NCBI RefSeq assembly: GCF_019263705.2
Contig: NZ_JADQDK010000001.1
Coordinates: 4,464,001-4,528,000, forward strand
Length of the DNA stretch: 64,000 bases
Reading direction: 5' to 3'
From: Pseudonocardia abyssalis
GTDB lineage: Bacteria; Actinomycetota; Actinomycetes; Mycobacteriales; Pseudonocardiaceae
Every line of letters begins with the position of its first letter. The stretch's first letter is position 1. The notes beneath the pieces were generated by a model. It saw only the letters and a list, made by a program, of their open reading frames with translations, did no database searches and had not been told where the DNA came from. A program made the position numbers and the translations under genes. Positions 1 to 64,000 of the stretch are shown one piece after another.

Positions 1-287
1 TGCAGGCGGAACGCGTCGAAATCGGTGAGCCAGTCGGAGTAGCGGTCGAGGTGGGCACGGCGGCCCGTCGACCGGCCGTGGCCGCGGTGGTCGAGTCCGT
101 AGACCGCCCAGCCGTCGGGCACGAGCGCGTCCTCGACGCTGCCGTAGCGGCCCGAGTGCTCGCCGAGGCCGTGGCAGACGAGCAGGACACCGGTCGGCTC
201 CCCCTCCGGCAACCGCCCCCGCCAGAACAGCTCGACGCCGCCGACGCCGGGCAGCGTGCCCTCGACCCGATCCCGTGTCTCCGTCAC
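1..287 (-). CDS. Alpha/beta hydrolase (monoacylglycerol lipase-like), 3' part cut by window edge
   Basis: The reverse strand reads an N-terminal fragment of about 95 residues starting at a GTG at 285-287. It contains the motif CHGLGEHSGRYG followed by GLDHRGHGRSTG, typical of the lysophospholipase/monoacylglycerol lipase branch of the serine alpha/beta hydrolases: the oxyanion-hole region and the turn before the nucleophile elbow. The GxSxG elbow and the catalytic Asp and His would lie beyond the window. It probably hydrolyses acylglycerols or similar esters in the cytoplasm. It begins 9 bp after the stop of the upstream minus-strand gene, so the two may share a transcript. The family is clear; the substrate is not. 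Confidence 0.75.
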   Translation of the reverse strand, partial: MTETRDRVEGTLPGVGGVELFWRGRLPEGEPTGVLLVCHGLGEHSGRYGSVEDALVPDGWAVYGLDHRGHGRSTGRRAHLDRYSDWLTDFDAFRL

Positions 288-296
288 CGGCACAAC

Positions 297-2642
<2,346 letters not shown>

Positions 2643-2760
2643 CGCCGGTCCCCCGCGGGTCGATCCGAGAACCAGACCGGGCCGGTCCGACCTGCAGAAC
2701 CTAGCATTCTTGCGATCACGCACCGTGATGTGACGCGGGTGTCGGGCGAACGGGAGCAGA

Positions 2761-4668
2761 GTGGACGACGAACTGATCGAGCTGGCCGCCGCGCACGGCG
2801 TCGCCACCGGGTACCGCGACGGTGACCGCCGGCCCGTGACCGTCGACGAGGACGTTGTCGTGCGGGTCCTCGCCCTCCTCGACGTCGACGCCTCGACCCC
2901 CGACGCGCGCCGCGCCGCTCTGGTCACGGCCCGGGCCGACGCCGACCGGCTGCCCGGAACGATCGCCGTCCGCACCGACCGCTCGCGCGCGCTGCCCGGC
3001 CCCGCCGTGCTCGTCGATGAGGACGGCGGGCGCCGCGACGTCACCGAGATCCCGGCCGGTCTCGCCCCCGGCTGGTACAGCCTGGAGATCGACGACCGCA
3101 CGGTCACCGTGGTCGTCGCCCCGCCCGCCCTCGGCGACGCCGAGCGCGCGTGGGGTTGGATGCTGCAGCTCTACGCGCTGCACTCGGCGGGCTCGTGGGG
3201 CATCGGCGACCTCGGCGACCTGCGCTCCTTCACCGCCTGGACCGGGCGCGAACACGGCGCGAACGCCGTGCTGCTCAACCCGCTGCACGCGTTCACGCCG
3301 GTACCCCCGGTGCAGCCGTCGCCGTACACGCCGTCGAGCCGCCGGTTCGGGACGCCGCTCGCGCTGCGCATCACCGACCTCGACGCCTACGCCAGAGCCG
3401 ACGCCGCCACCCGCACGGAGGTCGACGCACTGACGCCGGCGCCGGGCGAGCGGATCGGGCACGACCGGGTGTGGGCGGCGAAGCGGTCCGCACTGGAACT
3501 GCTGTGGCGCGCCGAGGGCCGCCCGTCCCCCGACGTCGAGCCCGACCTGGCCGAGTTCGCCACCTTCTGTGCACTCGCCGAACGCCACGGCGGCCGGTGG
3601 AGCCGTTGGCCCGAGCGGCTGCGACGGCCCGTCGTCGAGGACGGGCCGCGCACCGCGTTCCACGCGTGGGTGCAGGTGCAGGTCCAGCAGCAGCTCCGGG
3701 CCGTCCGCGACACCGCGCGCGAGGCGGGCGTCCGCGTCATCCACGACCTCGCCGTCGGCTGCGACCCGGAGGGCGCCGACGGCTGGGCGCTGCAGGACGT
3801 GCTCGCGCTCGGTGTCCGGGTGGGCGCGCCGCCGGACGCGTTCAGCCAGCAGGGCCAGGACTGGGGTCTGCCGCCGTGGCGCCCCGACCGCCTCGACGCG
3901 ACCGGTTACGCCGCCTACCGCGACCTGCTCCGCGCGCTGCTGCGCCAGGCCGACGGGCTGCGCATCGACCACGTCGCAGGGCTCTGGCGGCTGTGGTGGG
4001 TGCCGCCGGGCTCCTCGGCCGACCGCGGCACGTACGTCCACTACGACGCCGAGGTCATGCTCGCGGTCCTCACGCTGGAGGCACACCTGGCGGGGGCGCT
4101 GGTGATCGGCGAGGACCTCGGGACGGTCGAGCCGGAGGTCACCGCGGGGCTCGCGGAGCGGCACATGCTGGGGTCGTCGGTGCTGTGGTTCACCCGCGAC
4201 CTCGACGACCCGGACGAACCGCTGCTCGCGCCCGACCGCTGGCCCGACGACTCCGTCGCCACGATCTCCACCCACGACCTGCCGACCGCCACCGGCTTCC
4301 TGCGCGGAGAGCACGTGCGGGCTCGGGCCGAGCTGGGCCTGCTCGACGACCCGGTGGCCGAGGGGAAGAAGGCGGCGGCCGACCGCGCCGAGCTGGTGGC
4401 ACTGCTGCGGGACAACGGTTTCGCCTCCGCCGACGCGAGCGAGGAGGAGCTCGTCGTCGCCATGCACGCGCTGCTGGCATCGACGCCGTCACGGCTCGTG
4501 CTCGTCTCCCCGTACGACGTGATCGGCGAGGTGCGCCAGCCCAACCTCCCCGGCACCGTCGACGAGTACCCGAACTGGCGACTGCCGCTGCCGGTGACGC
4601 TGGAGGAGCTCTACCGCGACCCGCGCGTCACCGCCGTCGTCGACGCCGTGCGGGCCGGCCGTGGCTGA
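2761..4668 (+). CDS. malQ: 4-alpha-glucanotransferase (amylomaltase, GH77)
   Basis: 635 residues from a GTG preceded by a GGGAG-like ribosome binding site. MalQ transfers alpha-1,4-glucan segments between maltodextrins in glycogen and maltose metabolism in the cytoplasm. The GH77 signature elements are present in order: YALHSAGSWGIGDLGDL near residue 140, LNPLHA, RIDHVAGLWRLWWVP (catalytic nucleophile Asp) near residue 400, VIGEDLGTVEP (acid/base) near residue 450, and ISTHDLPTATGF (third catalytic Asp) near residue 500. Length is normal for actinobacterial MalQ, which has an N-terminal extension. Its 3' end overlaps the next gene by 8 bp, so the two are probably cotranscribed. Confidence 0.95.
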   Translation: MDDELIELAAAHGVATGYRDGDRRPVTVDEDVVVRVLALLDVDASTPDARRAALVTARADADRLPGTIAVRTDRSRALPGPAVLVDEDGGRRDVTEIPAGLAPGWYSLEIDDRTVTVVVAPPALGDAERAWGWMLQLYALHSAGSWGIGDLGDLRSFTAWTGREHGANAVLLNPLHAFTPVPPVQPSPYTPSSRRFGTPLALRITDLDAYARADAATRTEVDALTPAPGERIGHDRVWAAKRSALELLWRAEGRPSPDVEPDLAEFATFCALAERHGGRWSRWPERLRRPVVEDGPRTAFHAWVQVQVQQQLRAVRDTAREAGVRVIHDLAVGCDPEGADGWALQDVLALGVRVGAPPDAFSQQGQDWGLPPWRPDRLDATGYAAYRDLLRALLRQADGLRIDHVAGLWRLWWVPPGSSADRGTYVHYDAEVMLAVLTLEAHLAGALVIGEDLGTVEPEVTAGLAERHMLGSSVLWFTRDLDDPDEPLLAPDRWPDDSVATISTHDLPTATGFLRGEHVRARAELGLLDDPVAEGKKAAADRAELVALLRDNGFASADASEEELVVAMHALLASTPSRLVLVSPYDVIGEVRQPNLPGTVDEYPNWRLPLPVTLEELYRDPRVTAVVDAVRAGRG

Positions 4669-5410
4669 CGCGCTGCGGTCCGCCGAGACCCTCTGGGCGG
4701 CGTGGCGCAGCGGGGAGCGCATGGCGGCGCTGCCCGAGCCGCCCGTCGACGAGGCCGCGGGGATGGCGGTGCAGGACGCGCTGCGCGAGCTCGTCGGGGA
4801 GTCCTACGGCTGGAAGATCGCGGCGACGTCGGCGGCCGGGCAGGCGCACGTCCGCGTGTCCGGCCCGCTGCCCGGGCCGCTGTTCACCCGGTTCCGGTAC
4901 GAGCCCGGTGACGTCCTGCCGTCGCACGACCTGCACATGCGCGTGGCGGAGGCGGAGTTCGCGTTCCGCCTGGGTGCCGACGTGCACCCCGGCGACGACG
5001 TGCTCGCCGCCGTCGAGGCACTGCACCTCGCGGTCGAGCTGCCCGACTCGCGGTACGTCGACTTCGCCGCGGTCGGGCCCGCCCAACTGCTCGCCGACGC
5101 CGCGTGCGCGAGCCGGTTCGTGCTCGGGCCGGAGGTGCCGGGGTGGCGCGAGATCGACCTGTCCACAGCGGGGACAGCCCTGTGGATCAACGGGGCCGAG
5201 GCCGCCCGCGGCACCGGTGCGGCCGTGCTCGGTGACCCGCGAGCGGCGCTGGTCCGGCTCGCCGCGGAGCTCCCTCGCTACGCGCACCACCTGCGTGCCG
5301 GGGACGTCATCACCACCGGCACGACGACCACACCCCCGACGATCGGCCCGGGTGACGCGGTCCGCGCCGACTTCGGGGAGCTGGGCTCGGTGTCGCTCGC
5401 CCTGCGCTGA
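4661..5410 (+). CDS. 2-keto-4-pentenoate hydratase / fumarylacetoacetase-fold enzyme
   Basis: 249 residues starting at a GTG that lies inside the end of malQ. Features typical of the MhpD-type hydratase family are seen: GESYGWKIAATS near residue 45, RVAEAEFAFRLGADV near residue 95 (metal-binding acidic residues), the LPDSRY segment, and GDVITTGTTTTPP near residue 215. Members hydrate 2-oxo-pent-4-enoate or related 2-oxo acids in meta-cleavage pathways, or act as decarboxylases. There are no other aromatic-degradation genes nearby, and coupling to malQ is unusual, so the true substrate is unknown. Confidence 0.85.
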   Translation: MADALRSAETLWAAWRSGERMAALPEPPVDEAAGMAVQDALRELVGESYGWKIAATSAAGQAHVRVSGPLPGPLFTRFRYEPGDVLPSHDLHMRVAEAEFAFRLGADVHPGDDVLAAVEALHLAVELPDSRYVDFAAVGPAQLLADAACASRFVLGPEVPGWREIDLSTAGTALWINGAEAARGTGAAVLGDPRAALVRLAAELPRYAHHLRAGDVITTGTTTTPPTIGPGDAVRADFGELGSVSLALR

Positions 5411-5558
5411 CGCACCCGTGCGCAGAGATCGTTGCCGGGACGACCGTGTCCGCGCACGCCCCCGGTGATCGCCGCCGACCGCACCTGACGGCCCTCGCGG
5501 GGACGACGGCGCACGGCTCGTGGTGATCACCGGGCAGTGTGAATCGGGTGATCGTCCC

Positions 5559-5602
5559 GAACTGAGCCTCACGGTCCTCCGGAGGACCACCGCGCTCAGT
5601 TC
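5559..5602. terminator. Nested palindromic hairpin between hydratase and Hsp15-like gene
   Basis: Outer 9-bp arms gaactgagc (5559-5567) and gctcagttc (5594-5602) enclose a perfect 16-bp palindrome, ggtcctccggaggacc (5573-5588). There is no T tract. It could be a transcription terminator for malQ and the hydratase, or a regulatory structure, since it ends only 36 bp before the next start codon. Confidence 0.5.
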
Positions 5603-5638
5603 ATGGCGATCATGGAGCCGTAGGGCATCATCGGGCGC

Positions 5639-6004
5639 GTGGAGTCGAGCCGACTGGACCGCTGGCTGTGGGCGGTGCGCCTGACAAAGACCCGCCCGGA
5701 CGCCGCGACGGCCTGCCGGGCAGGGCACGTGCGCGTCAACGACCGACCCGCGAAGCCGGCCACCCCGGTGAGCCCCGGCGACGAGGTGCGGGCGCGCGTC
5801 AACGACGTCACGCGCGTGGTCGAGGTGGTGCGGATCCTCCCGCGCCGCGTCGGGGCCGCCGACGCCGCCACCTGCTACCTCGACCACACCCCCGCTCCCC
5901 CGCCGGAGATGGCGATCCCGGTGGCCCGCCGCGACCGCGGCGCCGGCCGCCCGACCAAGCGCGAGCGCCGGGAGATCGACGAGTTCCGCACCGGCGGGCT
6001 CTGA
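5639..6004 (+). CDS. S4-domain RNA-binding protein, Hsp15 (HslR) family
   Basis: 121 residues from a GTG. The N-terminal half is an S4 domain (RLDRWLWAVRLTKTRPDAA then CRAGHVRVND and KPATPVSPGDEV), and the basic C-terminal tail (GRPTKRERREIDEF) is characteristic of Hsp15. In other bacteria Hsp15 binds stalled 50S subunits that carry nascent chains and helps their recycling. Length and motif order match the family. It stands alone after a hairpin and faces a convergent secreted-protein gene. Confidence 0.9.
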   Translation: MESSRLDRWLWAVRLTKTRPDAATACRAGHVRVNDRPAKPATPVSPGDEVRARVNDVTRVVEVVRILPRRVGAADAATCYLDHTPAPPPEMAIPVARRDRGAGRPTKRERREIDEFRTGGL

Positions 6005-6030
6005 GCGGTCCGGCCACGCATCGGCGGGTC

Positions 6031-6627
6031 CTACGAGGACGTCGTCCGGGTCGGCACGGTGGTGGTCGTGGGCTGAGATGACGTGGGCGGAGATGTCGTG
6101 GTCGGGTCCGGGGTGCCCTCGTCGATCGGCGGCCGAGTCGTGGTGACGGGTGGCCGCGTCGTGGTGGGCGACGCCGCGATCGGCGGGGGCGGCGAGTACG
6201 TGACCGTTTCATCCGTCTCGCACACCATCTGCACGACCGACCCCTGCTCCGGCGGCAGGATCCGGATCACCACCTCCCCCTCGTCCTCGCTGTCGACGTT
6301 GCAGGGCCGCCCCTCCAGCGCATCGAGGCTCTCGATCCCGTCCCCCGCCGGGCCGCGCGGTCCCCGCGGACCCACCGGCCCGGGCAGGCCGGCCGCCTGG
6401 CTCAGGGTGATCGCGTACTCCTGGAACGGACCCCGCGCGACGCACCGCCCGCCGCGCTGCGGGTCGACGACGCGGAGCATGCCGGTCCTCGTGCTGACGC
6501 AGCCGTGGAGGGCGTCGCCGCCGCGGTTCGAGCCGGCGGCATAGGCGGCCGTCAGCGTCCCGGCCGCGATCACCCCGACCACGGCACAGGACACGACGAC
6601 GATGGCACGACGGGACAGCCGGTTCAC
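6031..6627 (-). CDS. Secreted protein with short collagen-like segment and Pro/Thr-rich tail
   Basis: 198 residues. The N-terminus is a signal peptide (basic MNRLSRR, hydrophobic core, cleavage probably after AYA). Four cysteines lie in the mature domain. A G-X-Y stretch (GLPGPVGPRGPRGPAG) begins near residue 80, and the last about 60 residues are Pro/Thr/Ser-rich (PPVTTTRPP, TTTTVPTRTTSS), as in O-glycosylated wall-spanning tails. This combination recurs in actinobacterial secreted proteins of unknown function. It is probably exported to the cell surface; no enzymatic motif is seen. Confidence 0.75.
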   Translation of the reverse strand: MNRLSRRAIVVVSCAVVGVIAAGTLTAAYAAGSNRGGDALHGCVSTRTGMLRVVDPQRGGRCVARGPFQEYAITLSQAAGLPGPVGPRGPRGPAGDGIESLDALEGRPCNVDSEDEGEVVIRILPPEQGSVVQMVCETDETVTYSPPPPIAASPTTTRPPVTTTRPPIDEGTPDPTTTSPPTSSQPTTTTVPTRTTSS

Positions 6628-6687
6628 GGGTACTCCGATACGGGGGGTGCTGGGGGCGCTACCTGATCGTCGCGCCGACCGCGCCCG

Positions 6688-7653
6688 TTACGTCCCGGTT
6701 GCAGCGCCCACCACCGGCCGCTCCCCCCGCTCCCGCAACCCGAGCGCCGTCACCGAGCCGACGATGATCGCCAGGCCCAGCCACTGCGTCGGCACGAGCT
6801 CCGTACCGAGCAGCGTGACGCCGATCAGGGCGGCCGTCACCGGGAACGCCATCTCCGCGAGCGTGGCGCGGGCGGCGGGGGTGGAGCGCAGGCCGACGTA
6901 GTACAGCGTGAGCCCGAGCAGGCCGGGGATCAGGGCGAGCAGGGCCAGCGGCCCCAGCTGCGCGGGCGTGACGACGATCGGGCCGCCGGTCAGACCCAGC
7001 ACGACCGCACTCGCGGGGAGGCCGATCGCGAACCGCAGCACCGTGACGTCGCGGCTGGAGATCCGGACGCTGACCAGCCGCCCGAGCACCGTGCCGACGG
7101 CCCACAGCGCCGCCGCCCCGACGGCGAGCAGGGCCGCGGTGACGGCCTGCGGGGCCGCGGAGAGCGGGTCGCGGAACGCCATCAGCCAGGCCCCGCCGAG
7201 TGCGGGCACCGCGAACAGCCAGTACCGGCCGCGCACCCGCTCCCCGATGAGCGCCGCGGCGACGGCGACCGCGATCAGCGGCTGCAGCTTCTGCAGGACC
7301 ACGGGCGTGACCGGGTCGCCGTAGCGGAATGCCTGCGTGAACAGCGCGGTCGCGACGGCAGACGCCCCCGCCCCGATGACGACGAGCGACGCGCGCTCCC
7401 GCCCCGACGCCCCGCGGAACGCCCGGTACGCGGCGGGCAGGAACGGCGTCAGCACCACGACGATGATCAGGTGCTCCCAGAACACGATCGTCGACGCCGG
7501 GAGCGCGCCGGCCAGCGGTTGGCGCAGCAGCGCGTCGGTACCCCACAGTGCCGCGGCGAGCGCCACCAACCAGGTGCGGTCGGACGGTGCGGAAACGGGC
7601 GTTGCCCCCAGTCGGTCCACGACTGGGGGCAACGCCGGAGAGCTCCGATCCAT
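6688..7653 (-). CDS. EamA/DMT-family transporter
   Basis: 321 residues with about ten transmembrane helices in two EamA repeats (first near residues 25-160, second near 170-310, each with a glycine-rich PALGGAWLMA or PGLLGLTLYYVG element). Members export amino acids or other metabolites, or are drug/metabolite transporters of unknown substrate. The ATG at 7651-7653 lacks a good ribosome binding site and lies 20 bp after the preceding gene. A 16-bp inverted repeat covers codons about 7-19, so initiation at the GTG 7618-7620 inside that hairpin, or further in, is possible. Confidence 0.85.
   Translation of the reverse strand: MDRSSPALPPVVDRLGATPVSAPSDRTWLVALAAALWGTDALLRQPLAGALPASTIVFWEHLIIVVVLTPFLPAAYRAFRGASGRERASLVVIGAGASAVATALFTQAFRYGDPVTPVVLQKLQPLIAVAVAAALIGERVRGRYWLFAVPALGGAWLMAFRDPLSAAPQAVTAALLAVGAAALWAVGTVLGRLVSVRISSRDVTVLRFAIGLPASAVVLGLTGGPIVVTPAQLGPLALLALIPGLLGLTLYYVGLRSTPAARATLAEMAFPVTAALIGVTLLGTELVPTQWLGLAIIVGSVTALGLRERGERPVVGAATGT
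7598..7636. repeat. Perfect 16-bp inverted repeat at the 5' end of the EamA gene
   Basis: Left arm ggcgttgcccccagtc (7598-7613) and right arm gactgggggcaacgcc (7621-7636) are perfectly complementary with a 7-nt loop. It could terminate readthrough from the upstream secreted-protein gene or regulate EamA translation. It is too GC-rich and perfect to be ordinary coding sequence. Confidence 0.8.
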
Positions 7654-7673
7654 ACCGGACCGGGGGAGATCGA

Positions 7674-8594
7674 TCAGCCGGTCACCGGGAGGCTGGCCTG
7701 CACGACGGTCGGCGACGGGGCCACACCGGGCGCCTCGTCGGTGGCGTCGGCGTCGTCGTCGCCGTCGCCCGAGCCGTTGTCGTCGCCGTCGGAGTAGTCG
7801 TCGTCCTTGCCGTCGCCGTTGTCGCCGTCGTCGCCGTCGTCACCGGTGCGGTCGGTGCAGGTGGCGGAGCCGATGGTGACGGTCTGCAGCGCGCCGTCCA
7901 GGTCGCCGCCCAGCGCGTCGGTCAGCTGGGTGAGGACGTCCTGCTCGGTGGCCAGGGTCGTCGGCAGCTCGACGCCGAGCAGGTCGCCCAGCACCGGCAG
8001 CGACGCGCGGTCCTCGGAGTCGAGGGTCTCGTTGACGCCGTCGCCGCGGCCCGGGAGGACCTTCAGCTCGATGCCGGTCACCGTCAGCGAGCCGTCGGCG
8101 TTGCGCGTCTGGTCGTTGAGGGTGACGGTCGCCAGCGGGGAGAGGTTGATCTCCGTGCCGGGGACCGCGGTCTCGGGGAGCGGCTGGCCGAGCAGGGTGC
8201 CGTTGACGATCTGCAGCCCGGACTCGTCGGGGTCGGCGTCCTCGCAGTGGGTGCGGATGACGTCCGCGCGCAGGATGTTCAGCAGCTCGACGCGGGCGAC
8301 GCTGGTGTCGGAGCGTCCGGCCTCGGCCGAGGCGTTCAGCACGCCCACGAAGATGCCGGCGGCGTCGTCGGGGGTGCGCTCACCCAGGCCGAGCACCTCC
8401 TTGCTGACGTACTCACCGTCGACGGACTCGACGCCCTCGGGGAGCGGGGCGATGTCCAGCAGCCCGGAGGCCGAGATCGCGTACGCGGAGTCGTTGAACG
8501 ACTCCTCGTCGGCGAACGCCGGAGAGGCCCCCAGCAGCAGAGCGGCCGTCACGGCCACGGTGGCGCCGGCACCGACGATCTTCTTGTTCCTCAC
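7674..8594 (-). CDS. Secreted protein (choice-of-anchor-P-like) with terminal LPVTG
   Basis: 306 residues. The N-terminus is a clear signal peptide with cleavage after SPAFA. The mature part (residues about 30-235) is a beta-rich domain with internal phrases such as SASGLLDIAPLPEG and IELKVLPGRGDGVNETL that recall the actinobacterial choice-of-anchor P proteins. An Asp/Gly-rich acidic linker (about 240-285) follows. The very last residues are LPVTG and then the stop. A normal sortase signal continues with a hydrophobic helix and a basic tail; both are missing here. It is followed after 20 bp by the EamA gene on the same strand. Confidence 0.8.
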   Translation of the reverse strand: MRNKKIVGAGATVAVTAALLLGASPAFADEESFNDSAYAISASGLLDIAPLPEGVESVDGEYVSKEVLGLGERTPDDAAGIFVGVLNASAEAGRSDTSVARVELLNILRADVIRTHCEDADPDESGLQIVNGTLLGQPLPETAVPGTEINLSPLATVTLNDQTRNADGSLTVTGIELKVLPGRGDGVNETLDSEDRASLPVLGDLLGVELPTTLATEQDVLTQLTDALGGDLDGALQTVTIGSATCTDRTGDDGDDGDNGDGKDDDYSDGDDNGSGDGDDDADATDEAPGVAPSPTVVQASLPVTG

Positions 8595-8608
8595 GTACGT
8601 GATCCCCT

Positions 8609-9445
8609 TCAGTTCTGATCGATCATGACGAGCGTGCCGAGCGGCACCTCGACGAGTTCATCGAGCGCGTCCTGCGGGACGCGGATGCAGCCGTTGCTGG
8701 CAGCGGTACCGAACCCGTCCGCCGTGGGCCACGTGTGGATCGCGACGGTCCCCGGACCGCCACCGAAGGTGTCGAGCGTCGGGCTGTGCGCCCCGAGCGG
8801 GAGGATCACCGGCGAGAAGTCCTGGGCCGGATCGGTGAACGCACCGAGGACGAAGGTGCGGCCGACGGGTGTCGGGGTGTCGGGGGCTCCGATGCCGATC
8901 TCCCACTCCCCGACCACGCGCTCCTCGCGCAACAGCTGCATCGTCAGCGAGCCCAGGTGCACCTCGACGCGGAACGGCGTGGTCGCACGCTCCATGTCGG
9001 CGCTGCGGACCCAGCCGGTGGAGCCGAAGGGCTTGGAGGGCAACAGGATCTGCACCCAGCCGCCCTGCTCGGCGATCACCGGGAACCAGACGTCGCCGAA
9101 CTGCGTCGGCTCGACCCGGGCGATCGGGGTGCCCTCGGGCGCGTCGTGGACCGGAGTCTGCCGCTCGGGGTGCACGACGATCCCGTCGGTGGGGACGCCG
9201 GCGGCCGGGTCGACCGGTGCGCCCTGGACGACGCCGTAGGTGTCGGCGAGCGGCAGGGACGAGACGTCGACGACGGTCGCGGGCTGGTCGGATCCGGCGG
9301 TGGACGCGGGCCCGCTGCCGAGGAAGGTGAAGCCGAGGATCACGACGAGCACCAACGCGATGCCCCCGATCACCCAGGGGAGGTACGACGGCCGCGACGA
9401 CGAGCGCGGACGGTCCGTGCGGACGGGGAGAGAGTGCCGAGTCAT
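8609..9445 (-). CDS. L,D-transpeptidase (YkuD domain), membrane-anchored
   Basis: 278 residues. One transmembrane helix (about 22-44) is followed by a low-complexity linker, an SH3-like segment (about 90-150) and a C-terminal YkuD catalytic domain with the signature IHTWPTADGFGTAASNGCIRV (His and catalytic Cys in SNGCIR). It probably makes 3-3 peptidoglycan cross-links or attaches proteins to the wall on the outer face of the membrane. It starts 14 bp upstream of the LPVTG protein on the same strand, so the pair may be cotranscribed. Confidence 0.9.
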   Translation of the reverse strand: MTRHSLPVRTDRPRSSSRPSYLPWVIGGIALVLVVILGFTFLGSGPASTAGSDQPATVVDVSSLPLADTYGVVQGAPVDPAAGVPTDGIVVHPERQTPVHDAPEGTPIARVEPTQFGDVWFPVIAEQGGWVQILLPSKPFGSTGWVRSADMERATTPFRVEVHLGSLTMQLLREERVVGEWEIGIGAPDTPTPVGRTFVLGAFTDPAQDFSPVILPLGAHSPTLDTFGGGPGTVAIHTWPTADGFGTAASNGCIRVPQDALDELVEVPLGTLVMIDQN

Positions 9446-9664
9446 GACCCACCCAACCGGGGCAGTGCGAACGGGGACGATGTCGCAGAAGAGTGAAGGA
9501 CTGCCCTCAACGAGTGCGACGAACGGAACATAGCGGGCACCGCGTCACGCGAACGAGGGACCCCGACACGTTCCGTCGTCGCCCGGACGCACTGAGAGAT
9601 CGGCACGATCACCCCAACGAGGGGGTATCGGACGAGTGACGGGCAATTCGATGAGAATCGTCCG

Positions 9665-10627
9665 ATGACCCCGCTCCCCACCGTCGACGACGTCCGCGCA
9701 GCCACCGAACGGCTCCGGGGCCACGCCCACCGGACCCCTGTGCTCACCTCGTCCCGGGTCGACGAGACCCTCTCCACCTCGGTGTTCTTCAAGTGCGAGA
9801 ACTTCCAGCGGATGGGGGCGTTCAAGTTCCGCGGCGCGTTCAACGCTCTGTCACGATTCGATGACGACGCGCGCCGGTCGGGGGTCGTGGCGTACTCCTC
9901 GGGCAACCACGCCCAGGCGATCGCGCTCTCCGCGCGCCTCCTCGGCATCCCCGCGACGATCGTGATGCCGCACGACGCGCCCGCCACCAAGGTGGCCGCC
10001 ACGCTGGGTTACGGCGCGGAGGTCGTGCGCTACGACCGCGTCACCGAGGACCGCGAGGCGATCGGCGCCGCCCTCGCCGCCGAGCGCGGGCTGACGCTGG
10101 TGCCGCCCTACGACCACCCCGACGTCATCGCCGGGCAGGGCACGGCCGCGCTCGAGCTGTTCTCCGACGTCGGCGAGCTGGACGCGCTGCTCGTCTGCCT
10201 CGGCGGGGGCGGCCTGCTGGCCGGGTCGGCCCTCGCGGCGGGTGCCCTGTCCCCCGGCTGCCGGCTGTACGGCGTCGAGCCCGAGGCGGGTGACGACGGG
10301 CAGCGCTCGTTCCGAACGGGCGAGATCGTGCACATCCCGACGCCCGACACGATCGCCGACGGCGCGCAGACCCAAGCTCTCGGCGCGCTGACGTTCCCGA
10401 TCATCCGTCGCGACGTCGAAGACATCCACACCGTGTCCGACGCCGAGCTCGTCGACGCGATGCGGGTGTTCGCGGGCACGCTCAAGATCGTCGTCGAGCC
10501 GACCGGCTGCCTGGCGTTCGCGGCGCTGCGCCGCCTCGCCCCGTCGTTCCGGGGGCAGCGGGTAGGGGTGATCGTCAGCGGCGGCAACGTCGACCTCGAC
10601 CGCTACGCCGCCCTGCTCACGGGGTGA
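9665..10627 (+). CDS. PLP-dependent threonine/serine dehydratase-family enzyme
   Basis: 320 residues of fold-type II PLP enzyme. The PLP lysine lies in FKFRGAFN (about residue 54), the substrate loop in YSSGNHAQA (about 80), and the phosphate-binding glycine loop in CLGGGGLLAG (about 180); SGGNVD closes the C-terminus. It lacks a regulatory ACT domain, so it resembles catabolic threonine dehydratase, serine racemase or 3-hydroxyaspartate dehydratase. The ATG has no clear Shine-Dalgarno sequence and may be used on a leaderless mRNA. Its end overlaps the convergent oxidoreductase by 11 bp. Confidence 0.88.
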   Translation: MTPLPTVDDVRAATERLRGHAHRTPVLTSSRVDETLSTSVFFKCENFQRMGAFKFRGAFNALSRFDDDARRSGVVAYSSGNHAQAIALSARLLGIPATIVMPHDAPATKVAATLGYGAEVVRYDRVTEDREAIGAALAAERGLTLVPPYDHPDVIAGQGTAALELFSDVGELDALLVCLGGGGLLAGSALAAGALSPGCRLYGVEPEAGDDGQRSFRTGEIVHIPTPDTIADGAQTQALGALTFPIIRRDVEDIHTVSDAELVDAMRVFAGTLKIVVEPTGCLAFAALRRLAPSFRGQRVGVIVSGGNVDLDRYAALLTG

Positions 10628-11597
10628 GGACGATCTTCCCGAACTGCCGGTTGGACTCCAGGTGCCGGTGGGCCTCGACGACCTGGTCCAGGCCCGCGAA
10701 CACGCGGTCGACCTGAGGGACGAAATCACCGCCGCGCAGCCCCGCGGAGACGAAAGCCGCCGCGCGCCGCAGCCGTTCCTCGTCCTTGGTCATCGCGAAC
10801 AGCGTGAAGCTGCGCATGACCAGGTCCGGCAGGGTGTGCGTGGGGTAGAGCGTCGGCTGCCCGGAGAGCCGGCCGTGGATGACGATCGTGCCGTTCGGCT
10901 TCATCGCCTCCGCCATCTCGGCGACGGCGGGCCCGGCGACGGCGTCGAACACGACATCGAGGCCCCGGCCTCCGGTGATCTCGCGGGCGGCCGTCCGCAG
11001 GTCCTCGACCCCGCTGACGATCACGTGCGCCGCACCCGCCGCGCGCAGCTCGGCGACCTTGTCGGCGCTGCGGCTGACCGCGATCGGGACCGCACCGATC
11101 CGGTTCGCCACGGCGATGGCCGCGAGCCCGACGCTGCTCGTGGCCGCGGTGATGAGCACCGTGTCGCCGGGCCGCAGGATCCCCGGTTCGAGCAGCCCCG
11201 CGTAGATCACCAGGTAGGGCATCCACACCGCGGCGCCGGTGATCTCGTCCACGGGGCGCGGCACGAGCGCACGGGCCGGCGCGATCGCCTGCTCTCCGTA
11301 GACCGTGAACTCGTTCATCGAGAACGCCGGCACGACACTCACCGCGTCGCCCACCACCCAGCGCGTCACGCCCTCGCCCACCGCCGCGACCGTGCCCGCC
11401 GCCTCGTACCCGAGCCCCGCCGGCAGCACCGTCGGCTCGATGTACTCGCCGCGCCGGAACATCGACTCGGCCCGGTTGAGCCCGATCGCCGCCACGTCGA
11501 CCAGTGCCTCCCCCGGCCCGGGCACCCCCAGTTCGACGTCGACCACGTGCAGGACCTCGGGCCCGCCCAGCTCGGTGAAGCGCACGACCCGTGTCAT
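10617..11597 (-). CDS. Zinc-independent quinone oxidoreductase / MDR-family alcohol dehydrogenase
   Basis: 326 residues from the ATG at 11595-11597. It has an N-terminal GroES-like domain (GPGEALVDVAAIGLNRAE, GYEAAGTVAAVGEGV) and a Rossmann domain (DTVLITAATSSVGLAAIAVA near residue 150) of the NADPH:quinone reductase branch of medium-chain reductases. The structural zinc cysteines are absent. It probably reduces quinones or activated double bonds with NADPH. It lies 44 bp downstream of the epoxide hydrolase on the same strand, suggesting a detoxification operon. Confidence 0.88.
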   Translation of the reverse strand: MTRVVRFTELGGPEVLHVVDVELGVPGPGEALVDVAAIGLNRAESMFRRGEYIEPTVLPAGLGYEAAGTVAAVGEGVTRWVVGDAVSVVPAFSMNEFTVYGEQAIAPARALVPRPVDEITGAAVWMPYLVIYAGLLEPGILRPGDTVLITAATSSVGLAAIAVANRIGAVPIAVSRSADKVAELRAAGAAHVIVSGVEDLRTAAREITGGRGLDVVFDAVAGPAVAEMAEAMKPNGTIVIHGRLSGQPTLYPTHTLPDLVMRSFTLFAMTKDEERLRRAAAFVSAGLRGGDFVPQVDRVFAGLDQVVEAHRHLESNRQFGKIVLTP

Positions 11598-11641
11598 GTG
11601 CTCCACCCTGCTGGGCGGGCCCGCGGTGGGTAACTGCCCGA

Positions 11642-12760
11642 TCAGGCGAAGAACGTCCGGAGGTCCCCCACCACGTCGTCGGGGCGCTCCATCGCGGCGA
11701 AGTGCCCGCCCTCGGCGAACCGGCTCCAGTGCACGATCCCGCTGTTGTCGCGCTCGGCGAACGTGCGGATGGTCTGGAAGTCGTCGGCGAACACCGCCAC
11801 CCCGGTCCGGGCCGCGTTGACCGCGGGCTCGGCGCCGCTGCGGGCGTCCTCCAGGTAGGAGCGCGCCGCGGTGGCCGAGGTGTTGGTGAACCAGTACAGC
11901 GACACCTGCGTGAGGATCTGGTCGCGGGTGACGAGGCTGGTGCCGTTGCCGAAGGAGTCGAACAGTTCGCTGTAGGCGAGCTGGCCGACCGGGGAGTCGG
12001 ACAGCCCGGCGGCGACGGTCTGCGGCCGGGACGCGTTCATCGCGTTGTAGCCGCCGACGGACTGGAACCACTGCATGTGCTCCAGGCCCGCGTAGTCGGC
12101 CGGCTCCAGCTTCTCGAACTCCGCCGGGTCGCCGGAGGGGAACGAGAACAGCTGCAGGACGTGCAGTCCGAGGAACCCGGGCGGGTCCAGCAGCCCGAGC
12201 TCACGGGAGATGATCGCGCCCATGTCGCTGCCGTGGACGCCGTAGCTCTCGTAGCCCAGGCTCCGCATCAGCGTGTCGAACGCGCGGGCGGTGCGGGCGG
12301 AGGTCCAGCCGCGGTCGACCAGCGGGGTGCTGAACCCGAAGCCCGGGATCGACGGCACGACCACCGAGAACGCGTCCTCGGCCTTCCCGCCGTGGGCCAC
12401 CGGGTCGGTGAGCGGGCCGATCATGTCCAGGAAGTCGGCGAACGAGCCGGGGTAGGTGTGCACCAGCAGCAGCGGCGTGGCACCCGCCTCGGCCGACGGC
12501 ACGTGGACGAAGTGCACGGTCTGGCCGTCGATCTCCGTGAGGTACTGGGGGAACGCGTTCATCCGCTCCTCCTGGGCGCGCCAGTCGAACGCGGTGCGCC
12601 AGTACCCCACGGTGTCGGCCAGGTGGTGGTTGGGCACGCCGTAGTCCCAGTCGTCACCGGGGGCGGCCTGTGGCAGCCGGGTTCGGGCGAGCCGGTCGGC
12701 GAGGTCGTCCAGGTCGGCCTGCGGGATCTCGATGCGGAAGGGCGCCGCGTTCTCGGTCAT
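11642..12760 (-). CDS. Epoxide hydrolase (alpha/beta hydrolase with EHN domain)
   Basis: 372 residues from the ATG at 12758-12760. The N-terminal about 110 residues match the epoxide hydrolase N-terminal domain (FRIEIPQADLDDLADRLART, DWDYGVP). The alpha/beta hydrolase core follows with HTYPGSF (oxyanion region), GVHGSDMGA (nucleophile Asp about residue 180) and GGHFAAMERP (catalytic His about 350). It should open epoxides to diols. A WYL regulator starts 51 bp away on the other strand and is the obvious candidate regulator. Confidence 0.9.
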   Translation of the reverse strand: MTENAAPFRIEIPQADLDDLADRLARTRLPQAAPGDDWDYGVPNHHLADTVGYWRTAFDWRAQEERMNAFPQYLTEIDGQTVHFVHVPSAEAGATPLLLVHTYPGSFADFLDMIGPLTDPVAHGGKAEDAFSVVVPSIPGFGFSTPLVDRGWTSARTARAFDTLMRSLGYESYGVHGSDMGAIISRELGLLDPPGFLGLHVLQLFSFPSGDPAEFEKLEPADYAGLEHMQWFQSVGGYNAMNASRPQTVAAGLSDSPVGQLAYSELFDSFGNGTSLVTRDQILTQVSLYWFTNTSATAARSYLEDARSGAEPAVNAARTGVAVFADDFQTIRTFAERDNSGIVHWSRFAEGGHFAAMERPDDVVGDLRTFFA

Positions 12761-12811
12761 GGGAGCACCGTAGGAACGAATGCGGAAAACCAGGTTCCGC
12801 TTGGTGCGACG

Positions 12812-13783
12812 ATGTTCGACGTGCACGAGACGACCTCCCGGGTGCTCGCCGTCCTCGCCCTGCTGCAGGTGCGTCCCCGCTGGTCGGGGCCCGAACTGGC
12901 CGAGCGGCTCGGCGTCAGCACCCGGACGATCCGCAACGACGTCAACCGGCTGCGCGAGCTCGGCTACCCCGTCGACGCGGAACGCGGGTCCACCGGCTCC
13001 TACCGGCTCGGACCGGGCGGCAAGCTGCCCCCGCTGCTGCTCGACGACGAGGAGGCCGTGGCGGTCGCCGTCGGGTTGCGGGCGGCCACCGGGATCGCCG
13101 GCATCGAGGAGAGCAGCACCCGCGCGCTGACGAAGCTCGACCACGTCCTGCCGCACCACCTGCGCCGCCAGGTCACCGCGGTCCACGCCGCCACCACCCG
13201 GGCCCCGGACAACACCGACACCAACGTCGAGGACCCGGCGGTCGACCCGGCCGTCCTGACGACGGTGGCGAGCGCGATCCGCGACACCGAGTGGCTGCGG
13301 TTCGACTACCCCGGCGAAGACCGGCCGCTCGTCGTCGAGCCGTACCGGCTGGTCAGCTGGGTGCGGCGGTGGTACCTCGTCGGGCGCGACCCGGAGGACG
13401 GCCGCTGGCGCACGTTCCGCGTCGACCGGCTCGACCTGCGGATGGCGACCCGTCGCCGCTTCACGCCCACCGTCCCGCCCGCCGACTACACGGAGATCGT
13501 GCTGCGCGACGTCGCCTCGACCGGCTGGAACGTGCACGCCCGGATCACCGTGCACGCCCCCGCCGACGAGGTGCTGGCCCGGATCAACCCGACCGTCGGG
13601 GTGGTGGAGGCCGTCGACGCCTCGACGTGCGTCCTCGTGACCGGCGCGGACAGCCTGGAGATGATCGCCGTCTACGTCGGCATGCTCGGGCTCGACTTTC
13701 GGGTCACCGAGCCGCCGGCGCTGGTCGAGCACCTGCGCGTGCTCGCCGGGCGCTACACCCGCGCCCTACCGTGCGGGCCATGA
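12812..13783 (+). CDS. HTH and WYL-domain transcriptional regulator
   Basis: 323 residues from ATG 12812, chosen because it opens directly into the helix-turn-helix (MFDVHETTSRVLAVLALLQ, then GPELAERLGVSTRTIRNDV). A WYL domain follows (about residues 140-230; RFDYPGEDRPLVVEPYRLV and WYLVGRD) and then a WCX-type C-terminal extension. Such proteins sense small ligands or nucleic acids and repress or activate nearby genes. It is divergent from the epoxide hydrolase, and its stop overlaps the start of the broken DinB gene. Confidence 0.9.
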   Translation: MFDVHETTSRVLAVLALLQVRPRWSGPELAERLGVSTRTIRNDVNRLRELGYPVDAERGSTGSYRLGPGGKLPPLLLDDEEAVAVAVGLRAATGIAGIEESSTRALTKLDHVLPHHLRRQVTAVHAATTRAPDNTDTNVEDPAVDPAVLTTVASAIRDTEWLRFDYPGEDRPLVVEPYRLVSWVRRWYLVGRDPEDGRWRTFRVDRLDLRMATRRRFTPTVPPADYTEIVLRDVASTGWNVHARITVHAPADEVLARINPTVGVVEAVDASTCVLVTGADSLEMIAVYVGMLGLDFRVTEPPALVEHLRVLAGRYTRALPCGP

Positions 13784-14267
13784 GACGCGTGCCGTTCACC
13801 GCCGACGAGAAGACCAGCCTGTACGTGGCGCCGGACCGTCACCGCGACGTCGGGTGAGAGCTCGACGGCCTCACCGTCGAGCAGCTCCGGCAGCGGGTCA
13901 CACCGTCCGGTATGAGCCTGCTGGGCCTGCTCAAGCACCTCACCTTCGTCGAGGACGGCTGGTTCAGCGACACGTTCGGCCGACCTGTCCTCGCCGCGCC
14001 GTTCGACCCGGCCGATCCCGACGCCGACTGGCCGCCCGAGCCGCGCGAGTCGACCGCGCAGCTCCTCGACGCCTACGCGGAGACCCGCGTGCGTGTCGAC
14101 GCCGTGCTCGACGAGCTGGACCCGGAGCAGACGGGCACGGCGTGGTCGGGCCAGACCGTCACCCTGCGCTGGGTACTGATCCACATGCTCGAGGTGCCGG
14201 CCCGCATGCCGGGCACGCCGACGTGATGCGCGAACTGCTCGACGGCACGACCGGCGACCACCCGTGA
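13780..14267 (+). pseudogene. DinB/DUF664-family gene with an internal stop and a frameshift
   Basis: The frame opens at ATG 13780 (MRRVPFTADEKTSLYVAPDRHRD) and meets TGA at 13855-13857, where relatives usually have a Trp codon. The same frame then continues with ELDGLTVEQLRQ, GMSLLGLLKHLTF and LRWVLIHMLE. Near 14205 one base is missing: the expected ending ARHAGHADVMRELLDG resumes in another frame and stops at 14265-14267. DUF664 proteins are four-helix DinB-like putative metal-dependent enzymes. Two independent lesions indicate a true pseudogene, although a sequencing error at either point cannot be excluded. A fragment from ATG 13912 might still be translated. Confidence 0.8.
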
Positions 14268-14497
14268 GCGGTCATCACACCCCGGCGTCGACGGCGGCGC
14301 GCACGCCGCAGACGACGGCTCGTACCCGCCGCGGCCCGCGCGCTCCTCCGGCACGGCGTCACCCGGCGCGGCGACCGCGGCGAGGTCGCCGACGGCGAAC
14401 CGGTCGAGGAGCCGGCGGTCACCGCAGTGACGCGTTCCGCGGCCCGGAATCATCGGCCGAGGTGTGCCAGACTTCCGGGGACGACGTCGGAGGCGGG
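14268..14497. other. Intergenic region without a recognisable gene
   Basis: This 230-bp stretch before the phosphatase gene has no ORF with recognisable content. The phosphatase frame is open through it, but the encoded sequence is Arg/Pro-rich and looks non-coding. A GGAGG at 14489-14493 is the ribosome binding site of the next gene. Confidence 0.5.
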
Positions 14498-16348
14498 GTG
14501 GAACGGATCGGGATCGACGTCGCGCTGCCCGACCCGCGACCGCCGACCGCGCCCGAGGTGCTCTGCGACCCGGGTCGCCTGCTCGCCCTGGCGCAGTCCG
14601 GCCTCGCATCGGACTCCGACCCGGAGATGGAACGCGTCGCCCGCCGCGTGCAGCGCTGGCTCGACGTCCCGGTCGCGCTCGTCACGCTCGTGCAGCCCGG
14701 ACAGCAGGTGTTCCCCGGCCTCGTCGGGCTCCCCGAGCCGTGGGCCTCACGCCGCGCGACCCCACTCAGCCACTCGTTCTGCCAGCACGTCGTGATCACG
14801 GCCGAGCCGCTGATCATCGAGAACGCGCCCGAGCACCCGCTGGTCCGCGACAACCTCGCGATCCCGGACCTGGGCGTCATGGCGTACGCGGGCATGCCGT
14901 TGGCCGATGCGGAGGGCCGTGTTCTGGGGTCCCTGTGCGCGATCGACACCCGCCCGCGTCCGTGGACCCCGTCGCAGATCGACGCGCTGCGCGACCTCGC
15001 GTGGGGCTGCTCGGTCGAGCTGCGCCTGCGCCTGGCGCGCTACGACGCCGACCAGGAGCGCACCCGCCGCGACGCGCTGGAGAGCACCCTGCGGACGTCG
15101 TTCGAGCAGAGCCAGTCACTGCTCGAGGTCTCGCAGGCGTTCACCCGCACCGCCACCGTCGCCGATGTCCGCGACCGGATCGTCGAGCTCGCCGCGGGCC
15201 GGCAGCCACCCGTCTACGTGGGCATCTCGCTGCTGCAGCCCGACGGTAGGTTGCGTCGCTACGACGACACCGGCCCTCTCGCCGAGTCCGGGCGAGACGC
15301 CGACGGGACGTGGACGCAGTACCCGGTCTCGGCGGTGCTGCCTTCGGCCGCAGCGGTGCAACAGGCGCGGATGGTCCACCACGGAGACCGCGCCGCGTTC
15401 GACGCGGAGTACCCGCCGAGTGCGCAGCAGTGGCTGCGCGACCGCGGGCTGCACTCCGTCGTCGCGGCCCCGCTCACCGGTGACACCGGCGTGATCGGGG
15501 CCCTGCTGCTGGGCTGGGACGAGCCGCAGCGCTTCGACCCCGTCGAGCTGCTGACGCTCACGACCGTCGCCGGGTTCGCCGCCCAGGCGCTGCACCGCGC
15601 GGAGCTGCTGCAGCACCGGATCGGCGTCGCCCAGCAGATGCAGCAGGCCATGCTGGCCCCGCTGCCCACCGTCCCGGGTCTGCGCATGGCCGCCCGCTAC
15701 CGGCCGGCCGACTCCCGCGAGCACGTCGGGGGCGACTGGTACGACGCGGTGCTCCCGGCCGCCGACCCGTCGCTGGTCGCGGTGTCCGTCGGCGACATCG
15801 CGGGCCACAACCTGCAGGCCGCGATCGCGATGGGCCAGGTCCGGCCGATGCTGCGCCAGGCCTGCTTCGACCACGCCACCGCGGCACCGTCACGCGCGCT
15901 GTCCGCACTGGAGACCGCGGGTGCGGGGCTGGGCGTCACCGCGATGGGCACGGCGGTGCTCGCCTACCTGCGGGGCGGACCCGCGGGCACGTGGTCGGTC
16001 ACCTGGACCAACGCCGGGCATCCCCCGCCCGTCGTCCTGGCCCCGGACGCGCCCGCGCGACTCCTCGACGAGCACGACCACCTGTTCGGCGTCGCCCCGC
16101 TCGCGCACCTCCCCCGCCGCGACCACGACGCCGTTCTCGCGCCGGGAACCACCCTGTTCCTCTACTCCGACGGGCTCATCGAGAGCCGCGACGAGGACAT
16201 CGACGTCGGGATCGACCGGCTCACCGCCCTGCTCGACGAGCACCGGCACCTGCCGTGCCAGGACCTCGTCGACCTCGCCATCGACAGGCTCGCGGCCGAC
16301 TCCCCCGACGACGTCGTCGCCCTCGCGCTCCGGGTGCCGGCCACCTGA
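14498..16348 (+). CDS. GAF-GAF-SpoIIE (PP2C) serine phosphatase
   Basis: 616 residues from GTG 14498, which follows GGAGG. GAF domain 1 covers about residues 25-180 (VALVTLVQPGQQVFPGLVGL, HSFCQHVV), a coiled linker follows, GAF 2 covers about 210-370, and a SpoIIE/PP2C phosphatase covers about 390-616 (REHVGGDWYDAV, SVGDIAGHNLQA, TLFLYSDGLIESR, all with the metal-binding Asp residues). Such proteins usually dephosphorylate an anti-sigma-factor antagonist in a partner-switching pathway in response to a signal sensed by the GAF domains. No antagonist or anti-sigma gene is adjacent, so the partner lies elsewhere. Confidence 0.9.
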   Translation: MERIGIDVALPDPRPPTAPEVLCDPGRLLALAQSGLASDSDPEMERVARRVQRWLDVPVALVTLVQPGQQVFPGLVGLPEPWASRRATPLSHSFCQHVVITAEPLIIENAPEHPLVRDNLAIPDLGVMAYAGMPLADAEGRVLGSLCAIDTRPRPWTPSQIDALRDLAWGCSVELRLRLARYDADQERTRRDALESTLRTSFEQSQSLLEVSQAFTRTATVADVRDRIVELAAGRQPPVYVGISLLQPDGRLRRYDDTGPLAESGRDADGTWTQYPVSAVLPSAAAVQQARMVHHGDRAAFDAEYPPSAQQWLRDRGLHSVVAAPLTGDTGVIGALLLGWDEPQRFDPVELLTLTTVAGFAAQALHRAELLQHRIGVAQQMQQAMLAPLPTVPGLRMAARYRPADSREHVGGDWYDAVLPAADPSLVAVSVGDIAGHNLQAAIAMGQVRPMLRQACFDHATAAPSRALSALETAGAGLGVTAMGTAVLAYLRGGPAGTWSVTWTNAGHPPPVVLAPDAPARLLDEHDHLFGVAPLAHLPRRDHDAVLAPGTTLFLYSDGLIESRDEDIDVGIDRLTALLDEHRHLPCQDLVDLAIDRLAADSPDDVVALALRVPAT

Positions 16349-16679
16349 TCGCGAGGATCGGGCGGACGATCCGCTCGACCGTGGCGAGGTCCATGCCGAG
16401 CACGTCCTTCGCGACGGCGATGCCGCGGTCCGCCGACACGAGCCGGGCGCCGTCGACCTCACCCAGCCAGCCCGCGTACATCCGGGCGGGTGCCCGGGCG
16501 GTGACCTCGACCCCGGCGGGGATGTCGGCCGCGACGACCCGCGGGTCGGTGCCGAGCGCGGCCGTCGGGAACACCGACGTCGGCGTGGCGCGGAACATCG
16601 GCAGGTCGTCGGGGAACCGGGAGGAATCGGCGTCGGACGGCCCGTGTTCCCCCTGACGGTCGCCGCGACGCGAACTCAT
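16221..16679 (-). CDS. Hypothetical protein possibly coupled to the SMP-30 gene
   Basis: The SMP-30 stop overlaps an ATG here (ATGA at 16676-16679). The frame reads 152 residues, of which the first about 105 look coded (FRATPTSVFPTAALGTDPRV, VSADRGIAVAKDVLGMDLAT). The remainder is Arg-rich and runs antisense to the end of the phosphatase gene, which suggests that the real 3' end was lost. I do not recognise the family. It may be a remnant of a longer gene or a non-coding frame. Confidence 0.3.
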   Translation of the reverse strand: MSSRRGDRQGEHGPSDADSSRFPDDLPMFRATPTSVFPTAALGTDPRVVAADIPAGVEVTARAPARMYAGWLGEVDGARLVSADRGIAVAKDVLGMDLATVERIVRPILAIRWPAPGARGRRRRRGSRPRACRWRGRRGPGTAGAGARRAGR

Positions 16680-17557
16680 CGCGCCGGCCAGCCGGCCCCC
16701 GCCGACGGCGCCCGCGCGGTGCGGACCTGACCGGTGCGCGGGCCGCCCCACGGGTCGAGGTGGTCCCAGACCGCCTCCATGACGAACAGCGTGCGCCCGT
16801 CGTCGCCGCCGAGCATGAGGGCGAACGCGCTGCGGTCCAGCGGGATCCGGTCGAGGATCTCCCCGCCCTGCGCCACCCGCACGGCGTCCTTGTCGTCCTC
16901 ACCTCGCCCGAACGAGGCGGACGAGGTCCAGACGGCGCCGTCGGCGTCGATGCAGATCCCGTCGGGCGTCAGGTCCGCGGCCCAGACACGCCGGCCGGTC
17001 AGGCCACCGCCGGCCTCGATGTCGAAGGCCACCAGCGCGTTGGCGAAGGAGTCGGCGAGGATCAGCGTGCGCCCGTCGGGCGTCACCGCCATCCCGTTGC
17101 CGAACCGGATTCCGTCGGCCACCTGCCGCACCTCGCCGTCCGGGGTGACCAACGCGATCACGCCCGGGACGAACTCCGCGGTACCGGCGAAGAAGCCGAT
17201 GAGGTCGAAGTCGGAGCCGTTGACGTAGACGTTGCCCCGCCCGTCGACGACGAGCTCGTTCCAGCCCGCCGCGAGCCCTCGCAGGTCGGCGTGGGTCACG
17301 AACGACCCGTCCGGTTCCCGACGCAGCAGGAGTCCGGGGCGGCCCTTCGCGACGAGCAGCATCCGGCCGTCGGGGAGCCAGTCGATGGAATGGGGGCCGA
17401 GGTCGTGGTCGGCGAGGAGGACCTCCGCCTTCCCGTCGGCGTCGACGGCCACGATCTCGTCGGCGCCCCAGTGGCAGAACCACAGGCGGCCGTCGTGCCA
17501 GCGGGGGGACTCACCGATCACGAGGTCGGCGAGCAGGACGTGCGTATCGATGGTCAT
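16676..17557 (-). CDS. SMP-30/gluconolactonase-family beta-propeller
   Basis: 293 residues from the ATG at 17555-17557. Typical SMP-30 elements are GESPRWHDGRLWFCHWGADE at residue 13 (metal-binding Glu), GLAAGWNELVVDGRGNVYV near 100 (Asn), RFGNGMAVTPDGRTLILADS near 150 (Asn and Asp) and LTPDGICIDADGAVW near 190 (Asp). These are the four usual divalent-metal ligands. The family hydrolyses sugar or other lactones. The C-terminus, GGPRTGQVRTARAP, is common in actinobacterial members. It overlaps the small hypothetical frame at its stop. Confidence 0.88.
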   Translation of the reverse strand: MTIDTHVLLADLVIGESPRWHDGRLWFCHWGADEIVAVDADGKAEVLLADHDLGPHSIDWLPDGRMLLVAKGRPGLLLRREPDGSFVTHADLRGLAAGWNELVVDGRGNVYVNGSDFDLIGFFAGTAEFVPGVIALVTPDGEVRQVADGIRFGNGMAVTPDGRTLILADSFANALVAFDIEAGGGLTGRRVWAADLTPDGICIDADGAVWTSSASFGRGEDDKDAVRVAQGGEILDRIPLDRSAFALMLGGDDGRTLFVMEAVWDHLDPWGGPRTGQVRTARAPSAGAGWPAR

Positions 17558-17661
17558 GCCGCCCACACGAGGGACGACGGCCGGATCGACACCGACCAGA
17601 AGTGATCTACATCACATCAATGGCCGCAGGATCCGGGTCCCCGGCCCTACCGTTCCCGGCC

Positions 17662-18201
17662 ATGGACTTCGCAGCGATCCGGCGCCACATCGTCGACACC
17701 CTGCCCGGGACGGACGTCCTCGAGGCGAACGGCGACCTGTTCTTCGTGCACGATCCCGACCGCGACCTGCCCGACGCGCGCAAGATGCCGTGGGCCACGA
17801 TCGTCACCTCGAACGCCTACGACGACGGGTCCGACCTCGACCGACCCGGCGTGTTCCGCCTCAACGTGGGGCTGACGAAGGACGAGTTCGCCCGACGCTT
17901 CCCCGACGACGGTCAGCACGACCTCACCGCACCGGACGTCCTGCTCCCCCACCCGACCTACGGCGGCCGGCACTGGGCGTGCGTGCTCAACCCGGACACG
18001 ACCTGGCCCGACGTCCGCGGCCTCCTCGACCGCGCCCACGCCCGCGCCGTCCGCAGGCACGCCAACGCGGCCCGACGGAAGGCGTCTCAGCATGCGACCG
18101 AGCGAGTGGCCTGGCCGGAAGGGGGCCGCGTCAACACCGGGGATGTGAACGACGCGCCCGAGCCCGGCATCATCTCGACGGACCCGACGACCTCCGGCTG
18201 A
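17662..18201 (+). CDS. DUF6194-family protein
   Basis: 179 residues from ATG 17662. The sequence pattern (DFAAIRRHIVDTLPG, NGDLFFVHDPDRDLPDARK, FRLNVGLTKDEFARRF, LLPHPTYGGRHWACVLNP) is that of DUF6194, small cytoplasmic actinobacterial proteins of unknown function. The core ends near residue 135 and about 40 extra low-complexity residues follow. An upstream in-frame ATG at 17602 would add 20 residues that look non-coding. No operon partner is evident. Confidence 0.8.
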   Translation: MDFAAIRRHIVDTLPGTDVLEANGDLFFVHDPDRDLPDARKMPWATIVTSNAYDDGSDLDRPGVFRLNVGLTKDEFARRFPDDGQHDLTAPDVLLPHPTYGGRHWACVLNPDTTWPDVRGLLDRAHARAVRRHANAARRKASQHATERVAWPEGGRVNTGDVNDAPEPGIISTDPTTSG

Positions 18202-18239
18202 CCCCAGCGATCGATCCCATCGCTCGGCCCCGGACCGGC

Positions 18240-19394
18240 TCAGCCGCGCAGCGCCTGGCTGATCCGGGCCGCCTGCCGGGTGAGGTGGTGGCGCTCGGCG
18301 AGGGTCGACGCGGACCGGGCCGCGTCCGCGTACAGCCGTGCCGCGGCGGACAGGTCGCCCGCCTTCTCGTGGAGATGGGCCGACGCGGCGGTGTGGCGGG
18401 GCACCGCCGGGTCCACCGCGGCCAGAGCGGCGAGCCCGGCCGCCGCGCCGTCGGCCTCGCCGACCGCCACGGCCCGGTTGAGCGCCACGACCGGGCTCCC
18501 GTTGAGCCGCAGCAGTTCGTCGTACCAGCCGACGATCTGCGGCCAGTCGGTCTCCTCCGCACGCGGCGCGTCGGCGTGCAGCGCGGCGATCGCGGCCTGG
18601 GCCTGGAACTCCCCGAGCCGGTCGCGGCCCAGCGCCGCCTGCAGGATCGCCACGCCCTCGGCGATGAGTGCGGTGTCCCACCGAGATCGGTCCTGCTCGG
18701 TCAACGGGACGAGGCTGCCGTCGGCCGCGGTCCGGGCGGGACGCCGGGCGTGGTGCAGCAGCATCAGCGCCAGCAGCCCCGCGGTCTCCTCGTCACCCGC
18801 CGTCCGCGCCAACTGCCGGGTGAGCCGGATCGCCTCGGCCGCCAGGTCGACGTCGCCGGTGTAGCCCTCGTTGAAGACGAGGTAGAGCACCCGTCGGACG
18901 GTCGCCGGGTCGCCCGGCCGGTCGAACCGCACGTCGCCGACCGTGCGCTTGGCCCGGCTGATCCGCTGCGCCATCGTCGCCTCCGGCACGAGGTACGCGG
19001 CGGCGATCTGCCGGGTCGTCAGGCCACCGACCGCGCGCAGTGTGAGGGCCACGGCGGACGCCGCCGTCAACGACGGGTGGGCGCAGAGGAAGAACAGCGC
19101 CAACGTGTCGTCGGCGGACCCGGCCGGTCCGGGCGGGGGCTCGTCCTCGACCCGCTGCTCCCTCGTCCGACGCGAGACCTCGGAGCGGCGGACGTCGAGG
19201 AACTTCCGCCACGCCACCGTGACGAGCCAGCCCTTGGGGTCGGCCGGCTGCCCGTCCGGCCACGTCAGCGCGGCCTGCAGGAGCGCGTCCTGCACGGCGT
19301 CCTCGGCCGTCGCGAAGTCGACCCCGCGACGGACGAGGACGCCGATCACCGCGGGGGTCAGCTCCCGCAGCAGCGGTTCGTCCAGCACGGTCAC
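18240..19394 (-). CDS. ECF sigma factor with DUF6596/TPR-like C-terminal domain (ECF42 type)
   Basis: 384 residues from GTG 19392-19394. The N-terminal about 170 residues carry sigma region 2 (DFATAEDAVQDALLQAALTW, GWLVTVAWRKFLDVRR) and region 4 (LTTRQIAAAYLVPEATMAQR). The remaining about 200 residues are the helical DUF6596 domain (LYLVFNEGYTG, SPVVALNRAVAVGE) that replaces an anti-sigma partner in the ECF42 group. Such factors are linked to DGPF/YCII genes, and here the GTG start overlaps the YCII stop (GTGA). It probably directs transcription of its own operon. Confidence 0.92.
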   Translation of the reverse strand: MTVLDEPLLRELTPAVIGVLVRRGVDFATAEDAVQDALLQAALTWPDGQPADPKGWLVTVAWRKFLDVRRSEVSRRTREQRVEDEPPPGPAGSADDTLALFFLCAHPSLTAASAVALTLRAVGGLTTRQIAAAYLVPEATMAQRISRAKRTVGDVRFDRPGDPATVRRVLYLVFNEGYTGDVDLAAEAIRLTRQLARTAGDEETAGLLALMLLHHARRPARTAADGSLVPLTEQDRSRWDTALIAEGVAILQAALGRDRLGEFQAQAAIAALHADAPRAEETDWPQIVGWYDELLRLNGSPVVALNRAVAVGEADGAAAGLAALAAVDPAVPRHTAASAHLHEKAGDLSAAARLYADAARSASTLAERHHLTRQAARISQALRG

Positions 19395-19798
19395 TCGGTG
19401 ACGGTCGGGGCCGACCCCATGAACGGGCGCAGCTCGAGCCACTCGTGGATCGGCTCACCACCGGCCCCGGGGGCGGCGGACAGTTCGCCGGCGAGGACCA
19501 GGGCCCGGTCGTAGTCCTCGACGTCGATGATCATCCAGCCGGCGATCAGGTCCTTGGTCTCGGCGAACGGCCCGTCGGTGACCGGTGGGCGGCCCTCGCC
19601 GTCGGAGCGGACGAACGTGCCCTCGGGCGAGAGCGCCTGGCTGTCGACGTACTCACCGGTCCCCTCGAGCCGGGCGGCGAAATCGTTCATGTACGTGATG
19701 TGGTCCTCGACCTCCTGCGGGGTCCACCGGTCCATCGGGACGTCGTTGGGCGGGGTGGGGGCGCCGCGGTAGTGCTTGAGGAGCAGGTACTTCGCCAT
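19391..19798 (-). CDS. YCII/DGPF-domain protein
   Basis: 135 residues from the ATG at 19796-19798. The sequence contains the hallmark DGPFAETKDLIAGWMIIDV and the ferredoxin-like N-terminus MAKYLLLKHY. YCII-related proteins are small dimeric proteins of unclear function, almost always encoded beside ECF42-type sigma factors, as here. The stop overlaps the sigma-factor start by 4 bp, indicating translational coupling. Confidence 0.9.
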   Translation of the reverse strand: MAKYLLLKHYRGAPTPPNDVPMDRWTPQEVEDHITYMNDFAARLEGTGEYVDSQALSPEGTFVRSDGEGRPPVTDGPFAETKDLIAGWMIIDVEDYDRALVLAGELSAAPGAGGEPIHEWLELRPFMGSAPTVTE

Positions 19799-20271
19799 GG
19801 TGTTCTCCCTGTCGTGGTGCGGCCCCGGTGGCCGCTCGTGCCCCTGGGACGGAGCCGCCGGGTCGGTCTCGACATCCTCAGCGCACCTGTTTCGGGGAAT
19901 CTTCCGCCCGTCCGCGTTCCGGCTCGCGGGCAGGCGTTCCGCGTCGGCCCCGGTCGGGCGCCACCGCCTGCCGCGGGAACCCGAGCTGCGCGGGGACCTC
20001 GACATCGCGGACGGGGTCGTGTGGACCGGGGCACCACCATCGACTCCGACGACGCCGCCGACGCCTTCGCCGCCGACGGTCGAGTCCTACCCGGGCGTGC
20101 TGTCGGCCCGGGCCGCGCTGACCGGACCCCGCAACCGGCCCGACCTGCGCGAGCGCATCGCCGGCCGCGCCCGCCCCGGCTGCGCAGCGCGATGGACATC
20201 GACGGCCTGCACGCCGACCTCGCCCTGCGGCTGAACACGACGAGGACCGGTGCCCCGCGGGCCGCCGAGAC
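19799..20271. other. Intergenic region, possible decayed gene
   Basis: There is no intact gene in about 470 bp. The plus strand between about 19980 and 20270 shows protein-like phrases in alternating frames (RGDLDIADGVVWTG in one; SAMDIDGLHADLALRLNTTR in another), as expected for a frameshifted remnant. I could not assign a family, and the alternating frames may be chance in G+C-rich DNA. Confidence 0.3.
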
Positions 20272-20676
20272 TCAGGTGCGCCACCTCTGCCGGTACCGCT
20301 GCGCCCGGGCGGCGTCGTCGCCGCGCGCCGCACCCCGGACCTCCCCGGCGCGGCCACGCGGGTAGCCGGCCTTGATCGCCCGGTGCTCGGCGGACTCGTA
20401 GAGGTACGCGCCGGAGTAGAAGAACCCGAGCAGGGCACCGGCCAGGACCGCGGCACCCCGGGCCCACGGCTCTCCGGGGAGCAGCAGGTACAGCACGAGC
20501 AGTACCGGCGCCAGCTGCACCGCCGTACGGACGAGGTGCCGCACGGCCCAGGTGCGGGTCGTGACGTCGTGCAGGACCCACGACCGGTGGCGCTGCGGCA
20601 GTCCGGACCCGTGCGCGTAGGCGATCCAGCGGAACGGCCCTGGTCGCTCCGGAGCTATGTTTGGCTCCCCAATCAT
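20272..20676 (-). CDS. DUF5313-family membrane protein
   Basis: 134 residues from the ATG at 20674-20676. The N-terminal pattern FRWIAYAHGSGLPQRHRSWV and TRTWAVRHLVRTAVQLAP, two transmembrane helices (about 55-75 and 80-100), and the AEHRAIKAGYPRGRAGEVR motif after the second helix match DUF5313, known mainly in mycobacteria and relatives. The function is unknown. It is transcribed divergently from a MarR-type regulator 28 bp away, which probably controls it. Confidence 0.78.
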   Translation of the reverse strand: MIGEPNIAPERPGPFRWIAYAHGSGLPQRHRSWVLHDVTTRTWAVRHLVRTAVQLAPVLLVLYLLLPGEPWARGAAVLAGALLGFFYSGAYLYESAEHRAIKAGYPRGRAGEVRGAARGDDAARAQRYRQRWRT

Positions 20677-20679
20677 TGG
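20669..20679. promoter_or_regulatory. Candidate operator between DUF5313 and MarR genes
   Basis: ccaatcattgg is an 11-bp palindrome (5-bp arms) overlapping the start of the DUF5313 gene and upstream of the regulator. MarR proteins bind short palindromes in such divergent regions, so this is a plausible but unproven operator. Confidence 0.3.
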
Positions 20680-20704
20680 CACACCAAGAGTGTACGCTCG
20701 CGGG

Positions 20705-21148
20705 GTGCCCACGCCAGACCTGCTCCAGCTCGACCGCCAGGTGTGCTTCGCGCTGTCGGTCGCGGCGCGCAACGTCGTGGCCCTCTACCGCCCGCTGCTG
20801 GAACCGATGGGCCTGACGCACCCGCAGTACCTGGTGATGCTGGCGCTCTGGGAGAAGACGCCGCGCTCGGGCACCGAGCTGGCCTCGGCGCTGGCGCTGG
20901 ACCCGGGGACGCTCTCCCCGCTGCTGAAGCGGCTGGAGGCGGCGGGCCTGCTGCAGCGGCAGCGGGTGCCGGGCGACGAGCGCACCCTCGCGGTCACGCT
21001 GACCCCAGCGGGGCGCGCGCTGCGGGCCGACGCGGAGCGGATCCCGCCCGCCGTCGTCGAGCGGCTCGGGATGCCGTTGGCCGACCTCGAGGCCCTCCAC
21101 GCCGTGCTGACGCAGGTGATCGCGGCGACGGGTCGGGAGCAGGCCTAG
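20705..21148 (+). CDS. MarR-family regulator, OhrR-like
   Basis: 147 residues from GTG 20705. The winged-helix core is clear (LTHPQYLVMLALWEKTPRSG, LDPGTLSPLLKRLEAAGLLQ, RVPGDERTLAVTLTPAGRAL). The N-terminus LDRQVCFALSVAARNVV matches OhrR proteins, whose reactive Cys senses organic hydroperoxides; that Cys is at residue 12 here. No ohr gene is in the window, so the target may be the divergent DUF5313 gene or a distant locus. Confidence 0.85.
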   Translation: MPTPDLLQLDRQVCFALSVAARNVVALYRPLLEPMGLTHPQYLVMLALWEKTPRSGTELASALALDPGTLSPLLKRLEAAGLLQRQRVPGDERTLAVTLTPAGRALRADAERIPPAVVERLGMPLADLEALHAVLTQVIAATGREQA

Positions 21149-21620
21149 TCGTGCGGGTGAACGACGACGTGCTCACCGGTGCTCCGAGCTTCATCGCGGA
21201 CCTCACCGCAACCGTCACGTACTCCTGGTGCTCCGGCCACGTTCGTGATCGTCCAGCGCGGAGTGGCGGCAGTCGGCCCCGTACACGGCCGGGCGCGAGC
21301 GAAGCAGCCCGCCGGCCGCTTGGCCACCGGGTCCGGCGGGCGGCACTGCAGCACCGCGAACCTCGAGCGTTCCGCGGAACGCGGTCATCGCCCCTCTCAG
21401 CCGTGAGCGCCTGCCCGGACATCACGGCCGGCGATGAGTCCCGGACCCGCCCGCATCCTCGAACGACGAGACGACGACAGCAGCGGCGGGACTCGTCCAC
21501 GATCGGGAGCCTCGGGGCACCCCACCTACTCGAAGGATCGTCGGACCGGACGGCCCTGACGACGAAGAAGGCCGTGATCTCGAACGTCGGCCGGGGTCGA
21601 CGTGCCGACCAGGATGGAGG
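21149..21620. other. Region between MarR gene and attL without a recognisable gene
   Basis: I see no ORF with recognisable content on either strand. The stretch has chromosomal base composition and ends at the left prophage attachment site. Before integration, this DNA would have lain directly beyond the 3' end of the tRNA-Lys gene. Confidence 0.45.
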
Positions 21621-21663
21621 GTGGGCCCCCGGGGGATCGAACCCCGAACCCGCGGATTAAAAG
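21621..21663. repeat. attL, 43-bp core
   Basis: This segment is identical to 39889-39931. It corresponds to the tRNA-Lys sequence from the anticodon loop to the 3' end plus one flanking base. The remaining 5' half of the tRNA is absent here, so this is the duplicated attachment core and not a second tRNA gene. Confidence 0.93.
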
Positions 21664-21774
21664 CACTTGCCTGTACCTGCGCCACGAGTTGCCCCCTGAG
21701 CTGGGAAAACTCCCGTGGAGCAGTGCTCTCGTAGCTTGCAATCCTCGGGTCTCTCCAACCCCGGGAGTTCCACT

Positions 21775-22650
21775 GTGGACGCAACACTTCTCGATGACTG
21801 GAAGCTCAACCTGATCATCCGCAACCGAGCACCACGGACCGTTGAGGACTACCTGAAGGTGGGTACGGCCTACGCAGCTTGGTGTGGTGAGCGCTCAGGG
21901 CTGACCAGGCGAGATGTACAGAGCTACCTGGCGCACCTCTCAACGGCTAGCAAGCCCTACTCCCCCGCCTACGTCGCCAAGGTCTACCGGACGCTGCAAC
22001 AGCTCTTCAGGTTCCTGGTTGACGAAGAGGTCATCGAGATCAGCCCGTTCATCAAGATGCGTCCGCCGCACGTACCTGAGCAGCCCGTACCGCTGCTGAC
22101 CGCTGAGGAAGTTGGGCGGCTGTTACACGTGTGTCGGGGCCGGACGTTCGAGGCTCTGCGTGACACAGCGCTGTTACGCGTTCTGCTTGACACAGGGATT
22201 CGTGTTACAGAACTGGTCGGCATTCAGCTTTGTGACATCGATTTCACGAGTCGCACAATCCTTGTAACAGGGAAGGGACGGCGTGACAGAACAGTTGTGT
22301 TCGGTGATCGCCCGGCTGAAGCACTGCGCCGTTACATCAGAGTTCGTGCGACACACAACCAGGCGTGTAACAGCTTCTTGTGGGTCGGGCCGAAGGGCTG
22401 TGTAACTGACTCCGGTGTGCGGCAGATGTTGACGCGACGGGGCGCACAAGCCGGTGTAACAGGCGTTCACCCGCACAGGTTCCGTCACCAGTTCGCCCAT
22501 GACTGGCTTTCCGCAGGTGGGAACGAGACAGACCTTCTACGTCTCGCGGGTTGGAGGTCGCGTCAGATGGTTGACAGGTATGCAGCCTCAGCGGCCGTCA
22601 CGAGAGCACAGGAAGCGCACAAACGACACCGCATCAGCGACAAGTACTGA
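21775..22650 (+). CDS. Tyrosine recombinase (phage integrase)
   Basis: 291 residues from GTG 21775, chosen because GGGAG lies 7 nt upstream and the longer frame has no domain content. The N-terminal SAM-like core-binding domain covers about 1-90. The catalytic domain follows with Arg in DTGIRVTELVG, Lys in VTGKGRRDRT, HxxR in HPHRFRHQFAH, the second His position occupied by Trp in LAGWRSRQMV, and the Tyr nucleophile in VDRYAAS. It sits 112 bp from attL and should integrate and excise the element at tRNA-Lys. A terminator follows the gene. Confidence 0.95.
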   Translation: MDATLLDDWKLNLIIRNRAPRTVEDYLKVGTAYAAWCGERSGLTRRDVQSYLAHLSTASKPYSPAYVAKVYRTLQQLFRFLVDEEVIEISPFIKMRPPHVPEQPVPLLTAEEVGRLLHVCRGRTFEALRDTALLRVLLDTGIRVTELVGIQLCDIDFTSRTILVTGKGRRDRTVVFGDRPAEALRRYIRVRATHNQACNSFLWVGPKGCVTDSGVRQMLTRRGAQAGVTGVHPHRFRHQFAHDWLSAGGNETDLLRLAGWRSRQMVDRYAASAAVTRAQEAHKRHRISDKY

Positions 22651-22676
22651 CACAGATGTGACACAATAGGAACAGA

Positions 22677-22716
22677 ACCCCCGAATGACTGTGCGGAACA
22701 GTTGTTCGGGGTGTTT
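22677..22716 (+). terminator. Rho-independent terminator after integrase
   Basis: An imperfect long hairpin pairs acccccgaa and actgt on the left with acagt and ttcggggt on the right, followed by gtttt. The position just after the integrase stop fits transcription termination. Confidence 0.7.
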
Positions 22717-22819
22717 TGTGTTTGCTGAGAAACATCTCAGGTAATGGTGACAAGTAGCCGCAATGAATCGATATATTATGCTATTCTCTTTTCATACCCA
22801 AAAACACAAGGAGAACAAA

Positions 22820-23077
22820 ATGACACTAAGTTGGGAAGACCAGCCAGCACGACAGATCATGAAGGATCAGAAGCGCAAAGTTACCCGTACAGCTAAGGCT
22901 ATGGGAATCCCGTACCTACGGCTACAGAGGACGCTAGAGGGACGAACTCACCCATGCGAGATCACTCGGGAGAAGCTTCCTGAGATCCTGGGTGTTCCGC
23001 TAGAACAGCTATTCGACGCTAACTCTCTTGCTAAGCCGTTCAACTACAAGATTCCTCAGGGCATGGGGTGCGAGTAA
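22820..23077 (+). CDS. Small Cro/CI-type helix-turn-helix protein
   Basis: 85 residues from ATG 22820, preceded by AAGGAGA. The helix-turn-helix is TRTAKAMGIPYLRLQRTLEG and the following PEILGVPLEQLFD is typical of phage XRE-like proteins. It may regulate the replication genes or lysogeny. The upstream 100 bp are AT-rich (gatatattatgct), a likely promoter. It is the only recognisable DNA-binding regulator next to the integrase, so it could be the repressor or the excisionase; the sequence cannot decide. Its stop overlaps the next ATG by 1 bp. Confidence 0.8.
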   Translation: MTLSWEDQPARQIMKDQKRKVTRTAKAMGIPYLRLQRTLEGRTHPCEITREKLPEILGVPLEQLFDANSLAKPFNYKIPQGMGCE

Positions 23078-24123
23078 TGGCACTCGGGACACTTGCACCG
23101 CTAAATAAGGAAACCCCCGGGGCATCACTCCCAGGGGCTACTACTACTCTCATGGACAAGTCAATGGTATCAGATAACGAACTACGCATCCCGCTAGTTA
23201 CACCAGAAACTCCAATGCTTGATGCAGCGCTTGCGTACGCAGAAGCGGGTTGGTTCATCATCCCAGTCAAGCAGTCGACTAAGCACCCTGGCTCTGTACT
23301 CGGTGGAGGCTGGGAAACTAAGTCATCCCGCGACCCTGCCGTCATCGCCGATTGGTTCCACTACTTCAACGGCCCGCGCGGTATCGCGCTGCACTGTGGC
23401 CGCTCAGGAGCTGTGGTTATCGACGTTGACCACCCGGACAAGGTCACTGAGGACCACCCGCTATATGGCCCGTTGTTCGTCACTACACCACCGTGGCAGA
23501 GCAGCCGGACGAACATTCCTCGTAAGGGTCACTACATCTTCACTCAGCCTGCCGGTCGCAATATCGGCAACTCACTAGGGATGCTGGCTGGTGGATGGGG
23601 TGACGTTCGCGGTGAGAACGGCGTCATCATCGTCTCACCGACTAAGCACGAGGATAGCTGGGACAACGGTCTATACCGCTGGGAGAGCACAGGAGCAGTA
23701 CCCGTACTTCCAGCGTCTATCGCTGACCTCCTACCTGACGCATCTGACAAGAGCCCCTACAGCTATGGAGGCGCAGAGCTACGCGAGTTCATCGAGACTT
23801 TTGAAGGGGGCACACACCCGCACCTCTTTAACGTCGTGCTCGATCAGGTGGAGGTACTACAGGCCGCTGGTGAAGCACGACACGACATCCACCTAAAGGC
23901 GCTCTGCTGGGCGTACCGGGATGTCATGGCTGGTTGCTACTCCGCTGAGATGGCGACTGAGTCTCTACGCGCCTGGTTCGATGCTGCTACCGGTGGTGGA
24001 CGAGAGTCCGAAGCTGAGCGAAACGAACTATGGGCATTGAACGCAGCACTTGATTACGACCCCTCAGAGCACGTTGTGCACGCTCCGAAACGACTACCCT
24101 CACTAGGAGACCACCGTGTCTGA
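23077..24123 (+). CDS. Bifunctional DNA primase/polymerase (Prim-Pol) domain protein
   Basis: 348 residues from ATG 23077; a GTG at 23068 is an alternative. The domain begins near residue 45 (ALAYAEAGWFIIPVKQSTK) and contains the catalytic GAVVIDVDHPD (hDhDh motif) near 120, RKGHYIFTQP and GGWGDVRGENGVIIVSPTKH. This is the Prim-Pol N-terminal domain found in actinophages and plasmids, which synthesises primers and extends DNA. The C-terminal about 120 residues are helical and may contact the helicase. It overlaps the ATPase gene by 8 bp. Confidence 0.9.
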   Translation: MALGTLAPLNKETPGASLPGATTTLMDKSMVSDNELRIPLVTPETPMLDAALAYAEAGWFIIPVKQSTKHPGSVLGGGWETKSSRDPAVIADWFHYFNGPRGIALHCGRSGAVVIDVDHPDKVTEDHPLYGPLFVTTPPWQSSRTNIPRKGHYIFTQPAGRNIGNSLGMLAGGWGDVRGENGVIIVSPTKHEDSWDNGLYRWESTGAVPVLPASIADLLPDASDKSPYSYGGAELREFIETFEGGTHPHLFNVVLDQVEVLQAAGEARHDIHLKALCWAYRDVMAGCYSAEMATESLRAWFDAATGGGRESEAERNELWALNAALDYDPSEHVVHAPKRLPSLGDHRV

Positions 24124-25345
24124 TCTACCGTCTCTAGGGCCATCTCAGCCCTCAACAGAGCCCAACTCAGTAGTCATGTCAATGGCAGACGCAAGAGCGC
24201 GTCGTGATGAATTCATGAAGCCTAAGACTCGAACAATTGACGTCGCTTCGGTCAGTGAATCCGCACTAGCAAAACTAGAAGCTCAGCTTCTCTCATCGGC
24301 TGACCTGGATGACCTACCACCGCGCATCCCGCTCATTAAGAACTGGCTTTACAAAGACTCCCTAGCCCGAATCCACGGCCACTCAGGGCACTACAAGACA
24401 TTTGTCATTCTCGATATGGCTTGTCACGTAGCTCTAGGACGGACATGGAGAGGCAACCGGGTAGACCAGGGGCTAGTGCTCTACATCGTCGCTGAGGGCA
24501 TCTCAGGCTTTCAGCAGCGGGTAAGAGCGTGGGAGCAGGAGTTCAACAACGGTGCTCGCATCCCGAAGAGTCAGTTGATGATTCTGCCTAAGCCGGTACA
24601 GGTTGGTGATCCCAATGAGTGGGCGCCGTTCATTGCGCTCGTAGCTAAGTACCGACCGGCGCTCATTGTTCTAGACACTCAGGCGCGGGTATCTGTCGGC
24701 CGTGAAGAAAACTCCAACACTGATATGGGTGTCTTCGTGGACTACCTAGAACAGATGCGTACTGAGTCCGGTTGCTGCGGAGTGCTCATCCACCACCGGG
24801 CTAAGGCTGGTAATGACGGCCGTGGAGCTGTAGGTGTCAAGGGAGCGCTGACAACTGAGCTAGCCGTTGAGAGGGGTGACGGCGAGTCAACAAAGATGAA
24901 CGTCACCATCCGTGCCGATAAGCAGAAGGACGGTGAAGAACGCGAGATCAAGACTTCTGTACGAGTTGTTGACCTCGTAGACAGCACCGGTGCGCCACGG
25001 CTTGATGAGGACGGCGACAAGGTCACCTCACTAGTGCTCGCAGAGATCAGCCTCTACGGCCCTAACAAGACCGTCATTGAGCCTCTACCCTCAATCTCTA
25101 AGGCTGACATTGTACTGGCCGTACTGCGCGACTCAGGAGGCGTTAAGACGATGACTGTTGGTCACAGCCTGGTTAAGACGCACTGCGACTCCATCGGCTA
25201 CAGGGGACTAGCCAGCCCAAGCTCTTTCAATCCGGTATGGCATGAGCTGATTGACTCAGAGCGCATCTGGAAAGACAAAGACATCGCAGGGGACACGCGC
25301 TACCGGGCTCATGACGATCGTCCCGCCGACAGGTTGTACAACTAA
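24116..25345 (+). CDS. RepA-like AAA/RecA-fold ATPase (replicative helicase candidate)
   Basis: 409 residues from GTG 24116. The Walker A motif is GHSGHYKT near residue 90, Walker B is RPALIVLDTQAR near 183, and a sensor-like VLIHHRAKAG lies near 222. This arrangement matches RepA/KaiC-like hexameric helicases of phages and plasmids. A winged-helix-like C-terminus (about 320-409) follows. Together with the Prim-Pol it forms a self-contained replication initiation module, and the iteron-like region begins immediately after its stop. Confidence 0.85.
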   Translation: MSDLPSLGPSQPSTEPNSVVMSMADARARRDEFMKPKTRTIDVASVSESALAKLEAQLLSSADLDDLPPRIPLIKNWLYKDSLARIHGHSGHYKTFVILDMACHVALGRTWRGNRVDQGLVLYIVAEGISGFQQRVRAWEQEFNNGARIPKSQLMILPKPVQVGDPNEWAPFIALVAKYRPALIVLDTQARVSVGREENSNTDMGVFVDYLEQMRTESGCCGVLIHHRAKAGNDGRGAVGVKGALTTELAVERGDGESTKMNVTIRADKQKDGEEREIKTSVRVVDLVDSTGAPRLDEDGDKVTSLVLAEISLYGPNKTVIEPLPSISKADIVLAVLRDSGGVKTMTVGHSLVKTHCDSIGYRGLASPSSFNPVWHELIDSERIWKDKDIAGDTRYRAHDDRPADRLYN

Positions 25346-25348
25346 ATT

Positions 25349-25474
25349 ATTCAGTTGGTCCGTTCGAAGTGAACAAAAGTTCAGTTATTCAGTTCGAAGT
25401 GAACAAAAGTTCAGTTTGGACAGCCCACTGACCAGGGCTTATTCAGTTCAACTGAATTATTCACTTATTCAGTT
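25349..25474. repeat. Iteron-like repeats, candidate replication origin
   Basis: A 25-bp sequence beginning gttcgaagtgaacaaaag and ending ttcagtt occurs identically at 25362-25386 and 25392-25416 (30-bp spacing). The octamer attcagtt occurs at 25349, 25387, 25441 and 25467, and its complement aactgaat at 25450. The region is AT-rich and follows the primase and helicase genes. Directly repeated short motifs at this position are typical of an initiator-bound origin or of multiple operators. Confidence 0.65.
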
Positions 25475-25536
25475 CACCTCCCACCCCTTAGGGGGGAGAA
25501 CCGACCCCTAAAGTGAATAATAGCCAAAGTTCAACG

Positions 25537-25570
25537 AAGCCCCGTCATTCAAGCCAGAGTGACGGGGTTT
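25537..25570 (+). terminator. Rho-independent terminator after the replication block
   Basis: ccccgtca (25540-25547) pairs with tgacgggg (25560-25567) and is followed by ttt. The hairpin stands alone between the iteron-like region and the small-gene cluster. Confidence 0.7.
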
Positions 25571-25637
25571 CTCAATGTCACCCATTCAGTCTATCGAATA
25601 AGCATTTATTAGTAGAACTTAGTGTTAGTATTTACAT

Positions 25638-25799
25638 ATGAGAGAAAACAAGAAAACCACAACCATTCAGGTCGCAGTCAGTCCAGAACTTAAAGCAGAG
25701 TTCGCCGTTGCGGCATCCCGCGATTACACCAGTGCAAGCAGCCTGGCACGACGCCTCATCATCGAATACCTACGTAGCCTAGAAGGAGATAAGAAATGA
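25638..25799 (+). CDS. Small ribbon-helix-helix-like protein
   Basis: 53 residues. KTTTIQVAVSPELKAEFAVA has the beta-strand plus first-helix pattern of Arc/CopG/MetJ-type DNA-binding proteins and ends in a second helix (SASSLARRLIIEYLRSLEG). No Shine-Dalgarno is present, but TAGTAT lies 6 nt before the ATG, which fits a -10 element and leaderless translation. It heads a chain of five tiny genes joined by ATGA overlaps and may autoregulate it. Confidence 0.7.
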   Translation: MRENKKTTTIQVAVSPELKAEFAVAASRDYTSASSLARRLIIEYLRSLEGDKK

Positions 25800-26059
25800 T
25801 CAGGTCATTCATCCCGCAGCCCTACCCGCTATGGTTGATCTACAGCGACAAAGAAGCCCTTGTCAAGAAACTCATCATTGGCTGGACCGAACCTACGTCA
25901 TGCATGGACGCCCATCCCGTAATTCAGGGCATCGATGGATGTTTGTACCCCATGGAACTCGCATGTCTCTACAATCCACTAATCACCAAAGATGACCTAA
26001 CCACGTTAGCCCTGGCTCGCCGTCAGCACAATCTAAACAACCTAGGAGACAACCGATGA
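25796..26059 (+). CDS. Small phage protein of unknown function
   Basis: 87 residues. The ATG overlaps the previous stop (ATGA). The sequence is soluble with mixed composition, contains two Cys residues (TSCMDAHP and LACLYNP), and ends LARRQHNLNNLGDNR. I do not recognise a family. Its phage-like composition and exact ATGA junctions on both sides support it as a real gene. Confidence 0.65.
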   Translation: MIRSFIPQPYPLWLIYSDKEALVKKLIIGWTEPTSCMDAHPVIQGIDGCLYPMELACLYNPLITKDDLTTLALARRQHNLNNLGDNR

Positions 26060-26208
26060 ACGCTGAAATGCAACTACCCCGCTGGATCGCTGCTCACCGG
26101 CGCACGTTGGGCCTCTTCACAAAGAACCACGTCAGGCCCGTTACTCAACTAAGTGCACCGAAACTACCGCTTAGCGCTCGATCACGGGCAACCGGGACCC
26201 TCAGATGA
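26056..26208 (+). CDS. Tiny basic phage protein of unknown function
   Basis: 50 residues, strongly basic (PRWIAAHRRTLGLFTKNHVR). It is linked by ATGA overlaps at both ends within the five-gene chain. No family is recognised; the junctions are the main evidence for coding. Confidence 0.5.
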   Translation: MNAEMQLPRWIAAHRRTLGLFTKNHVRPVTQLSAPKLPLSARSRATGTLR

Positions 26209-26348
26209 GCAAGAAAGTATTCAGTTACGTAGTCCTGATCTTCGTCGGACTCTTCATCGTCAACGCACCTACTACAGCAGCTTCCGCCATCAACACCGTT
26301 AGCTCATCAACCACACAGTTCGTAACCGAAATCGGAGCAAGCAAATGA
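26205..26348 (+). CDS. Tiny exported or membrane phage protein
   Basis: 47 residues. MSKKVFSYVVLIFVGLFIVN is a basic start plus a hydrophobic helix, followed by APTTAASA, which resembles a signal-peptide cleavage site, and a short Ser/Thr-rich remainder. It could be a signal-anchored holin-like peptide or a small secreted protein. ATGA overlaps join it to both neighbours. No family is recognised. Confidence 0.55.
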   Translation: MSKKVFSYVVLIFVGLFIVNAPTTAASAINTVSSSTTQFVTEIGASK

Positions 26349-26482
26349 CACTCACACTCATTACAGCCGCAGTATTCGGAGCGGTTCAGGCCGCGTACCT
26401 CGTGCACCTCAACCGGATCATGAAGCCACGTCAGGTGCCCACCGAGCAACCAGCCTCTAGGTTGTTTACGCATAGCTACTGA
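26345..26482 (+). CDS. Tiny single-helix membrane phage protein
   Basis: 45 residues. TLITAAVFGAVQAAYLVHLN forms one hydrophobic helix, followed by a basic tail (RIMKPRQVP). It is the last member of the ATGA chain. With the preceding gene it forms a pair of adjacent small membrane proteins, an arrangement seen in phage holin/antiholin pairs, but nothing in the sequence proves lysis activity. Confidence 0.5.
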   Translation: MTLTLITAAVFGAVQAAYLVHLNRIMKPRQVPTEQPASRLFTHSY

Positions 26483-26575
26483 CTATCAGGACAATGTGTA
26501 GTGGATCTTTCAAGTAGGCGCTCAGCTATAGATCAACTGACTGCTTGAAAGATCCACTGCACTTTATGCTGATAG
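26483..26575. repeat. Extended inverted repeat upstream of the HNH gene
   Basis: Perfect 15-bp arms (agtggatctttcaag at 26500-26514 and its complement at 26544-26558) are flanked at exactly 10 nt on each side by a second 7-bp arm pair (ctatcag at 26483-26489; ctgatag at 26569-26575). The result is a symmetrical 32-nt-arm stem with an internal loop and a 29-nt apical loop. It could be a structured RNA, a terminator without a T tract, or a packaging (cos) element. Confidence 0.75.
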
Positions 26576-26612
26576 CTAGCAATCCAACTACTGAAAGGTT
26601 TAGGTTATACAA

Positions 26613-26882
26613 GTGGGCTCATGGGACAAAGGGAGTACACGTAGATGGCGGCGTATCAGGGCGGGGGTATTACGGGATAACCGGGTAGCCACCGGGGGTA
26701 AGTGCCAGGTACATATCGACGGAGTCTGCACAGGTACAGCGGAAGTAGCTCACCACGTTCTAGGTAGAGCGGTAACCGGTGACGATCCACGCTACCTAGT
26801 AGCCTGCTGTGCTGCCTGCAACGGACACATTAACGAGCCAAGCAGACACAAGCCAAAGCCACGCAAGATTAGCAATTGGTAA
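26613..26882 (+). CDS. HNH endonuclease, packaging-associated type
   Basis: 89 residues from GTG 26613. The zinc-bound HNH core reads CQVHIDGVCTGTAEVAHHVL, then DPRYLVACCAACNGHIN, with the metal cysteines and the catalytic His and Asn. Small HNH proteins next to terminase assist cos cleavage in HK97-like phages, and this gene adjoins terL. It is convergent with terL, not collinear as in most phages. Confidence 0.85.
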   Translation: MGSWDKGSTRRWRRIRAGVLRDNRVATGGKCQVHIDGVCTGTAEVAHHVLGRAVTGDDPRYLVACCAACNGHINEPSRHKPKPRKISNW

Positions 26883-27693
26883 TCAGGAATAATTTTGGAA
26901 CCGGGTCCCGGTCAAAAAGTTCAGAGGAATTTTGGGACTCCAACACCCCGCCCCGTCCAAACTCTCTCCCTCAGAGGGCAGTCAGCGGTGACAGAGCAGC
27001 AGGAAGCGTCCGGGCGAGATGTACCGCACCGGCTAGCGCGTAGGCGCCATCAATAGCACCGGTCCCGCGACGGGCGTAGATGTACGCGTCACCGCGTCGG
27101 AGCTTCTGAGCTGAGTTGATATGCGCCGTCAGCATCGGGTCCCTAGGGTGGACTACAGCCCCAGCAACGACCCTCTCAGCGAGTCCCATGCAAACCGCCG
27201 TGACGTCACCCTTGATCTCTTCCAGCACGACACCACGCGGCGGCCACCCACGGTGCTCACGTAGGTCAGCGGCTAGGGAAGCAGCAGGGCCACCAGGGAA
27301 CCAGCCGATAGCTCTCGGGTTGACGCGCCGGACGAACTCAGGAAGCTCAGCACGGACTTGCTTCATGCAGCCGTAGCCATCCCACGCCGCCACCACTTCG
27401 ACGTGCACCCGGTCATCGACAACCGCAGCAGCCACCAGTGAGGCGTGCGAACCATCAAGGCTGACGTCGACACACAGCGCGACCCTCGACCGGATAGCGG
27501 CTAGATCGAGCGGCTTGTCAGTACCGCCGTTAGTCCACCGGTCAGGGTCGATAGCCGGGTCTAGAAGGCTCACCCGCTGGCACAGCACCTCGGTACGGAA
27601 CCCCGCTAGTTCCTCGCCACCGGCCGCCATAGCCCGTCGAGCCGCACCTACCAACGTGTCCAGTGACGTCCTGCGTCCTAGCTGCGGGTTGGC

Positions 27694-27702
27694 TTGGGCG
27701 AG
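27694..27702. repeat. Left target-site duplication of the IS
   Basis: ttgggcgag immediately precedes the left IS end and is identical to 29132-29140. It encodes LAQ of the terminase on the minus strand. Confidence 0.9.
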
Positions 27703-29131
27703 GAGCAATAGTCAAGACCTGTGGATGAAGATCTTTTAGGCGGCTGCTGGTTGGTGGTGGTCGTCGGGTCGTTCGACGAGCTTGCCGTTGACGAACAGGG
27801 CGCCTGCGCGGACGAGGGCGACCAGGTGCGGGCCGTTCACCGCGCGCCAGCGGTCCTGGGCGGCCTCGATGAGCTTGAACGCCATCGCCAGCCCGGCCGC
27901 CCGCGACCCGGGCCCGCGGGTGATCTTCGTGCGGTGCCGGACGGTGGCGAAGGTCGACTCGATCGGGTTGGTCGTGCGCAGGTGGATCCAGTGCTCGGCC
28001 GGGAAGTCGTAGACCGCCAACAACACCTCGACATCGTCGGTGATCTTTGCGACCGCCTTGGGGAACTTGGCCCCGTAGGCGGCCTCGAACGCCTTCACCG
28101 CGTCGAGGGCGTGGCGTCGGTCCTCGGCGTTCCAGATCTCCGCAAGCGCCTTCTTCGCCCCGGGATGCGCGCTCTTGGGTAGAGCACCCAGCACATTGGC
28201 GATCTTGTGGAACCAGCAGCGCTGCTCCCGTGTCGTGGGGAACACCTCGCGTAGCGCGCCCCAGAACCCCAGGGCGCCGTCGCCGACCGCGAGCACGGGG
28301 GCGCGCATCCCGCGCCGCGCGCAGTCACGCAGCAGGTCCGCCCAGGACTCGGTCGACTCCCGGTAGCCGTCGGCCAGGGCGACGAGTTCCTTGCGCCCGT
28401 CCGCGCGGACCCCGATCAGCACCAGCAGGCACAGCTTGTGCTCCTCCAAGCGGATGTTGACGTGGATCCCGTCGGCCCACAGGTAGACGTAGTCCGCGCC
28501 GGACAGGTCACGGGCGGCGAAGGTGCGCTGCTCGGCCTTCCAGGTCTCGGTCAGCTTCGTGATCACCGGCGCGGACAGCCCGGCGGTCGAGCCGAGGAAC
28601 TGGCCCAGGGCGGGCACGAAGTCGCTGGTGGACAGGCCGTGCAGGTAGAGAAGCGGCAACACCTCGGTGATCTTCGGGGTCTTGCGGCACCACGGCGGCA
28701 GGATCGCCGAGGAGAACCGCCGACGCTCGCCCGTCTCGGGGTCGGTGCGCCGGTCGTTGACCCGCGGCACGACCACCTCGACCGCTCCGGCGCTGGTCAG
28801 GACCTCGCGGGGCTGGTGGGTGCCGTTGCGCACCACCAGCCGCCGGCCGTGCTCGTCGCGCTCGGCGGCGAATCGGGCGATGTAGTCGTCGACCTCGGCC
28901 TGCAAGGCTTCGGCCAGCATCCGGCGGGCGCCCTCGCGGACGAGCTCGTCGATCAGACCCGAACCGCCGCCTTCGCGGCGGGGGTCATCGGCGTCGGCAG
29001 CTCCAGGAACTACGGTGAGCACGGGTCGTACCCTTCCGACCGGCGTTGGCGCGCCGATCTTGCTTGATGGCCTCAAGATCACCGGAAGGGTACGGCCCCT
29101 CCAGGTCATCCACAGGTTTCAAGCATTGCTC
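27703..29131. mobile_element. IS256-family insertion sequence, 1429 bp
   Basis: The ends are imperfect inverted repeats starting gagcaat and sharing acctgtggatga about 14-16 nt in. A 9-bp direct duplication flanks it, within the 8-9 bp typical of IS256-family elements. The G+C content equals that of the chromosome and is far above that of the prophage, so the IS came from the host side. One transposase ORF fills the element. Confidence 0.93.
27736..29022 (-). CDS. IS256-family (mutator-type) transposase
   Basis: 428 residues from GTG 29020-29022 (LTVVPGAADADDP start, as in relatives); longer in-frame starts exist. Family hallmarks are GLIDELVREGARRMLAEALQ, RLVVRNGTHQPREVLTSAG, YVYLWADGIHVNIR (first catalytic Asp), PVLAVGDGALGFWGALREVF (second Asp), QRCWFHKIANVL, and TTNPIESTFATVRHRT (Glu of DDE). 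The protein cuts and joins the IS ends. It looks complete and probably active. Confidence 0.93.
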   Translation of the reverse strand: MLTVVPGAADADDPRREGGGSGLIDELVREGARRMLAEALQAEVDDYIARFAAERDEHGRRLVVRNGTHQPREVLTSAGAVEVVVPRVNDRRTDPETGERRRFSSAILPPWCRKTPKITEVLPLLYLHGLSTSDFVPALGQFLGSTAGLSAPVITKLTETWKAEQRTFAARDLSGADYVYLWADGIHVNIRLEEHKLCLLVLIGVRADGRKELVALADGYRESTESWADLLRDCARRGMRAPVLAVGDGALGFWGALREVFPTTREQRCWFHKIANVLGALPKSAHPGAKKALAEIWNAEDRRHALDAVKAFEAAYGAKFPKAVAKITDDVEVLLAVYDFPAEHWIHLRTTNPIESTFATVRHRTKITRGPGSRAAGLAMAFKLIEAAQDRWRAVNGPHLVALVRAGALFVNGKLVERPDDHHQPAAA

Positions 29132-29140
29132 TTGGGCGAG
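29132..29140. repeat. Right target-site duplication of the IS
   Basis: ttgggcgag follows the right IS end and is identical to 27694-27702. Confidence 0.9.
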
Positions 29141-29825
29141 AGCTTCGGGGTCATCAGGTGAACTCCCGTCCGGCGCTGAGTACTCGAACAACCCAAGCCG
29201 CTCATCACCTCCGCCACGTTCGATGTGGTCCAGCGCAGGAGTCCGTAGAGCGTCCAGCACTACAGAGGAATCGTCACCCTGGTTGGAGATCGCGTAGACC
29301 TGTGCGGACGGAACGGCGTTAGTGGCGTTGACCGATGCGTTCCAGGCGTCCCACGAAGCGTGCTCACGGAGTTCGTCAAGGATCAGCCGGTTGATCGTCA
29401 GGGACCTACCACCACGCCGGTTGCTTGCAGCGATCTTGTAGCGACAGCCGGCAGTCGTAGTGATGGTCTCTGAGCCGTTCGCCTTCCTAACATCGGCTAC
29501 TTCATCACGCAGGAACTCGACATCCGTAGCTAGGTCAGCCGCTGCGAGCCACGCTTCCTTGGCGTAGTCCCGGTTGGTTGACGTCCCCAGCACTAGGCGT
29601 TGCTGCTCTACGAATAGCCAGAACAACGTCAGCACCTTCAGTAGATGTGTCTTTCCCTGCTGACGACTGACGAGAACAAGCACAACCCGGAACCGCGGCC
29701 GTCCATCAGGTAGCAACTCCCCCGTGTGGATGACTGTCCATTCCTGCCACGGGTCTAGCGGCTCGTTCAGTACGTCGCGCGCAAAGTCAATTACGTCGAA
29801 CCCGTAGCTAGTCTCAGGCGTCAGC

Positions 29826-30119
29826 TCACGAAGCGGTGGTGTCCACAGCCGGGGCACCGTCACGCCTAGCACGTCGCTCCCTGAGTTCGTCGAGAGGGTT
29901 AGCGGCTGGTTTGTCATCGGTGCCCTTCTTCAATGCTGCGGCGCGTGCTCTGGGTGTCAGCAATAGGGCTTCCAGCGCGGACAGCAGCAACGGCCCGATC
30001 TTGTGAAGTTCTGCGCCTTCGTCAATAGCCCTCGCGTAGCTGACAGCCAACTCAACGGCTGCCTGATCGCTTGCAGCGACATCGCCGATAGCGGCGGTAA
30101 CAGATGCTTCAATACCCAT
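29826..30119 (-). CDS. terS: Small terminase subunit (terS)
   Basis: 97 residues. The pattern VSYARAIDEGAELHKIGPLL, ALEALLLTPRARAAALKKG, NPLDELRERRARRDG is that of the short actinophage small-terminase family, which recognises phage DNA and loads TerL. Its 3' end overlaps the terL start by about 90 nt on the same strand. A TAGAAT 8 nt before the ATG fits a leaderless promoter. The gene is divergent from portal. Confidence 0.8.
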   Translation of the reverse strand: MGIEASVTAAIGDVAASDQAAVELAVSYARAIDEGAELHKIGPLLLSALEALLLTPRARAAALKKGTDDKPAANPLDELRERRARRDGAPAVDTTAS

Positions 30120-30157
30120 AAGCCAATTCTACGGCAATTTCTTGATACAATTAGCAC
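30120..30157. promoter_or_regulatory. Short divergent promoter region between terS and portal
   Basis: Only 38 bp separate the two start codons. The plus strand has tacaat about 9 nt before the portal ATG and the minus strand has tagaat 8 nt before the terS ATG. Neither start has a Shine-Dalgarno, consistent with two back-to-back leaderless transcripts. Confidence 0.45.
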
Positions 30158-31363
30158 ATGGGATGGTGGACCGATTTGTGGGCTGACGAGGAAGCGGCCG
30201 AAAAGCGCTCAGTATCTATTGCTGACCCCGCTATCGCGTCCCTACTGGGGTATCCCGGTTACGGTGACGGACCATCTGTAAGCGAGCACTCAGCAATGAC
30301 ACTCAGTGCTGTCTTCCGCGCTGTCTCGCTTGTCTCCGGTGCTATCGGCTCACTCCCACTTCGGACGCTAGAAACCGATCCGGCTACCGATAACAAGGTC
30401 CGCGCTTCCTCATTCCTCGACCGCCCCGGGCTAGACCGCTGGACGACCTTTGAATGGAAGGAACTAGTAACCGTCTACCTACTCCTTCACGGAGCTGCGC
30501 CGCTACAGCACATCTACGGTGGCGGTGGGCAGTTGATCGGACTCAACCCCATTCATCCCCACGCTGTTCAGGTTGAAGCCGACGCTGACGTTCCTGGTGG
30601 GCGACGAATGACGGTGCGACTAGATGACGGCACCCGACGCGAGTTCGACGCTACGACAATGACTTACATCCCGGGGCTGTCACTAGACGGAGTTCGCGGT
30701 ATCTCGCCTATCACGCTGGCCCGGCTGAGCTTGGGTACTGGCCTTCAGGGTGACCGCGCGGCTAACCGGCTGTTCAGCAACGGCTCAATGGTGTCCGGTG
30801 TTGTCACCCCTGAAGACGACCTGACCGAAGACGAAGCCAGGGTAGTAAAGGACACCGTCAACCGGGCTATGACAGGCGTAGAGAACGCCGGTGACATCGC
30901 AGTAATCAACCGCAAGCTGAAGTTCCAGCAGTGGTCAATGAGTGCGGCAGACGCACAGTTCCTAGAGTCTCGGGTCTTCTCCATCGATGAGGTAGGCCGC
31001 TGGTTCGGAGTGCCACCCCACCTACTCGGGTTGACAGAGAAGTCAACTTCATGGGGTCAGGGCATCGCTGAGCAGAACCGGGGACTAGCCCGCTACACGC
31101 TGACTCCGTGGACTAACCGTATTGAGCAGCGTCTATCACCATTGATCTCGTCTTCTCGCTCTGTTGAGTTCGACTACACCGCGTTCGTCCAGCCGTCACC
31201 CGAAGACGAGATCACTCTTCTTATCTCGCAGGTCAACGCTGGATTGCTGACGCTCAACGAAGCACGACGAATCCGCAACCTACCTCCACTACCCGGCCCC
31301 GATGCCGACCTAGCACGAACACCTCCGGGAGCAGTCCCACCATCACAAGCAGGAGCAGCCTGA
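30158..31363 (+). CDS. Phage portal protein, HK97 family
   Basis: 401 residues. Typical elements are SAVFRAVSLVSGAIGSLPLR near residue 50, SPITLARLSLGTGLQGDRAA near 190, ADAQFLESRVFSIDEVGRWFGVPPHLLG near 265-290, and the C-terminal AGLLTLNEARRIRNLPPL. It forms the dodecameric ring through which DNA enters the capsid. It starts the head operon and overlaps the protease by 1 bp. Confidence 0.95.
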   Translation: MGWWTDLWADEEAAEKRSVSIADPAIASLLGYPGYGDGPSVSEHSAMTLSAVFRAVSLVSGAIGSLPLRTLETDPATDNKVRASSFLDRPGLDRWTTFEWKELVTVYLLLHGAAPLQHIYGGGGQLIGLNPIHPHAVQVEADADVPGGRRMTVRLDDGTRREFDATTMTYIPGLSLDGVRGISPITLARLSLGTGLQGDRAANRLFSNGSMVSGVVTPEDDLTEDEARVVKDTVNRAMTGVENAGDIAVINRKLKFQQWSMSAADAQFLESRVFSIDEVGRWFGVPPHLLGLTEKSTSWGQGIAEQNRGLARYTLTPWTNRIEQRLSPLISSSRSVEFDYTAFVQPSPEDEITLLISQVNAGLLTLNEARRIRNLPPLPGPDADLARTPPGAVPPSQAGAA

Positions 31364-31929
31364 TGACATTGCAGCGGTTTGACGTACTGCTCCGCACGGA
31401 GTTGAAAGGTCGTCTGCTTCGCGGTCACGCGTCGGTGTTCGATCAGGCTGCACAAATGCCGGGTCACCTAGAAGTCATCTCGGCTACTGCGTTCAAGCGG
31501 GTGCTTGATGATGCCGCTACCGACGTCCGCGCTCTGTGGAACCACAACCCCGACCACCTACTAGGGCGTCAGTCATCAGGCACGCTGCGGCTAGGTACGG
31601 ACTCTGAAGGGTTGGAGTTCGAGGTAGACCTACCCGACACAACACTTGGTCGAGACGTTCAGGTACTTGCTGAGCGTGGAGATATCAGCGGTGCGAGTTT
31701 CGCATTCGTGCCCGGTGATGATGAGTGGTCAACAGTCGAGGGTCGCCGGGTACGTACTCACACCTCAGTTGCTCGACTACTAGACGTTTCACCAGTGACA
31801 TTCCCAGCTTACGAAGGCGCGTCAGTAACCCTGCGCTCATTCCCAACAACTCAGCCGGTCTCACTCCGGGGTCGACTTGTATTAGCCCGCTACCGGGCAC
31901 TTAACGCCTCAGGAGGGCGACTGCTATGA
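31363..31929 (+). CDS. Prohead protease, HK97 family
   Basis: 188 residues. The catalytic His is in LWNHNPDHLLG (about residue 65) and the Ser in GDISGASFAFVP (about 110), matching the herpesvirus-assemblin-like fold. It cleaves the scaffold part of the capsid protein during maturation. It overlaps the capsid gene by an ATGA. Confidence 0.93.
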   Translation: MTLQRFDVLLRTELKGRLLRGHASVFDQAAQMPGHLEVISATAFKRVLDDAATDVRALWNHNPDHLLGRQSSGTLRLGTDSEGLEFEVDLPDTTLGRDVQVLAERGDISGASFAFVPGDDEWSTVEGRRVRTHTSVARLLDVSPVTFPAYEGASVTLRSFPTTQPVSLRGRLVLARYRALNASGGRLL

Positions 31930-33128
31930 CAATTGACGAACTTCTCGCTGCCCTACAGGCAATTATTGACGAAGCTGCGGCTTCAGAGGCATCCGGCGGA
32001 CCGGGTCTCACCGACGAACAGGCTGAGCGCTACGAAGCGCTAGAGGTCAAGCTAGTCGCCGCTCGCAAGGTTGACGAAGTACAGAAGCGCCACGCAGCTT
32101 ATAAGGTTGCAACTCCCGGTCAGTTCGTTACCGGATCAGCGCCAAAGGCTGACGACACACTAGAGCGAGCGTTCTCTAGCTACCTACGGACCGGCAAGGA
32201 CAACGCTGACATTGTTGAGCTTCGTGCTCAGTCAACCAGCAACACCGAAGGTGGATACACCGTTCCTGAAGGCTTCCGACAGAAGCTAGTTGACCGCATG
32301 AAGGCATTCGGTGGTGTCGGTGAGGTAGTCGAGAACATCACTACTGACTCTGGTAACAACCTACCGTGGCCGACAATTGATGACACCGCTAACGTCGGTG
32401 AGATTGTAGCTGAAGGTGGAACATTTGCTTCCGGTGCTGACATGGTACTTGGTACTGCTGATCTCGGCGCCTACAAGTACATGGCGGGTGGTGGCGGCAA
32501 CGTTCCTCTGCGTGTCTCTTGGGAGCTACTACAGGACTCAGCATTCGACGTTGAGGGTCTGATCTCTAGCAAGCTTGGTGAGCGTATCGCCCGCATTCAG
32601 GCTGTTCACCTTGTCTCCGGTACTGGCTCAGGTCAGCCGCTAGGTATTCAGACTGGGTTGACAGGCGTTGAAATGACCGGCGCTGCAATCACCTACGACG
32701 ACCTTCTACGGGTCATCCACTCCATCGATCCTGCTTACCGTCAGGGTGGACGTTGCCGCTGGGCATTCTCTGACACAAGCCTTGCGTATCTCCGGGGCAT
32801 GAAGGACGCAGCCGGTGACCCGCTATGGCGTGCGGATTCTGAGAACATGGGCACTGAGCTTGGTGGCGGAACTCTCATGGGTTACCCGGTCACTATCGAT
32901 CAGGCGTTCTCTGGCTACACAACTGCGACTAACGCAGCTACTAACTGGGGTGTCTTCGGTGATCTCGCTGAGGGCTACGTACGTCGTCAGGTCAAGGACA
33001 TCACCGTAGTTGTCAACCCGTGGACTCGGGCGGCTAACGGTCAGGTTGAGTACAGCGCTTGGGCTCGTATGGACGCTACTCAGCAGAACGTCAACGCATA
33101 CCGCGCTATCAGCGGCTACACAGCTTAA
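31926..33128 (+). CDS. Major capsid protein, HK97 family
   Basis: 400 residues. The N-terminal about 100 residues are helical (scaffold delta domain; DEQAERYEALEVKLVAARK), followed by the HK97 fold starting near STSNTEGGYTVPEGFRQKLV, with the E-loop and A-domain phrases NLPWPTIDDTANVGEIVAEG and SGTGSGQPLGIQTG. The protease gene just upstream should remove the delta domain. Order and length are normal. Confidence 0.95.
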   Translation: MTIDELLAALQAIIDEAAASEASGGPGLTDEQAERYEALEVKLVAARKVDEVQKRHAAYKVATPGQFVTGSAPKADDTLERAFSSYLRTGKDNADIVELRAQSTSNTEGGYTVPEGFRQKLVDRMKAFGGVGEVVENITTDSGNNLPWPTIDDTANVGEIVAEGGTFASGADMVLGTADLGAYKYMAGGGGNVPLRVSWELLQDSAFDVEGLISSKLGERIARIQAVHLVSGTGSGQPLGIQTGLTGVEMTGAAITYDDLLRVIHSIDPAYRQGGRCRWAFSDTSLAYLRGMKDAAGDPLWRADSENMGTELGGGTLMGYPVTIDQAFSGYTTATNAATNWGVFGDLAEGYVRRQVKDITVVVNPWTRAANGQVEYSAWARMDATQQNVNAYRAISGYTA

Positions 33129-33143
33129 TCAGGAGAGGCAGCG

Positions 33144-33704
33144 ATGACTGACTACGCTACGACAGCAGAACTAGGGGCGTACCTGCGCATCACCGATGAC
33201 GTTGACGATGTCACTCTAGCGTTGGCTATCGCTGCCTCCTCTCGTGCTATCGACGTCGCTTCAAACCGCGAGTTCGGTCTCACAGCCACGCCGGAACTCC
33301 GTTACTACACAGCTAACTACGACCGTCGCAGCAGCCGGTACATCGTCCAGATTGATGACCTCATGACGGCCGATGACCTGGTTGTGACTAAGGACGGCGT
33401 AGCGGTCACTGACTACACGCTCGCACCACGCAACGCACCGGCTAAGGGACAGCCCTACACCGAGCTGTGGGTGTCGAGCGCTGGTGAGGTGGAGGTAACC
33501 GCTCTGTGGGGCTGGACAGAGGTTCCTGACGCTGTGAAGAGCGCGTGTCTCATGCAGGCATCCCGGCTGTTCGCACGACGTGACTCACCGTTCGGCGTCG
33601 CTGGCTCTCTCGACATGGGCTCTGAGATGCGGCTGCTAGCAAAGATCGACCCTGACGTTGAGGTCACGCTACGGGCGTTCCGCCGTTGGTGGGGTGCTGC
33701 GTAG
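33144..33704 (+). CDS. Head-tail connector, gp6-like adaptor
   Basis: 186 residues. The N-terminal helix pair (TTAELGAYLRITDDVDDVTL, LAIAASSRAIDVASNREFG) and the C-terminal PDAVKSACLMQASRLFARRD match the HK97 gp6/YqbG-like adaptor that docks under the portal. It follows the capsid gene after a ribosome binding site (GGAGAGG), the usual order. Confidence 0.85.
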   Translation: MTDYATTAELGAYLRITDDVDDVTLALAIAASSRAIDVASNREFGLTATPELRYYTANYDRRSSRYIVQIDDLMTADDLVVTKDGVAVTDYTLAPRNAPAKGQPYTELWVSSAGEVEVTALWGWTEVPDAVKSACLMQASRLFARRDSPFGVAGSLDMGSEMRLLAKIDPDVEVTLRAFRRWWGAA

Positions 33705-33706
33705 CT

Positions 33707-34111
33707 ATGAATATTGCCGCGCTAATGGACGAACTAGGTGAGGCTCTGAAGTCTATTGAAGGCTTGCGGGTCTACCCGTACTACATCGACCGCGTAGCGC
33801 CTCCTGCGGCTGTTGTGGGGTGGCCTGAGCCGATCACCTTCGATGAGACCTTCGGCCGTGGCTCTGATCGGTTGACGCTTCCGGTTCACGTAGTCGTCGG
33901 CAAGGTTGACGCACGAAGCGCCAGAGATGAACTGAGCCTGTTCCTAGCCGGTTCGGGTCCATCCAGCATTAAGCAAGCTCTAGACAACGGCACATATCTT
34001 AACGCCGACGCAGTAACCGTGCGAGAAGCGCGGGTTGAAGTTCTAACCATCGCAGGCATCGACTACCTATCTGGAGTCTTTGACGTCGACATCTACGGCT
34101 CAGGGAGCTGA
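33707..34111 (+). CDS. Tail-completion or terminator-like protein
   Basis: 134 residues from ATG 33707. The start MNIAALMDELGEALKSIEGL and the beta-rich middle (RLTLPVHVVVGKVDARSARD) resemble the small neck/tail-terminator proteins of siphophages that cap the tail tube. Position between adaptor and tail tube supports this. Function is inferred mainly from gene order. Confidence 0.65.
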   Translation: MNIAALMDELGEALKSIEGLRVYPYYIDRVAPPAAVVGWPEPITFDETFGRGSDRLTLPVHVVVGKVDARSARDELSLFLAGSGPSSIKQALDNGTYLNADAVTVREARVEVLTIAGIDYLSGVFDVDIYGSGS

Positions 34112-34116
34112 ATACA

Positions 34117-34521
34117 ATGGCATTTGTTCACGGTAAGAATACATTCGTCTCACTTGACGGAGATGACCTGTCCGCTTTCACCAACAACGTAGCGTTCAAC
34201 CGCTCAGCGGACTCTCACGACGTCACTACGTTCGGCAAGAACAGCAAGAACTTCCAGAGCGGTCTAAAGGACGGCACAGCAACTATCCAGGGTGTTTACG
34301 ACAGCACAGCTACAGGACCCGGGGCCATCATCCGTCCGCTGATCGGTGGGCTTGCAGTGGAGTTCATCTACAAGCCAGAAGGCAGCGGTGCGGGCAAGCC
34401 GGTAAGTACAGTTGACGCAATCGTCACCGGCTACGAAGAGACAGCCCCAGTAGCCGACATGGTGACTTGGTCATGCTCGCTTCAGTTCAGTGACGACATC
34501 GTTGACTCGGTAGGTGTCTGA
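34117..34521 (+). CDS. Major tail (tube) protein
   Basis: 134 residues. FVHGKNTFVSLDGDDLSAFT, SADSHDVTTFGKNSKNFQSG and the beta-rich remainder match the small tail-tube proteins of actinobacterial siphophages, which stack as hexamers. It abuts the chaperone gene by 1 bp. Confidence 0.85.
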   Translation: MAFVHGKNTFVSLDGDDLSAFTNNVAFNRSADSHDVTTFGKNSKNFQSGLKDGTATIQGVYDSTATGPGAIIRPLIGGLAVEFIYKPEGSGAGKPVSTVDAIVTGYEETAPVADMVTWSCSLQFSDDIVDSVGV

Positions 34522-34856
34522 TGGCTTACGCAAACGCTGATGACCTATTCAGCCAGGTAGGAGATAACACCGAAGACGTCGACCTAGGTAACGGTCGAAT
34601 CGTGAAGGTTCGCGGGTTGACCCGGTTTGAGCTGCTGCGAAACGTCCACGGCACAGATGACGCGCTGCTAGTCGAGCGCCGGAACATCGCGTGCTGCGTC
34701 GTAGAGCCCAAGCTGACCGAAGCTCAGGTAGAGCGGTGGCAGAAGTCTTCTACTCCTGACGTACTCGGCAAGGTAACTGACGCGGTTCGTCGGCTGTCTG
34801 GTCTAGCAGAGGGTGCCCAGAAAAGCGATGTACCTAGCGATGGAGACGACTCCTGA
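34521..34856 (+). CDS. Tail assembly chaperone, upstream frame
   Basis: 111 residues in the first frame of a typical siphophage G/GT-type pair: a small helical protein between tube and tape measure (VKVRGLTRFELLRNVHGTDD, LTEAQVERWQKSSTPDVLGK). These chaperones coat the tape measure during tail assembly. The second frame begins inside its 3' end. A possible +1 slip at AAAA (34821-34824) would fuse the two frames into about 161 residues. Confidence 0.75.
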   Translation: MAYANADDLFSQVGDNTEDVDLGNGRIVKVRGLTRFELLRNVHGTDDALLVERRNIACCVVEPKLTEAQVERWQKSSTPDVLGKVTDAVRRLSGLAEGAQKSDVPSDGDDS

Positions 34857-35007
34857 CCTAGAGTTCGAGTTTTTCCTAGCCGAAAAGCTCAGCATGACCG
34901 TCTCACGCCTACGACAAGAGATGAGCGTTCAAGAGTTCGTAGGGTGGGGCGTCTATTACGGCCGTAAAGCACAGCGACAAGAATTGGAGGCTAAGCGTCG
35001 TGGCTAA
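34828..35007 (+). CDS. Tail assembly chaperone, downstream frame
   Basis: 59 residues from ATG 34828; an in-frame GTG at 34813 is also possible. DLEFEFFLAEKLSMTVSRLR then MSVQEFVGWGVYYGRKAQRQ has the WGVYY-type ending commonly seen in the T part of siphophage tail chaperones. It lies in the +1 (equivalently -2) frame relative to the upstream chaperone, so it is made either by frameshifting or by independent initiation. Confidence 0.7.
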   Translation: MYLAMETTPDLEFEFFLAEKLSMTVSRLRQEMSVQEFVGWGVYYGRKAQRQELEAKRRG

Positions 35008-35413
35008 TGACAAAGTGTCCGTCGAAGGTCTTCGTGAGTTCCAACGTGCTTTGCGGACCATCGATAAGGATAAGGCTAAAGGTCTACGGGTAGCGCTGAA
35101 CGAGTCTGCCGATCTCCTGATTACTCGTACCCGCACACTAGTGCCTAGGCGTACCGGTAGAGCTGCTGCGTCCCTAAAGCCACGTTCTAGCCAGACATCG
35201 GTACGTATCGCGGTCGGTGGAAACAAAGCCCCCTACTACCCGTGGCTTGACTTCGGAGGGCGCGTAGGACCGGCTAAGTCAGTCGTTCGTCCGTTCCTGA
35301 CACAAGGGCGCTACTTGTACCCAACGCTTACATCAAACAGAGCAGAGTTCGAGCGCATTCTAGAAGATGCCCTTACCGGACTCGCCCGTGACGTCGGTTT
35401 GGACGTGGACTAA
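35000..35413 (+). CDS. HK97 gp10-like tail/neck protein
   Basis: 137 residues from GTG 35000. VEGLREFQRALRTIDKDKAK and TRTRTLVPRRTGRAAASLKP, with APYYPWLDFGGRVGP in the middle, match the HK97 gp10 family that helps join head and tail. It is usually encoded before the tail tube; here it follows the chaperones and precedes the tape measure. It overlaps both neighbours. Confidence 0.8.
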   Translation: MANDKVSVEGLREFQRALRTIDKDKAKGLRVALNESADLLITRTRTLVPRRTGRAAASLKPRSSQTSVRIAVGGNKAPYYPWLDFGGRVGPAKSVVRPFLTQGRYLYPTLTSNRAEFERILEDALTGLARDVGLDVD

Positions 35414-36687
35414 TGGCTAACCAAGTAACCCTGACGTTTGCGGGTGATGCTGACCAGCTAGCTAAAGAAGCTAAGAAGGCTGAAGCTGCTACTAAAGGTG
35501 TAGGTGATGCAGCTCTCGAATCATCTAAGGACATCGGTAAGGCCGCTGAAGAGTCAAAGAGTATGGGTGACCGTATGTCGAACCTGGGCAACACGGTCAG
35601 CGGAGCTATTGACTCGTTCGACGCCATCGCCGGATCAGTGCAGGCGTTCGCCGATATTCAGGATGCAGGACGTCAAAGTGCCGCACGTATGGAACGTGCC
35701 CTTATCGACGTTGAACAGGCTCAGTCCGATCTCAACCAAGCCGTGCTAGATGGCAACCAGGCAGGAATTGACGCGGATCAGGCTCGTCTAGATGGCAACC
35801 AGGCGCTCATTGACCAGAAGGTAGCTACACAGGATCTTGCTGCTGCCATCGGTGAGTTCGGTGCCGGGTCGGCAGAAGCTTTGCAGGCTCAGCAGGATCT
35901 TGACCAGGCGCGGTTAGATGGTACTCAGGCGACTGCTGACTATGAGCAGGCTCTCACTGATGGTAACCAGAGCCTTATTGACGCACGCTCAGCGACGCTC
36001 GATCTAGCAGACGCTCAGCACGAGGTTGACCCCGGTCCTTTGCAGGGACTAGCTAACACATTCGGTACCTACGCGCCGCTGCTAAGTGGTGTAGTCAGCG
36101 TTATCGCACTAGCAACAGCCGCACAGTGGAGCTTGAACTTTGCGTTCCTAGCCTCACCTACTACCTGGATCGTCGCGGGTATCGTCGCGCTAGTCGGTGC
36201 AATTATCTGGATCGCTACGCAAACAACCTGGTTCCAAGACATCTGGACTTCAGCATGGTCCGGCATCAAAGGCGCAGCTTCATCAGCTTGGGATTTCATC
36301 AAGAAGATTCCAGGTTGGCTAGGTTCGACGTTCGCTGGTATTGGTAATGCCATCTCCGGTCCTTTCAAGTCAGGGTTCAACGCTATTGCTAGGGCTTGGA
36401 ACAACTCCATCGGTCGGCTGTCTTGGACCGTTCCGGGTTGGGTTCCGTTCATCGGTGGCAACTCGATCTCAGTTCCTAAGCTACCGACATTCCACACAGG
36501 AGGCGTCGTACCAGGCGCTAAGGGTTCTGAGGTTATGGCGATGCTACAGGCCGGTGAGCGGGTTATCCCTGCTGATCGTGCAGGTAGCGGTGGGGGCGGA
36601 ACGATTACTTTCACTGGCAACACCGATTCAGCGTTTGCATCACTCTTCATGTCGCTGGTACGTACCGGCCAAATTCAGATTAATTAG
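35413..36687 (+). CDS. Tape measure protein, unusually short
   Basis: 424 residues. The N-terminal half is coiled coil with imperfect repeats around DGNQAGIDADQARLDGNQAL. Hydrophobic segments follow (LLSGVVSVIALATAA and TWIVAGIVALVGAIIWIATQ), and the C-terminus has the common tape-measure motif HTGGVVPGAKGSEVMAMLQA then GERVIPADRAG. Tape measures set tail length at roughly 0.15 nm per residue, implying a tail of about 60-65 nm. Most siphophage tape measures are two to four times longer. Confidence 0.88.
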   Translation: MANQVTLTFAGDADQLAKEAKKAEAATKGVGDAALESSKDIGKAAEESKSMGDRMSNLGNTVSGAIDSFDAIAGSVQAFADIQDAGRQSAARMERALIDVEQAQSDLNQAVLDGNQAGIDADQARLDGNQALIDQKVATQDLAAAIGEFGAGSAEALQAQQDLDQARLDGTQATADYEQALTDGNQSLIDARSATLDLADAQHEVDPGPLQGLANTFGTYAPLLSGVVSVIALATAAQWSLNFAFLASPTTWIVAGIVALVGAIIWIATQTTWFQDIWTSAWSGIKGAASSAWDFIKKIPGWLGSTFAGIGNAISGPFKSGFNAIARAWNNSIGRLSWTVPGWVPFIGGNSISVPKLPTFHTGGVVPGAKGSEVMAMLQAGERVIPADRAGSGGGGTITFTGNTDSAFASLFMSLVRTGQIQIN

Positions 36688-36695
36688 GAGTAATA

Positions 36696-37166
36696 ATGGC
36701 TCACACACCGCCGGTCGTCGGCTCAGCTACATGGGGTGGCGTACTCAACACCGCTCTACAAGACATTGACGACACCGCTACCGACTCACTTGCTGGTGGA
36801 GGCGCAGGCGTTAGTGCTCAGCAGGACACCGGATCTACCTCCTACGTCGATCTAGGGACAGTCGGCCCTACCGTGGCTGTGACCCTCACCGAAGCGCGGA
36901 CCGTCATCGTGTTCGTCAAGGCTGAGGTGCTACAACTGAGCACGACCGATGACGTGTTTATGTCATTCGCAGCGTCCGGCGCTACTACTCTCGCTGCTTC
37001 AGATGCCCGCTCAGTACGTCACAACGGTTCTGGAACGGCTGAGGCTTACAGCTCCTTTGCTGTTGTCAACTGCGCCGCTGGTACCACTACCTTTACAGCT
37101 AAGTACCGCGTTCAGGGTGGCAGCGGACGCTTTGTCAACCGTGAGATTGCAGCTATCGTCTCATGA
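36696..37166 (+). CDS. Minor tail protein, beta-rich
   Basis: 156 residues. It begins MAHTPPVVGSATWGGVLNTA and then has a beta-sandwich-like body (TSYVDLGTVGPTVAVTLTEA, AEAYSSFAVVNCAAGTTTFT). It lies between tape measure and the large tail-tip gene and overlaps the latter by ATGA. A distal tail or fibre-tip role is inferred from position; no enzymatic motif is visible. Confidence 0.65.
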   Translation: MAHTPPVVGSATWGGVLNTALQDIDDTATDSLAGGGAGVSAQQDTGSTSYVDLGTVGPTVAVTLTEARTVIVFVKAEVLQLSTTDDVFMSFAASGATTLAASDARSVRHNGSGTAEAYSSFAVVNCAAGTTTFTAKYRVQGGSGRFVNREIAAIVS

Positions 37167-39325
37167 CCTACGGCAGCGGACTATACGGAAGCGGGGTGTA
37201 CGGAGGTGCCCTAGCCGGTGTGTTGATTCACGGTCACAGGTTGGTAGTCGAACTAGCCTTTGGCGCTGACCTTGCCGACTCTGGTAGTTGGCTGTGGACC
37301 GACGTCACTACTGATGTACGGGTTGCTGACGGCGTCCACACGAGCCTAGGGCGCAATGACGAAGCCTCCGTGTCCCAGCCTGCAAACTGCACGTTTACGC
37401 TTGACAACTCTGACGGTGCTTACGATGTCAACCCGCGTAGCCCCAACGTTCGCCGCAACACACCGGTTCGTGTGACCATCGATGACGTCGGCATCTTTCA
37501 GGGCTACGCGAACGGGTTTACTCCGCTGCACATCCTTGGCCGTGGTGACAAGAAAGTTCAGGTGTCAGCGTCGGGGATCTTGCGTCGGCTCCTTCAGGGA
37601 TCTCCAGTCCTCAGTTCATCCCTACGACGTGGATTGGTTGACGAACCGGGAGTTATTGGCTACTGGCCTTGTGAAGACAGTAAGAACTCATCCCGTCTTG
37701 ACCCGTTGGTAGGGTCTCAGTCCATCAGTTTCACAGGTGGTCCGCCGCGATTCGGAGCCAATACTGTCTTTGACGCTTCTACTGCTCTTCCTGAGTTTGG
37801 CGGGGCGGCTTGTGTAGCTCCCATCGATGCCTACCCGGCTACCGGTGCTTCATCTGTCCGCTGTCTGTTTGGCTTCCCTGACCCTGCTGATGATGCCGGT
37901 GAGGTCGTAGTGATGCGCGTCTACACAACGGGCACGATTCGCCGTTGGGATGTTGCATACCGTGGTTCTGATGGTGCGGTCAGGCTGACGGCTTACAACG
38001 CCTTTGACGAGTTCGTCGCGTCCTCCGGCCTGATTGCCTTCGGAGTCAACGGTAGCGGCCGATTCTTCTCATTGGAGATGACACAGACAGGTTCTGACAT
38101 CGCGTGGGTTCTGCGGACAATCGCGCAGTACTCGAACCTAGGGGGTATTGCAGGAACGATTCCGGTTCACAACTTCGGCACCGTCACTGCTGTACATCTG
38201 AACCCCAATGCGACGCTAAAGACTGTTGGTTTCGGTCACCTCATCGTGCAGGACACCGTCACCCCTCAGCAGACGTTGCAGGACGAACTTGACGCCCACA
38301 ACGGTGAACAGGCTTTCGTTCGCATGAATCGCCTAGCTGCTGAGAACAACCTCGATATCACCATCTTTGGCGACGGTATCCCGGGTAGCGGGTCTCGCCC
38401 GGTTGACAGGATGGGTCCGCAGCCGTTGAGCACACTGGTTGATTTGCTGCGTGAATGCGAGACTGTCGACCAAGGAGTGTTGCACGACGGAATTGGCGAT
38501 GGCTTGGTGATGCGCCTGAAGTACGCGAGAGAGAACCGATCACCGGCGTTGGTCATCCCTGCTACATCGCTAGCTCAGCCGTTCGCACCTGTTGACGATG
38601 ACCAGCGGACCCGTAACCGTGTTGAAGCCAAGCGCTCTGCCGGAACTACCGCCGTCTACGAGGATTCTGACGGACCACTAGGTACCAACGCAGTCGGCAT
38701 CTACGATTCTTCGGTGACCATTAATGCGCAATTCGATTCTTCTATGCAATTGTTCGCTGGATGGTTGGTCTCCCTAGGTACAGTGACCGGCTACCGCTAC
38801 CCGAGCCTTAGCGTGGATCTCAGGGCGTCTCCTGAGCTAGCAGCGGCTTGGCTTGGCGTTGTGCCCGGTCGCCGGGTGGATGTCACTGGATTGTCTGACT
38901 TACTAGGTGGACCGGTTGACACGCTGTCAGTTCTGGTTGAGGGCGTCGAACAATCCATTACAGATGGTCAGTGGGTAGGCACGTTGAAGTGTTCGCTCTA
39001 CGACCCGTGGCGAATCGGCGTGGTGGCTGAAGAGACGGGGGACACCGGTGAGTACTTGCTGCGGCCGTTGTCTGACGGCTCAACTCTCGTAACAGGTGTT
39101 TCAGCCGGGGCTACAAGCATCTCCGTGTCAACCCCGTCAGGTCCGCGCTGGACTACAAGGGCAGATGACTTCCCGTTCATCATTGAGGTAGGCGGCGCAA
39201 CGGCAACCGTCACTGGCATCACCGGTACATCTTCACCGCAGACCTTTACAATTAACTCACTTGAATACAGCGCTAGTTCCGGGGCTGAGGTTACTTTGCA
39301 CCGACCAACCAGATTAGGACTATAA
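37163..39325 (+). CDS. Large tail-tip/baseplate protein with LamG-like insert
   Basis: 720 residues. The N-terminus is a YGSGLYGSGVYGG repeat followed by a Dit/Tal-like region (about 20-140; LDNSDGAYDVNPRSPNVRRN). A concanavalin/LamG-like domain follows (about 165-340, opening GVIGYWPCEDSKNSS), then a Tal-like region (about 370-600; LDITIFGDG, AWLGVVPGRRVDVTGLSD) and a C-terminal beta domain. It probably combines the distal-tail and tail-associated functions with carbohydrate binding for host recognition. No lysozyme or peptidase motif is evident. Confidence 0.78.
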   Translation: MTYGSGLYGSGVYGGALAGVLIHGHRLVVELAFGADLADSGSWLWTDVTTDVRVADGVHTSLGRNDEASVSQPANCTFTLDNSDGAYDVNPRSPNVRRNTPVRVTIDDVGIFQGYANGFTPLHILGRGDKKVQVSASGILRRLLQGSPVLSSSLRRGLVDEPGVIGYWPCEDSKNSSRLDPLVGSQSISFTGGPPRFGANTVFDASTALPEFGGAACVAPIDAYPATGASSVRCLFGFPDPADDAGEVVVMRVYTTGTIRRWDVAYRGSDGAVRLTAYNAFDEFVASSGLIAFGVNGSGRFFSLEMTQTGSDIAWVLRTIAQYSNLGGIAGTIPVHNFGTVTAVHLNPNATLKTVGFGHLIVQDTVTPQQTLQDELDAHNGEQAFVRMNRLAAENNLDITIFGDGIPGSGSRPVDRMGPQPLSTLVDLLRECETVDQGVLHDGIGDGLVMRLKYARENRSPALVIPATSLAQPFAPVDDDQRTRNRVEAKRSAGTTAVYEDSDGPLGTNAVGIYDSSVTINAQFDSSMQLFAGWLVSLGTVTGYRYPSLSVDLRASPELAAAWLGVVPGRRVDVTGLSDLLGGPVDTLSVLVEGVEQSITDGQWVGTLKCSLYDPWRIGVVAEETGDTGEYLLRPLSDGSTLVTGVSAGATSISVSTPSGPRWTTRADDFPFIIEVGGATATVTGITGTSSPQTFTINSLEYSASSGAEVTLHRPTRLGL

Positions 39326-39326
39326 A

Positions 39327-39821
39327 ATGGCGTTTACTGCTGGACAGAAAGTACGGGCATCTGACCTCAACGAACAGGGCGTCATCAAGGCCCGCGCAGT
39401 TCGGACATCCAACACCGGTACGTCAACAGGAGCTACAGTTGGCATCCTGCGGCTAGATGACATCCCTGTGGTTGCCGGTCGTGCTTACCGAATCACGATG
39501 ACAGGAGGCGTTTACCCGACAGTCGTTAACTCGGCGCGGGCTGACGTCACACTTCGGTTCACTACGACAGGTGCGACTCCGACAACCTCTAGCCCGATCC
39601 TCCTGCTGACAGGTACACAGATGTTCACGGCGCAGTTCGTAGAGCGGTTCTATGCCGAGACGATCTACGTACCCAGCACATCGTTCGACCTGTCTCTGTT
39701 GCTGTGCTTCCAGACGGTCGGGTCATCAGCCGTTGCGTCGTACGGCGCTACCACGTGGCCGACAGAGATCACCATTACCGACGTCGGCAGCGACACGGGC
39801 AACGTAGGTGTCAGCATCTAG
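39327..39821 (+). CDS. Minor tail/fibre-type protein
   Basis: 164 residues. The start MAFTAGQKVRASDLNEQ is common to small beta-rich proteins at the 3' end of actinophage tail operons. The rest is predicted beta structure (RAYRITMTGGVYPTVVNSAR). It is the last phage gene before attR, and no lysis gene follows. Receptor-binding tip or fibre is the likeliest role, from position and family. Confidence 0.65.
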   Translation: MAFTAGQKVRASDLNEQGVIKARAVRTSNTGTSTGATVGILRLDDIPVVAGRAYRITMTGGVYPTVVNSARADVTLRFTTTGATPTTSSPILLLTGTQMFTAQFVERFYAETIYVPSTSFDLSLLLCFQTVGSSAVASYGATTWPTEITITDVGSDTGNVGVSI

Positions 39822-39888
39822 TCCTCTGCTCTGGACACCCTTCCTGACGTCCCAGGCACCCACCTCTAGCCACGTTTCGCCTGGTAAA

Positions 39889-39931
39889 GTGGGCCCCCGG
39901 GGGATCGAACCCCGAACCCGCGGATTAAAAG
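39889..39931. repeat. attR, 43-bp core
   Basis: Identical to attL at 21621-21663. It covers the 3' part of the intact tRNA-Lys gene from the anticodon loop to the discriminator base, so the phage supplies the tRNA 3' end after integration. Confidence 0.93.
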
Positions 39932-39962
39932 TCCGCTGCTCTGCCGATTGAGCTAGAGGCCC
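39890..39962 (-). tRNA. tRNA-Lys (anticodon TTT)
   Basis: The minus strand folds as a complete 73-nt cloverleaf: acceptor gggcctc/ggggccc with discriminator A, D arm gctc/gagc, anticodon stem gcgga/tccgc with loop cttttaa (anticodon TTT), and T arm cgggg ttcgatc ccccg. CCA is not encoded. It is the integration target of the prophage and remains functional because the att core restores its 3' part. Confidence 0.95.
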
Positions 39963-39986
39963 GCACCTCCAACCCTAACGGCGCGC

Positions 39987-40742
39987 TCAGGCGTACGTGC
40001 GGACGAGGCGGAGCACGTCGTCCGCGTCGGGACCGGTGGCGGTCACCGCGGAGGCGGCGGGGTCCAGGCGGCGGGCCGCGATCAGGCAGAAGTCGACCGC
40101 CGGGCCGGTGATCACCGTCGTCGCGCCGTCGTCGCCGATCCGCCACGTGTCGCCGTCGGGGGCGGTGAGGTGGGCGGCGACCGGGCCCACCGGGGCGTCG
40201 AGGCCGGCGCGGGTGAAGGCGTAGGGGACGGTCCGGACGGCGAGACGGGCGATGTGGCGCAGCCGGTCACCCGGGACGAGCGCGACGCCGACCGCGCCCG
40301 CGACGTCGTGGGTGTGGATCCAGCACTCCGACAGACGGGTGGTCGCCATCGTGCGTGCCGGGAGGTCGCGGACGACCCACGGCATCGGACGGCGGGCGTC
40401 GGACTCCGCGAGCAGGTTCCGCAGCCCGGACGACGCGGTCCGCCAGCGGGCGTGCAGGTCCGGGCCGGGGGCGCCGCGCTCGTGCTCGACCAGGCGGTCC
40501 ACGGTGTGGTCGACGGTCTCCCCGATCGCGTCCGGGAGCATCTTCTCCGTCGCGGCGGAGAAGCCCGCGTCGATCGAGGACACGACGAGCTCGTCGGTCT
40601 GCGCGAGGTGCAGGACGACGTCGGCGACCGACCAGCCGGGACAGTCGGGGACGGGCCGCGCCCATCCGGCGTCGTCCAGTCCGGCCAGGACCCCGTCGAG
40701 CTCGTCGTGCTGCTCCCGCAGCGCCTGCGTGATCGCCTCCAC
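39987..40742 (-). CDS. TIGR03083/TIGR03084-family DinB-like protein
   Basis: 251 residues. The N-terminal DinB-like four-helix domain has PDCPGWSVADVVLHLAQTDE (metal-binding His) and ECWIHTHDVAGAVG (His-His-Asp). This is the maleylpyruvate isomerase/mycothiol-dependent family; the length and C-terminal domain fit TIGR03084. Members may be mycothiol-dependent metalloenzymes. It lies just upstream of tRNA-Lys on the same strand. Confidence 0.85.
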   Translation of the reverse strand: MEAITQALREQHDELDGVLAGLDDAGWARPVPDCPGWSVADVVLHLAQTDELVVSSIDAGFSAATEKMLPDAIGETVDHTVDRLVEHERGAPGPDLHARWRTASSGLRNLLAESDARRPMPWVVRDLPARTMATTRLSECWIHTHDVAGAVGVALVPGDRLRHIARLAVRTVPYAFTRAGLDAPVGPVAAHLTAPDGDTWRIGDDGATTVITGPAVDFCLIAARRLDPAASAVTATGPDADDVLRLVRTYA

Positions 40743-40827
40743 GGCGTCGCCTCCCTGGTCGGTCCCTCATCCGGTGTAACAGAGGGTGGGTACGTACTAC
40801 CATGTGTCACCACCCATCCTGATGACC

Positions 40828-41406
40828 ATGCGCACCCCCCGACTCGTCGGCCTGGGCCTGATCGGCGCGTTCGCGCTGACGGGTTGCGGCTCCGCCATCG
40901 CCCCGGTCGCGATGCCGACCCCCACGACCGACCGCAACGTGCAGGTCAGCACCACGTTCAGCACCGACGGCGGCACCGGGATCACCTACGACCCCGCGCT
41001 CGTCCCCGTCGGCTCGCGTGGCGCCGTCAGCGCCGGCACCGGCGACGCCGGCACGACCGTCACGCTCGCCGTCCGCGGCCTGGAGCCGGACCGCGACTAC
41101 GGCGCCCACGCGCACACCGAGCCGTGCGGCCCGACCGGCGACCTCGCCGGACCGCACCACCAGCACGAGGTCGACCCGGTGCAGCCCAGCGTCGACCCGG
41201 TCTACGCCAACGCGGAGAACGAGATCTGGCTCGACCTCACCACCGACGCGTCGGGCGCGGCCACCTCGACGGCCTCGGTGCCGTGGACCTTCGGCCCCGA
41301 CCGGCGCGCGCAGTCCGTGATCATCCACGCCATGCCGACGGCCACCGGCCCCGGTGAGGCGGGCACCGCGGGGGCCCGGGTGGCCTGCATCTCCGTGGAG
41401 TTCTGA
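40828..41406 (+). CDS. Superoxide dismutase [Cu-Zn]-like lipoprotein
   Basis: 192 residues from ATG 40828; ATG 40822 is an alternative. The N-terminus is a lipoprotein signal (LGLIGAFALTGCGS, lipid-modified Cys). The beta-barrel contains GAHAHTEPCGPTGDLAGPHH, which resembles the SodC metal-binding loop, and IIHAMPTATGPGEAGTAGARVAC near the C-terminus. Some copper/zinc ligands of true SodC are displaced, so it may be a SodC relative with another role on the outer face of the membrane. It precedes dusB by 20 bp. Confidence 0.75.
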   Translation: MRTPRLVGLGLIGAFALTGCGSAIAPVAMPTPTTDRNVQVSTTFSTDGGTGITYDPALVPVGSRGAVSAGTGDAGTTVTLAVRGLEPDRDYGAHAHTEPCGPTGDLAGPHHQHEVDPVQPSVDPVYANAENEIWLDLTTDASGAATSTASVPWTFGPDRRAQSVIIHAMPTATGPGEAGTAGARVACISVEF

Positions 41407-41426
41407 GAAGAGGGACAATCGGGGGC

Positions 41427-42575
41427 GTGACCGCCTCGACCCGCTACCGCCCGCTGCGCATCGGACCCTTCGTGTCCGAGACCCCGGTCGTGCTCGCGCC
41501 GATGGCCGGCATCACCAACGCCGGTTTCCGGCGCCTGTGCCGCGAGCAGGGTGCCGGGTTCTACGTGTGCGAGATGATCACCTCGCGCGGGCTGGTGGAG
41601 AAGAACCCGCTGACCCGTCGCATGATCGCGTTCTCCGACGACGAGTCGCCGCGCTCGATGCAGCTCTACGGCGTCGACCCCGTGGCGATGGGGCGCGCGG
41701 TGCGGATCGTCGCCGAGGAGGGGCTCGCCGACCACGTCGACATGAACTTCGGCTGCCCGGTCCCGAAGGTCACCCGCAAGGGCGGCGGTGCGGCGCTGCC
41801 GTACAAGCGGCGGCTGTTCGAGTCGATCGTGAAGGCCGCCGTCGACAACGCGGGATCGATCCCCGTGACGGTCAAGATGCGCATCGGCATCGACGACGGG
41901 CGCCACACCTACCTCGACGCCGCGCAGCGCGCAGTGGATTCCGGGGTCGCCGCGGTCGCCCTGCACGCCCGGACCGCGGCGCAGCGCTACTCCGGCACGG
42001 CCGACTGGTCGGCGATCGCGCGGTTGCGCGACGCCGTGCCCGCCGAGATCCCTGTGCTCGGCAACGGCGACATCTTCAGCGCGGCGGACGCGCTGGAGAT
42101 GGTCGACCGCACCGGCTGCGACGGCGTCGTCGTCGGGCGCGGCTGCCTGGGCCGCCCCTGGCTGTTCGGCGACCTGGAGGCCGCGTTCGCCGGACGCCCG
42201 CTGCCCGAGCCGCCGACGCTGCGCCAGGTCGCGGCCACCATGCACCGGCACGCGGAGCTCCTCGAGGAGCACATGCGCACCGACGCGGACCCGACGAAGG
42301 GCATCCGCGACATGCGCAAGCACGTCGCCTGGTACCTCAAGGGCTTCCCGGTGGGGCCGGAGGTCCGACGCCGCCTGGGCCTGATCAACAGTGTCGACGA
42401 GCTCGACGAGCTGGTCTCCGAGCTCGACCTCGACCAGCGCTTCCCCCCGGAGGCCGACGGACCGCGCGGCCGTCAGGGCTCCCCCGGACGGGTCGTGCTG
42501 CCGGAGCACTGGCTCGACGACCCCGATGACCTGACGGTCCCGCTCGGCGCCGAGATGGAGAACTCCGGGGGTTAG
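41427..42575 (+). CDS. dusB: tRNA-dihydrouridine synthase
   Basis: 382 residues from GTG 41427. The TIM-barrel FMN enzyme shows APMAGITNAGFRRLCRE (about residue 28), MNFGCPVPKVTRKGGGAAL (catalytic Cys about 105), VKMRIGIDDGRH, ALHARTAAQRYSGTADW, GNGDIFSAADAL and GVVVGRGCLGRPWLF. It reduces uridines in tRNA to dihydrouridine. Position upstream of LCP and phoU matches the M. tuberculosis Rv0823c-Rv0821c order. It is convergent with a broken DHFR-like gene, overlapping by 4 bp. Confidence 0.95.
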   Translation: MTASTRYRPLRIGPFVSETPVVLAPMAGITNAGFRRLCREQGAGFYVCEMITSRGLVEKNPLTRRMIAFSDDESPRSMQLYGVDPVAMGRAVRIVAEEGLADHVDMNFGCPVPKVTRKGGGAALPYKRRLFESIVKAAVDNAGSIPVTVKMRIGIDDGRHTYLDAAQRAVDSGVAAVALHARTAAQRYSGTADWSAIARLRDAVPAEIPVLGNGDIFSAADALEMVDRTGCDGVVVGRGCLGRPWLFGDLEAAFAGRPLPEPPTLRQVAATMHRHAELLEEHMRTDADPTKGIRDMRKHVAWYLKGFPVGPEVRRRLGLINSVDELDELVSELDLDQRFPPEADGPRGRQGSPGRVVLPEHWLDDPDDLTVPLGAEMENSGG

Positions 42576-43211
42576 TCGATCTCCATCACCTCGCGGCCGT
42601 CCTCGAGGACGACGGTCCCGGTCCCGAACGCAGCCGGGCGCAGGACCTGGTAGCTCACGCCCGGGGCGGTGACCTCGCTGTCGACCAGCGTGAACCCGGA
42701 CGTGGCGGAGCCCTCCCCGAACAGGCGCTTGCCGCCGCCGAGGACGACCGGGAACACCAGCAGCCGGTACTGGTCGATCAGCCCGGCGTCGTGCGAACGT
42801 GCGGGCGAGCCGCCCGCTGCCATGGATCTGGAGCTCGCCGCCCGGCTTCTCCTTCAGCGCCGAGACGGCGGCGAGGACATCGGAGGAGACGACGCTCGTG
42901 CCCGCCCAGGCCGGCTCGCCCGGCGTCGAGGAGACGACGTGCTTCGGCCGCCCGTTGAGCACCTGCGCGACGCGGTCGGCCGGGTCGGTCACCTGAGGCC
43001 AGAAGCCCGCCGTCATCTCGTAGGCGGTGCGGCCGAACGGGATCTCGTCGGCCCGGTCGAACCGGCCGTCGACGATCCGGCCGAAGCCCTCATCGATGTG
43101 CGGGACGACTCAGCCGCCGCGGGTGAAGCCGTCGGAGGTGTCCTCCTCGGCGCCGCCGGGACCCTGCAGGACGCCGTCGAGGCTGAGGAACGTGTGCCGT
43201 GTGAGCTCCAT
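42572..43211 (-). pseudogene. RibD/DHFR-family reductase, broken by a stop and a frameshift
   Basis: From the ATG at 43209-43211 the frame reads [20 protein letters not shown], then hits TGA at 43110-43112 where the family has Trp (GGW-VVPH). It continues in the same frame with HIDEGFGRIVDGRFDRADEI, AYEMTAGFWPQV and GELQIHGSGRLART. Near 42794-42798 one extra base shifts the frame, and the C-terminus (HDAGLIDQYRLLVFPVVLGG, GKRLFGEG) continues to 42572. The ancestor was a NADPH-dependent reductase of the RibD C-terminal family. Confidence 0.85.
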
Positions 43212-43364
43212 GTCCGGGAGACGACGCGGACGGACCCAACTCATCGGGTGACCAACAGTTGATCTTCATCTCCCCGGTCGGGTGGCTGCGCGCGCGAAGG
43301 GGTGGCCCGGCTCAAGCACCACCGCGTACCCGTCGATCCGGGGAGTACGAGATGTGAGGTGGGC

Positions 43365-44135
43365 ATGGTGGGAATCACGACGGGAACGCCGCCCCGGGCG
43401 GTCGCCCGGCACACGGCTGCGGCGGAGGACCTCGCCGCGGAAGGTCGCTGGGAGGAGGCGTACGAGCACCTGCGCGCCGCGATGCGCGCGCTCGGCGGGC
43501 GCCCGGCCCCGACCGACGAACTGGACACACTCCGCCGCGAACACGCCGAGGCACGCGAGCAGAGCCGCCGTGACAGCCTCACCGACAGCTACAACCGCCG
43601 CTACCTCGACGAGCGACTGCTCGCCCTGCTCGACGCCCCCGTCCGCAGCGGCGCGCTGGGACTGTCCGTCGCGATCGTCGACGCCGACCACTTCAAGCAG
43701 ATCAACGACACCTACGGTCACCAGTTCGGCGACCGGGTGCTGCAGCGGCTGGTCACGCTGCTCGACTCCGATCTCCCCGACGGCGGCTTCTGTGCCCGCT
43801 ACGGCGGCGAGGAGTTCGCGCTCGTCCTCCCCGACCACGACCTCCGCGCCGCGGTCCGGGTCTGCGAGGCGGCCCGCGACCGCATCGACCGCCACCCGTG
43901 GGCCGAGCTGGACCCCGGTCTGCGCGTCACCGTCAGTGCCGGGGTCGCGCACTCCGACAGCCACCCGCCGGAGGTCGAGGAGGTCGTCGGCGCCGCGGAC
44001 GTGCTGCTCTACGCGGCCAAGAGCGCCGGTCGCAACGCCGTCGCCTTCCGGGACCTGCGCACGGGGCTCGTCCGGCTCGCCGGCCCCGCCGCCCGTCGCC
44101 GCTCCGTCCCGCAGCCGGAGCGCACGACCGGCTGA
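43365..44135 (+). CDS. Diguanylate cyclase (GGDEF domain)
   Basis: 256 residues from ATG 43365, preceded by GAGGTGGG. The N-terminal about 75 residues are helical (RWEEAYEHLRAAMRALGG), and the GGDEF domain follows (DSLTDSYNRRYLDERLLALL, DADHFKQINDTYGHQFGDRV, active site YGGEEFALVLPD). GGEEF is an active variant, so it probably makes cyclic di-GMP. No transmembrane or sensor domain is visible. Confidence 0.92.
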   Translation: MVGITTGTPPRAVARHTAAAEDLAAEGRWEEAYEHLRAAMRALGGRPAPTDELDTLRREHAEAREQSRRDSLTDSYNRRYLDERLLALLDAPVRSGALGLSVAIVDADHFKQINDTYGHQFGDRVLQRLVTLLDSDLPDGGFCARYGGEEFALVLPDHDLRAAVRVCEAARDRIDRHPWAELDPGLRVTVSAGVAHSDSHPPEVEEVVGAADVLLYAAKSAGRNAVAFRDLRTGLVRLAGPAARRRSVPQPERTTG

Positions 44136-44221
44136 GCGCATGACGTGACCCGGCTGTGATCAAACGGGCGCGCCTCCGTACGCTCGACGGAGCCGCGGAG
44201 CCGCGGGTCACGGGAGGTGCG

Positions 44222-46558
44222 ATGGAGGACGGTCACGACCGTGCCTCGCGCGATCCCCGGCCCGACGACGTGCTCGCCCGTCACGGCCTGGTCGACGGCG
44301 GTGACGATCCCGCCCCCGGTGGCCGCGCCGCTCGCCGCCGGGCCGAGGACGGCCACACCGACGTCGTCCCGCCGGTCGTCGCGGCCCCGGTGTCACCGGC
44401 CGGACGCCGCTCCCCGACCCCTCCGTCGTACACCGTCTCTCCGTCGTACACCGTCCCTCCGTCGCACACCGTCCCGTCCGGTCCGGGCCCGGCCGGGCGC
44501 CGAGGCCCCGGGTCCGATCCCGCGTTCCGGCCCGCCGGTTCCGCGGGGCCCGTGCGCGGCGCTCCGCCGTCCGGCCGACCGGGTCCGCCCCCCGCTCCGC
44601 CGCAGGGGTCGTTCCGCGGCGGCCCGCCCGGACCCGTGCCTCCCCGCGACGCCCGACGTCCGCAGCCTCCCGGCGGCCGACACCCCGGCGCACCCGGTCG
44701 CCATCCCGGCGGCCCCGGTATCCATCCCGGCGGCCCCGGCACCCATCCCGGCGGGCCCGGTACCCAAGCCGGCGGCCCCGGGTCCCTTCCGGGCCTCGAC
44801 CGGCCCCTGCCCGGTGCCCGCCGTCCCGGCCCGCCGCCCGGTTCCCCACAGCCCCCACCGACCGGCCGACCGGAGGGCGACCGGCCGGTCCCTCCCGCGT
44901 CCGGTCCCGGGCGACCCGACCTCGCTCCGTCCGGCCGACGCCGGGCCGCGACCGACGACGACACCGCGGGCGACCGCACCGCGCGCAGGTCCGACACACC
45001 GGACCCCGACGACTCCTCCGCGGCCGGCCGCCGTCGCCGCCGCGCGACCGCGAGCGCCACGAACGCCGTCGAGCGCGCCGAGGCCGCCGCGGGTGAGGCC
45101 GAGGAGGTCCGGCGGATCGACGAGACCCTCACACGCCTCACCGCCGCCCACGCCGGGGTCACGCTCGCCGAGACCGACGCGGACGCCCCCGCCCCGACCC
45201 CCGGGAAGGTGCGTGCGCGACCCGGCATCGGACGGCTCCTGCTGGCGGCGCTCGCGCTCGCGGTGTTCGCGGTGACCGCGTTCCAGTACGTCGGGAAGGC
45301 CCGCCTCGACGCGGCCGTGACCCGCGTGACGGCGCTGGACCCCGATTCCGGCGCCATCGTCGACGCGGACGCGCAGGCCGGGGCGGAGAACGTGCTGATC
45401 CTCGGCACCGAGCCCGTGGACCCGGCGGGCGGCCCGTCCACCGACACCGTGCTGCTCGCGCACGTCCCGGCGGGCGGCGGCGACGTCGTGGGGCTGTCCG
45501 TACCGAACGACCTGGAGGTCAACCGGCCGCCGTGCCGCCGGTGGGACCCGGCCGCCCGCGACTACCTCGACGAGACCGTCCCGGCGCTGGCCCGCACGCC
45601 CCTGCGGACGGCGTTCGAGGTCGGCGGACCGCAGTGCGTCACCCGGGTCGTCCAGCAGCTCACCGGGCTGTCGGTCACGCGCTTCGTCGGGTTGGACCTC
45701 GACGGCATCGGCGACCTCGTCGACGCCGTCGGCGGGGTCGACGTGTGCGTGGAGCAGCCCGTCGTCGACGGACTGCTGGGGGCGGTGGTGCCGCGCGCCG
45801 GGACCACGACGCTCGACGGGTTGGCGGCCCGCGACTTCGTCGCCGCGCGCACCGTCGAGGGCGACCCGGTGGGCGGGCGCGGGGTGTTGGAGCGCCAGCA
45901 GCGGCTGGTGGCGGCGGTGCTGGAGAAGACGCTGTCCCGCGAGGTGCTGCTCGACCCGGCGCGGATCGGGTCGCTGGGGCCCGCGCTCGGCGGAGCGCTG
46001 AGCGCCGACGACGCCGACCTCGACCGGATCCTCGCCACGGCCCGCTCCGTGCGCAGCTTCGCCGCGGAGGGCGTCGCCTTCACCACCGTCCCGACGGCGA
46101 CCGAGACCAGCGGCCAGGGCAACGCACTCCTGCGCGACGCCGACGCCGCCGCCCTGTTCACCGCGCTGCGCGAGGACACGCCGCTGCCGGACCAGACCGT
46201 GCTCGCCGCGGGGGCGGGTCCCGCACCCGCCGACGTCACCGTCGACGTGCTCAACGCCTCCGACCGGCAGGGGCTCGCCGCGGAGATCGGCGGCACGCTG
46301 GGCACGCTCGGCTTCCGGGTCGACGAGGTCGGCAACGCCCCCGCGACCGCGCCCGACACCGTCATCCGCTTCTCCCCCGACCGCGCGGCCGCCGCCGAAC
46401 TGCTCGCAAGCACCGTCCCCTCCTCCACGACGGTCCCCGATCCCGCCGCGAGCGGGGTGCTCCAGCTGGTGCTGGGCAACTCCTTCGACGGCGTGGTGCG
46501 CGCCCCGTCCGCCGAGTCCGCGGCCGCCCCGGCCGGACCGCCCGCGACCTGCGCCTGA
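44222..46558 (+). CDS. LytR-CpsA-Psr (LCP) family protein with LytR C-terminal domain
   Basis: 778 residues from ATG 44222, preceded by GGAGGTG. The N-terminal about 320 residues are Pro/Gly-rich and disordered, with tandem HPGGPG-type repeats. A single transmembrane helix (about 345-365) leads to the extracellular LCP domain (VLILGTEPVDPAGGPSTDTV, LSVPNDLEVNRPPC, GDLVDAVGGVDVCVEQP, GRGVLERQQRLVAAVL). A LytR_C domain closes the protein (VDVLNASDRQGLAAEIGGTL). LCP enzymes attach glycopolymers such as arabinogalactan to peptidoglycan. The usual PRD Arg is Asn here. It corresponds in position to Rv0822c. Confidence 0.85.
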   Translation: MEDGHDRASRDPRPDDVLARHGLVDGGDDPAPGGRAARRRAEDGHTDVVPPVVAAPVSPAGRRSPTPPSYTVSPSYTVPPSHTVPSGPGPAGRRGPGSDPAFRPAGSAGPVRGAPPSGRPGPPPAPPQGSFRGGPPGPVPPRDARRPQPPGGRHPGAPGRHPGGPGIHPGGPGTHPGGPGTQAGGPGSLPGLDRPLPGARRPGPPPGSPQPPPTGRPEGDRPVPPASGPGRPDLAPSGRRRAATDDDTAGDRTARRSDTPDPDDSSAAGRRRRRATASATNAVERAEAAAGEAEEVRRIDETLTRLTAAHAGVTLAETDADAPAPTPGKVRARPGIGRLLLAALALAVFAVTAFQYVGKARLDAAVTRVTALDPDSGAIVDADAQAGAENVLILGTEPVDPAGGPSTDTVLLAHVPAGGGDVVGLSVPNDLEVNRPPCRRWDPAARDYLDETVPALARTPLRTAFEVGGPQCVTRVVQQLTGLSVTRFVGLDLDGIGDLVDAVGGVDVCVEQPVVDGLLGAVVPRAGTTTLDGLAARDFVAARTVEGDPVGGRGVLERQQRLVAAVLEKTLSREVLLDPARIGSLGPALGGALSADDADLDRILATARSVRSFAAEGVAFTTVPTATETSGQGNALLRDADAAALFTALREDTPLPDQTVLAAGAGPAPADVTVDVLNASDRQGLAAEIGGTLGTLGFRVDEVGNAPATAPDTVIRFSPDRAAAAELLASTVPSSTTVPDPAASGVLQLVLGNSFDGVVRAPSAESAAAPAGPPATCA

Positions 46559-46574
46559 CCCTCCGCCGGGCAGC

Positions 46575-46596
46575 GTTCACCTTCGGTTCACCCTGC
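46575..46596 (+). promoter_or_regulatory. PHO-box-like direct repeat upstream of phoU
   Basis: Two adjacent 11-bp units, gttcaccttcg and gttcaccctgc, match the GTTCACC-type direct repeats bound by PhoP in actinobacteria. They end 39 bp before the phoU ATG, and a tagtct lies just upstream of that start. Phosphate-starvation control of phoU is therefore likely. Confidence 0.7.
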
Positions 46597-46635
46597 AGCG
46601 CTGCCGGACTCGTCGCACACCTCTAGTCTCAGACC

Positions 46636-47292
46636 ATGCGCGACGCCTACCAGGAACAACTCGACAACCTGGCCGACGAGCTCGCCGGCATGTGCGACCA
46701 GGTCGCCGACGCCATGGCGAAGGCGACGGCGTCCCTGCTGGAGAGCGACCTCCAGCTCGCCGAGGAGGTCATCACCTCCGACATCCGCATCGACGAGCTC
46801 CGCGCCAACGCCGAGGAGAAGGCCTTCGCCCTCCTCGCGCTGCAGGCCCCGGTCGCCACGGACCTGCGCACCGTCGTGTCGGCCATCCACGGTGCGGGCG
46901 ACATCGAGCGCATGGGCGACCTGGCCCTGCACGTGGCCCAGGCCGCGCGCCGCCGGCACCCGCAGCCCGTGCTGCCCGCCGAGATCGGCCCGTACTTCGC
47001 CGAGATGGGGCGTGTCGGTGTGCAGCTCGCGCACAAGGCGGGCGAGGTCATCCGCACGCGCGACCTCGGCCGGGCCGAGGAGCTCGAGCGCGACGACGAC
47101 GCGATGGACGACCTGCACCGGCACATGTTCACCGTGCTGATGGACCCGGCGTGGACCCACGGCGTCGGACCGGCCGTCGACATCACGCTGCTCGCCCGGT
47201 TCTACGAGCGCTACGCCGACCACGCCGTCGCGGTGGCCCGGCGCATCGTCTACGTCGTCACCGGCCGCATGCCCGGCCCGCTCGCCGTCTGA
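46636..47292 (+). CDS. phoU: Phosphate signalling protein PhoU
   Basis: 218 residues with two PhoU helical repeats (about 10-105 and 115-210). The repeat motifs ATDLRTVVSAIHGAGDIERMGD and DITLLARFYERYADHAVAVA contain the conserved metal-binding E/DxxxD positions. PhoU links the Pst transporter to the sensor kinase and prevents phosphate over-uptake. It is followed after 6 bp by a paralogue. Confidence 0.95.
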   Translation: MRDAYQEQLDNLADELAGMCDQVADAMAKATASLLESDLQLAEEVITSDIRIDELRANAEEKAFALLALQAPVATDLRTVVSAIHGAGDIERMGDLALHVAQAARRRHPQPVLPAEIGPYFAEMGRVGVQLAHKAGEVIRTRDLGRAEELERDDDAMDDLHRHMFTVLMDPAWTHGVGPAVDITLLARFYERYADHAVAVARRIVYVVTGRMPGPLAV

Positions 47293-47298
47293 CCTCCC

Positions 47299-47958
47299 GT
47301 GGTCCCCGCACCCCTGTCCCAGCAGCTCGGCGACCTCGCCGAGCTGCTCGGCCACATGTGCATGCACGCCGCGGGGTCCCTGCAGAACGCCACCGCGGCC
47401 CTGCTGGAGTGCCGCGAGCGGCTCGCCGCCCAGGTGATCGCGCGGGAGCAGGAGCTCGGGGTGCTGCGCGCGCAGACCGAGGAGCTCGCCCGCGACGCCC
47501 TGCTGTTCCACCAGCCGGTCGCAGGTGACCTGCGCGCCGTCGTCTCGACGATCCGCTCCGCGGGCGACATCGACCGGATGAACCGCCTCGCCCTGCACGT
47601 CGCCGAGGCCGTGCAGCGGCGCCATCCCGCGCCGACGCTGCCGCCCGAGGTGCGCGACGACTTCGCGGAGATGGGCCGGCTCGCCGTCGCCCTAGCGGTG
47701 AAGGCGGCCGACGTGGTGCGGTCGCGCAACGTCGTGCGGGCCGTCGAGCTCGACCGCGACGACGACGCGATGGACGTCCTGCACCTGCGCATGTTCGAGG
47801 TGCTGATGGACCCGGACTGGCCGCACGGCGTGGCCGCCGCGGTCGACATCACCCTGCTGGCGCGCTACTACGAGCGTTTCGCCGACCACGCGGTGGCCGT
47901 CGCCCGCGAGACGGTCTACGTCGTCACCGGCCAGGAACCGGACGCCGTCCCGATCTGA
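47299..47958 (+). CDS. Second PhoU-family protein
   Basis: 219 residues from GTG 47299. It has the same two-repeat architecture as the upstream gene (AGDLRAVVSTIRSAGDIDRMNR; DITLLARYYERFADHAVAVA) and is clearly a tandem paralogue. Actinobacteria often encode two PhoU proteins (PhoY1/PhoY2 in M. tuberculosis), but rarely side by side. It is convergent with pstB, with 24 bp between stop codons. Confidence 0.92.
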   Translation: MVPAPLSQQLGDLAELLGHMCMHAAGSLQNATAALLECRERLAAQVIAREQELGVLRAQTEELARDALLFHQPVAGDLRAVVSTIRSAGDIDRMNRLALHVAEAVQRRHPAPTLPPEVRDDFAEMGRLAVALAVKAADVVRSRNVVRAVELDRDDDAMDVLHLRMFEVLMDPDWPHGVAAAVDITLLARYYERFADHAVAVARETVYVVTGQEPDAVPI

Positions 47959-47982
47959 GACCGGGACGGCGGTGGTTCAGGA

Positions 47983-48762
47983 TCAGCCGAAGCGGCCGGA
48001 CACGTAGTCCTCGGTGGCCTTCTGCGTGGGCTGCGAGAAGATCGTCTTGGTCTCGTTCATCTCCACCAGGTGGCCGGGCTTGCCGGTGCCCTCGATGTTG
48101 AAGAACCCGGTGAAGTCGCTGACCCGGGCGGCCTGCTGCATGTTGTGGGTGACGATGACGATCGTGTAGTCCTGCTTGAGCTCGTTGATCAGGTCCTCGA
48201 TCGCCAGCGTCGAGATGGGGTCGAGCGCTGAGCACGGCTCGTCCATCAGCAGGACGTCGGGCTGCACGGCGATCGCCCGGGCGATGCACAGGCGCTGCTG
48301 CTGCCCGCCGGAGAGCCCGGAGCCGGGCTTCTCGAGGCGGTCCTTGACCTCGTTCCACAGGTTCGCGCCGCGCAGGGACTGCTCCACCAGCGTGTCGGTG
48401 GCCTCCTTGCGCATCTTCCTGTTGTTCAGCCGCTGGCCCGCGATGACGTTGTCGTAGATCGACATCGTCGGGAACGGGTTGGGGCGCTGGAACACCATGC
48501 CGATCTGGCGGCGCACGCCGACCGGGTCGATACCGGGGCCGTAGAGGTCCTTGCCGTCGAGCTCGAGCCGGCCCTCGACGCGCGCGCCGGGGATGACCTC
48601 GTGCATGCGGTTGATCGAGCGCAGGAACGTCGACTTCCCGCAGCCCGACGGGCCGATCAGCGCGGTGACGGTCTTCGGCCGGATGGCCATGTTCACGCCC
48701 TCGACCGCGAGGAAGGACCCGTAGTAGATGTTCAGGTTCTTGGCGTCGATCGACTTGCCCAC
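47983..48762 (-). CDS. pstB: Phosphate ABC transporter ATPase PstB
   Basis: 259 residues from GTG 48760-48762, preceded by AAGGGAG. Walker A is GPSGCGKST, the ABC signature LSGGQQQR, Walker [14 protein letters not shown], and the switch His is in [10 protein letters not shown]. The Q-loop [17 protein letters not shown] is PstB-specific. It energises phosphate import. It is the last gene of the pstSCAB operon. Confidence 0.95.
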
Positions 48763-48773
48763 GGGATGCTCCC

Positions 48774-49850
48774 TTATCGGGTCTTCGGGGCGAACGCGCG
48801 GGCGATGAGTCGCGCCAGCAGGTTCAGCACCATGACGATGATGATCAGGACGAGTGCCGCGGCCCACGCGCGGTCCAGGTACGGCTCCCGCGGCACGCCC
48901 GGCGTCGCGTACGAGAAGTACGAGAAGACCGGCAGGGTCGCCATACGTCCGTCGAACGGGTTGAGGTTGACGCCCGTCGTGACGCCGACGGCCACCAGCA
49001 GCGGCGCCGTCTCCCCGATGACGCGCGCGATCGCCAGCGTCACGCCGGACGCGATGCCCGCGACCGAGGTGGGGATGACGACCTTGAGGATCGTGCGCCA
49101 CTTCGGCACGCCGAGGGCGAACGCCGCCTCGCGCAGCTCGTTGGGGACGATCTTGAGCATCTCCTCGGTGGCCCGCACGACGATCGGGATCATCAGCACC
49201 GACAGCGCGACGGAGCCGGCGAACCCGAGCCGGGCACCCGGCCCCAGAACAAGCGTGAACAGGGCGACGGCGAAGAGTCCGGCGACGATCGACGGGATGC
49301 CGGTCATGACGTCGACGAAGAACGTGATCGACCGCGCGAGCCGGCTGTTCTTGCCGTACTCCACGAGGTAGACCGCCGTGAGCAGGCCGATCGGGATGGA
49401 GATGACCGCGGCGAGAGCAGTGATGATCAGCGTGCCGAGGATCGCGTGGTAGACCCCTCCGCCCTCACCGACGACCCCGCGCATCGAGGACGTGAAGAAC
49501 TCGGCGTCGAAGCGGGTGAGGCCGTTGCTGATCACGGTCCACAGGACCGAGATCAGCGGCAGCAGCGCCAGCAGGAACGCCGCGGTGACGACGACGGTGA
49601 CCAGCCGGTCGGTGGCCTTGCGCCGGCCCTCCACCGCTCGGGACGCGGCGTAGAGGCCGACCGCGAACAGGACGGCGGTGCCGACGACCCACAGGGCGGT
49701 GTTGAAGCCGGTCAGGGCCAACAGGACCCCGACCACCACCGCGGCGGCGACGACGCCGCCGGGCACGGCGAATCGGGGCAGCTGGCCCTGAACCTCCAGC
49801 ACCGCGGGCTCGACGACCACGGGGTCGCGCTTCTCGGTGTCGATGGTCAT
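48774..49850 (-). CDS. pstA: Phosphate ABC transporter permease PstA
   Basis: 358 residues. Extra N-terminal transmembrane helices (about 25-70) precede the canonical permease part. The permease signature [24 protein letters not shown] loop reads [20 protein letters not shown] near residue 235. It forms the membrane channel with PstC. Its ATG overlaps the pstC stop (ATGA). Confidence 0.95.
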
Positions 49851-50815
49851 CAGTTGGCCCCCGAGAACTCACGGCGTCGGTTGATGATGTAGCGGGCCAG
49901 CGAGTTGATCCCGAGCGTGATCAGGAACAGCACCAGGCCGCTCGCGATGAGCACGTTCACGTCCAGGCCGCTGGCCTCCGGGAACTGCAGCGCGATGTTG
50001 GCCGCGATCGTGCCCGGGTTGCCGTTGCTGATCAGGTTGAAGGTGACGCCGCCGGAGATCGACAGGATCAGGGCGACGGCCATCGTCTCGCCGAGCGCGC
50101 GGCCCAGTCCGAGCATCGCGCCGCTGATGATCCCGGAGCGCCCGAACGGCAGGACGGCCATCCGGATCATCTCCCAGCGTGTGGCGCCGAGCGCGAGCGC
50201 GGCCTCCTCGTGCAGCTTCGGCGTCTGCAGGAAGACCTCGCGGGCGACCGCGGTGATGATCGGCAGGATCATGATGGCGAGCACCGCGCCGACGACGAGC
50301 ATCGCGCGCCCGGCGTTCGAGGCGGGCCCGGCGAACAGTGGGATCCAGCCGAGGTTGTCCTCGAGCCACAGCAGGAACGGCACCGAGGCGATGGAGAACG
50401 TGTACGCGCCCCACAGGCCGTAGACGATGCTGGGCACCGCGGCGAGCAGGTCGATCACGTAGCCGAGCGCGGCGGCGAGCCGGCGCGGGGCGTAGTGGGT
50501 GATGAACAGCGCCACCGCCACGGACAGCGGCGTGGCGATGACCAGGGCGATGACCGCGGCGAGCAGCGTGCCGAACACCAGCGGCCAGACGTAGACGACG
50601 AACCCGCCGCCGCCCTGGATGTCCTGCGCGGGCGCGACGATCGCGGGCAGCGACTGCGCGACGAGGAAGGCGGCCACCCCGGCGAGCACGACGAGGATCA
50701 GGATCCCCGAGCCCTTCGCCATCCCGGAGAACACCCGGTCGCCCGGCTGCACCACCGGCTTCGACGGGGGCGGGGCCGCGGCCTGCGGTGGCCGCGGACT
50801 GGCGTCTGTACTCAC
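49850..50815 (-). CDS. pstC: Phosphate ABC transporter permease PstC
   Basis: 321 residues from GTG 50813-50815, preceded by AAGGGA. There are about six helices; the permease loop reads KLHEEAALALGATRWEMIRM near residue 205, and VPSIVYGLWGAY is typical of PstC. The N-terminal 25 residues are a Pro-rich cytoplasmic tail. It lies 102 bp downstream of pstS. Confidence 0.95.
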   Translation of the reverse strand: MSTDASPRPPQAAAPPPSKPVVQPGDRVFSGMAKGSGILILVVLAGVAAFLVAQSLPAIVAPAQDIQGGGGFVVYVWPLVFGTLLAAVIALVIATPLSVAVALFITHYAPRRLAAALGYVIDLLAAVPSIVYGLWGAYTFSIASVPFLLWLEDNLGWIPLFAGPASNAGRAMLVVGAVLAIMILPIITAVAREVFLQTPKLHEEAALALGATRWEMIRMAVLPFGRSGIISGAMLGLGRALGETMAVALILSISGGVTFNLISNGNPGTIAANIALQFPEASGLDVNVLIASGLVLFLITLGINSLARYIINRRREFSGAN

Positions 50816-50917
50816 GTCATCCCTTCGGACGGGGCGCTCACGGGAGGTTGGGGCCGAGAGGCCCGGGAGGTCTCATGATGACGACCGCCCGGGCTCCCTG
50901 GCTAGGTGACGACCGGC

Positions 50918-52039
50918 TCAGCCTGCGGCTGCGATCGAGTCGATCACGGGCTGGAACTGGGCGCGCTGCTCGTCGGTGATCGGGGCGTTGCCGGCGTTGG
51001 CGTTCGCCGCCTGCTGGCCCTCGTCGCTGGCGATGTAGGTCAGGAACGCCTTCACCGTGTCGGCGACGGCCGCGTCCGCGTACTGGGTGCACGCGAGCGT
51101 GTAGGACACGAGGACGACCGGGTAGGTGCCCGCCTCGGTGGTGTCGCGCGCGAGCTCGACCGAGAAGTTGGCCGCACCCTTGCCCTCGACCCGCGGCGAC
51201 GCGGCGACGACCGCGGCGGCCGCCTCGGCGGTCGGGGCGACGTACTCCGTGCCGACCTGGACGCTGACCTTGCCCAGCTCGCCGGCCTGGCTCTCGTCGG
51301 CGTAGCCGATGGAGCCGGCACCGGAGCCGACCAGGCCCACGACGCCCGAGGTGCCCTGGGCGGACGCGCCGCCGGACAGCGGCCAGACGCCGTCGGGCTC
51401 GGAGGTCCAGTCGGCGGGGGCGGTGGCCGAGAGGTACTCGGTGAAGTTCTCGGTGGTGCCCGAGTCGTCGGCGCGGTTGACCGGGGTGACCGCGAGGTCC
51501 GGCAGCGTGACGCCGGCGTTCTCCGCGGCGATGGCCGGGTCGTTCCAGTTGGTGATGGAGCCGTTGAACAGCTTCGCGATGGTGGCCGGGCTCAGCTTCA
51601 GCTCGGTGACACCGGGCAGGTTGAAGATGACCGCGATCGGCGAGACGTACAGCGGGAGCTCGATGACGTTGTCAGCGCCGCCGCAGAGCGTCTGGGCGAG
51701 CGGGAGCTGCTCGTCGTTCAGGGCCGAGTCGCTGCCGGCGAACTGCACCGCGCCGTCGACGAACTGGGTGCGGCCTGCACCGGAGCCCTGGGCGTCGTAG
51801 CTGACGGTGGCGTCGGGGGCGACCGAGCTGAAGCCGGCGACCCACGCCTCCATGGCGGCCTGCTGCGAGGTGGCGCCGGCGCCGGCGATGGACGCACTGG
51901 CGGAGGCCGCGGCCTCGCCACCGGCGGCGGGGGCAGCGGACTCGTTGGCCGCGCCACAGCCGGCCAGCAGCAGGGCGCCGCTGGTGGCGAGGCCCACCGC
52001 GACAACTCGGGCACAGGCGCTGTGCCGGACGATCTTCAC
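50918..52039 (-). CDS. pstS: Phosphate-binding lipoprotein PstS
   Basis: 373 residues. The lipoprotein signal is GALLLAGCGAAN (lipid-modified Cys about 28). The phosphate-binding protein contains IAGAGATSQQAAMEAWVAGF near 50, YDAQGSGAGRTQFVDGAVQF near 80, and NRADDSGTTENFTEYLSATA near 190, all with the Ser/Thr/Asp residues that coordinate phosphate. It is first in the pstSCAB operon and has a PHO-box-like repeat upstream. Confidence 0.95.
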   Translation of the reverse strand: MKIVRHSACARVVAVGLATSGALLLAGCGAANESAAPAAGGEAAASASASIAGAGATSQQAAMEAWVAGFSSVAPDATVSYDAQGSGAGRTQFVDGAVQFAGSDSALNDEQLPLAQTLCGGADNVIELPLYVSPIAVIFNLPGVTELKLSPATIAKLFNGSITNWNDPAIAAENAGVTLPDLAVTPVNRADDSGTTENFTEYLSATAPADWTSEPDGVWPLSGGASAQGTSGVVGLVGSGAGSIGYADESQAGELGKVSVQVGTEYVAPTAEAAAAVVAASPRVEGKGAANFSVELARDTTEAGTYPVVLVSYTLACTQYADAAVADTVKAFLTYIASDEGQQAANANAGNAPITDEQRAQFQPVIDSIAAAG

Positions 52040-52137
52040 GTGAGGTTCCTCCGTCGTCGGACCGGGAAGGGTCGCTGCGGCCTCGGGGTGGCCGCTCGAA
52101 GCGGACGGTAGGTAGCGACAGTGGACGCACCCCCCCG

Positions 52138-52159
52138 ATCAGGTAAACGGAGCATGAAC
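52138..52159 (-). promoter_or_regulatory. PHO-box-like direct repeat upstream of pstS
   Basis: On the minus strand two adjacent 11-mers read gttcatgctcc and gtttacctgat, weaker than the phoU box but with the same spacing and GTTYAYS core. They lie about 100 bp before the pstS start. PhoP activation is the inference. Confidence 0.5.
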
Positions 52160-52271
52160 ACATCACCGAAGGTGAGGCACGACACCCGATCGGTCGATGC
52201 CGTGATCGGGCCGTGACCAGGGGATTCTGTATCGCTCGCCACATGACGACGGGGTGAACTGCACGCGGCCG

Positions 52272-53159
52272 TCAGGTGATTATTCTGGCGTTCCGGGCGA
52301 AGAGGACATCGCTGTGGCGGACCGTGAAGCCGAGCCTGCGGTACACGCGAACGGCCGCGTCGTTGTCGGACTCGACGTAGAGCAGCACCTGGCGCAGGCC
52401 GCGCGCATGCAGGTGGCGCAGGCCCGCGATCGTCAGGACCGCGCCGAGCCCGGTGCCCTGCGCCGACGGGTCGACGCCCAGCACGTAGACCTCGCCGATG
52501 TGCTCCGGCTCGGTGTGCACCTTGGTCCAGTGGTAGCCGCGCAGCCGGCCGTCGTCGTCGACGGCGAGCAGGAAGCCCTCGGCGTCGAACCACGGCTCGG
52601 CCTCGCGCGCCCGCACCTGCTCGACACCCCAGCCGCCCTGCTCCGGGTGCCAGTCGAAGGCCGCGTTGTTGACGCGCAGGAACTCGTCCTCGTCCGCGCC
52701 CACGACGAACGACCGCAGCGTCACCCCCTCCGGCGGCGCGACGGCGGCGGGGGCGTCCGGCAGGTCGAGGTGCATCTGCCAGAGCTCGCGGACCCGGGTG
52801 AAGCCCAGGGCGTCGGCGATCGCGACGGCGCCGGGGTGCTCACCGTGCGCCCACACCCGCAACTGGGCGTCACCGGTGCGCTCCACCATCGCCCGCGCGA
52901 CGCGGGTGCCGAGGCCGGCCCGGCGGTGGTCCGGGTGCACGACCAGCTCCCCGCCGCCCTCGGGATCGAGGTGGGCGAAACCCACGAGTGCGGCGCCGTC
53001 GCGGGCGAACAGGTGCGCGGCGTCGGCGCTGCGCAGCTGCAGCAGCACCTCGTCGGACAGCGGGGCGCTACCGTCTGCGGCCGCGGCGGCCGAGGCCAAC
53101 GCGCGCACCACCGCCACTCCGTCGTCGTCGAGCCCGGCCCGCCACTCCAGTTCGATCAT
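52272..53159 (-). CDS. mshD: Mycothiol synthase (tandem GNAT acetyltransferase)
   Basis: 295 residues from the ATG at 53157-53159. Two GNAT domains are visible: an N-terminal one with ELVVHPDHRRAGLGTRVARA (about 75) and a C-terminal one with IGEVYVLGVDPSAQGTGLGA (about 225) and YVESDNDAAVRVYRRLGFTV. MshD acetylates Cys-GlcN-Ins to complete mycothiol, the actinobacterial thiol. Position next to glnR matches Rv0819-Rv0818. Its start is 10 bp from the glnR stop on the same strand. Confidence 0.93.
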   Translation of the reverse strand: MIELEWRAGLDDDGVAVVRALASAAAAADGSAPLSDEVLLQLRSADAAHLFARDGAALVGFAHLDPEGGGELVVHPDHRRAGLGTRVARAMVERTGDAQLRVWAHGEHPGAVAIADALGFTRVRELWQMHLDLPDAPAAVAPPEGVTLRSFVVGADEDEFLRVNNAAFDWHPEQGGWGVEQVRAREAEPWFDAEGFLLAVDDDGRLRGYHWTKVHTEPEHIGEVYVLGVDPSAQGTGLGAVLTIAGLRHLHARGLRQVLLYVESDNDAAVRVYRRLGFTVRHSDVLFARNARIIT

Positions 53160-53169
53160 CTGGCCGAGG

Positions 53170-53913
53170 TTACGCGCGGAAGGAGAACCGTTCGTCGGAG
53201 TCGGCGTCCTCGTCCTCGACCTCGATCGCGGGCGCACCCAGCGAGCCGCGGCCCGGGCGCACGAACTTGTAGCCGACGTTGCGGACGGTGCCGATCATCT
53301 GCTCGTGCTCGGTGCCGAGCTTGGCGCGCAGCCGCCGCACGTGCACGTCGACGGTGCGGGTGCCGCCGAAGAAGTCGTAGCCCCACACCTCCTGCAGCAG
53401 CTGGGCGCGGGTGAACACGCGGCCCGCGTGCTGCGCCAGGTACTTGAGCAGCTCGAACTCCTTGTAGGTGAGCTCGAGGAGCCGCCCGCGCAGGCGCGCG
53501 GCGTAGGTGGCCTCGTCGATCACCAGCTCGCCGAGCACGAGGGCGCCGCTGCCTGCGCCGCTGTCGGCACCGGGACGGGCCTTGAGCAGGCGCAACCGGG
53601 CGTCGACCTCGGCGGGGCCCGCACCGGGCAACAGGATCTCGTCGACGACCCACTCCCCCGAGACGGCCACCAGACCACCCTCGGTGAGGACCGCGACCAC
53701 CGGCACGTCGGTGCCCGTGCTCCCGAGCAGCCGGCAGAGGCTGCGCGCGGCGACCAGATCGGTGCGGGCGTCGACGAGCACCGCGTCGTGCGGACCGGCG
53801 TCGAGCAGTGCGGCGACCTCCGGGGCGGCCGTGCGCACGCCGTGCGGGAGCAGGGTCAGCGCCGGCAGTACCGAACCCGGATCGGGGTCGGCCGTCAACA
53901 GAAGGAGCTCCAT
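53170..53913 (-). CDS. glnR: GlnR-type OmpR-family nitrogen regulator
   Basis: 247 residues from the ATG at 53911-53913; an in-frame ATG at 53926-53928 is an alternative. The receiver-like domain ([40 protein letters not shown]) lacks the usual acidic pocket, as in orphan GlnR. The winged helix reads [40 protein letters not shown] and [18 protein letters not shown], near-identical to Rv0818. It activates nitrogen-assimilation genes. No adjacent histidine kinase exists, as expected for GlnR. Confidence 0.93.
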
Positions 53914-53990
53914 CTGGTTCCTCCTCATCGGGGCGGGACACGCCCCCTCCTGGAGAAACGGCGGGCGACGTTGACGCACCGTGTTCACTC

Positions 53991-54019
53991 CCGCGTGATC
54001 CGTAAGAGATGTCACGCGG
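53991..54019. promoter_or_regulatory. Inverted repeat in the glnR-DUF2993 divergent region
   Basis: ccgcgtga (53991-53998) and tcacgcgg (54012-54019) are perfect 8-bp arms separated by 13 bp in the 235-bp region between divergent starts. It may be an operator for either gene; no GlnR-box match is claimed. Confidence 0.4.
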
Positions 54020-54148
54020 ATCGGGAGAGAATAGCCCGCCGCACCCCGGTACCCCTAGTCCCGCGGCGCAGGTCACGGCCCGGTGGCGTACCGGACCGGA
54101 CCGCGCTCTACGGTTCCGGGGCAAGGAGCGGTCGTCAACGGAGGTCGG

Positions 54149-54937
54149 ATGAAGCGCCTGATCGTCGGGCTGATCGTGCTCGTCGGCGTGCTCGTGGGCG
54201 TCGACTTCGGGGCCGCGGCTCTCGCCGAGTCGGCCGTGTCCCGGCAGATGCGCGAGCAGATCGGCCTGCCCGACGACCCCGACGTGCGGATCAACGGCTT
54301 CCCGTTCGTCACCCAGGCGCTGACCGGGCGGTACTCCAGCATCGACGTGTCCGCCGACCGCCTGCAGGTCGGTGACCTGCAGGAGGTCGAGGTCGTCGCG
54401 GTCCTCCGCGACGTCGACGCCCCGCTGTCGGAAGTTCTCGGGTCCGGGCCGAAGTCGCTGCGCGTCGCCGAGGCCGAGGGCACCGTCCGCGTCGGGGCCG
54501 ACGACATCGAGCGGCTGCTCGGCTCCGTCGACCGCCTGCGCATCGAGTCGCTCGACGCCGACGCGCTCGAGCAGGCCGTCGAGGACGGGGCCGATGCCTC
54601 GCTCGCCGACGCCGACCCCGACACCGTCGCCCGGCTCGTCGGCACCACCGCGGTGCAGGGCGAGGACACCGAGGTCTCGGCCATCGTCGCGCTGGACCTC
54701 ACCGACGGGCTCGTGCGGATCGTGCCGCGCGACATCCGGATCGGCGGACCCGACGCCCCTCCCCTGCCGGAGTCCGTGCAGACCTCGCTGGGCGACCGGT
54801 TCACCGTGGAGGTCGACCCGGGCTCGCTCCCGCTGCAGGTGACGCCCACCGAGCTGAAGGCCGTCGACGGCGTTCTCGAGATCAGCGGCAGCACCACCGA
54901 CCTCGTTCTCGGCGCCGCGGCGTCAGGTGCGGGCTGA
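54149..54937 (+). CDS. DUF2993 (LmeA-like) envelope protein
   Basis: 262 residues from ATG 54149, preceded by GGAGG. An N-terminal hydrophobic helix (LIVGLIVLVGVLVGVDFGAA) anchors or exports the protein. The body matches DUF2993 (INGFPFVTQALTGRYSSIDV, RDVDAPLSEVL), a lipid-binding fold seen in the mycobacterial LmeA protein needed for mannan elongation. It probably acts in the periplasmic space. Position corresponds to Rv0817c. Confidence 0.85.
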   Translation: MKRLIVGLIVLVGVLVGVDFGAAALAESAVSRQMREQIGLPDDPDVRINGFPFVTQALTGRYSSIDVSADRLQVGDLQEVEVVAVLRDVDAPLSEVLGSGPKSLRVAEAEGTVRVGADDIERLLGSVDRLRIESLDADALEQAVEDGADASLADADPDTVARLVGTTAVQGEDTEVSAIVALDLTDGLVRIVPRDIRIGGPDAPPLPESVQTSLGDRFTVEVDPGSLPLQVTPTELKAVDGVLEISGSTTDLVLGAAASGAG

Positions 54938-54974
54938 CGGGACTGAACCGGACACCGGAGACGTTGTAGCGGCC

Positions 54975-55412
54975 ATGGATCCGATCGGGGCAGTGGTACT
55001 CCTCGCTGCACTGGTGCTCGCCACCGCGGCGGGCCTCGTCCTGCGCCGCCGCGACGGCCGTGTCCGTGCCGGCCGCGCGGCCGGGGACGGGGCCTCGGGC
55101 GGGTGGGCGCTGGCGGGCACCACCCCCGGCACCGACGACCGCGTACTGCTGCTGCAGCTCTCCTCGCCGGTCTGCACGCCGTGCCGGCGCACCGCGGAGC
55201 TGATCGACGACCTGCGCACCCGGCGCCCCGGCGTCGCGCACACCGAGATCGACGTGGCCGACCGCCCGGACGTCGCGCGGGCCCTCGGGGTCATGCGCAC
55301 CCCGACCGTCGTCGCGTTCGACCGCGCCGGGACGGAGTTCCTGCGCGTCTCCGGCCTCCCGCGAGCGTCCGACCTGGAAGCGGCGCTCGACCCGGTGCTC
55401 GACCCCCGATGA
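54975..55412 (+). CDS. Thioredoxin-fold protein (ThiX-like), membrane-anchored
   Basis: 145 residues from ATG 54975. One transmembrane helix (about 5-22) precedes a thioredoxin domain with the redox motif SPVCTPC near residue 65 and the cis-Pro loop MRTPTVVAFD near 112. It should catalyse thiol-disulfide exchange and corresponds in position to Rv0816c. It is followed by a strong hairpin and the sulfur operon. Confidence 0.85.
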   Translation: MDPIGAVVLLAALVLATAAGLVLRRRDGRVRAGRAAGDGASGGWALAGTTPGTDDRVLLLQLSSPVCTPCRRTAELIDDLRTRRPGVAHTEIDVADRPDVARALGVMRTPTVVAFDRAGTEFLRVSGLPRASDLEAALDPVLDPR

Positions 55413-55425
55413 GGTACGACACCGT

Positions 55426-55457
55426 CCGCCTTTCGGGAGCACGGTCCCGAAAGGCGG
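55426..55457. terminator. 13-bp inverted repeat after the thioredoxin-like gene
   Basis: ccgcctttcggga (55426-55438) and tcccgaaaggcgg (55445-55457) form a perfect stem with a 6-nt loop. There is no T tract. It lies 14 bp after the upstream stop and its right arm occupies the -35 region of the leader promoter, so it may be a terminator, an operator, or both. Confidence 0.65.
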
Positions 55458-55480
55458 GATCCTGGGTTACCCTCGGCGTT

Positions 55481-55555
55481 GTGTTCTGGCCGTTGACCCG
55501 TCGCCGCGCAGTGGACCTGTGCCGCGTCGGCAGCTGCCTGTGTCACGCCTCCTGA
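55481..55555 (+). CDS. Cysteine-rich leader peptide of the sulfur operon
   Basis: 24 residues from GTG 55481. The ending RRRAVDLCRVGSCLCHAS is the conserved actinobacterial leader with three Cys codons (55520, 55535 and 55541). taccct at 55468-55473 is a fitting -10 for transcription starting exactly at the GTG, so the peptide is probably translated leaderless. In mycobacteria such polycysteine leaders upstream of cysA2-type operons act as cysteine-responsive attenuators. The downstream gene here is the same type of operon. Confidence 0.88.
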   Translation: MFWPLTRRRAVDLCRVGSCLCHAS

Positions 55556-55591
55556 GCGACCCGCCTCCGCACACCCCGCTCGTCTCAGGAG
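55549..55591 (+). promoter_or_regulatory. Shine-Dalgarno-sequestering hairpin of the leader
   Basis: ctcctgag (55549-55556, which includes the leader stop TGA) is perfectly complementary to ctcaggag (55584-55591), which contains the AGGAG Shine-Dalgarno of the next gene. A ribosome held at the last Cys codon (55541-55543) would cover the left arm and free the Shine-Dalgarno; a terminating ribosome that leaves would let the stem form. This matches cysteine-responsive translational attenuation. Confidence 0.7.
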
Positions 55592-55598
55592 TACCCCC

Positions 55599-56047
55599 AT
55601 GTCCGCATCGGACCCCCAGCTCGATCCGCGCGGCGTCCGCTTCGCCGCGGCGCTCACCACCGTCGTGCTCGCGATCGTGCTGCTCAGCGCCAGCGGCTGG
55701 CTGCTCGCCGCGCAGGCCGTGGTGTTCGCGCTCGCCGCGTTCGCCGGGCCGCGCTTCGCGCCGTACCCGCTGATCTTCCGCGCGCTCGTCGCGCCGCGGC
55801 TGAGCCCGCCCACCGACCGCGAGGACGCCGCACCCGTGCGGTTCTCCCAGCTCGTCGGGTTCGTCTTCACCGTCGTGGGCACCGTCGGCTACCTCGCCGG
55901 GCTCACCACGCTCGGCGTCGTCGCCACCGCGTTCGCCCTCGTCGCCGCGTTCCTCAACGCCGCCTTCGGCTTCTGCCTCGGCTGCGAGATGTACGGCCTC
56001 GTCCAACGATTCCGCCCGAACCGCAACAACCAGCAGGGAGCCACAGC

Positions 56048-56051
<4 letters not shown>
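55599..56051 (+). CDS. DUF4395 integral membrane protein
   Basis: 150 residues with four hydrophobic helices (AAALTTVVLAIVLLSASGWL, LLAAQAVVFALAAFAG, GFVFTVVGTVGYLAG, GVVATAFALVAAFLNAAF) and a conserved FGFCLGCEMYGLV with two Cys near the C-terminus, the DUF4395 hallmark. The family is linked to sulfur or thioredoxin genes. It overlaps the sulfurtransferase by ATGA and is the first structural gene after the leader. Confidence 0.88.
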
Positions 56052-56892
<841 letters not shown>

Positions 56893-56893
<1 letters not shown>

Positions 56894-57192
56894 TGTGCGG
56901 CGCCCCTGACCAGGCGGTCTCGCTGCCCGCGGGCACCGACCTCACCAAGGAGACCGTGCTCGCCGGGCGGGTCGTGGCCGGCGGTGAGCCCGTCGGCGGC
57001 GCGTTCGTCCGGCTGCTCGACGGCACCGGCGAGTTCACCGCCGAGGTCGTGGCGAGCGCGAGCGGCGACTTCCGCTTCTTCGCCGCCCCCGGCACCTGGA
57101 CGCTGCGCGCGCTGAGCCGCAGCGGCAACGGGGAGGCGGTCCTGACGGCCGACGCCCCGGGACTGCACCAGACGCAGGTGGCGGTGGCCTGA
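56893..57192 (+). CDS. sseC: SseC-like DUF1416 protein
   Basis: 99 residues from an ATG overlapping the previous stop by 1 bp. The start MCGAPDQAVSLPAGTDLTKE and GRVVAGGEPVGGAFVRLLDG then GEFTAEVVASASGDFRFFAA are the DUF1416/SseC hallmark, a small beta-sandwich always encoded after the rhodanese in actinobacteria. The exact role in sulfur transfer is unknown. It closes the sulfur operon before a strong hairpin. Confidence 0.92.
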
Positions 57193-57207
57193 CCCGGCCC
57201 GTCGCGT

Positions 57208-57260
57208 TGCAGTAGAGCCACCTTGCCGCCGTCTCACGGCAGCAAGGTGGCTCTACTGCA
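57208..57260. terminator. Very strong hairpin after the sulfur operon
   Basis: 19-bp perfect arms (tgcagtagagccaccttgc at 57208-57226 and its complement at 57242-57260) continue inward with 5 more pairs (gccgt/acggc) after one mismatch, leaving a 3-nt loop. It lacks a T tract but should end transcription in both directions. Similar hairpins may be a repeated family in this genome. Confidence 0.8.
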
Positions 57261-57298
57261 GTTCGGGCCGGGAGTCGGCAGGGCTAGGGTGGCTCCCC

Positions 57299-57427
57299 GT
57301 GCACTGGTTCTTCACCGGCTTGTTGATCGCGGCCAGCGCGGGCACCGTCGCCTACACCGGCTACCTGCTCCGTCGCCTGTTCACCACCGAACCGACGACC
57401 GAGACGTCGACGGGGGCGGCGTCGTGA
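57299..57427 (+). CDS. Small single-helix membrane protein
   Basis: 42 residues from GTG 57299. One hydrophobic helix (FFTGLLIAASAGTVAYTGYL) is followed by LRRLF and a Thr-rich tail. The stop overlaps the next start as GTGA, implying translational coupling with the nitrobindin-like gene. No family is recognised, but the layout supports it as real. Confidence 0.55.
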   Translation: MHWFFTGLLIAASAGTVAYTGYLLRRLFTTEPTTETSTGAAS

Positions 57428-58050
57428 GCGGGCCCGACGGCGAGATCCCCGGCACCATCTCCGGCCCGGCCAACGCCGCTCCCGACTCCCCGCGCCGCAA
57501 TCGGCCGCGCTTCGAGGACCTCCCGGTCCCCGACGACACCGCCAACCTGCGCGAGGGACCCGACCTGCACCAGCAGTGCCTGGGCCTGCTGCCGCTGGTC
57601 GGGGTGTGGCGCGGGGCGGGCGAGGTCGTCTACCCCACGATCGACGGCCCGTACGCCTACGGCCAGCAGCTCGTGTTCGCCCACGACGGGCGCCCGTTCC
57701 TGTCCTACGAGGCGCGCGCCTGGCTGCTCGACGACGACGGCAAGGTCATCCGCCCCGCCGCCCGTGAGACCGGCTTCTGGCGGCCGCAGGAGGGCGGTGA
57801 GCTGGAGGTGCTGATCACGCACGCCACGGGTATCGCCGAGCTGTTCTACGGCCGCGCCCTCGACCTGCGGTCCTGGGAGATCCAGACCGATGCGGTCGTA
57901 CGCACCCCCACCGCCCAGGACGTGCAGGCCTCGCACCGGCTCTACGGGCTCGTGGAGGGCGGCGACCTCGCCTACGTCGACGAGCGCGCGATGATGGGCC
58001 GGCCCCTGCAGCCGCACCTCTCGGCGCGCCTGAGCCGCATCGCCGGCTGA
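57424..58050 (+). CDS. Nitrobindin-like heme-binding beta-barrel protein
   Basis: 208 residues from GTG 57424. The GxWxGxGxxxYP-type motif is LVGVWRGAGEVVYP near residue 60, and the C-terminal QPHLSARLSRI carries the likely axial heme His. This is the Rv0813c/THAP4 beta-barrel family, which binds ferric heme and isomerises peroxynitrite. The first about 40 residues are an extra disordered extension. It follows sseC as in M. tuberculosis. Confidence 0.88.
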   Translation: MSGPDGEIPGTISGPANAAPDSPRRNRPRFEDLPVPDDTANLREGPDLHQQCLGLLPLVGVWRGAGEVVYPTIDGPYAYGQQLVFAHDGRPFLSYEARAWLLDDDGKVIRPAARETGFWRPQEGGELEVLITHATGIAELFYGRALDLRSWEIQTDAVVRTPTAQDVQASHRLYGLVEGGDLAYVDERAMMGRPLQPHLSARLSRIAG

Positions 58051-58060
58051 ATCCCGGGTC

Positions 58061-58903
58061 TCAGCCCACGCCGACGCGGGCGGCGAGCAACCCGCGCAGC
58101 TCGTCGTCGGACAGGCCGGACAGGCGGGCGAGCTGGTCGGGCGCCAGGCCCGCGTCGGCGAGGCGGCTGAGTACGGAGCGGAGCGTCTCGCGCTCGTGGC
58201 GCACGGCGTCGCTGAGCCGGTCGAGCTGGCGCCGGCACGCGTCCAGCTCGACGGTGGCCCCGACGGCGCGCACCGGGTCGTCCAGGAGCACGGCCAGGAG
58301 TCGGTCACGGGCGTCGCCGCGTCCGGCGGGAGGCTGGGCCCCGTCGGGGGCGGACCACACGGCCGGGGCCGGGGACGTCTGGGCCGGGGGCGTCTGGGCC
58401 GGGGCCGCCGTCGGCGCGGTCCGCTCGACCGGGACGTGCTCGGCAGGCGCCTGGCCGGACGGAACGTCGGCGGTCGGGACGCGGTCGGCCGGGGCGTGCT
58501 CGGACCGGCCCTCGTCGGCCGGGGCGCCGATCGGCCCCGCGGGCGGGGCGTCGGCGGCCGCGACCCTGGCCCGCGCCTCGCGCACCGCGAGGGCCTGCGC
58601 GACGGCCGCGGCGACGGTGCGCCCGGACCCCACGCGTTCGGCGGGGTCGAGGTCGGGACGGTCGGCGGCGGGCGGCAGGTCCGGCGGCGAGGAGTCGGGC
58701 GCGGGGGTGCGGGCCGCGGGGACGTCGGGCTGCGGTGCGTGCTCGCCCGTCTCCCGCACCGCGTCCGCCACCGTCGGGCGGTCCTGGGCGCGGGCGCGCC
58801 TGCGCCGCCGGACGACGAGCACGACGATGACCAGAGCGATGACGAGGAGCAGGGCTCCGGCACCGACCGGGACCAGCACCTCAGGCGTCAGGGCCAGCTG
58901 CAT
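58061..58903 (-). CDS. Membrane-anchored Ala/Pro-rich hypothetical protein
   Basis: 280 residues. A transmembrane helix (about 10-32) is followed by RRRRRAR and a long Ala/Pro/Asp-rich region. A C-terminal helical stretch (LLAVLLDDPVRAVGATVELD, LSDAVRHERETLRSVLSRLA) ends the protein. No family is recognised. It lies 45 bp downstream of the DivIVA-like gene on the same strand, so it may be part of a septum or envelope unit. Confidence 0.6.
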   Translation of the reverse strand: MQLALTPEVLVPVGAGALLLVIALVIVVLVVRRRRRARAQDRPTVADAVRETGEHAPQPDVPAARTPAPDSSPPDLPPAADRPDLDPAERVGSGRTVAAAVAQALAVREARARVAAADAPPAGPIGAPADEGRSEHAPADRVPTADVPSGQAPAEHVPVERTAPTAAPAQTPPAQTSPAPAVWSAPDGAQPPAGRGDARDRLLAVLLDDPVRAVGATVELDACRRQLDRLSDAVRHERETLRSVLSRLADAGLAPDQLARLSGLSDDELRGLLAARVGVG

Positions 58904-58948
58904 GGTTGCGCACCGTACGCCGTTCGGCGTAACAGCGCGCCACCGGGC

Positions 58949-60856
58949 TCAGGCAGAGCGTGACGGAGAGGTCGGACGAGCGCGACCGTTCGACCCATCA
59001 CCCTGCTCCGAACGACCGCCGTTCGGTGACGGTGAGAGCAGGGTCGGCTCGTCCGGGCGGACGGCCGCGACCGCGGTGGTCGGGTCGGCGGGGGCCGGGT
59101 CCGGGCGTCGTACGAGCGAGGTGCGCTCGCCGGCGTCGCGCGGCACCCCGTCCCGCGGCACGGCGGTGGTCTGCGGCTCCGGCTCGGCCGACCGGGCCGG
59201 GCGGAACAGGTCGGCGGGCTCGGGCTCCGGCTCGCTGCGCGGCCGCAGCGACGAGTTCTCGCCGACGGCCGGGTAGGCACCGGTCGGCAGCCGGTGGGCC
59301 GCCTTGCCCGCCTCGCGGGCAGGCAGCTTCTCCTTCGCGGTGACCGCGTCGGCGGACGACCCGTTCCCGCTGCCCACCGGCGCGCCACCGGGCGGCTGGG
59401 CACCCGGCGCCGGGCCGGGGCGCGCACCTGCGGTCCGGGCGTCCGACGAGCCGGACGTGGGGCCGCTCGACCGCGGGCCGGCCTGCGAGGGGCCGGCCGG
59501 GGAGGACGCACCCTGAACCGAGCTGGGCTTGGTCGAACGGGGCTGCGCAGAACCGACCTGGGACGACCCGGTGTGGGACGACCCGGCCTGCGTCGAGCCC
59601 GGCTGGGACGAGCCGGGCGTGGACGAGCCGGGCGTGGGCGAGCCGGGCGTGGACGAACTGGGCGTGGACGACCCGGACGTGGGGGTACCGGCGTGCGACG
59701 CCCCGGACGGAGGTCCACCGGCCTGCGACGATCCGGCCTGCGCACCCCCGGAGCGCGAGCCGCCGGACACGGTTTCGTGGGACCCACCCGGCTGCGCACC
59801 GCCCGGCCGGGAGCTGCCCGACGGCGCCGCACCGGGGGCGGAACCGGCGTGCGCGCCACCGGACGGCGACCCGGCCTGCGCACCGGCCGCCGGAACGGCG
59901 GAGGAGGTGCCGCTCGGGGAGCCCGCCACGGGCGACGGGGAAGCCGACGACGCGGATGCGCTGCGACCGTCGGAGGCACCACGACCGTCCGAGGCCGGGG
60001 ACGGGCGACCGGCACCGGCCGCTGCGGCCTGGGCCGCGGCCCGGCGGTCGGCGGCGGCCACGGCACCCGAGGGCAGCGCGGTGGTGGCCGGACCACCCGA
60101 CGGCGAGCCACCCGGGGCCTCGGGAGCGGCCGCGGGGGCCTTCTCCTGCGACGAGGCGGGCACCGGAGACGCAGCCGGACGACCCGGGCCGGGCTGCGGG
60201 GAAGCTGCGGGCGACGGCGCCCGGTGGCCGCCGTCGGCGGGCCGGGGAGGGCCGTCGGGCGTGCGACCGACCTGCGGGACGGGCCCCGTGCCGGGCCGCC
60301 GCTCGGGGCGGGGGCCGTCACCGGGGCGGGGAGCCTCGGACGGGCGCTGGTCGACGTCGTGCCGACCACCGGTCGGGTACCGGCTGGACTCCCGGGCCGG
60401 CATCTGCGCGGTGGGCGCGGCGAGCAGGCCCTCGAGCTGCGACCGCATGCGCGTGAGCTCGGCCAGCACGGAGTCGCGCTGGCGGACGAGGTCGGCCACC
60501 TGCGAACGGACACCGTCGGTCTCGGCACGCGCCGCGAGGTGGGCGTTGCGGCGGATCTCGGCGGCCTCCTCCTCGGCGGCCGCGAGGATGCTCTCCATGC
60601 GATCGGTGAAGGTGTCGATGGTGTCCGGGTTGTCGGCCGGGCCACCGGGCCGGGGGCGCGGGGTCGGTCGCGGCCGGGCGGACTGGCCGGGCGTGACGGC
60701 GGGCATCGGCTGGCTGCGTGCGACCTCCAGGTCGGCGCGCATCCGGGCCAGGACCCGCTGGAGCCGGTCGACGTGCTCGTCGACCTGGCGCCGGTCGTAT
60801 CCGCGCAGCACGACGTCGAAGCGTGGCGCGCCGGGCACCCCCGCGTCAGTCGTCAT
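58949..60856 (-). CDS. DivIVA-like coiled-coil protein with long Ser/Pro/Gly-rich tail
   Basis: 635 residues from the ATG at 60854-60856. The N-terminus FDVVLRGYDRRQVDEHVDRL is a DivIVA-like membrane-binding motif (YDRxxVDxH) and a coiled coil with ATPase-like or DivIVA spacing follows (MESILAAAEEEAAEIRRNAH; SQVADLVRQRDSVLAELTRM). The remaining about 430 residues are disordered, dominated by SSTPGS and GSSQ repeats. It probably localises to curved membranes at poles or septa and recruits growth factors. The tail is longer than in usual DivIVA/Wag31 proteins. Confidence 0.75.
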   Translation of the reverse strand: MTTDAGVPGAPRFDVVLRGYDRRQVDEHVDRLQRVLARMRADLEVARSQPMPAVTPGQSARPRPTPRPRPGGPADNPDTIDTFTDRMESILAAAEEEAAEIRRNAHLAARAETDGVRSQVADLVRQRDSVLAELTRMRSQLEGLLAAPTAQMPARESSRYPTGGRHDVDQRPSEAPRPGDGPRPERRPGTGPVPQVGRTPDGPPRPADGGHRAPSPAASPQPGPGRPAASPVPASSQEKAPAAAPEAPGGSPSGGPATTALPSGAVAAADRRAAAQAAAAGAGRPSPASDGRGASDGRSASASSASPSPVAGSPSGTSSAVPAAGAQAGSPSGGAHAGSAPGAAPSGSSRPGGAQPGGSHETVSGGSRSGGAQAGSSQAGGPPSGASHAGTPTSGSSTPSSSTPGSPTPGSSTPGSSQPGSTQAGSSHTGSSQVGSAQPRSTKPSSVQGASSPAGPSQAGPRSSGPTSGSSDARTAGARPGPAPGAQPPGGAPVGSGNGSSADAVTAKEKLPAREAGKAAHRLPTGAYPAVGENSSLRPRSEPEPEPADLFRPARSAEPEPQTTAVPRDGVPRDAGERTSLVRRPDPAPADPTTAVAAVRPDEPTLLSPSPNGGRSEQGDGSNGRARPTSPSRSA

Positions 60857-61009
60857 CGCTAGCCCTCCCGTGCGTGCCGTCACCGTGCATTCCGCCGAGG
60901 GTAGGGGGGTCGTTTCGCCCGATCCCGGCCGTTCACCCTTTCGCAGCATAGCGAGGCGGAACGGGACAGGCAGCCGCGGTGCGGACGGCAGCGGCCTACC
61001 ATCGGGCCG

Positions 61010-61489
61010 GTGGACACCTCGACCCGGCTCGACACCGCAGGTGAGCGACCTGACTCCGCCCACGGACCGGAGAACCTGAAGAGCACGCTGCACCGTCGCG
61101 GGCTCCGGATGACACCGCAGCGGCAGCTGGTCCTCGACGCGGTCCGTGAGCTCGGCCATGCCACCCCGGAACAGATCTGCGGGCAGGTGCAGAAGGTCGC
61201 GCCCGCCGTGAACATCACGACGATCTACCGCACGCTGGACCTGCTGGAGAAGCTCGGAGTCGTCCGGCACACACACCTCGGGCACGGCGCGCCGAACTAC
61301 TCCGAGCAGGAGCACCAGCACGTCCACCTCGTGTGCCACGAATGCGGCGCGGTGGTCGAAACCCCCTCCGATCTGATGAACGGGCTCGCCTCGCAGCTGC
61401 ACGACATCGCCGGGTTCGAGCTCGACGTCACCCACGTCGCCCTGTCCGGCCGCTGCCGCGACTGCGCGGGCACGGCGGTCGACGCGTGA
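61010..61489 (+). CDS. Fur-family metalloregulator
   Basis: 159 residues from GTG 61010. The winged helix (GLRMTPQRQLVLDAVRELG; VNITTIYRTLDLLEKLGVV) and the metal sites HEHQHVHLVCHECGAVVE-type (EQEHQHVHLVCHECGAVVE) and CRDC are standard for Fur/Zur. Whether it senses iron, zinc or peroxide cannot be told. It overlaps ygfZ by 4 bp (GTGA). Confidence 0.9.
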   Translation: MDTSTRLDTAGERPDSAHGPENLKSTLHRRGLRMTPQRQLVLDAVRELGHATPEQICGQVQKVAPAVNITTIYRTLDLLEKLGVVRHTHLGHGAPNYSEQEHQHVHLVCHECGAVVETPSDLMNGLASQLHDIAGFELDVTHVALSGRCRDCAGTAVDA

Positions 61490-62568
61490 CCGACACCGAG
61501 CTGACGCCCGACGCCCCCGACCGCGACTCCGCCGTCCCGTCGCACCGCGGTGACCCGCTGGCCGAGCAGCGCCGGATGGCCCGCTCCGCCGCGGTGGTCG
61601 ACCGGAGCCACCGCGGCGTGATCGCGGTGACCGGTGAGGACCGGCTGAGCTGGCTGCACCTGCTGCTCACCCAGCACGTGAGCGAGCTGCCCGCCGACAC
61701 CGGCACCGAGACACTGATCCTCGACCTGAACGGTCGCGTGCTGCACCACATGGTCGTGGCCCACGCAGGCGACGTCGTGTACCTCGACACCGAGCCCGGC
61801 GACGTCCCCGAGCTGCTCGACTACCTCACGAAGATGGTGTTCTGGTCGAAGGTCGAGCCACGCGACGCCACGGCGGAGTTCGCCGTGCTCAGCGTGGTCG
61901 GGCCCGACACCGAGGCCGTGCTCACCGCGGCGGGCGTCCCGGTGCCCGATCGGCCGCACGGCGCCCTCGCCCTGCCCGGGGGCGGTGTGGTGCGCCGGAT
62001 GCCGTGGCCCGGCGTCGACGCCGCCGACCTGCTGGTGCCCCGCGCGGAGCAGGACTCCTGGTGGGGGCGACTCACCGCCGCCGGGGCCCACGAAGCCGGG
62101 ACGATGGCGTTCGAGGCGCTGCGGGTGGAGTCCGGCCGTCCGCGCCTCGGCGTCGACACCGACGAGCGCACCATCCCGCACGAGGTCGGTTGGATCGGCG
62201 AGGCCGTGCACCTGACGAAGGGCTGCTACCGCGGCCAGGAGACGGTCGCGCGCGTCGCGAACCTCGGACGCCCGCCCCGGCGGCTCGTGCTCCTGCACCT
62301 CGACGCGGGCGACGAGCACCTGCCGGACCCCGGTGCCCCCGTCACCCTCGGCGGACGGCCCGTCGGGCGCGTCGGCACGGTCGCGCAGCACCACGAGCTC
62401 GGCCCGGTCGCGCTGGCGCTGGTCAAACGCTCGGTACCGGTCGACGCGGAGCTGGTCGCGGGCGAGGACGAGCGCGCGGCCCCCGCCCGGATCGACCCGG
62501 ACTCCGTCCCCCCCGAGGACGGCACGCCGCCACCCGGACGCGCGGCCCAGGGCGGCCTCCGCCGCTGA
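61486..62568 (+). CDS. ygfZ: Folate-binding YgfZ-family protein
   Basis: 360 residues from GTG 61486. The GCV_T-like fold contains TGEDRLSWLHLLLTQHVSEL near 45, and the diagnostic KGCYRGQE (LTKGCYRGQETVARVANLG) near 245. YgfZ uses folate in iron-sulfur cluster assembly or repair. It is translationally coupled to the Fur gene, which links it to metal supply. In position it corresponds to Rv0811c. Confidence 0.92.
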   Translation: MTDTELTPDAPDRDSAVPSHRGDPLAEQRRMARSAAVVDRSHRGVIAVTGEDRLSWLHLLLTQHVSELPADTGTETLILDLNGRVLHHMVVAHAGDVVYLDTEPGDVPELLDYLTKMVFWSKVEPRDATAEFAVLSVVGPDTEAVLTAAGVPVPDRPHGALALPGGGVVRRMPWPGVDAADLLVPRAEQDSWWGRLTAAGAHEAGTMAFEALRVESGRPRLGVDTDERTIPHEVGWIGEAVHLTKGCYRGQETVARVANLGRPPRRLVLLHLDAGDEHLPDPGAPVTLGGRPVGRVGTVAQHHELGPVALALVKRSVPVDAELVAGEDERAAPARIDPDSVPPEDGTPPPGRAAQGGLRR

Positions 62569-62694
62569 CCCCGCCGCCGGCCCTGACCCCGCCGCCGGCC
62601 CCGTCGCCGCCGTCCCGCTTCCTGTCGCCGCCCGCGTTCTCATCATGCAGGACGATGTTCCCGTATTGCGAGAACCGGGCGTAGCGTCCGACCG

Positions 62695-63942
62695 GTGGAC
62701 GCACCCCGTTACCGCTGGGTGGTGCTCGCCGTCGGCACCGCTGCGCAGGCCGCCACCGCGGCCTACTTCCTCGGCCTCGCCGCCGTCACACCGGCCCTGC
62801 GTGCGTACTTCGACCTCGATCTCGCCGGCGTCGGCCTGCTGATCGGCGCGATCTCGGTCGGACTCGTCCCGACGCTGATCCCGTGGGGTGCCGCCGCCGA
62901 CCGGTTCGGCGAGCGCGGCGTGATGGCGATCGGGCTCGTGGGGTCGGCCGCGGCCCTCGGAGCCACCGCACTGGTGACGCACCCCGTCACCGCGGGCGCG
63001 CTGCTGATGCTGGCCGGGGCCTCGGGGGCATCGGTCAACGCGGCGAGCGGCCGGGCGGTCATGACGTGGTTCCCGGCACACAGCCGGGGCCTCGCGATGG
63101 CGGTGCGGCAGACGTCGGTGCCGGTCGGGGCCGCGCTGGCCGCGGTCGCGCTCCCGGCGGTCGCGGGAGCGGGCGGGGTGCCCGCGGTGTTCGTCGTGCT
63201 CGCGGCCGTCTGCCTGGTCGCGGCGGCGGCCGTCGCCGCGTTCGTCCGGGAGCCCCCGGACGCCCCCGCCCGCGACACCCGGGCGACCGGGCGGATGTCG
63301 GCCGTCCTCGCCGACCGCAGGCTGCAGCGGCTCAGCATCGCCGGACTGCTGCTCGTCGTCCCCCAGTTCCTCGGCTCGGTCTTCCTGGTGGAGGTCCTGC
63401 ACTCCGGGAGCGGGATGTCGCTGGCCGCCGCGGGCGGGCTGCTGGCGCTCACCCAGGTGCTGGGCGCGGCCGGACGGCTCGGCAACGGGTTCTGGTCCGA
63501 CCGGGCCGGCAGTCGCCTGCGACCGCTGCGGGTGGTCGCGGCGGCCGTCGCCGTCGGGTTCGGAGCCGCGGCGCTGCTGCAACCGGGACCGGTCGTCCTG
63601 CTCGCCGTGGTGCTCGTCCCCGCGGCCGCGCTCGCGATCAGCTGGAACGGGCTGGTGTTCACCGCGGCGGGCGAGCTGGCGCCACCGGGACGGGCCGCCA
63701 CGGCGATGGCGGTCTCCAACACCGCGAACTACCTCGGCGCGGCGGCCACGCCCGTCCTCGGAGGCGCGGTCGCGCGGGCCGCCGGATGGCCCGCGATGCT
63801 CGCGCTCGGCACCGTCGCAGCGGGGCTGTCACTGCTGGCGCTGCGCGGGCTGCGGGAGTCGGGTGACGCAGGCGACGTGACACCGGCGATGCCACGTCGC
63901 ACGTCCGGCCCCGGGCACGGTACGGTGGGGCCAGGACACTGA
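62695..63942 (+). CDS. MFS transporter
   Basis: 415 residues from GTG 62695 with about 12 helices. The first loop has GAAADRFGERGVMAIGLVGS (the usual GxxaDrxGrR element), and RGLAMAVRQTSVPVGAALAA is typical of the CynX/NIMT or drug-efflux branch. Substrate is unknown. It lies 127 bp after ygfZ without clear coupling. Confidence 0.88.
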   Translation: MDAPRYRWVVLAVGTAAQAATAAYFLGLAAVTPALRAYFDLDLAGVGLLIGAISVGLVPTLIPWGAAADRFGERGVMAIGLVGSAAALGATALVTHPVTAGALLMLAGASGASVNAASGRAVMTWFPAHSRGLAMAVRQTSVPVGAALAAVALPAVAGAGGVPAVFVVLAAVCLVAAAAVAAFVREPPDAPARDTRATGRMSAVLADRRLQRLSIAGLLLVVPQFLGSVFLVEVLHSGSGMSLAAAGGLLALTQVLGAAGRLGNGFWSDRAGSRLRPLRVVAAAVAVGFGAAALLQPGPVVLLAVVLVPAAALAISWNGLVFTAAGELAPPGRAATAMAVSNTANYLGAAATPVLGGAVARAAGWPAMLALGTVAAGLSLLALRGLRESGDAGDVTPAMPRRTSGPGHGTVGPGH

Positions 63943-63946
63943 TGAC

Positions 63947-64000
63947 ATGAATGGGGCCGCCGAGACATCCGGCCGCCCCTTCCCTGTTGTAAGGGGGACC
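63947..64000 (+). CDS. Start of an unidentified gene, cut by window edge
   Basis: ATG 63947 opens MNGAAETSGRPFPVVRGT and runs off the window. It directly follows the MFS stop. Too short to identify; it may be a real gene start or chance. Confidence 0.25.
   Translation, partial: MNGAAETSGRPFPVVRGT

What the first reader, a model, noticed from the sequence alone, without database searches (positions are those of the whole stretch)
21621..39931. Minimal ~16.8-kb siphovirus-like prophage without a recognisable lysis gene
Between the two att copies are integrase, replication, HNH, terminase and a full head-tail set, but I find no endolysin, amidase or lysozyme motif on either strand; the tail operon runs directly into attR. 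The length without the IS (about 16.8 kb) is near the lower limit known for siphoviruses. The element may be a minimal phage with a novel lysis strategy, a helper-dependent satellite that makes its own particles, or a decayed phage.
Basis: partly seen in the sequence, partly recalled or inferred. Interest (0 to 1): 0.72.

Follow-up and report, generated by a model that had tools for sequence, protein, structure and literature searches.

The report
Small prophage lacking its lysis genes
A 16.8-kb virus-like element in an actinobacterial chromosome carries genes for integration, replication, head and tail but none recognisable for bursting the cell, a gap it shares with about half of the complete relatives examined, which suggests that such elements may depend on another virus, or on the host, to get out.

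Summary
Between two identical 43-bp att copies (the right one is the 3' part of an intact tRNA-Lys) lie 18,268 bp. A 1,429-bp IS with a perfect 9-bp target duplication sits inside the large terminase, leaving 16,830 bp. No endolysin was found by PHROGs, Pfam or six-frame lysin HMMs; the largest unassigned ORF lying mostly outside known genes is 87 aa.

The element belongs to a widespread family of mostly 16-18-kb integrating siphovirus-like elements of Actinomycetota; no phage record searched is close. The lysis cassette is optional: of 21 complete members, 11 carry a lysin (8 of the 11 at the tail-end locus that is empty here) and 10 have none that I could detect. The nearest small complete relatives (L117, L216, G020) lack it, so the gap most simply predates the IS. 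A 45-kb phage contig with closely related head-tail genes carries a holin-like ORF plus endolysin at that locus, so direction of change is open.

Best reading: this copy is inactivated by the IS, and its lineage, lacking a lysin, depended on another phage's or the host's lysis. That mechanism is inferred, not shown. Decay, or a cryptic small lysis peptide, remain live rivals.

The parts
21621..21663 (.). left att copy, 43 bp, identical to right copy
   Evidence: second copy in genome also seen
21715..22650 (+). tyrosine integrase, 311 aa
   Evidence: Pfam PF00589 5.5e-29; PHROGs integrase
22763..23077 (+). HTH/repressor-like protein (weak; true start may be later)
   Evidence: phrog_2328 0.026; no useful Pfam match
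23068..24123 (+). primase/polymerase (Prim-Pol)
   Evidence: PF09250 5e-23
24116..25345 (+). AAA_25 replicative helicase-like ATPase
   Evidence: PF13481 1.4e-32
25350..25479 (.). direct repeats (30-bp pair, 16-bp pair) after the helicase; possible origin or operator (inferred)
   Evidence: D2 and D9
25638..25799 (+). 53-aa ribbon-helix-helix-like ORF, first of five tiny ORFs chained by 4-bp overlaps
   Evidence: PF07878 0.0072, below cut-off
25796..26059 (+). 87-aa ORF, unknown; second of the chain
   Evidence: no family
26056..26208 (+). 50-aa ORF, unknown; third of the chain
   Evidence: no Pfam family
26205..26348 (+). 47-aa ORF with one hydrophobic stretch; candidate small membrane protein
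   Evidence: hydropathy 2.1; no lysis family
26345..26482 (+). 45-aa ORF with one hydrophobic stretch; candidate small membrane protein
   Evidence: hydropathy 1.7; no lysis family
26613..26882 (+). HNH endonuclease
   Evidence: phrog_144 1.1e-5
26971..27708 (-). large terminase, C-terminal piece (beyond the IS; searched apart)
   Evidence: phrog_9 5.5e-24
27703..29131 (-). IS256-type insertion sequence with transposase ORF 27736-29109; 9-bp TSD on both sides
   Evidence: phrog_2331 transposase 7.5e-103; the name IS256 is recalled
28985..29917 (-). large terminase, N-terminal piece (reading frame runs on into the IS; searched apart)
   Evidence: phrog_9 9.3e-42
29826..30119 (-). small terminase (weak)
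   Evidence: phrog_83 0.015; similar ORF at the same place in e.g. L003, L009, L010, L014
30158..31363 (+). portal
   Evidence: phrog_12 1.6e-83
31363..31929 (+). head maturation protease
   Evidence: phrog_80 5.2e-43
31926..33128 (+). major capsid protein (HK97 type)
   Evidence: phrog_10 6.7e-58; PF05065
33144..33704 (+). head-tail adaptor
   Evidence: phrog_442 1.9e-19
33686..34111 (+). tail terminator
   Evidence: phrog_17840 2.1e-21
34117..34521 (+). major tail protein
   Evidence: phrog_10528 4.2e-21
34521..35007 (+). two overlapping tail assembly chaperone-like ORFs (34521-34856, 34813-35007)
   Evidence: phrog_14766 1.2e-5 for the second; first by position and homology only
35000..35413 (+). 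neck / tail completion protein
   Evidence: phrog_5 6.3e-13
35413..36687 (+). short tape measure, 424 aa
   Evidence: phrog_34082 3.1e-21
36696..37166 (+). minor tail protein, 156 aa
   Evidence: phrog_7565 2.1e-14
37163..39325 (+). tail-tip hub, 720 aa, with a lectin-like insert (fold inferred from a model)
   Evidence: phrog_5313 7.7e-123; model pLDDT 79, best PDB match T5 tail-tip protein 7zhj_b 9.4e-13
39327..39821 (+). terminal all-beta tail fibre-like protein, 164 aa (fold inferred from a model)
   Evidence: model pLDDT 73; top PDB match a cyanophage portal-tail complex chain 7.7e-5, then virus capsid and TNF-like lectin chains
39822..39888 (.). empty lysis locus: 67 bp between last tail gene and attR
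39889..39962 (-). intact tRNA-Lys(ttt); its 3' 43 bp are the right att copy

Best explanation
Shown: this is an integrated siphovirus-like element of 16.8 kb with its own integration, replication, packaging, head and tail genes and no recognisable endolysin, now interrupted by an IS in the large terminase. It belongs to a large family of mostly 16-18-kb elements in which the lysis cassette is an optional module, most often at the tail end. Inferred: its lineage lacked the cassette before the IS arrived, and lysin-less members excise, replicate and build their own small siphovirus particles, but are released only when the cell is opened by another agent: a co-resident or superinfecting phage, or host autolysis. 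They would then be lysis cheaters or lysis-dependent satellites. This copy itself can no longer package by its own terminase (inferred from the interruption).
For: Anatomy. No lysin: PHROGs/Pfam; six-frame lysin HMMs give 0 hits here and in the 9 other lysin-less complete elements, while 26 of 29 known lysins were recovered when left out; largest unassigned ORF mostly outside genes 87 aa. The two terminal tail proteins model as tail folds. Patchy cassette: 21 complete elements, 11 with and 10 without lysin. The window element, L117 and L216 separate from the other 18 at support 100, with G020 at 82; all four lack a lysin. Lysin-less V017, L402, M117 and L190 have terminal repeats as of circular DNA.
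Against: No helper is shown: the host genome holds no second portal (phrog_12), HK97 capsid (PF05065) or phrog_9 terminase. V009, placed next to the window element in the larger tree, has a lysin, so an independent recent loss here is possible. Lysin-less members are less often circular than lysin-bearing ones: 4 of 10 against 9 of 11 (Fisher p 0.08; IMG/VR records alone 4 of 8 against 9 of 9, p 0.03), which also fits decay. Status differs between close sisters (L173 with, L190 without), so the lysin-less state need not be long lived. The dN/dS values do not separate selection before from after the loss. Clustering of the lysin-less state on the tree is weak (5 changes against 7.3 on average for shuffled labels, fraction at or below 0.07). 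A cryptic lysis peptide cannot be excluded.
Confidence: 0.45

Rival explanations
1. Decay or domestication: the lysis cassette is lost first or early when a small prophage is being inactivated, because lysis is what harms the host; lysin-less copies are dead ends that still look whole, and this copy with its IS in the terminase is one of them.
For: IS in the terminase. A close sister pair with and without lysin (L173, L190) shows that the cassette changes easily. Lysin-bearing elements are more often found with circular ends.
Against: Apart from the IS the gene set here is open. Four lysin-less relatives have ends as of circular DNA, and five that were listed keep full-length terminase ORFs: 515, 495, 500, 499 and 515 aa in L117, L216, V017, L175 and G020. 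The absence is shared by the nearest small complete relatives.
Confidence: 0.3
2. Cryptic autonomous lysis: one of the tiny membrane peptides (47 or 45 aa here; other small membrane ORFs in relatives) acts as a pore or as an inhibitor of wall synthesis and triggers host autolysins, so no endolysin is needed.
For: Two hydrophobic ORFs in a chain of five ORFs with 4-bp overlaps, 25638-26482. Several lysin-less relatives keep a small hydrophobic, holin-like ORF at the tail end (L402, L216, V012, M117). Isolated Arthrobacter cluster AP phages have no identified endolysin (passages of PMC5513430).
Against: The two ORFs match no lysis family and lie in the early region, not with the late genes. Small membrane ORFs also occur in lysin-bearing relatives, so they do not track the gap.
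Confidence: 0.2
3. An undetected, highly divergent endolysin is encoded in the element.
For: Libraries miss several lysins of this very family: Pfam names the catalytic domain in none of 7 M15-like lysins tested (G410, CATE, L398, L400, L405, L173, V009), NCBIfam finds nothing in 7 of 9 lysins tested, and 3 of 29 lysins were missed in the leave-out test. ORFs longer than 104 aa that overlap assigned genes exist and were checked by HMM only.
Against: No unassigned ORF above 87 aa lies mostly outside assigned genes; no six-frame hit; the two terminal tail proteins model as tail folds.
Confidence: 0.05

Closest known systems
Gordonia cluster CW phages (17.1-17.7 kb, temperate) and other minimal actinosiphophages (Rhodococcus RRH1, Arthrobacter cluster AN)
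   Same: Size; siphoviral head-tail genes filling most of the genome; CW phages are temperate with an attP corresponding to an attB that overlaps a tRNA gene (passages of PMC5559632; PMC5513430).
   Different: CW phages form plaques and cluster AN has lysis functions in two genes; the element here has none. Its capsid is at best 38% identical among the phage records listed. CW genomes themselves were not compared here.
Microbacterium phage BonaeVitae (Orlajensenviridae, 17.45 kb)
   Same: Similar late gene order and size.
   Different: Annotated endolysin, membrane protein and holin after the tail genes, the place that is empty here; terminase only 28.6% identical.
Capsid-forming PICIs (cf-PICIs)
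   Same: HNH, terminases, portal, protease, capsid and connectors carried by a small island (as described in passages of PMC10690885).
   Different: cf-PICIs depend on a helper for tails; this element has a complete tail module. Capsid relatives in contigs that look tail-less do exist (e.g. L221, L222, L228).
Streptomyces satellites MulchRoom and MiniFlayer
   Same: Actinobacterial, small, encode their own encapsidation genes; MulchRoom has a tyrosine integrase (passages).
   Different: They lack primases, whereas this element has Prim-Pol and a helicase; MulchRoom's tail is suggested to come from its helper.

Membership tests
Autonomous minimal temperate siphophage | complete head, neck and tail gene set | tested here: met
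Autonomous minimal temperate siphophage | integrase with att copies at both ends | tested here: met
Autonomous minimal temperate siphophage | own recognisable lysis gene | tested here: not met
Autonomous minimal temperate siphophage | uninterrupted large terminase | tested here: not met
   IS at 27703-29131
Autonomous minimal temperate siphophage | plaque formation or particle release without another phage | not testable with these tools
   needs induction
cf-PICI | island encodes capsid, packaging and connector genes | tested here: met
cf-PICI | no tail genes; tails from helper | tested here: not met
   MTP, TMP, hub and fibre genes present
Mulch/Flayer satellite family | structural genes but no primase | tested here: not met
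   Prim-Pol PF09250
Phage satellite in general | dependence on a helper phage | not testable with these tools
   missing lysin is suggestive only; no second prophage of this terminase, portal or capsid type in the host
Gene transfer agent | no integrase, no att, packages random host DNA (definition recalled) | tested here: not met
   integrase and att present; packaging not testable

The most novel reading that the evidence does not exclude
A large share of a widespread family of 16-18-kb actinobacterial elements, for which I found no description, are lysis-only satellites: they integrate, replicate, package and build complete tailed particles by themselves and have given up only the lysis cassette, exploiting the endolysin of co-resident phages as a public good. 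Close sister elements with and without the cassette (L173 and L190, 87.7% DNA identity over 8.7 kb) would be cooperator and cheater.
Probability: 0.3. Interest if true: 0.8.

Novelty: new variant of a known kind. Interest (0 to 1): 0.55.

Why it matters
The satellites described in the passages seen borrow capsids, tails or replication from a helper, and lysis along with them; an element that borrows only lysis would fill the far end of that spectrum and would make the idea of lysis as a shared good among co-resident phages testable with natural sister pairs. It also shows that 'no Pfam endolysin' is a weak test in actinobacterial phages, since several likely lysins of this family escape Pfam and NCBIfam.

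Tried and rejected
Hidden lysin in the tail proteins: judged unlikely from fold models and fold search of the 720-aa and 164-aa proteins. The models rest on 16 and 14 sequences. The hub's list also holds sialidases and receptor-binding domains of clostridial neurotoxins at query TM-scores of 0.18 to 0.24; I read these as beta-sandwich matches of the lectin-like insert, but sialidases are enzymes, so this is a reading, not a proof. The 164-aa list also holds virus capsid chains. phrog_971 'endolysin' on the tape measure: read as a tape-measure match. cf-PICI and Mulch/Flayer membership: defining features not met.

dN/dS between L175 and L190 (0.18-0.36 for portal, capsid, adaptor, tail terminator, neck, tail tube and tape measure; 0.47 for TerL; about 1 for hub and fibre) was meant to show selection after lysin loss; dropped as proof, because lysin-bearing L173 falls next to L190. 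L383 and L384 were first taken as lysin-less, then moved after reading a 266-aa amidase-like protein, later supported by PHROGs. L173 was likewise moved after reading a 293-aa protein, which no library names. L238 (terminal repeat 151 bp, no hub homologue labelled) was set aside and not counted. L403 (integrase to last tail gene about 17.3 kb, host-like genes after, no lysin hit) was not counted because its left end is not in the contig.

Naming limits: of the 11 complete lysin-bearing elements, 5 lysins have library support as lysis genes (L399, L400, L236, L383, L384), 3 carry the phrog_32486 domain of unknown function (G410, L398, L405), which in V009 is followed by a PG_binding_1 domain over the Pfam cut-off, and 3 (CATE, L401, L224) rest on my own HMMs or on motifs recognised by eye; L224's protein matched tape-measure families weakly. 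'M15-like', 'XhlA-like' and 'holin-like' are recalled labels. Two of the 10 lysin-less elements (L402, M117) were judged by HMM and by reading only; their proteins were not put through the libraries.

A look at a second prophage region in the G020 genome for a helper lysin gave nothing usable: my gene caller failed there and only weak six-frame hits appeared. The 160-aa HExxH protein at the tail end of the G020 element matched nothing. Papers: eight searches listed no description of this family or of lysin-less members; only passages of PMC10690885, PMC5513430 and PMC5559632 were read, the rest seen as listings; the library lacks most subscription papers.

Full report
What is there. The element lies between two identical 43-bp repeats, 21621-21663 and 39889-39931; the right copy is the 3' part of an intact tRNA-Lys. 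Its GC content is mostly 0.50-0.61 outside the IS, against about 0.73 in the flanks. Gene families were assigned with PHROGs and Pfam. A 1,429-bp IS256-type element at 27703-29131, with a perfect 9-bp target duplication, splits the large terminase; what is left is 16,830 bp. The two terminase pieces each match phrog_9 and were only ever searched apart.

Is a lysis gene absent? Yes, as far as sequence can tell. None of the families found is a lysis family, apart from phrog_971 on the tape measure. Of 254 ORFs of at least 20 aa, 26 lie mostly outside assigned genes, the largest 87 aa; the only other protein without a firm name, apart from the small terminase candidate and the last tail protein, is the 104-aa HTH-like one. 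Longer ORFs that overlap assigned genes were tested only by the six-frame lysin HMMs, without a hit. The two terminal tail proteins were modelled from alignments of 16 and 14 sequences: the 720-aa protein (pLDDT 79) matches tail-tip hubs, best T5 7zhj_b, and the 164-aa protein (pLDDT 73) is all-beta and matches phage tail, virus capsid and TNF-like lectin chains.

The family. Capsid relatives at E 0.001 occur in 17 of 200 genomes of the bacterial family and 23 of 397 of the order; tail-tube relatives in 23 of 390 genomes of the family; each count includes the window's own genome and weak matches. In 50,697 phage records no match reached 60% identity: capsid 378 records, best listed 38%; hub 33 records, best listed 32%; tape measure 173 records, best listed 30%; N-terminal terminase piece 507 records, best listed 49%. 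So no isolated phage of this family was found there.

Completeness and lysis status. I annotated 72 records with a home-made gene caller (42, 30 new). Complete, tail-bearing elements were those with long direct repeats at both ends of the element, terminal repeats as of a circular contig, or flanking host (or tandem) DNA on both sides. Terminal repeats were tested for the records held, long repeats for 24 of the first 42 and for the 32, so the set is not exhaustive. It has 21 members, L238 set aside. Without a detectable lysin, 10: the window element, G020, V012, V017 (17,370 bp circle), L402 (16,481), M117 (17,010), L190 (16,817), L117 (repeat 59 bp, 15,849), L216 (repeat 49 bp in tRNA-Met, 17,036), L175 (repeat 45 bp in tRNA-Ala, 16,094). 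With a lysin, 11: G410, CATE (Catellatospora, L003), L398, L399, L400, L401, L405, L236, L224 (terminal repeat only 32 bp), L383, L384. This is a convenience sample, not a census.

Where the lysin sits. In 8 of the 11 it lies after the tail genes, the place that is empty here (G410, CATE, L399, L400, L236, L224, L401, L405); in 2 upstream of the terminase (L383, L384) and in 1 between capsid and adaptor (L398). G114, not in the set of 21, has a GH25 enzyme there (PF01183 1e-23). V009, a 45-kb phage contig, has 60-70% identity to the window's terminase pieces, portal, capsid, tail tube and HNH and falls next to it in a larger tree (support for that node not shown; the node joining both to L404 has 78, and the whole clade with L117, L216, G020 and others 96). 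In V009 a holin-like 97-aa ORF and a 218-aa lysin follow the tail genes; that lysin carries a PG_binding_1 domain over the Pfam cut-off.

Sensitivity of the negative result. Pfam and NCBIfam miss several of these lysins, so I built HMMs from 33 of them and scanned six frames of the records held in the script: no hit in the 10 lysin-less complete elements at E up to 0.5. Leaving out each M15-like or amidase sequence with its near relatives, 26 of 29 were still found; the two smaller groups were not tested this way. Pfam and PHROGs scans of 145 proteins from 15 records taken as lysin-less at the time (one of them, L173, later moved, and its lysin was in the set and went unnamed), and a PHROGs scan of 80 proteins including 7 of the window, showed no lysis family among the 25 most frequent families displayed, except phrog_971; 38, 95 and 8 rarer families were not displayed.

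Evolution. On a tree of six head-tail proteins for the 21 elements the window element, L117 and L216 separate from the rest at support 100 and, with G020, at 82; all four lack a lysin. Lysin status needs 5 changes, against 7.3 on average for shuffled labels (fraction at or below 0.07), so the clustering is weak. The larger tree puts lysin-bearing L173 beside lysin-less L190 (87.7% DNA identity over 8.7 kb), where the 77-aa holin-like ORF and the lysin of L173 are matched by about 210 bp without a called gene in L190. So the cassette is gained or lost repeatedly. In the clade of the window element its absence is shared by the complete small members and most simply predates the IS, but V009 shows that an independent loss cannot be excluded.

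Activity in relatives. In G410 a separate 17,230-bp contig matches an integrated copy in two pieces (no mismatches, nine gap openings) that overlap by 13 bp in the contig; 445 bp of the integrated copy are missing from the contig. That is what an excised circle would give; this element has a lysin. Ends as of circular DNA exist for lysin-less members too (V017, L402, M117, L190), but less often: 4 of 10 against 9 of 11, with G410 counted as integrated (p 0.08; IMG/VR records only 4 of 8 against 9 of 9, p 0.03). This fits lower output of lysin-less elements, whether from dependence or decay.

Mechanism. The economical reading is that lysin-less members are complete except for release and use the lysis of another phage or of the host. 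Nothing here shows a helper: the host genome has no second phrog_12 portal, PF05065 capsid or phrog_9 terminase; G020 has one more capsid and portal elsewhere, whose lysis genes I could not read. Decay and a cryptic lysis peptide, for which the 47- and 45-aa hydrophobic ORFs at 26205-26482 are candidates, remain open. For this copy, packaging by its own terminase is very likely lost in any case.

Known kinds. Small actinosiphophages of 14-18 kb are known; BonaeVitae (annotation) and Arthrobacter cluster AN (passages) have lysis genes, and Gordonia CW phages form plaques (passages). Isolated Arthrobacter cluster AP phages with no identified endolysin (passages) warn that an absent annotation is not proof of dependence. 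cf-PICIs and the Mulch/Flayer satellites share part of the plan but lack tails or primases (passages of PMC10690885). The host is probably Pseudonocardia: the first 20 kb of its 33-kb second contig match a Pseudonocardia broussonetiae plasmid over 42% at 90% identity.

Noticed in passing
window 25638-26482: Five tiny ORFs (53, 87, 50, 47, 45 aa) in a row, each overlapping the next by 4 bp; the first looks like a ribbon-helix-helix protein and the last two are hydrophobic.
   Followed up: partly
L102 + L094 (G206 contig 4, 27,393 bp, same genus): A contig whose portal gene appears to run across its ends, so perhaps circular, with a related head-tail module plus ParA-like, large FtsK/TraB-like (names by eye) and integrase genes, and no lysin HMM hit: a possible phage-plasmid.
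   Followed up: partly
L113/L114 (IMGVR_UViG_3300036819_000183, 28 kb): A complete member and part of a second, different member of the family sit in tandem beside host genes that look like comM and dprA (by eye).
   Followed up: no
L104 and L105/L106 (G410): A 17,230-bp contig in a two-contig assembly looks like the excised form of an element that is also integrated in the chromosome; the two differ by nine small gaps and a 445-bp stretch absent from the contig.
   Followed up: partly
L062:3207-3686: The G020 element carries at the tail end, on the opposite strand, a 160-aa protein with a signal-peptide-like start and an HExxH motif that matches no Pfam, PHROGs, NCBIfam or PDB entry.
   Followed up: partly
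L221, L222, L228, L125, L220, L144: Capsid relatives in contigs with integrase or primase, terminase, portal, protease and capsid but no labelled tail genes, i.e. cf-PICI-like elements or fragments sharing the capsid family.
   Followed up: no
window 21621-39931 and L062: The window element and the G020 element have GC near 0.55 in hosts near 0.7; most relatives' contigs lie at 0.6-0.72, though L226, L227 and L287 are also near 0.54.
   Followed up: no
L175, L190, L173, L413: Hub and fibre genes of close relatives mostly diverge much faster (dN/dS 0.6-1.2) than portal and capsid (0.2-0.4), as expected of receptor-binding parts.
   Followed up: partly
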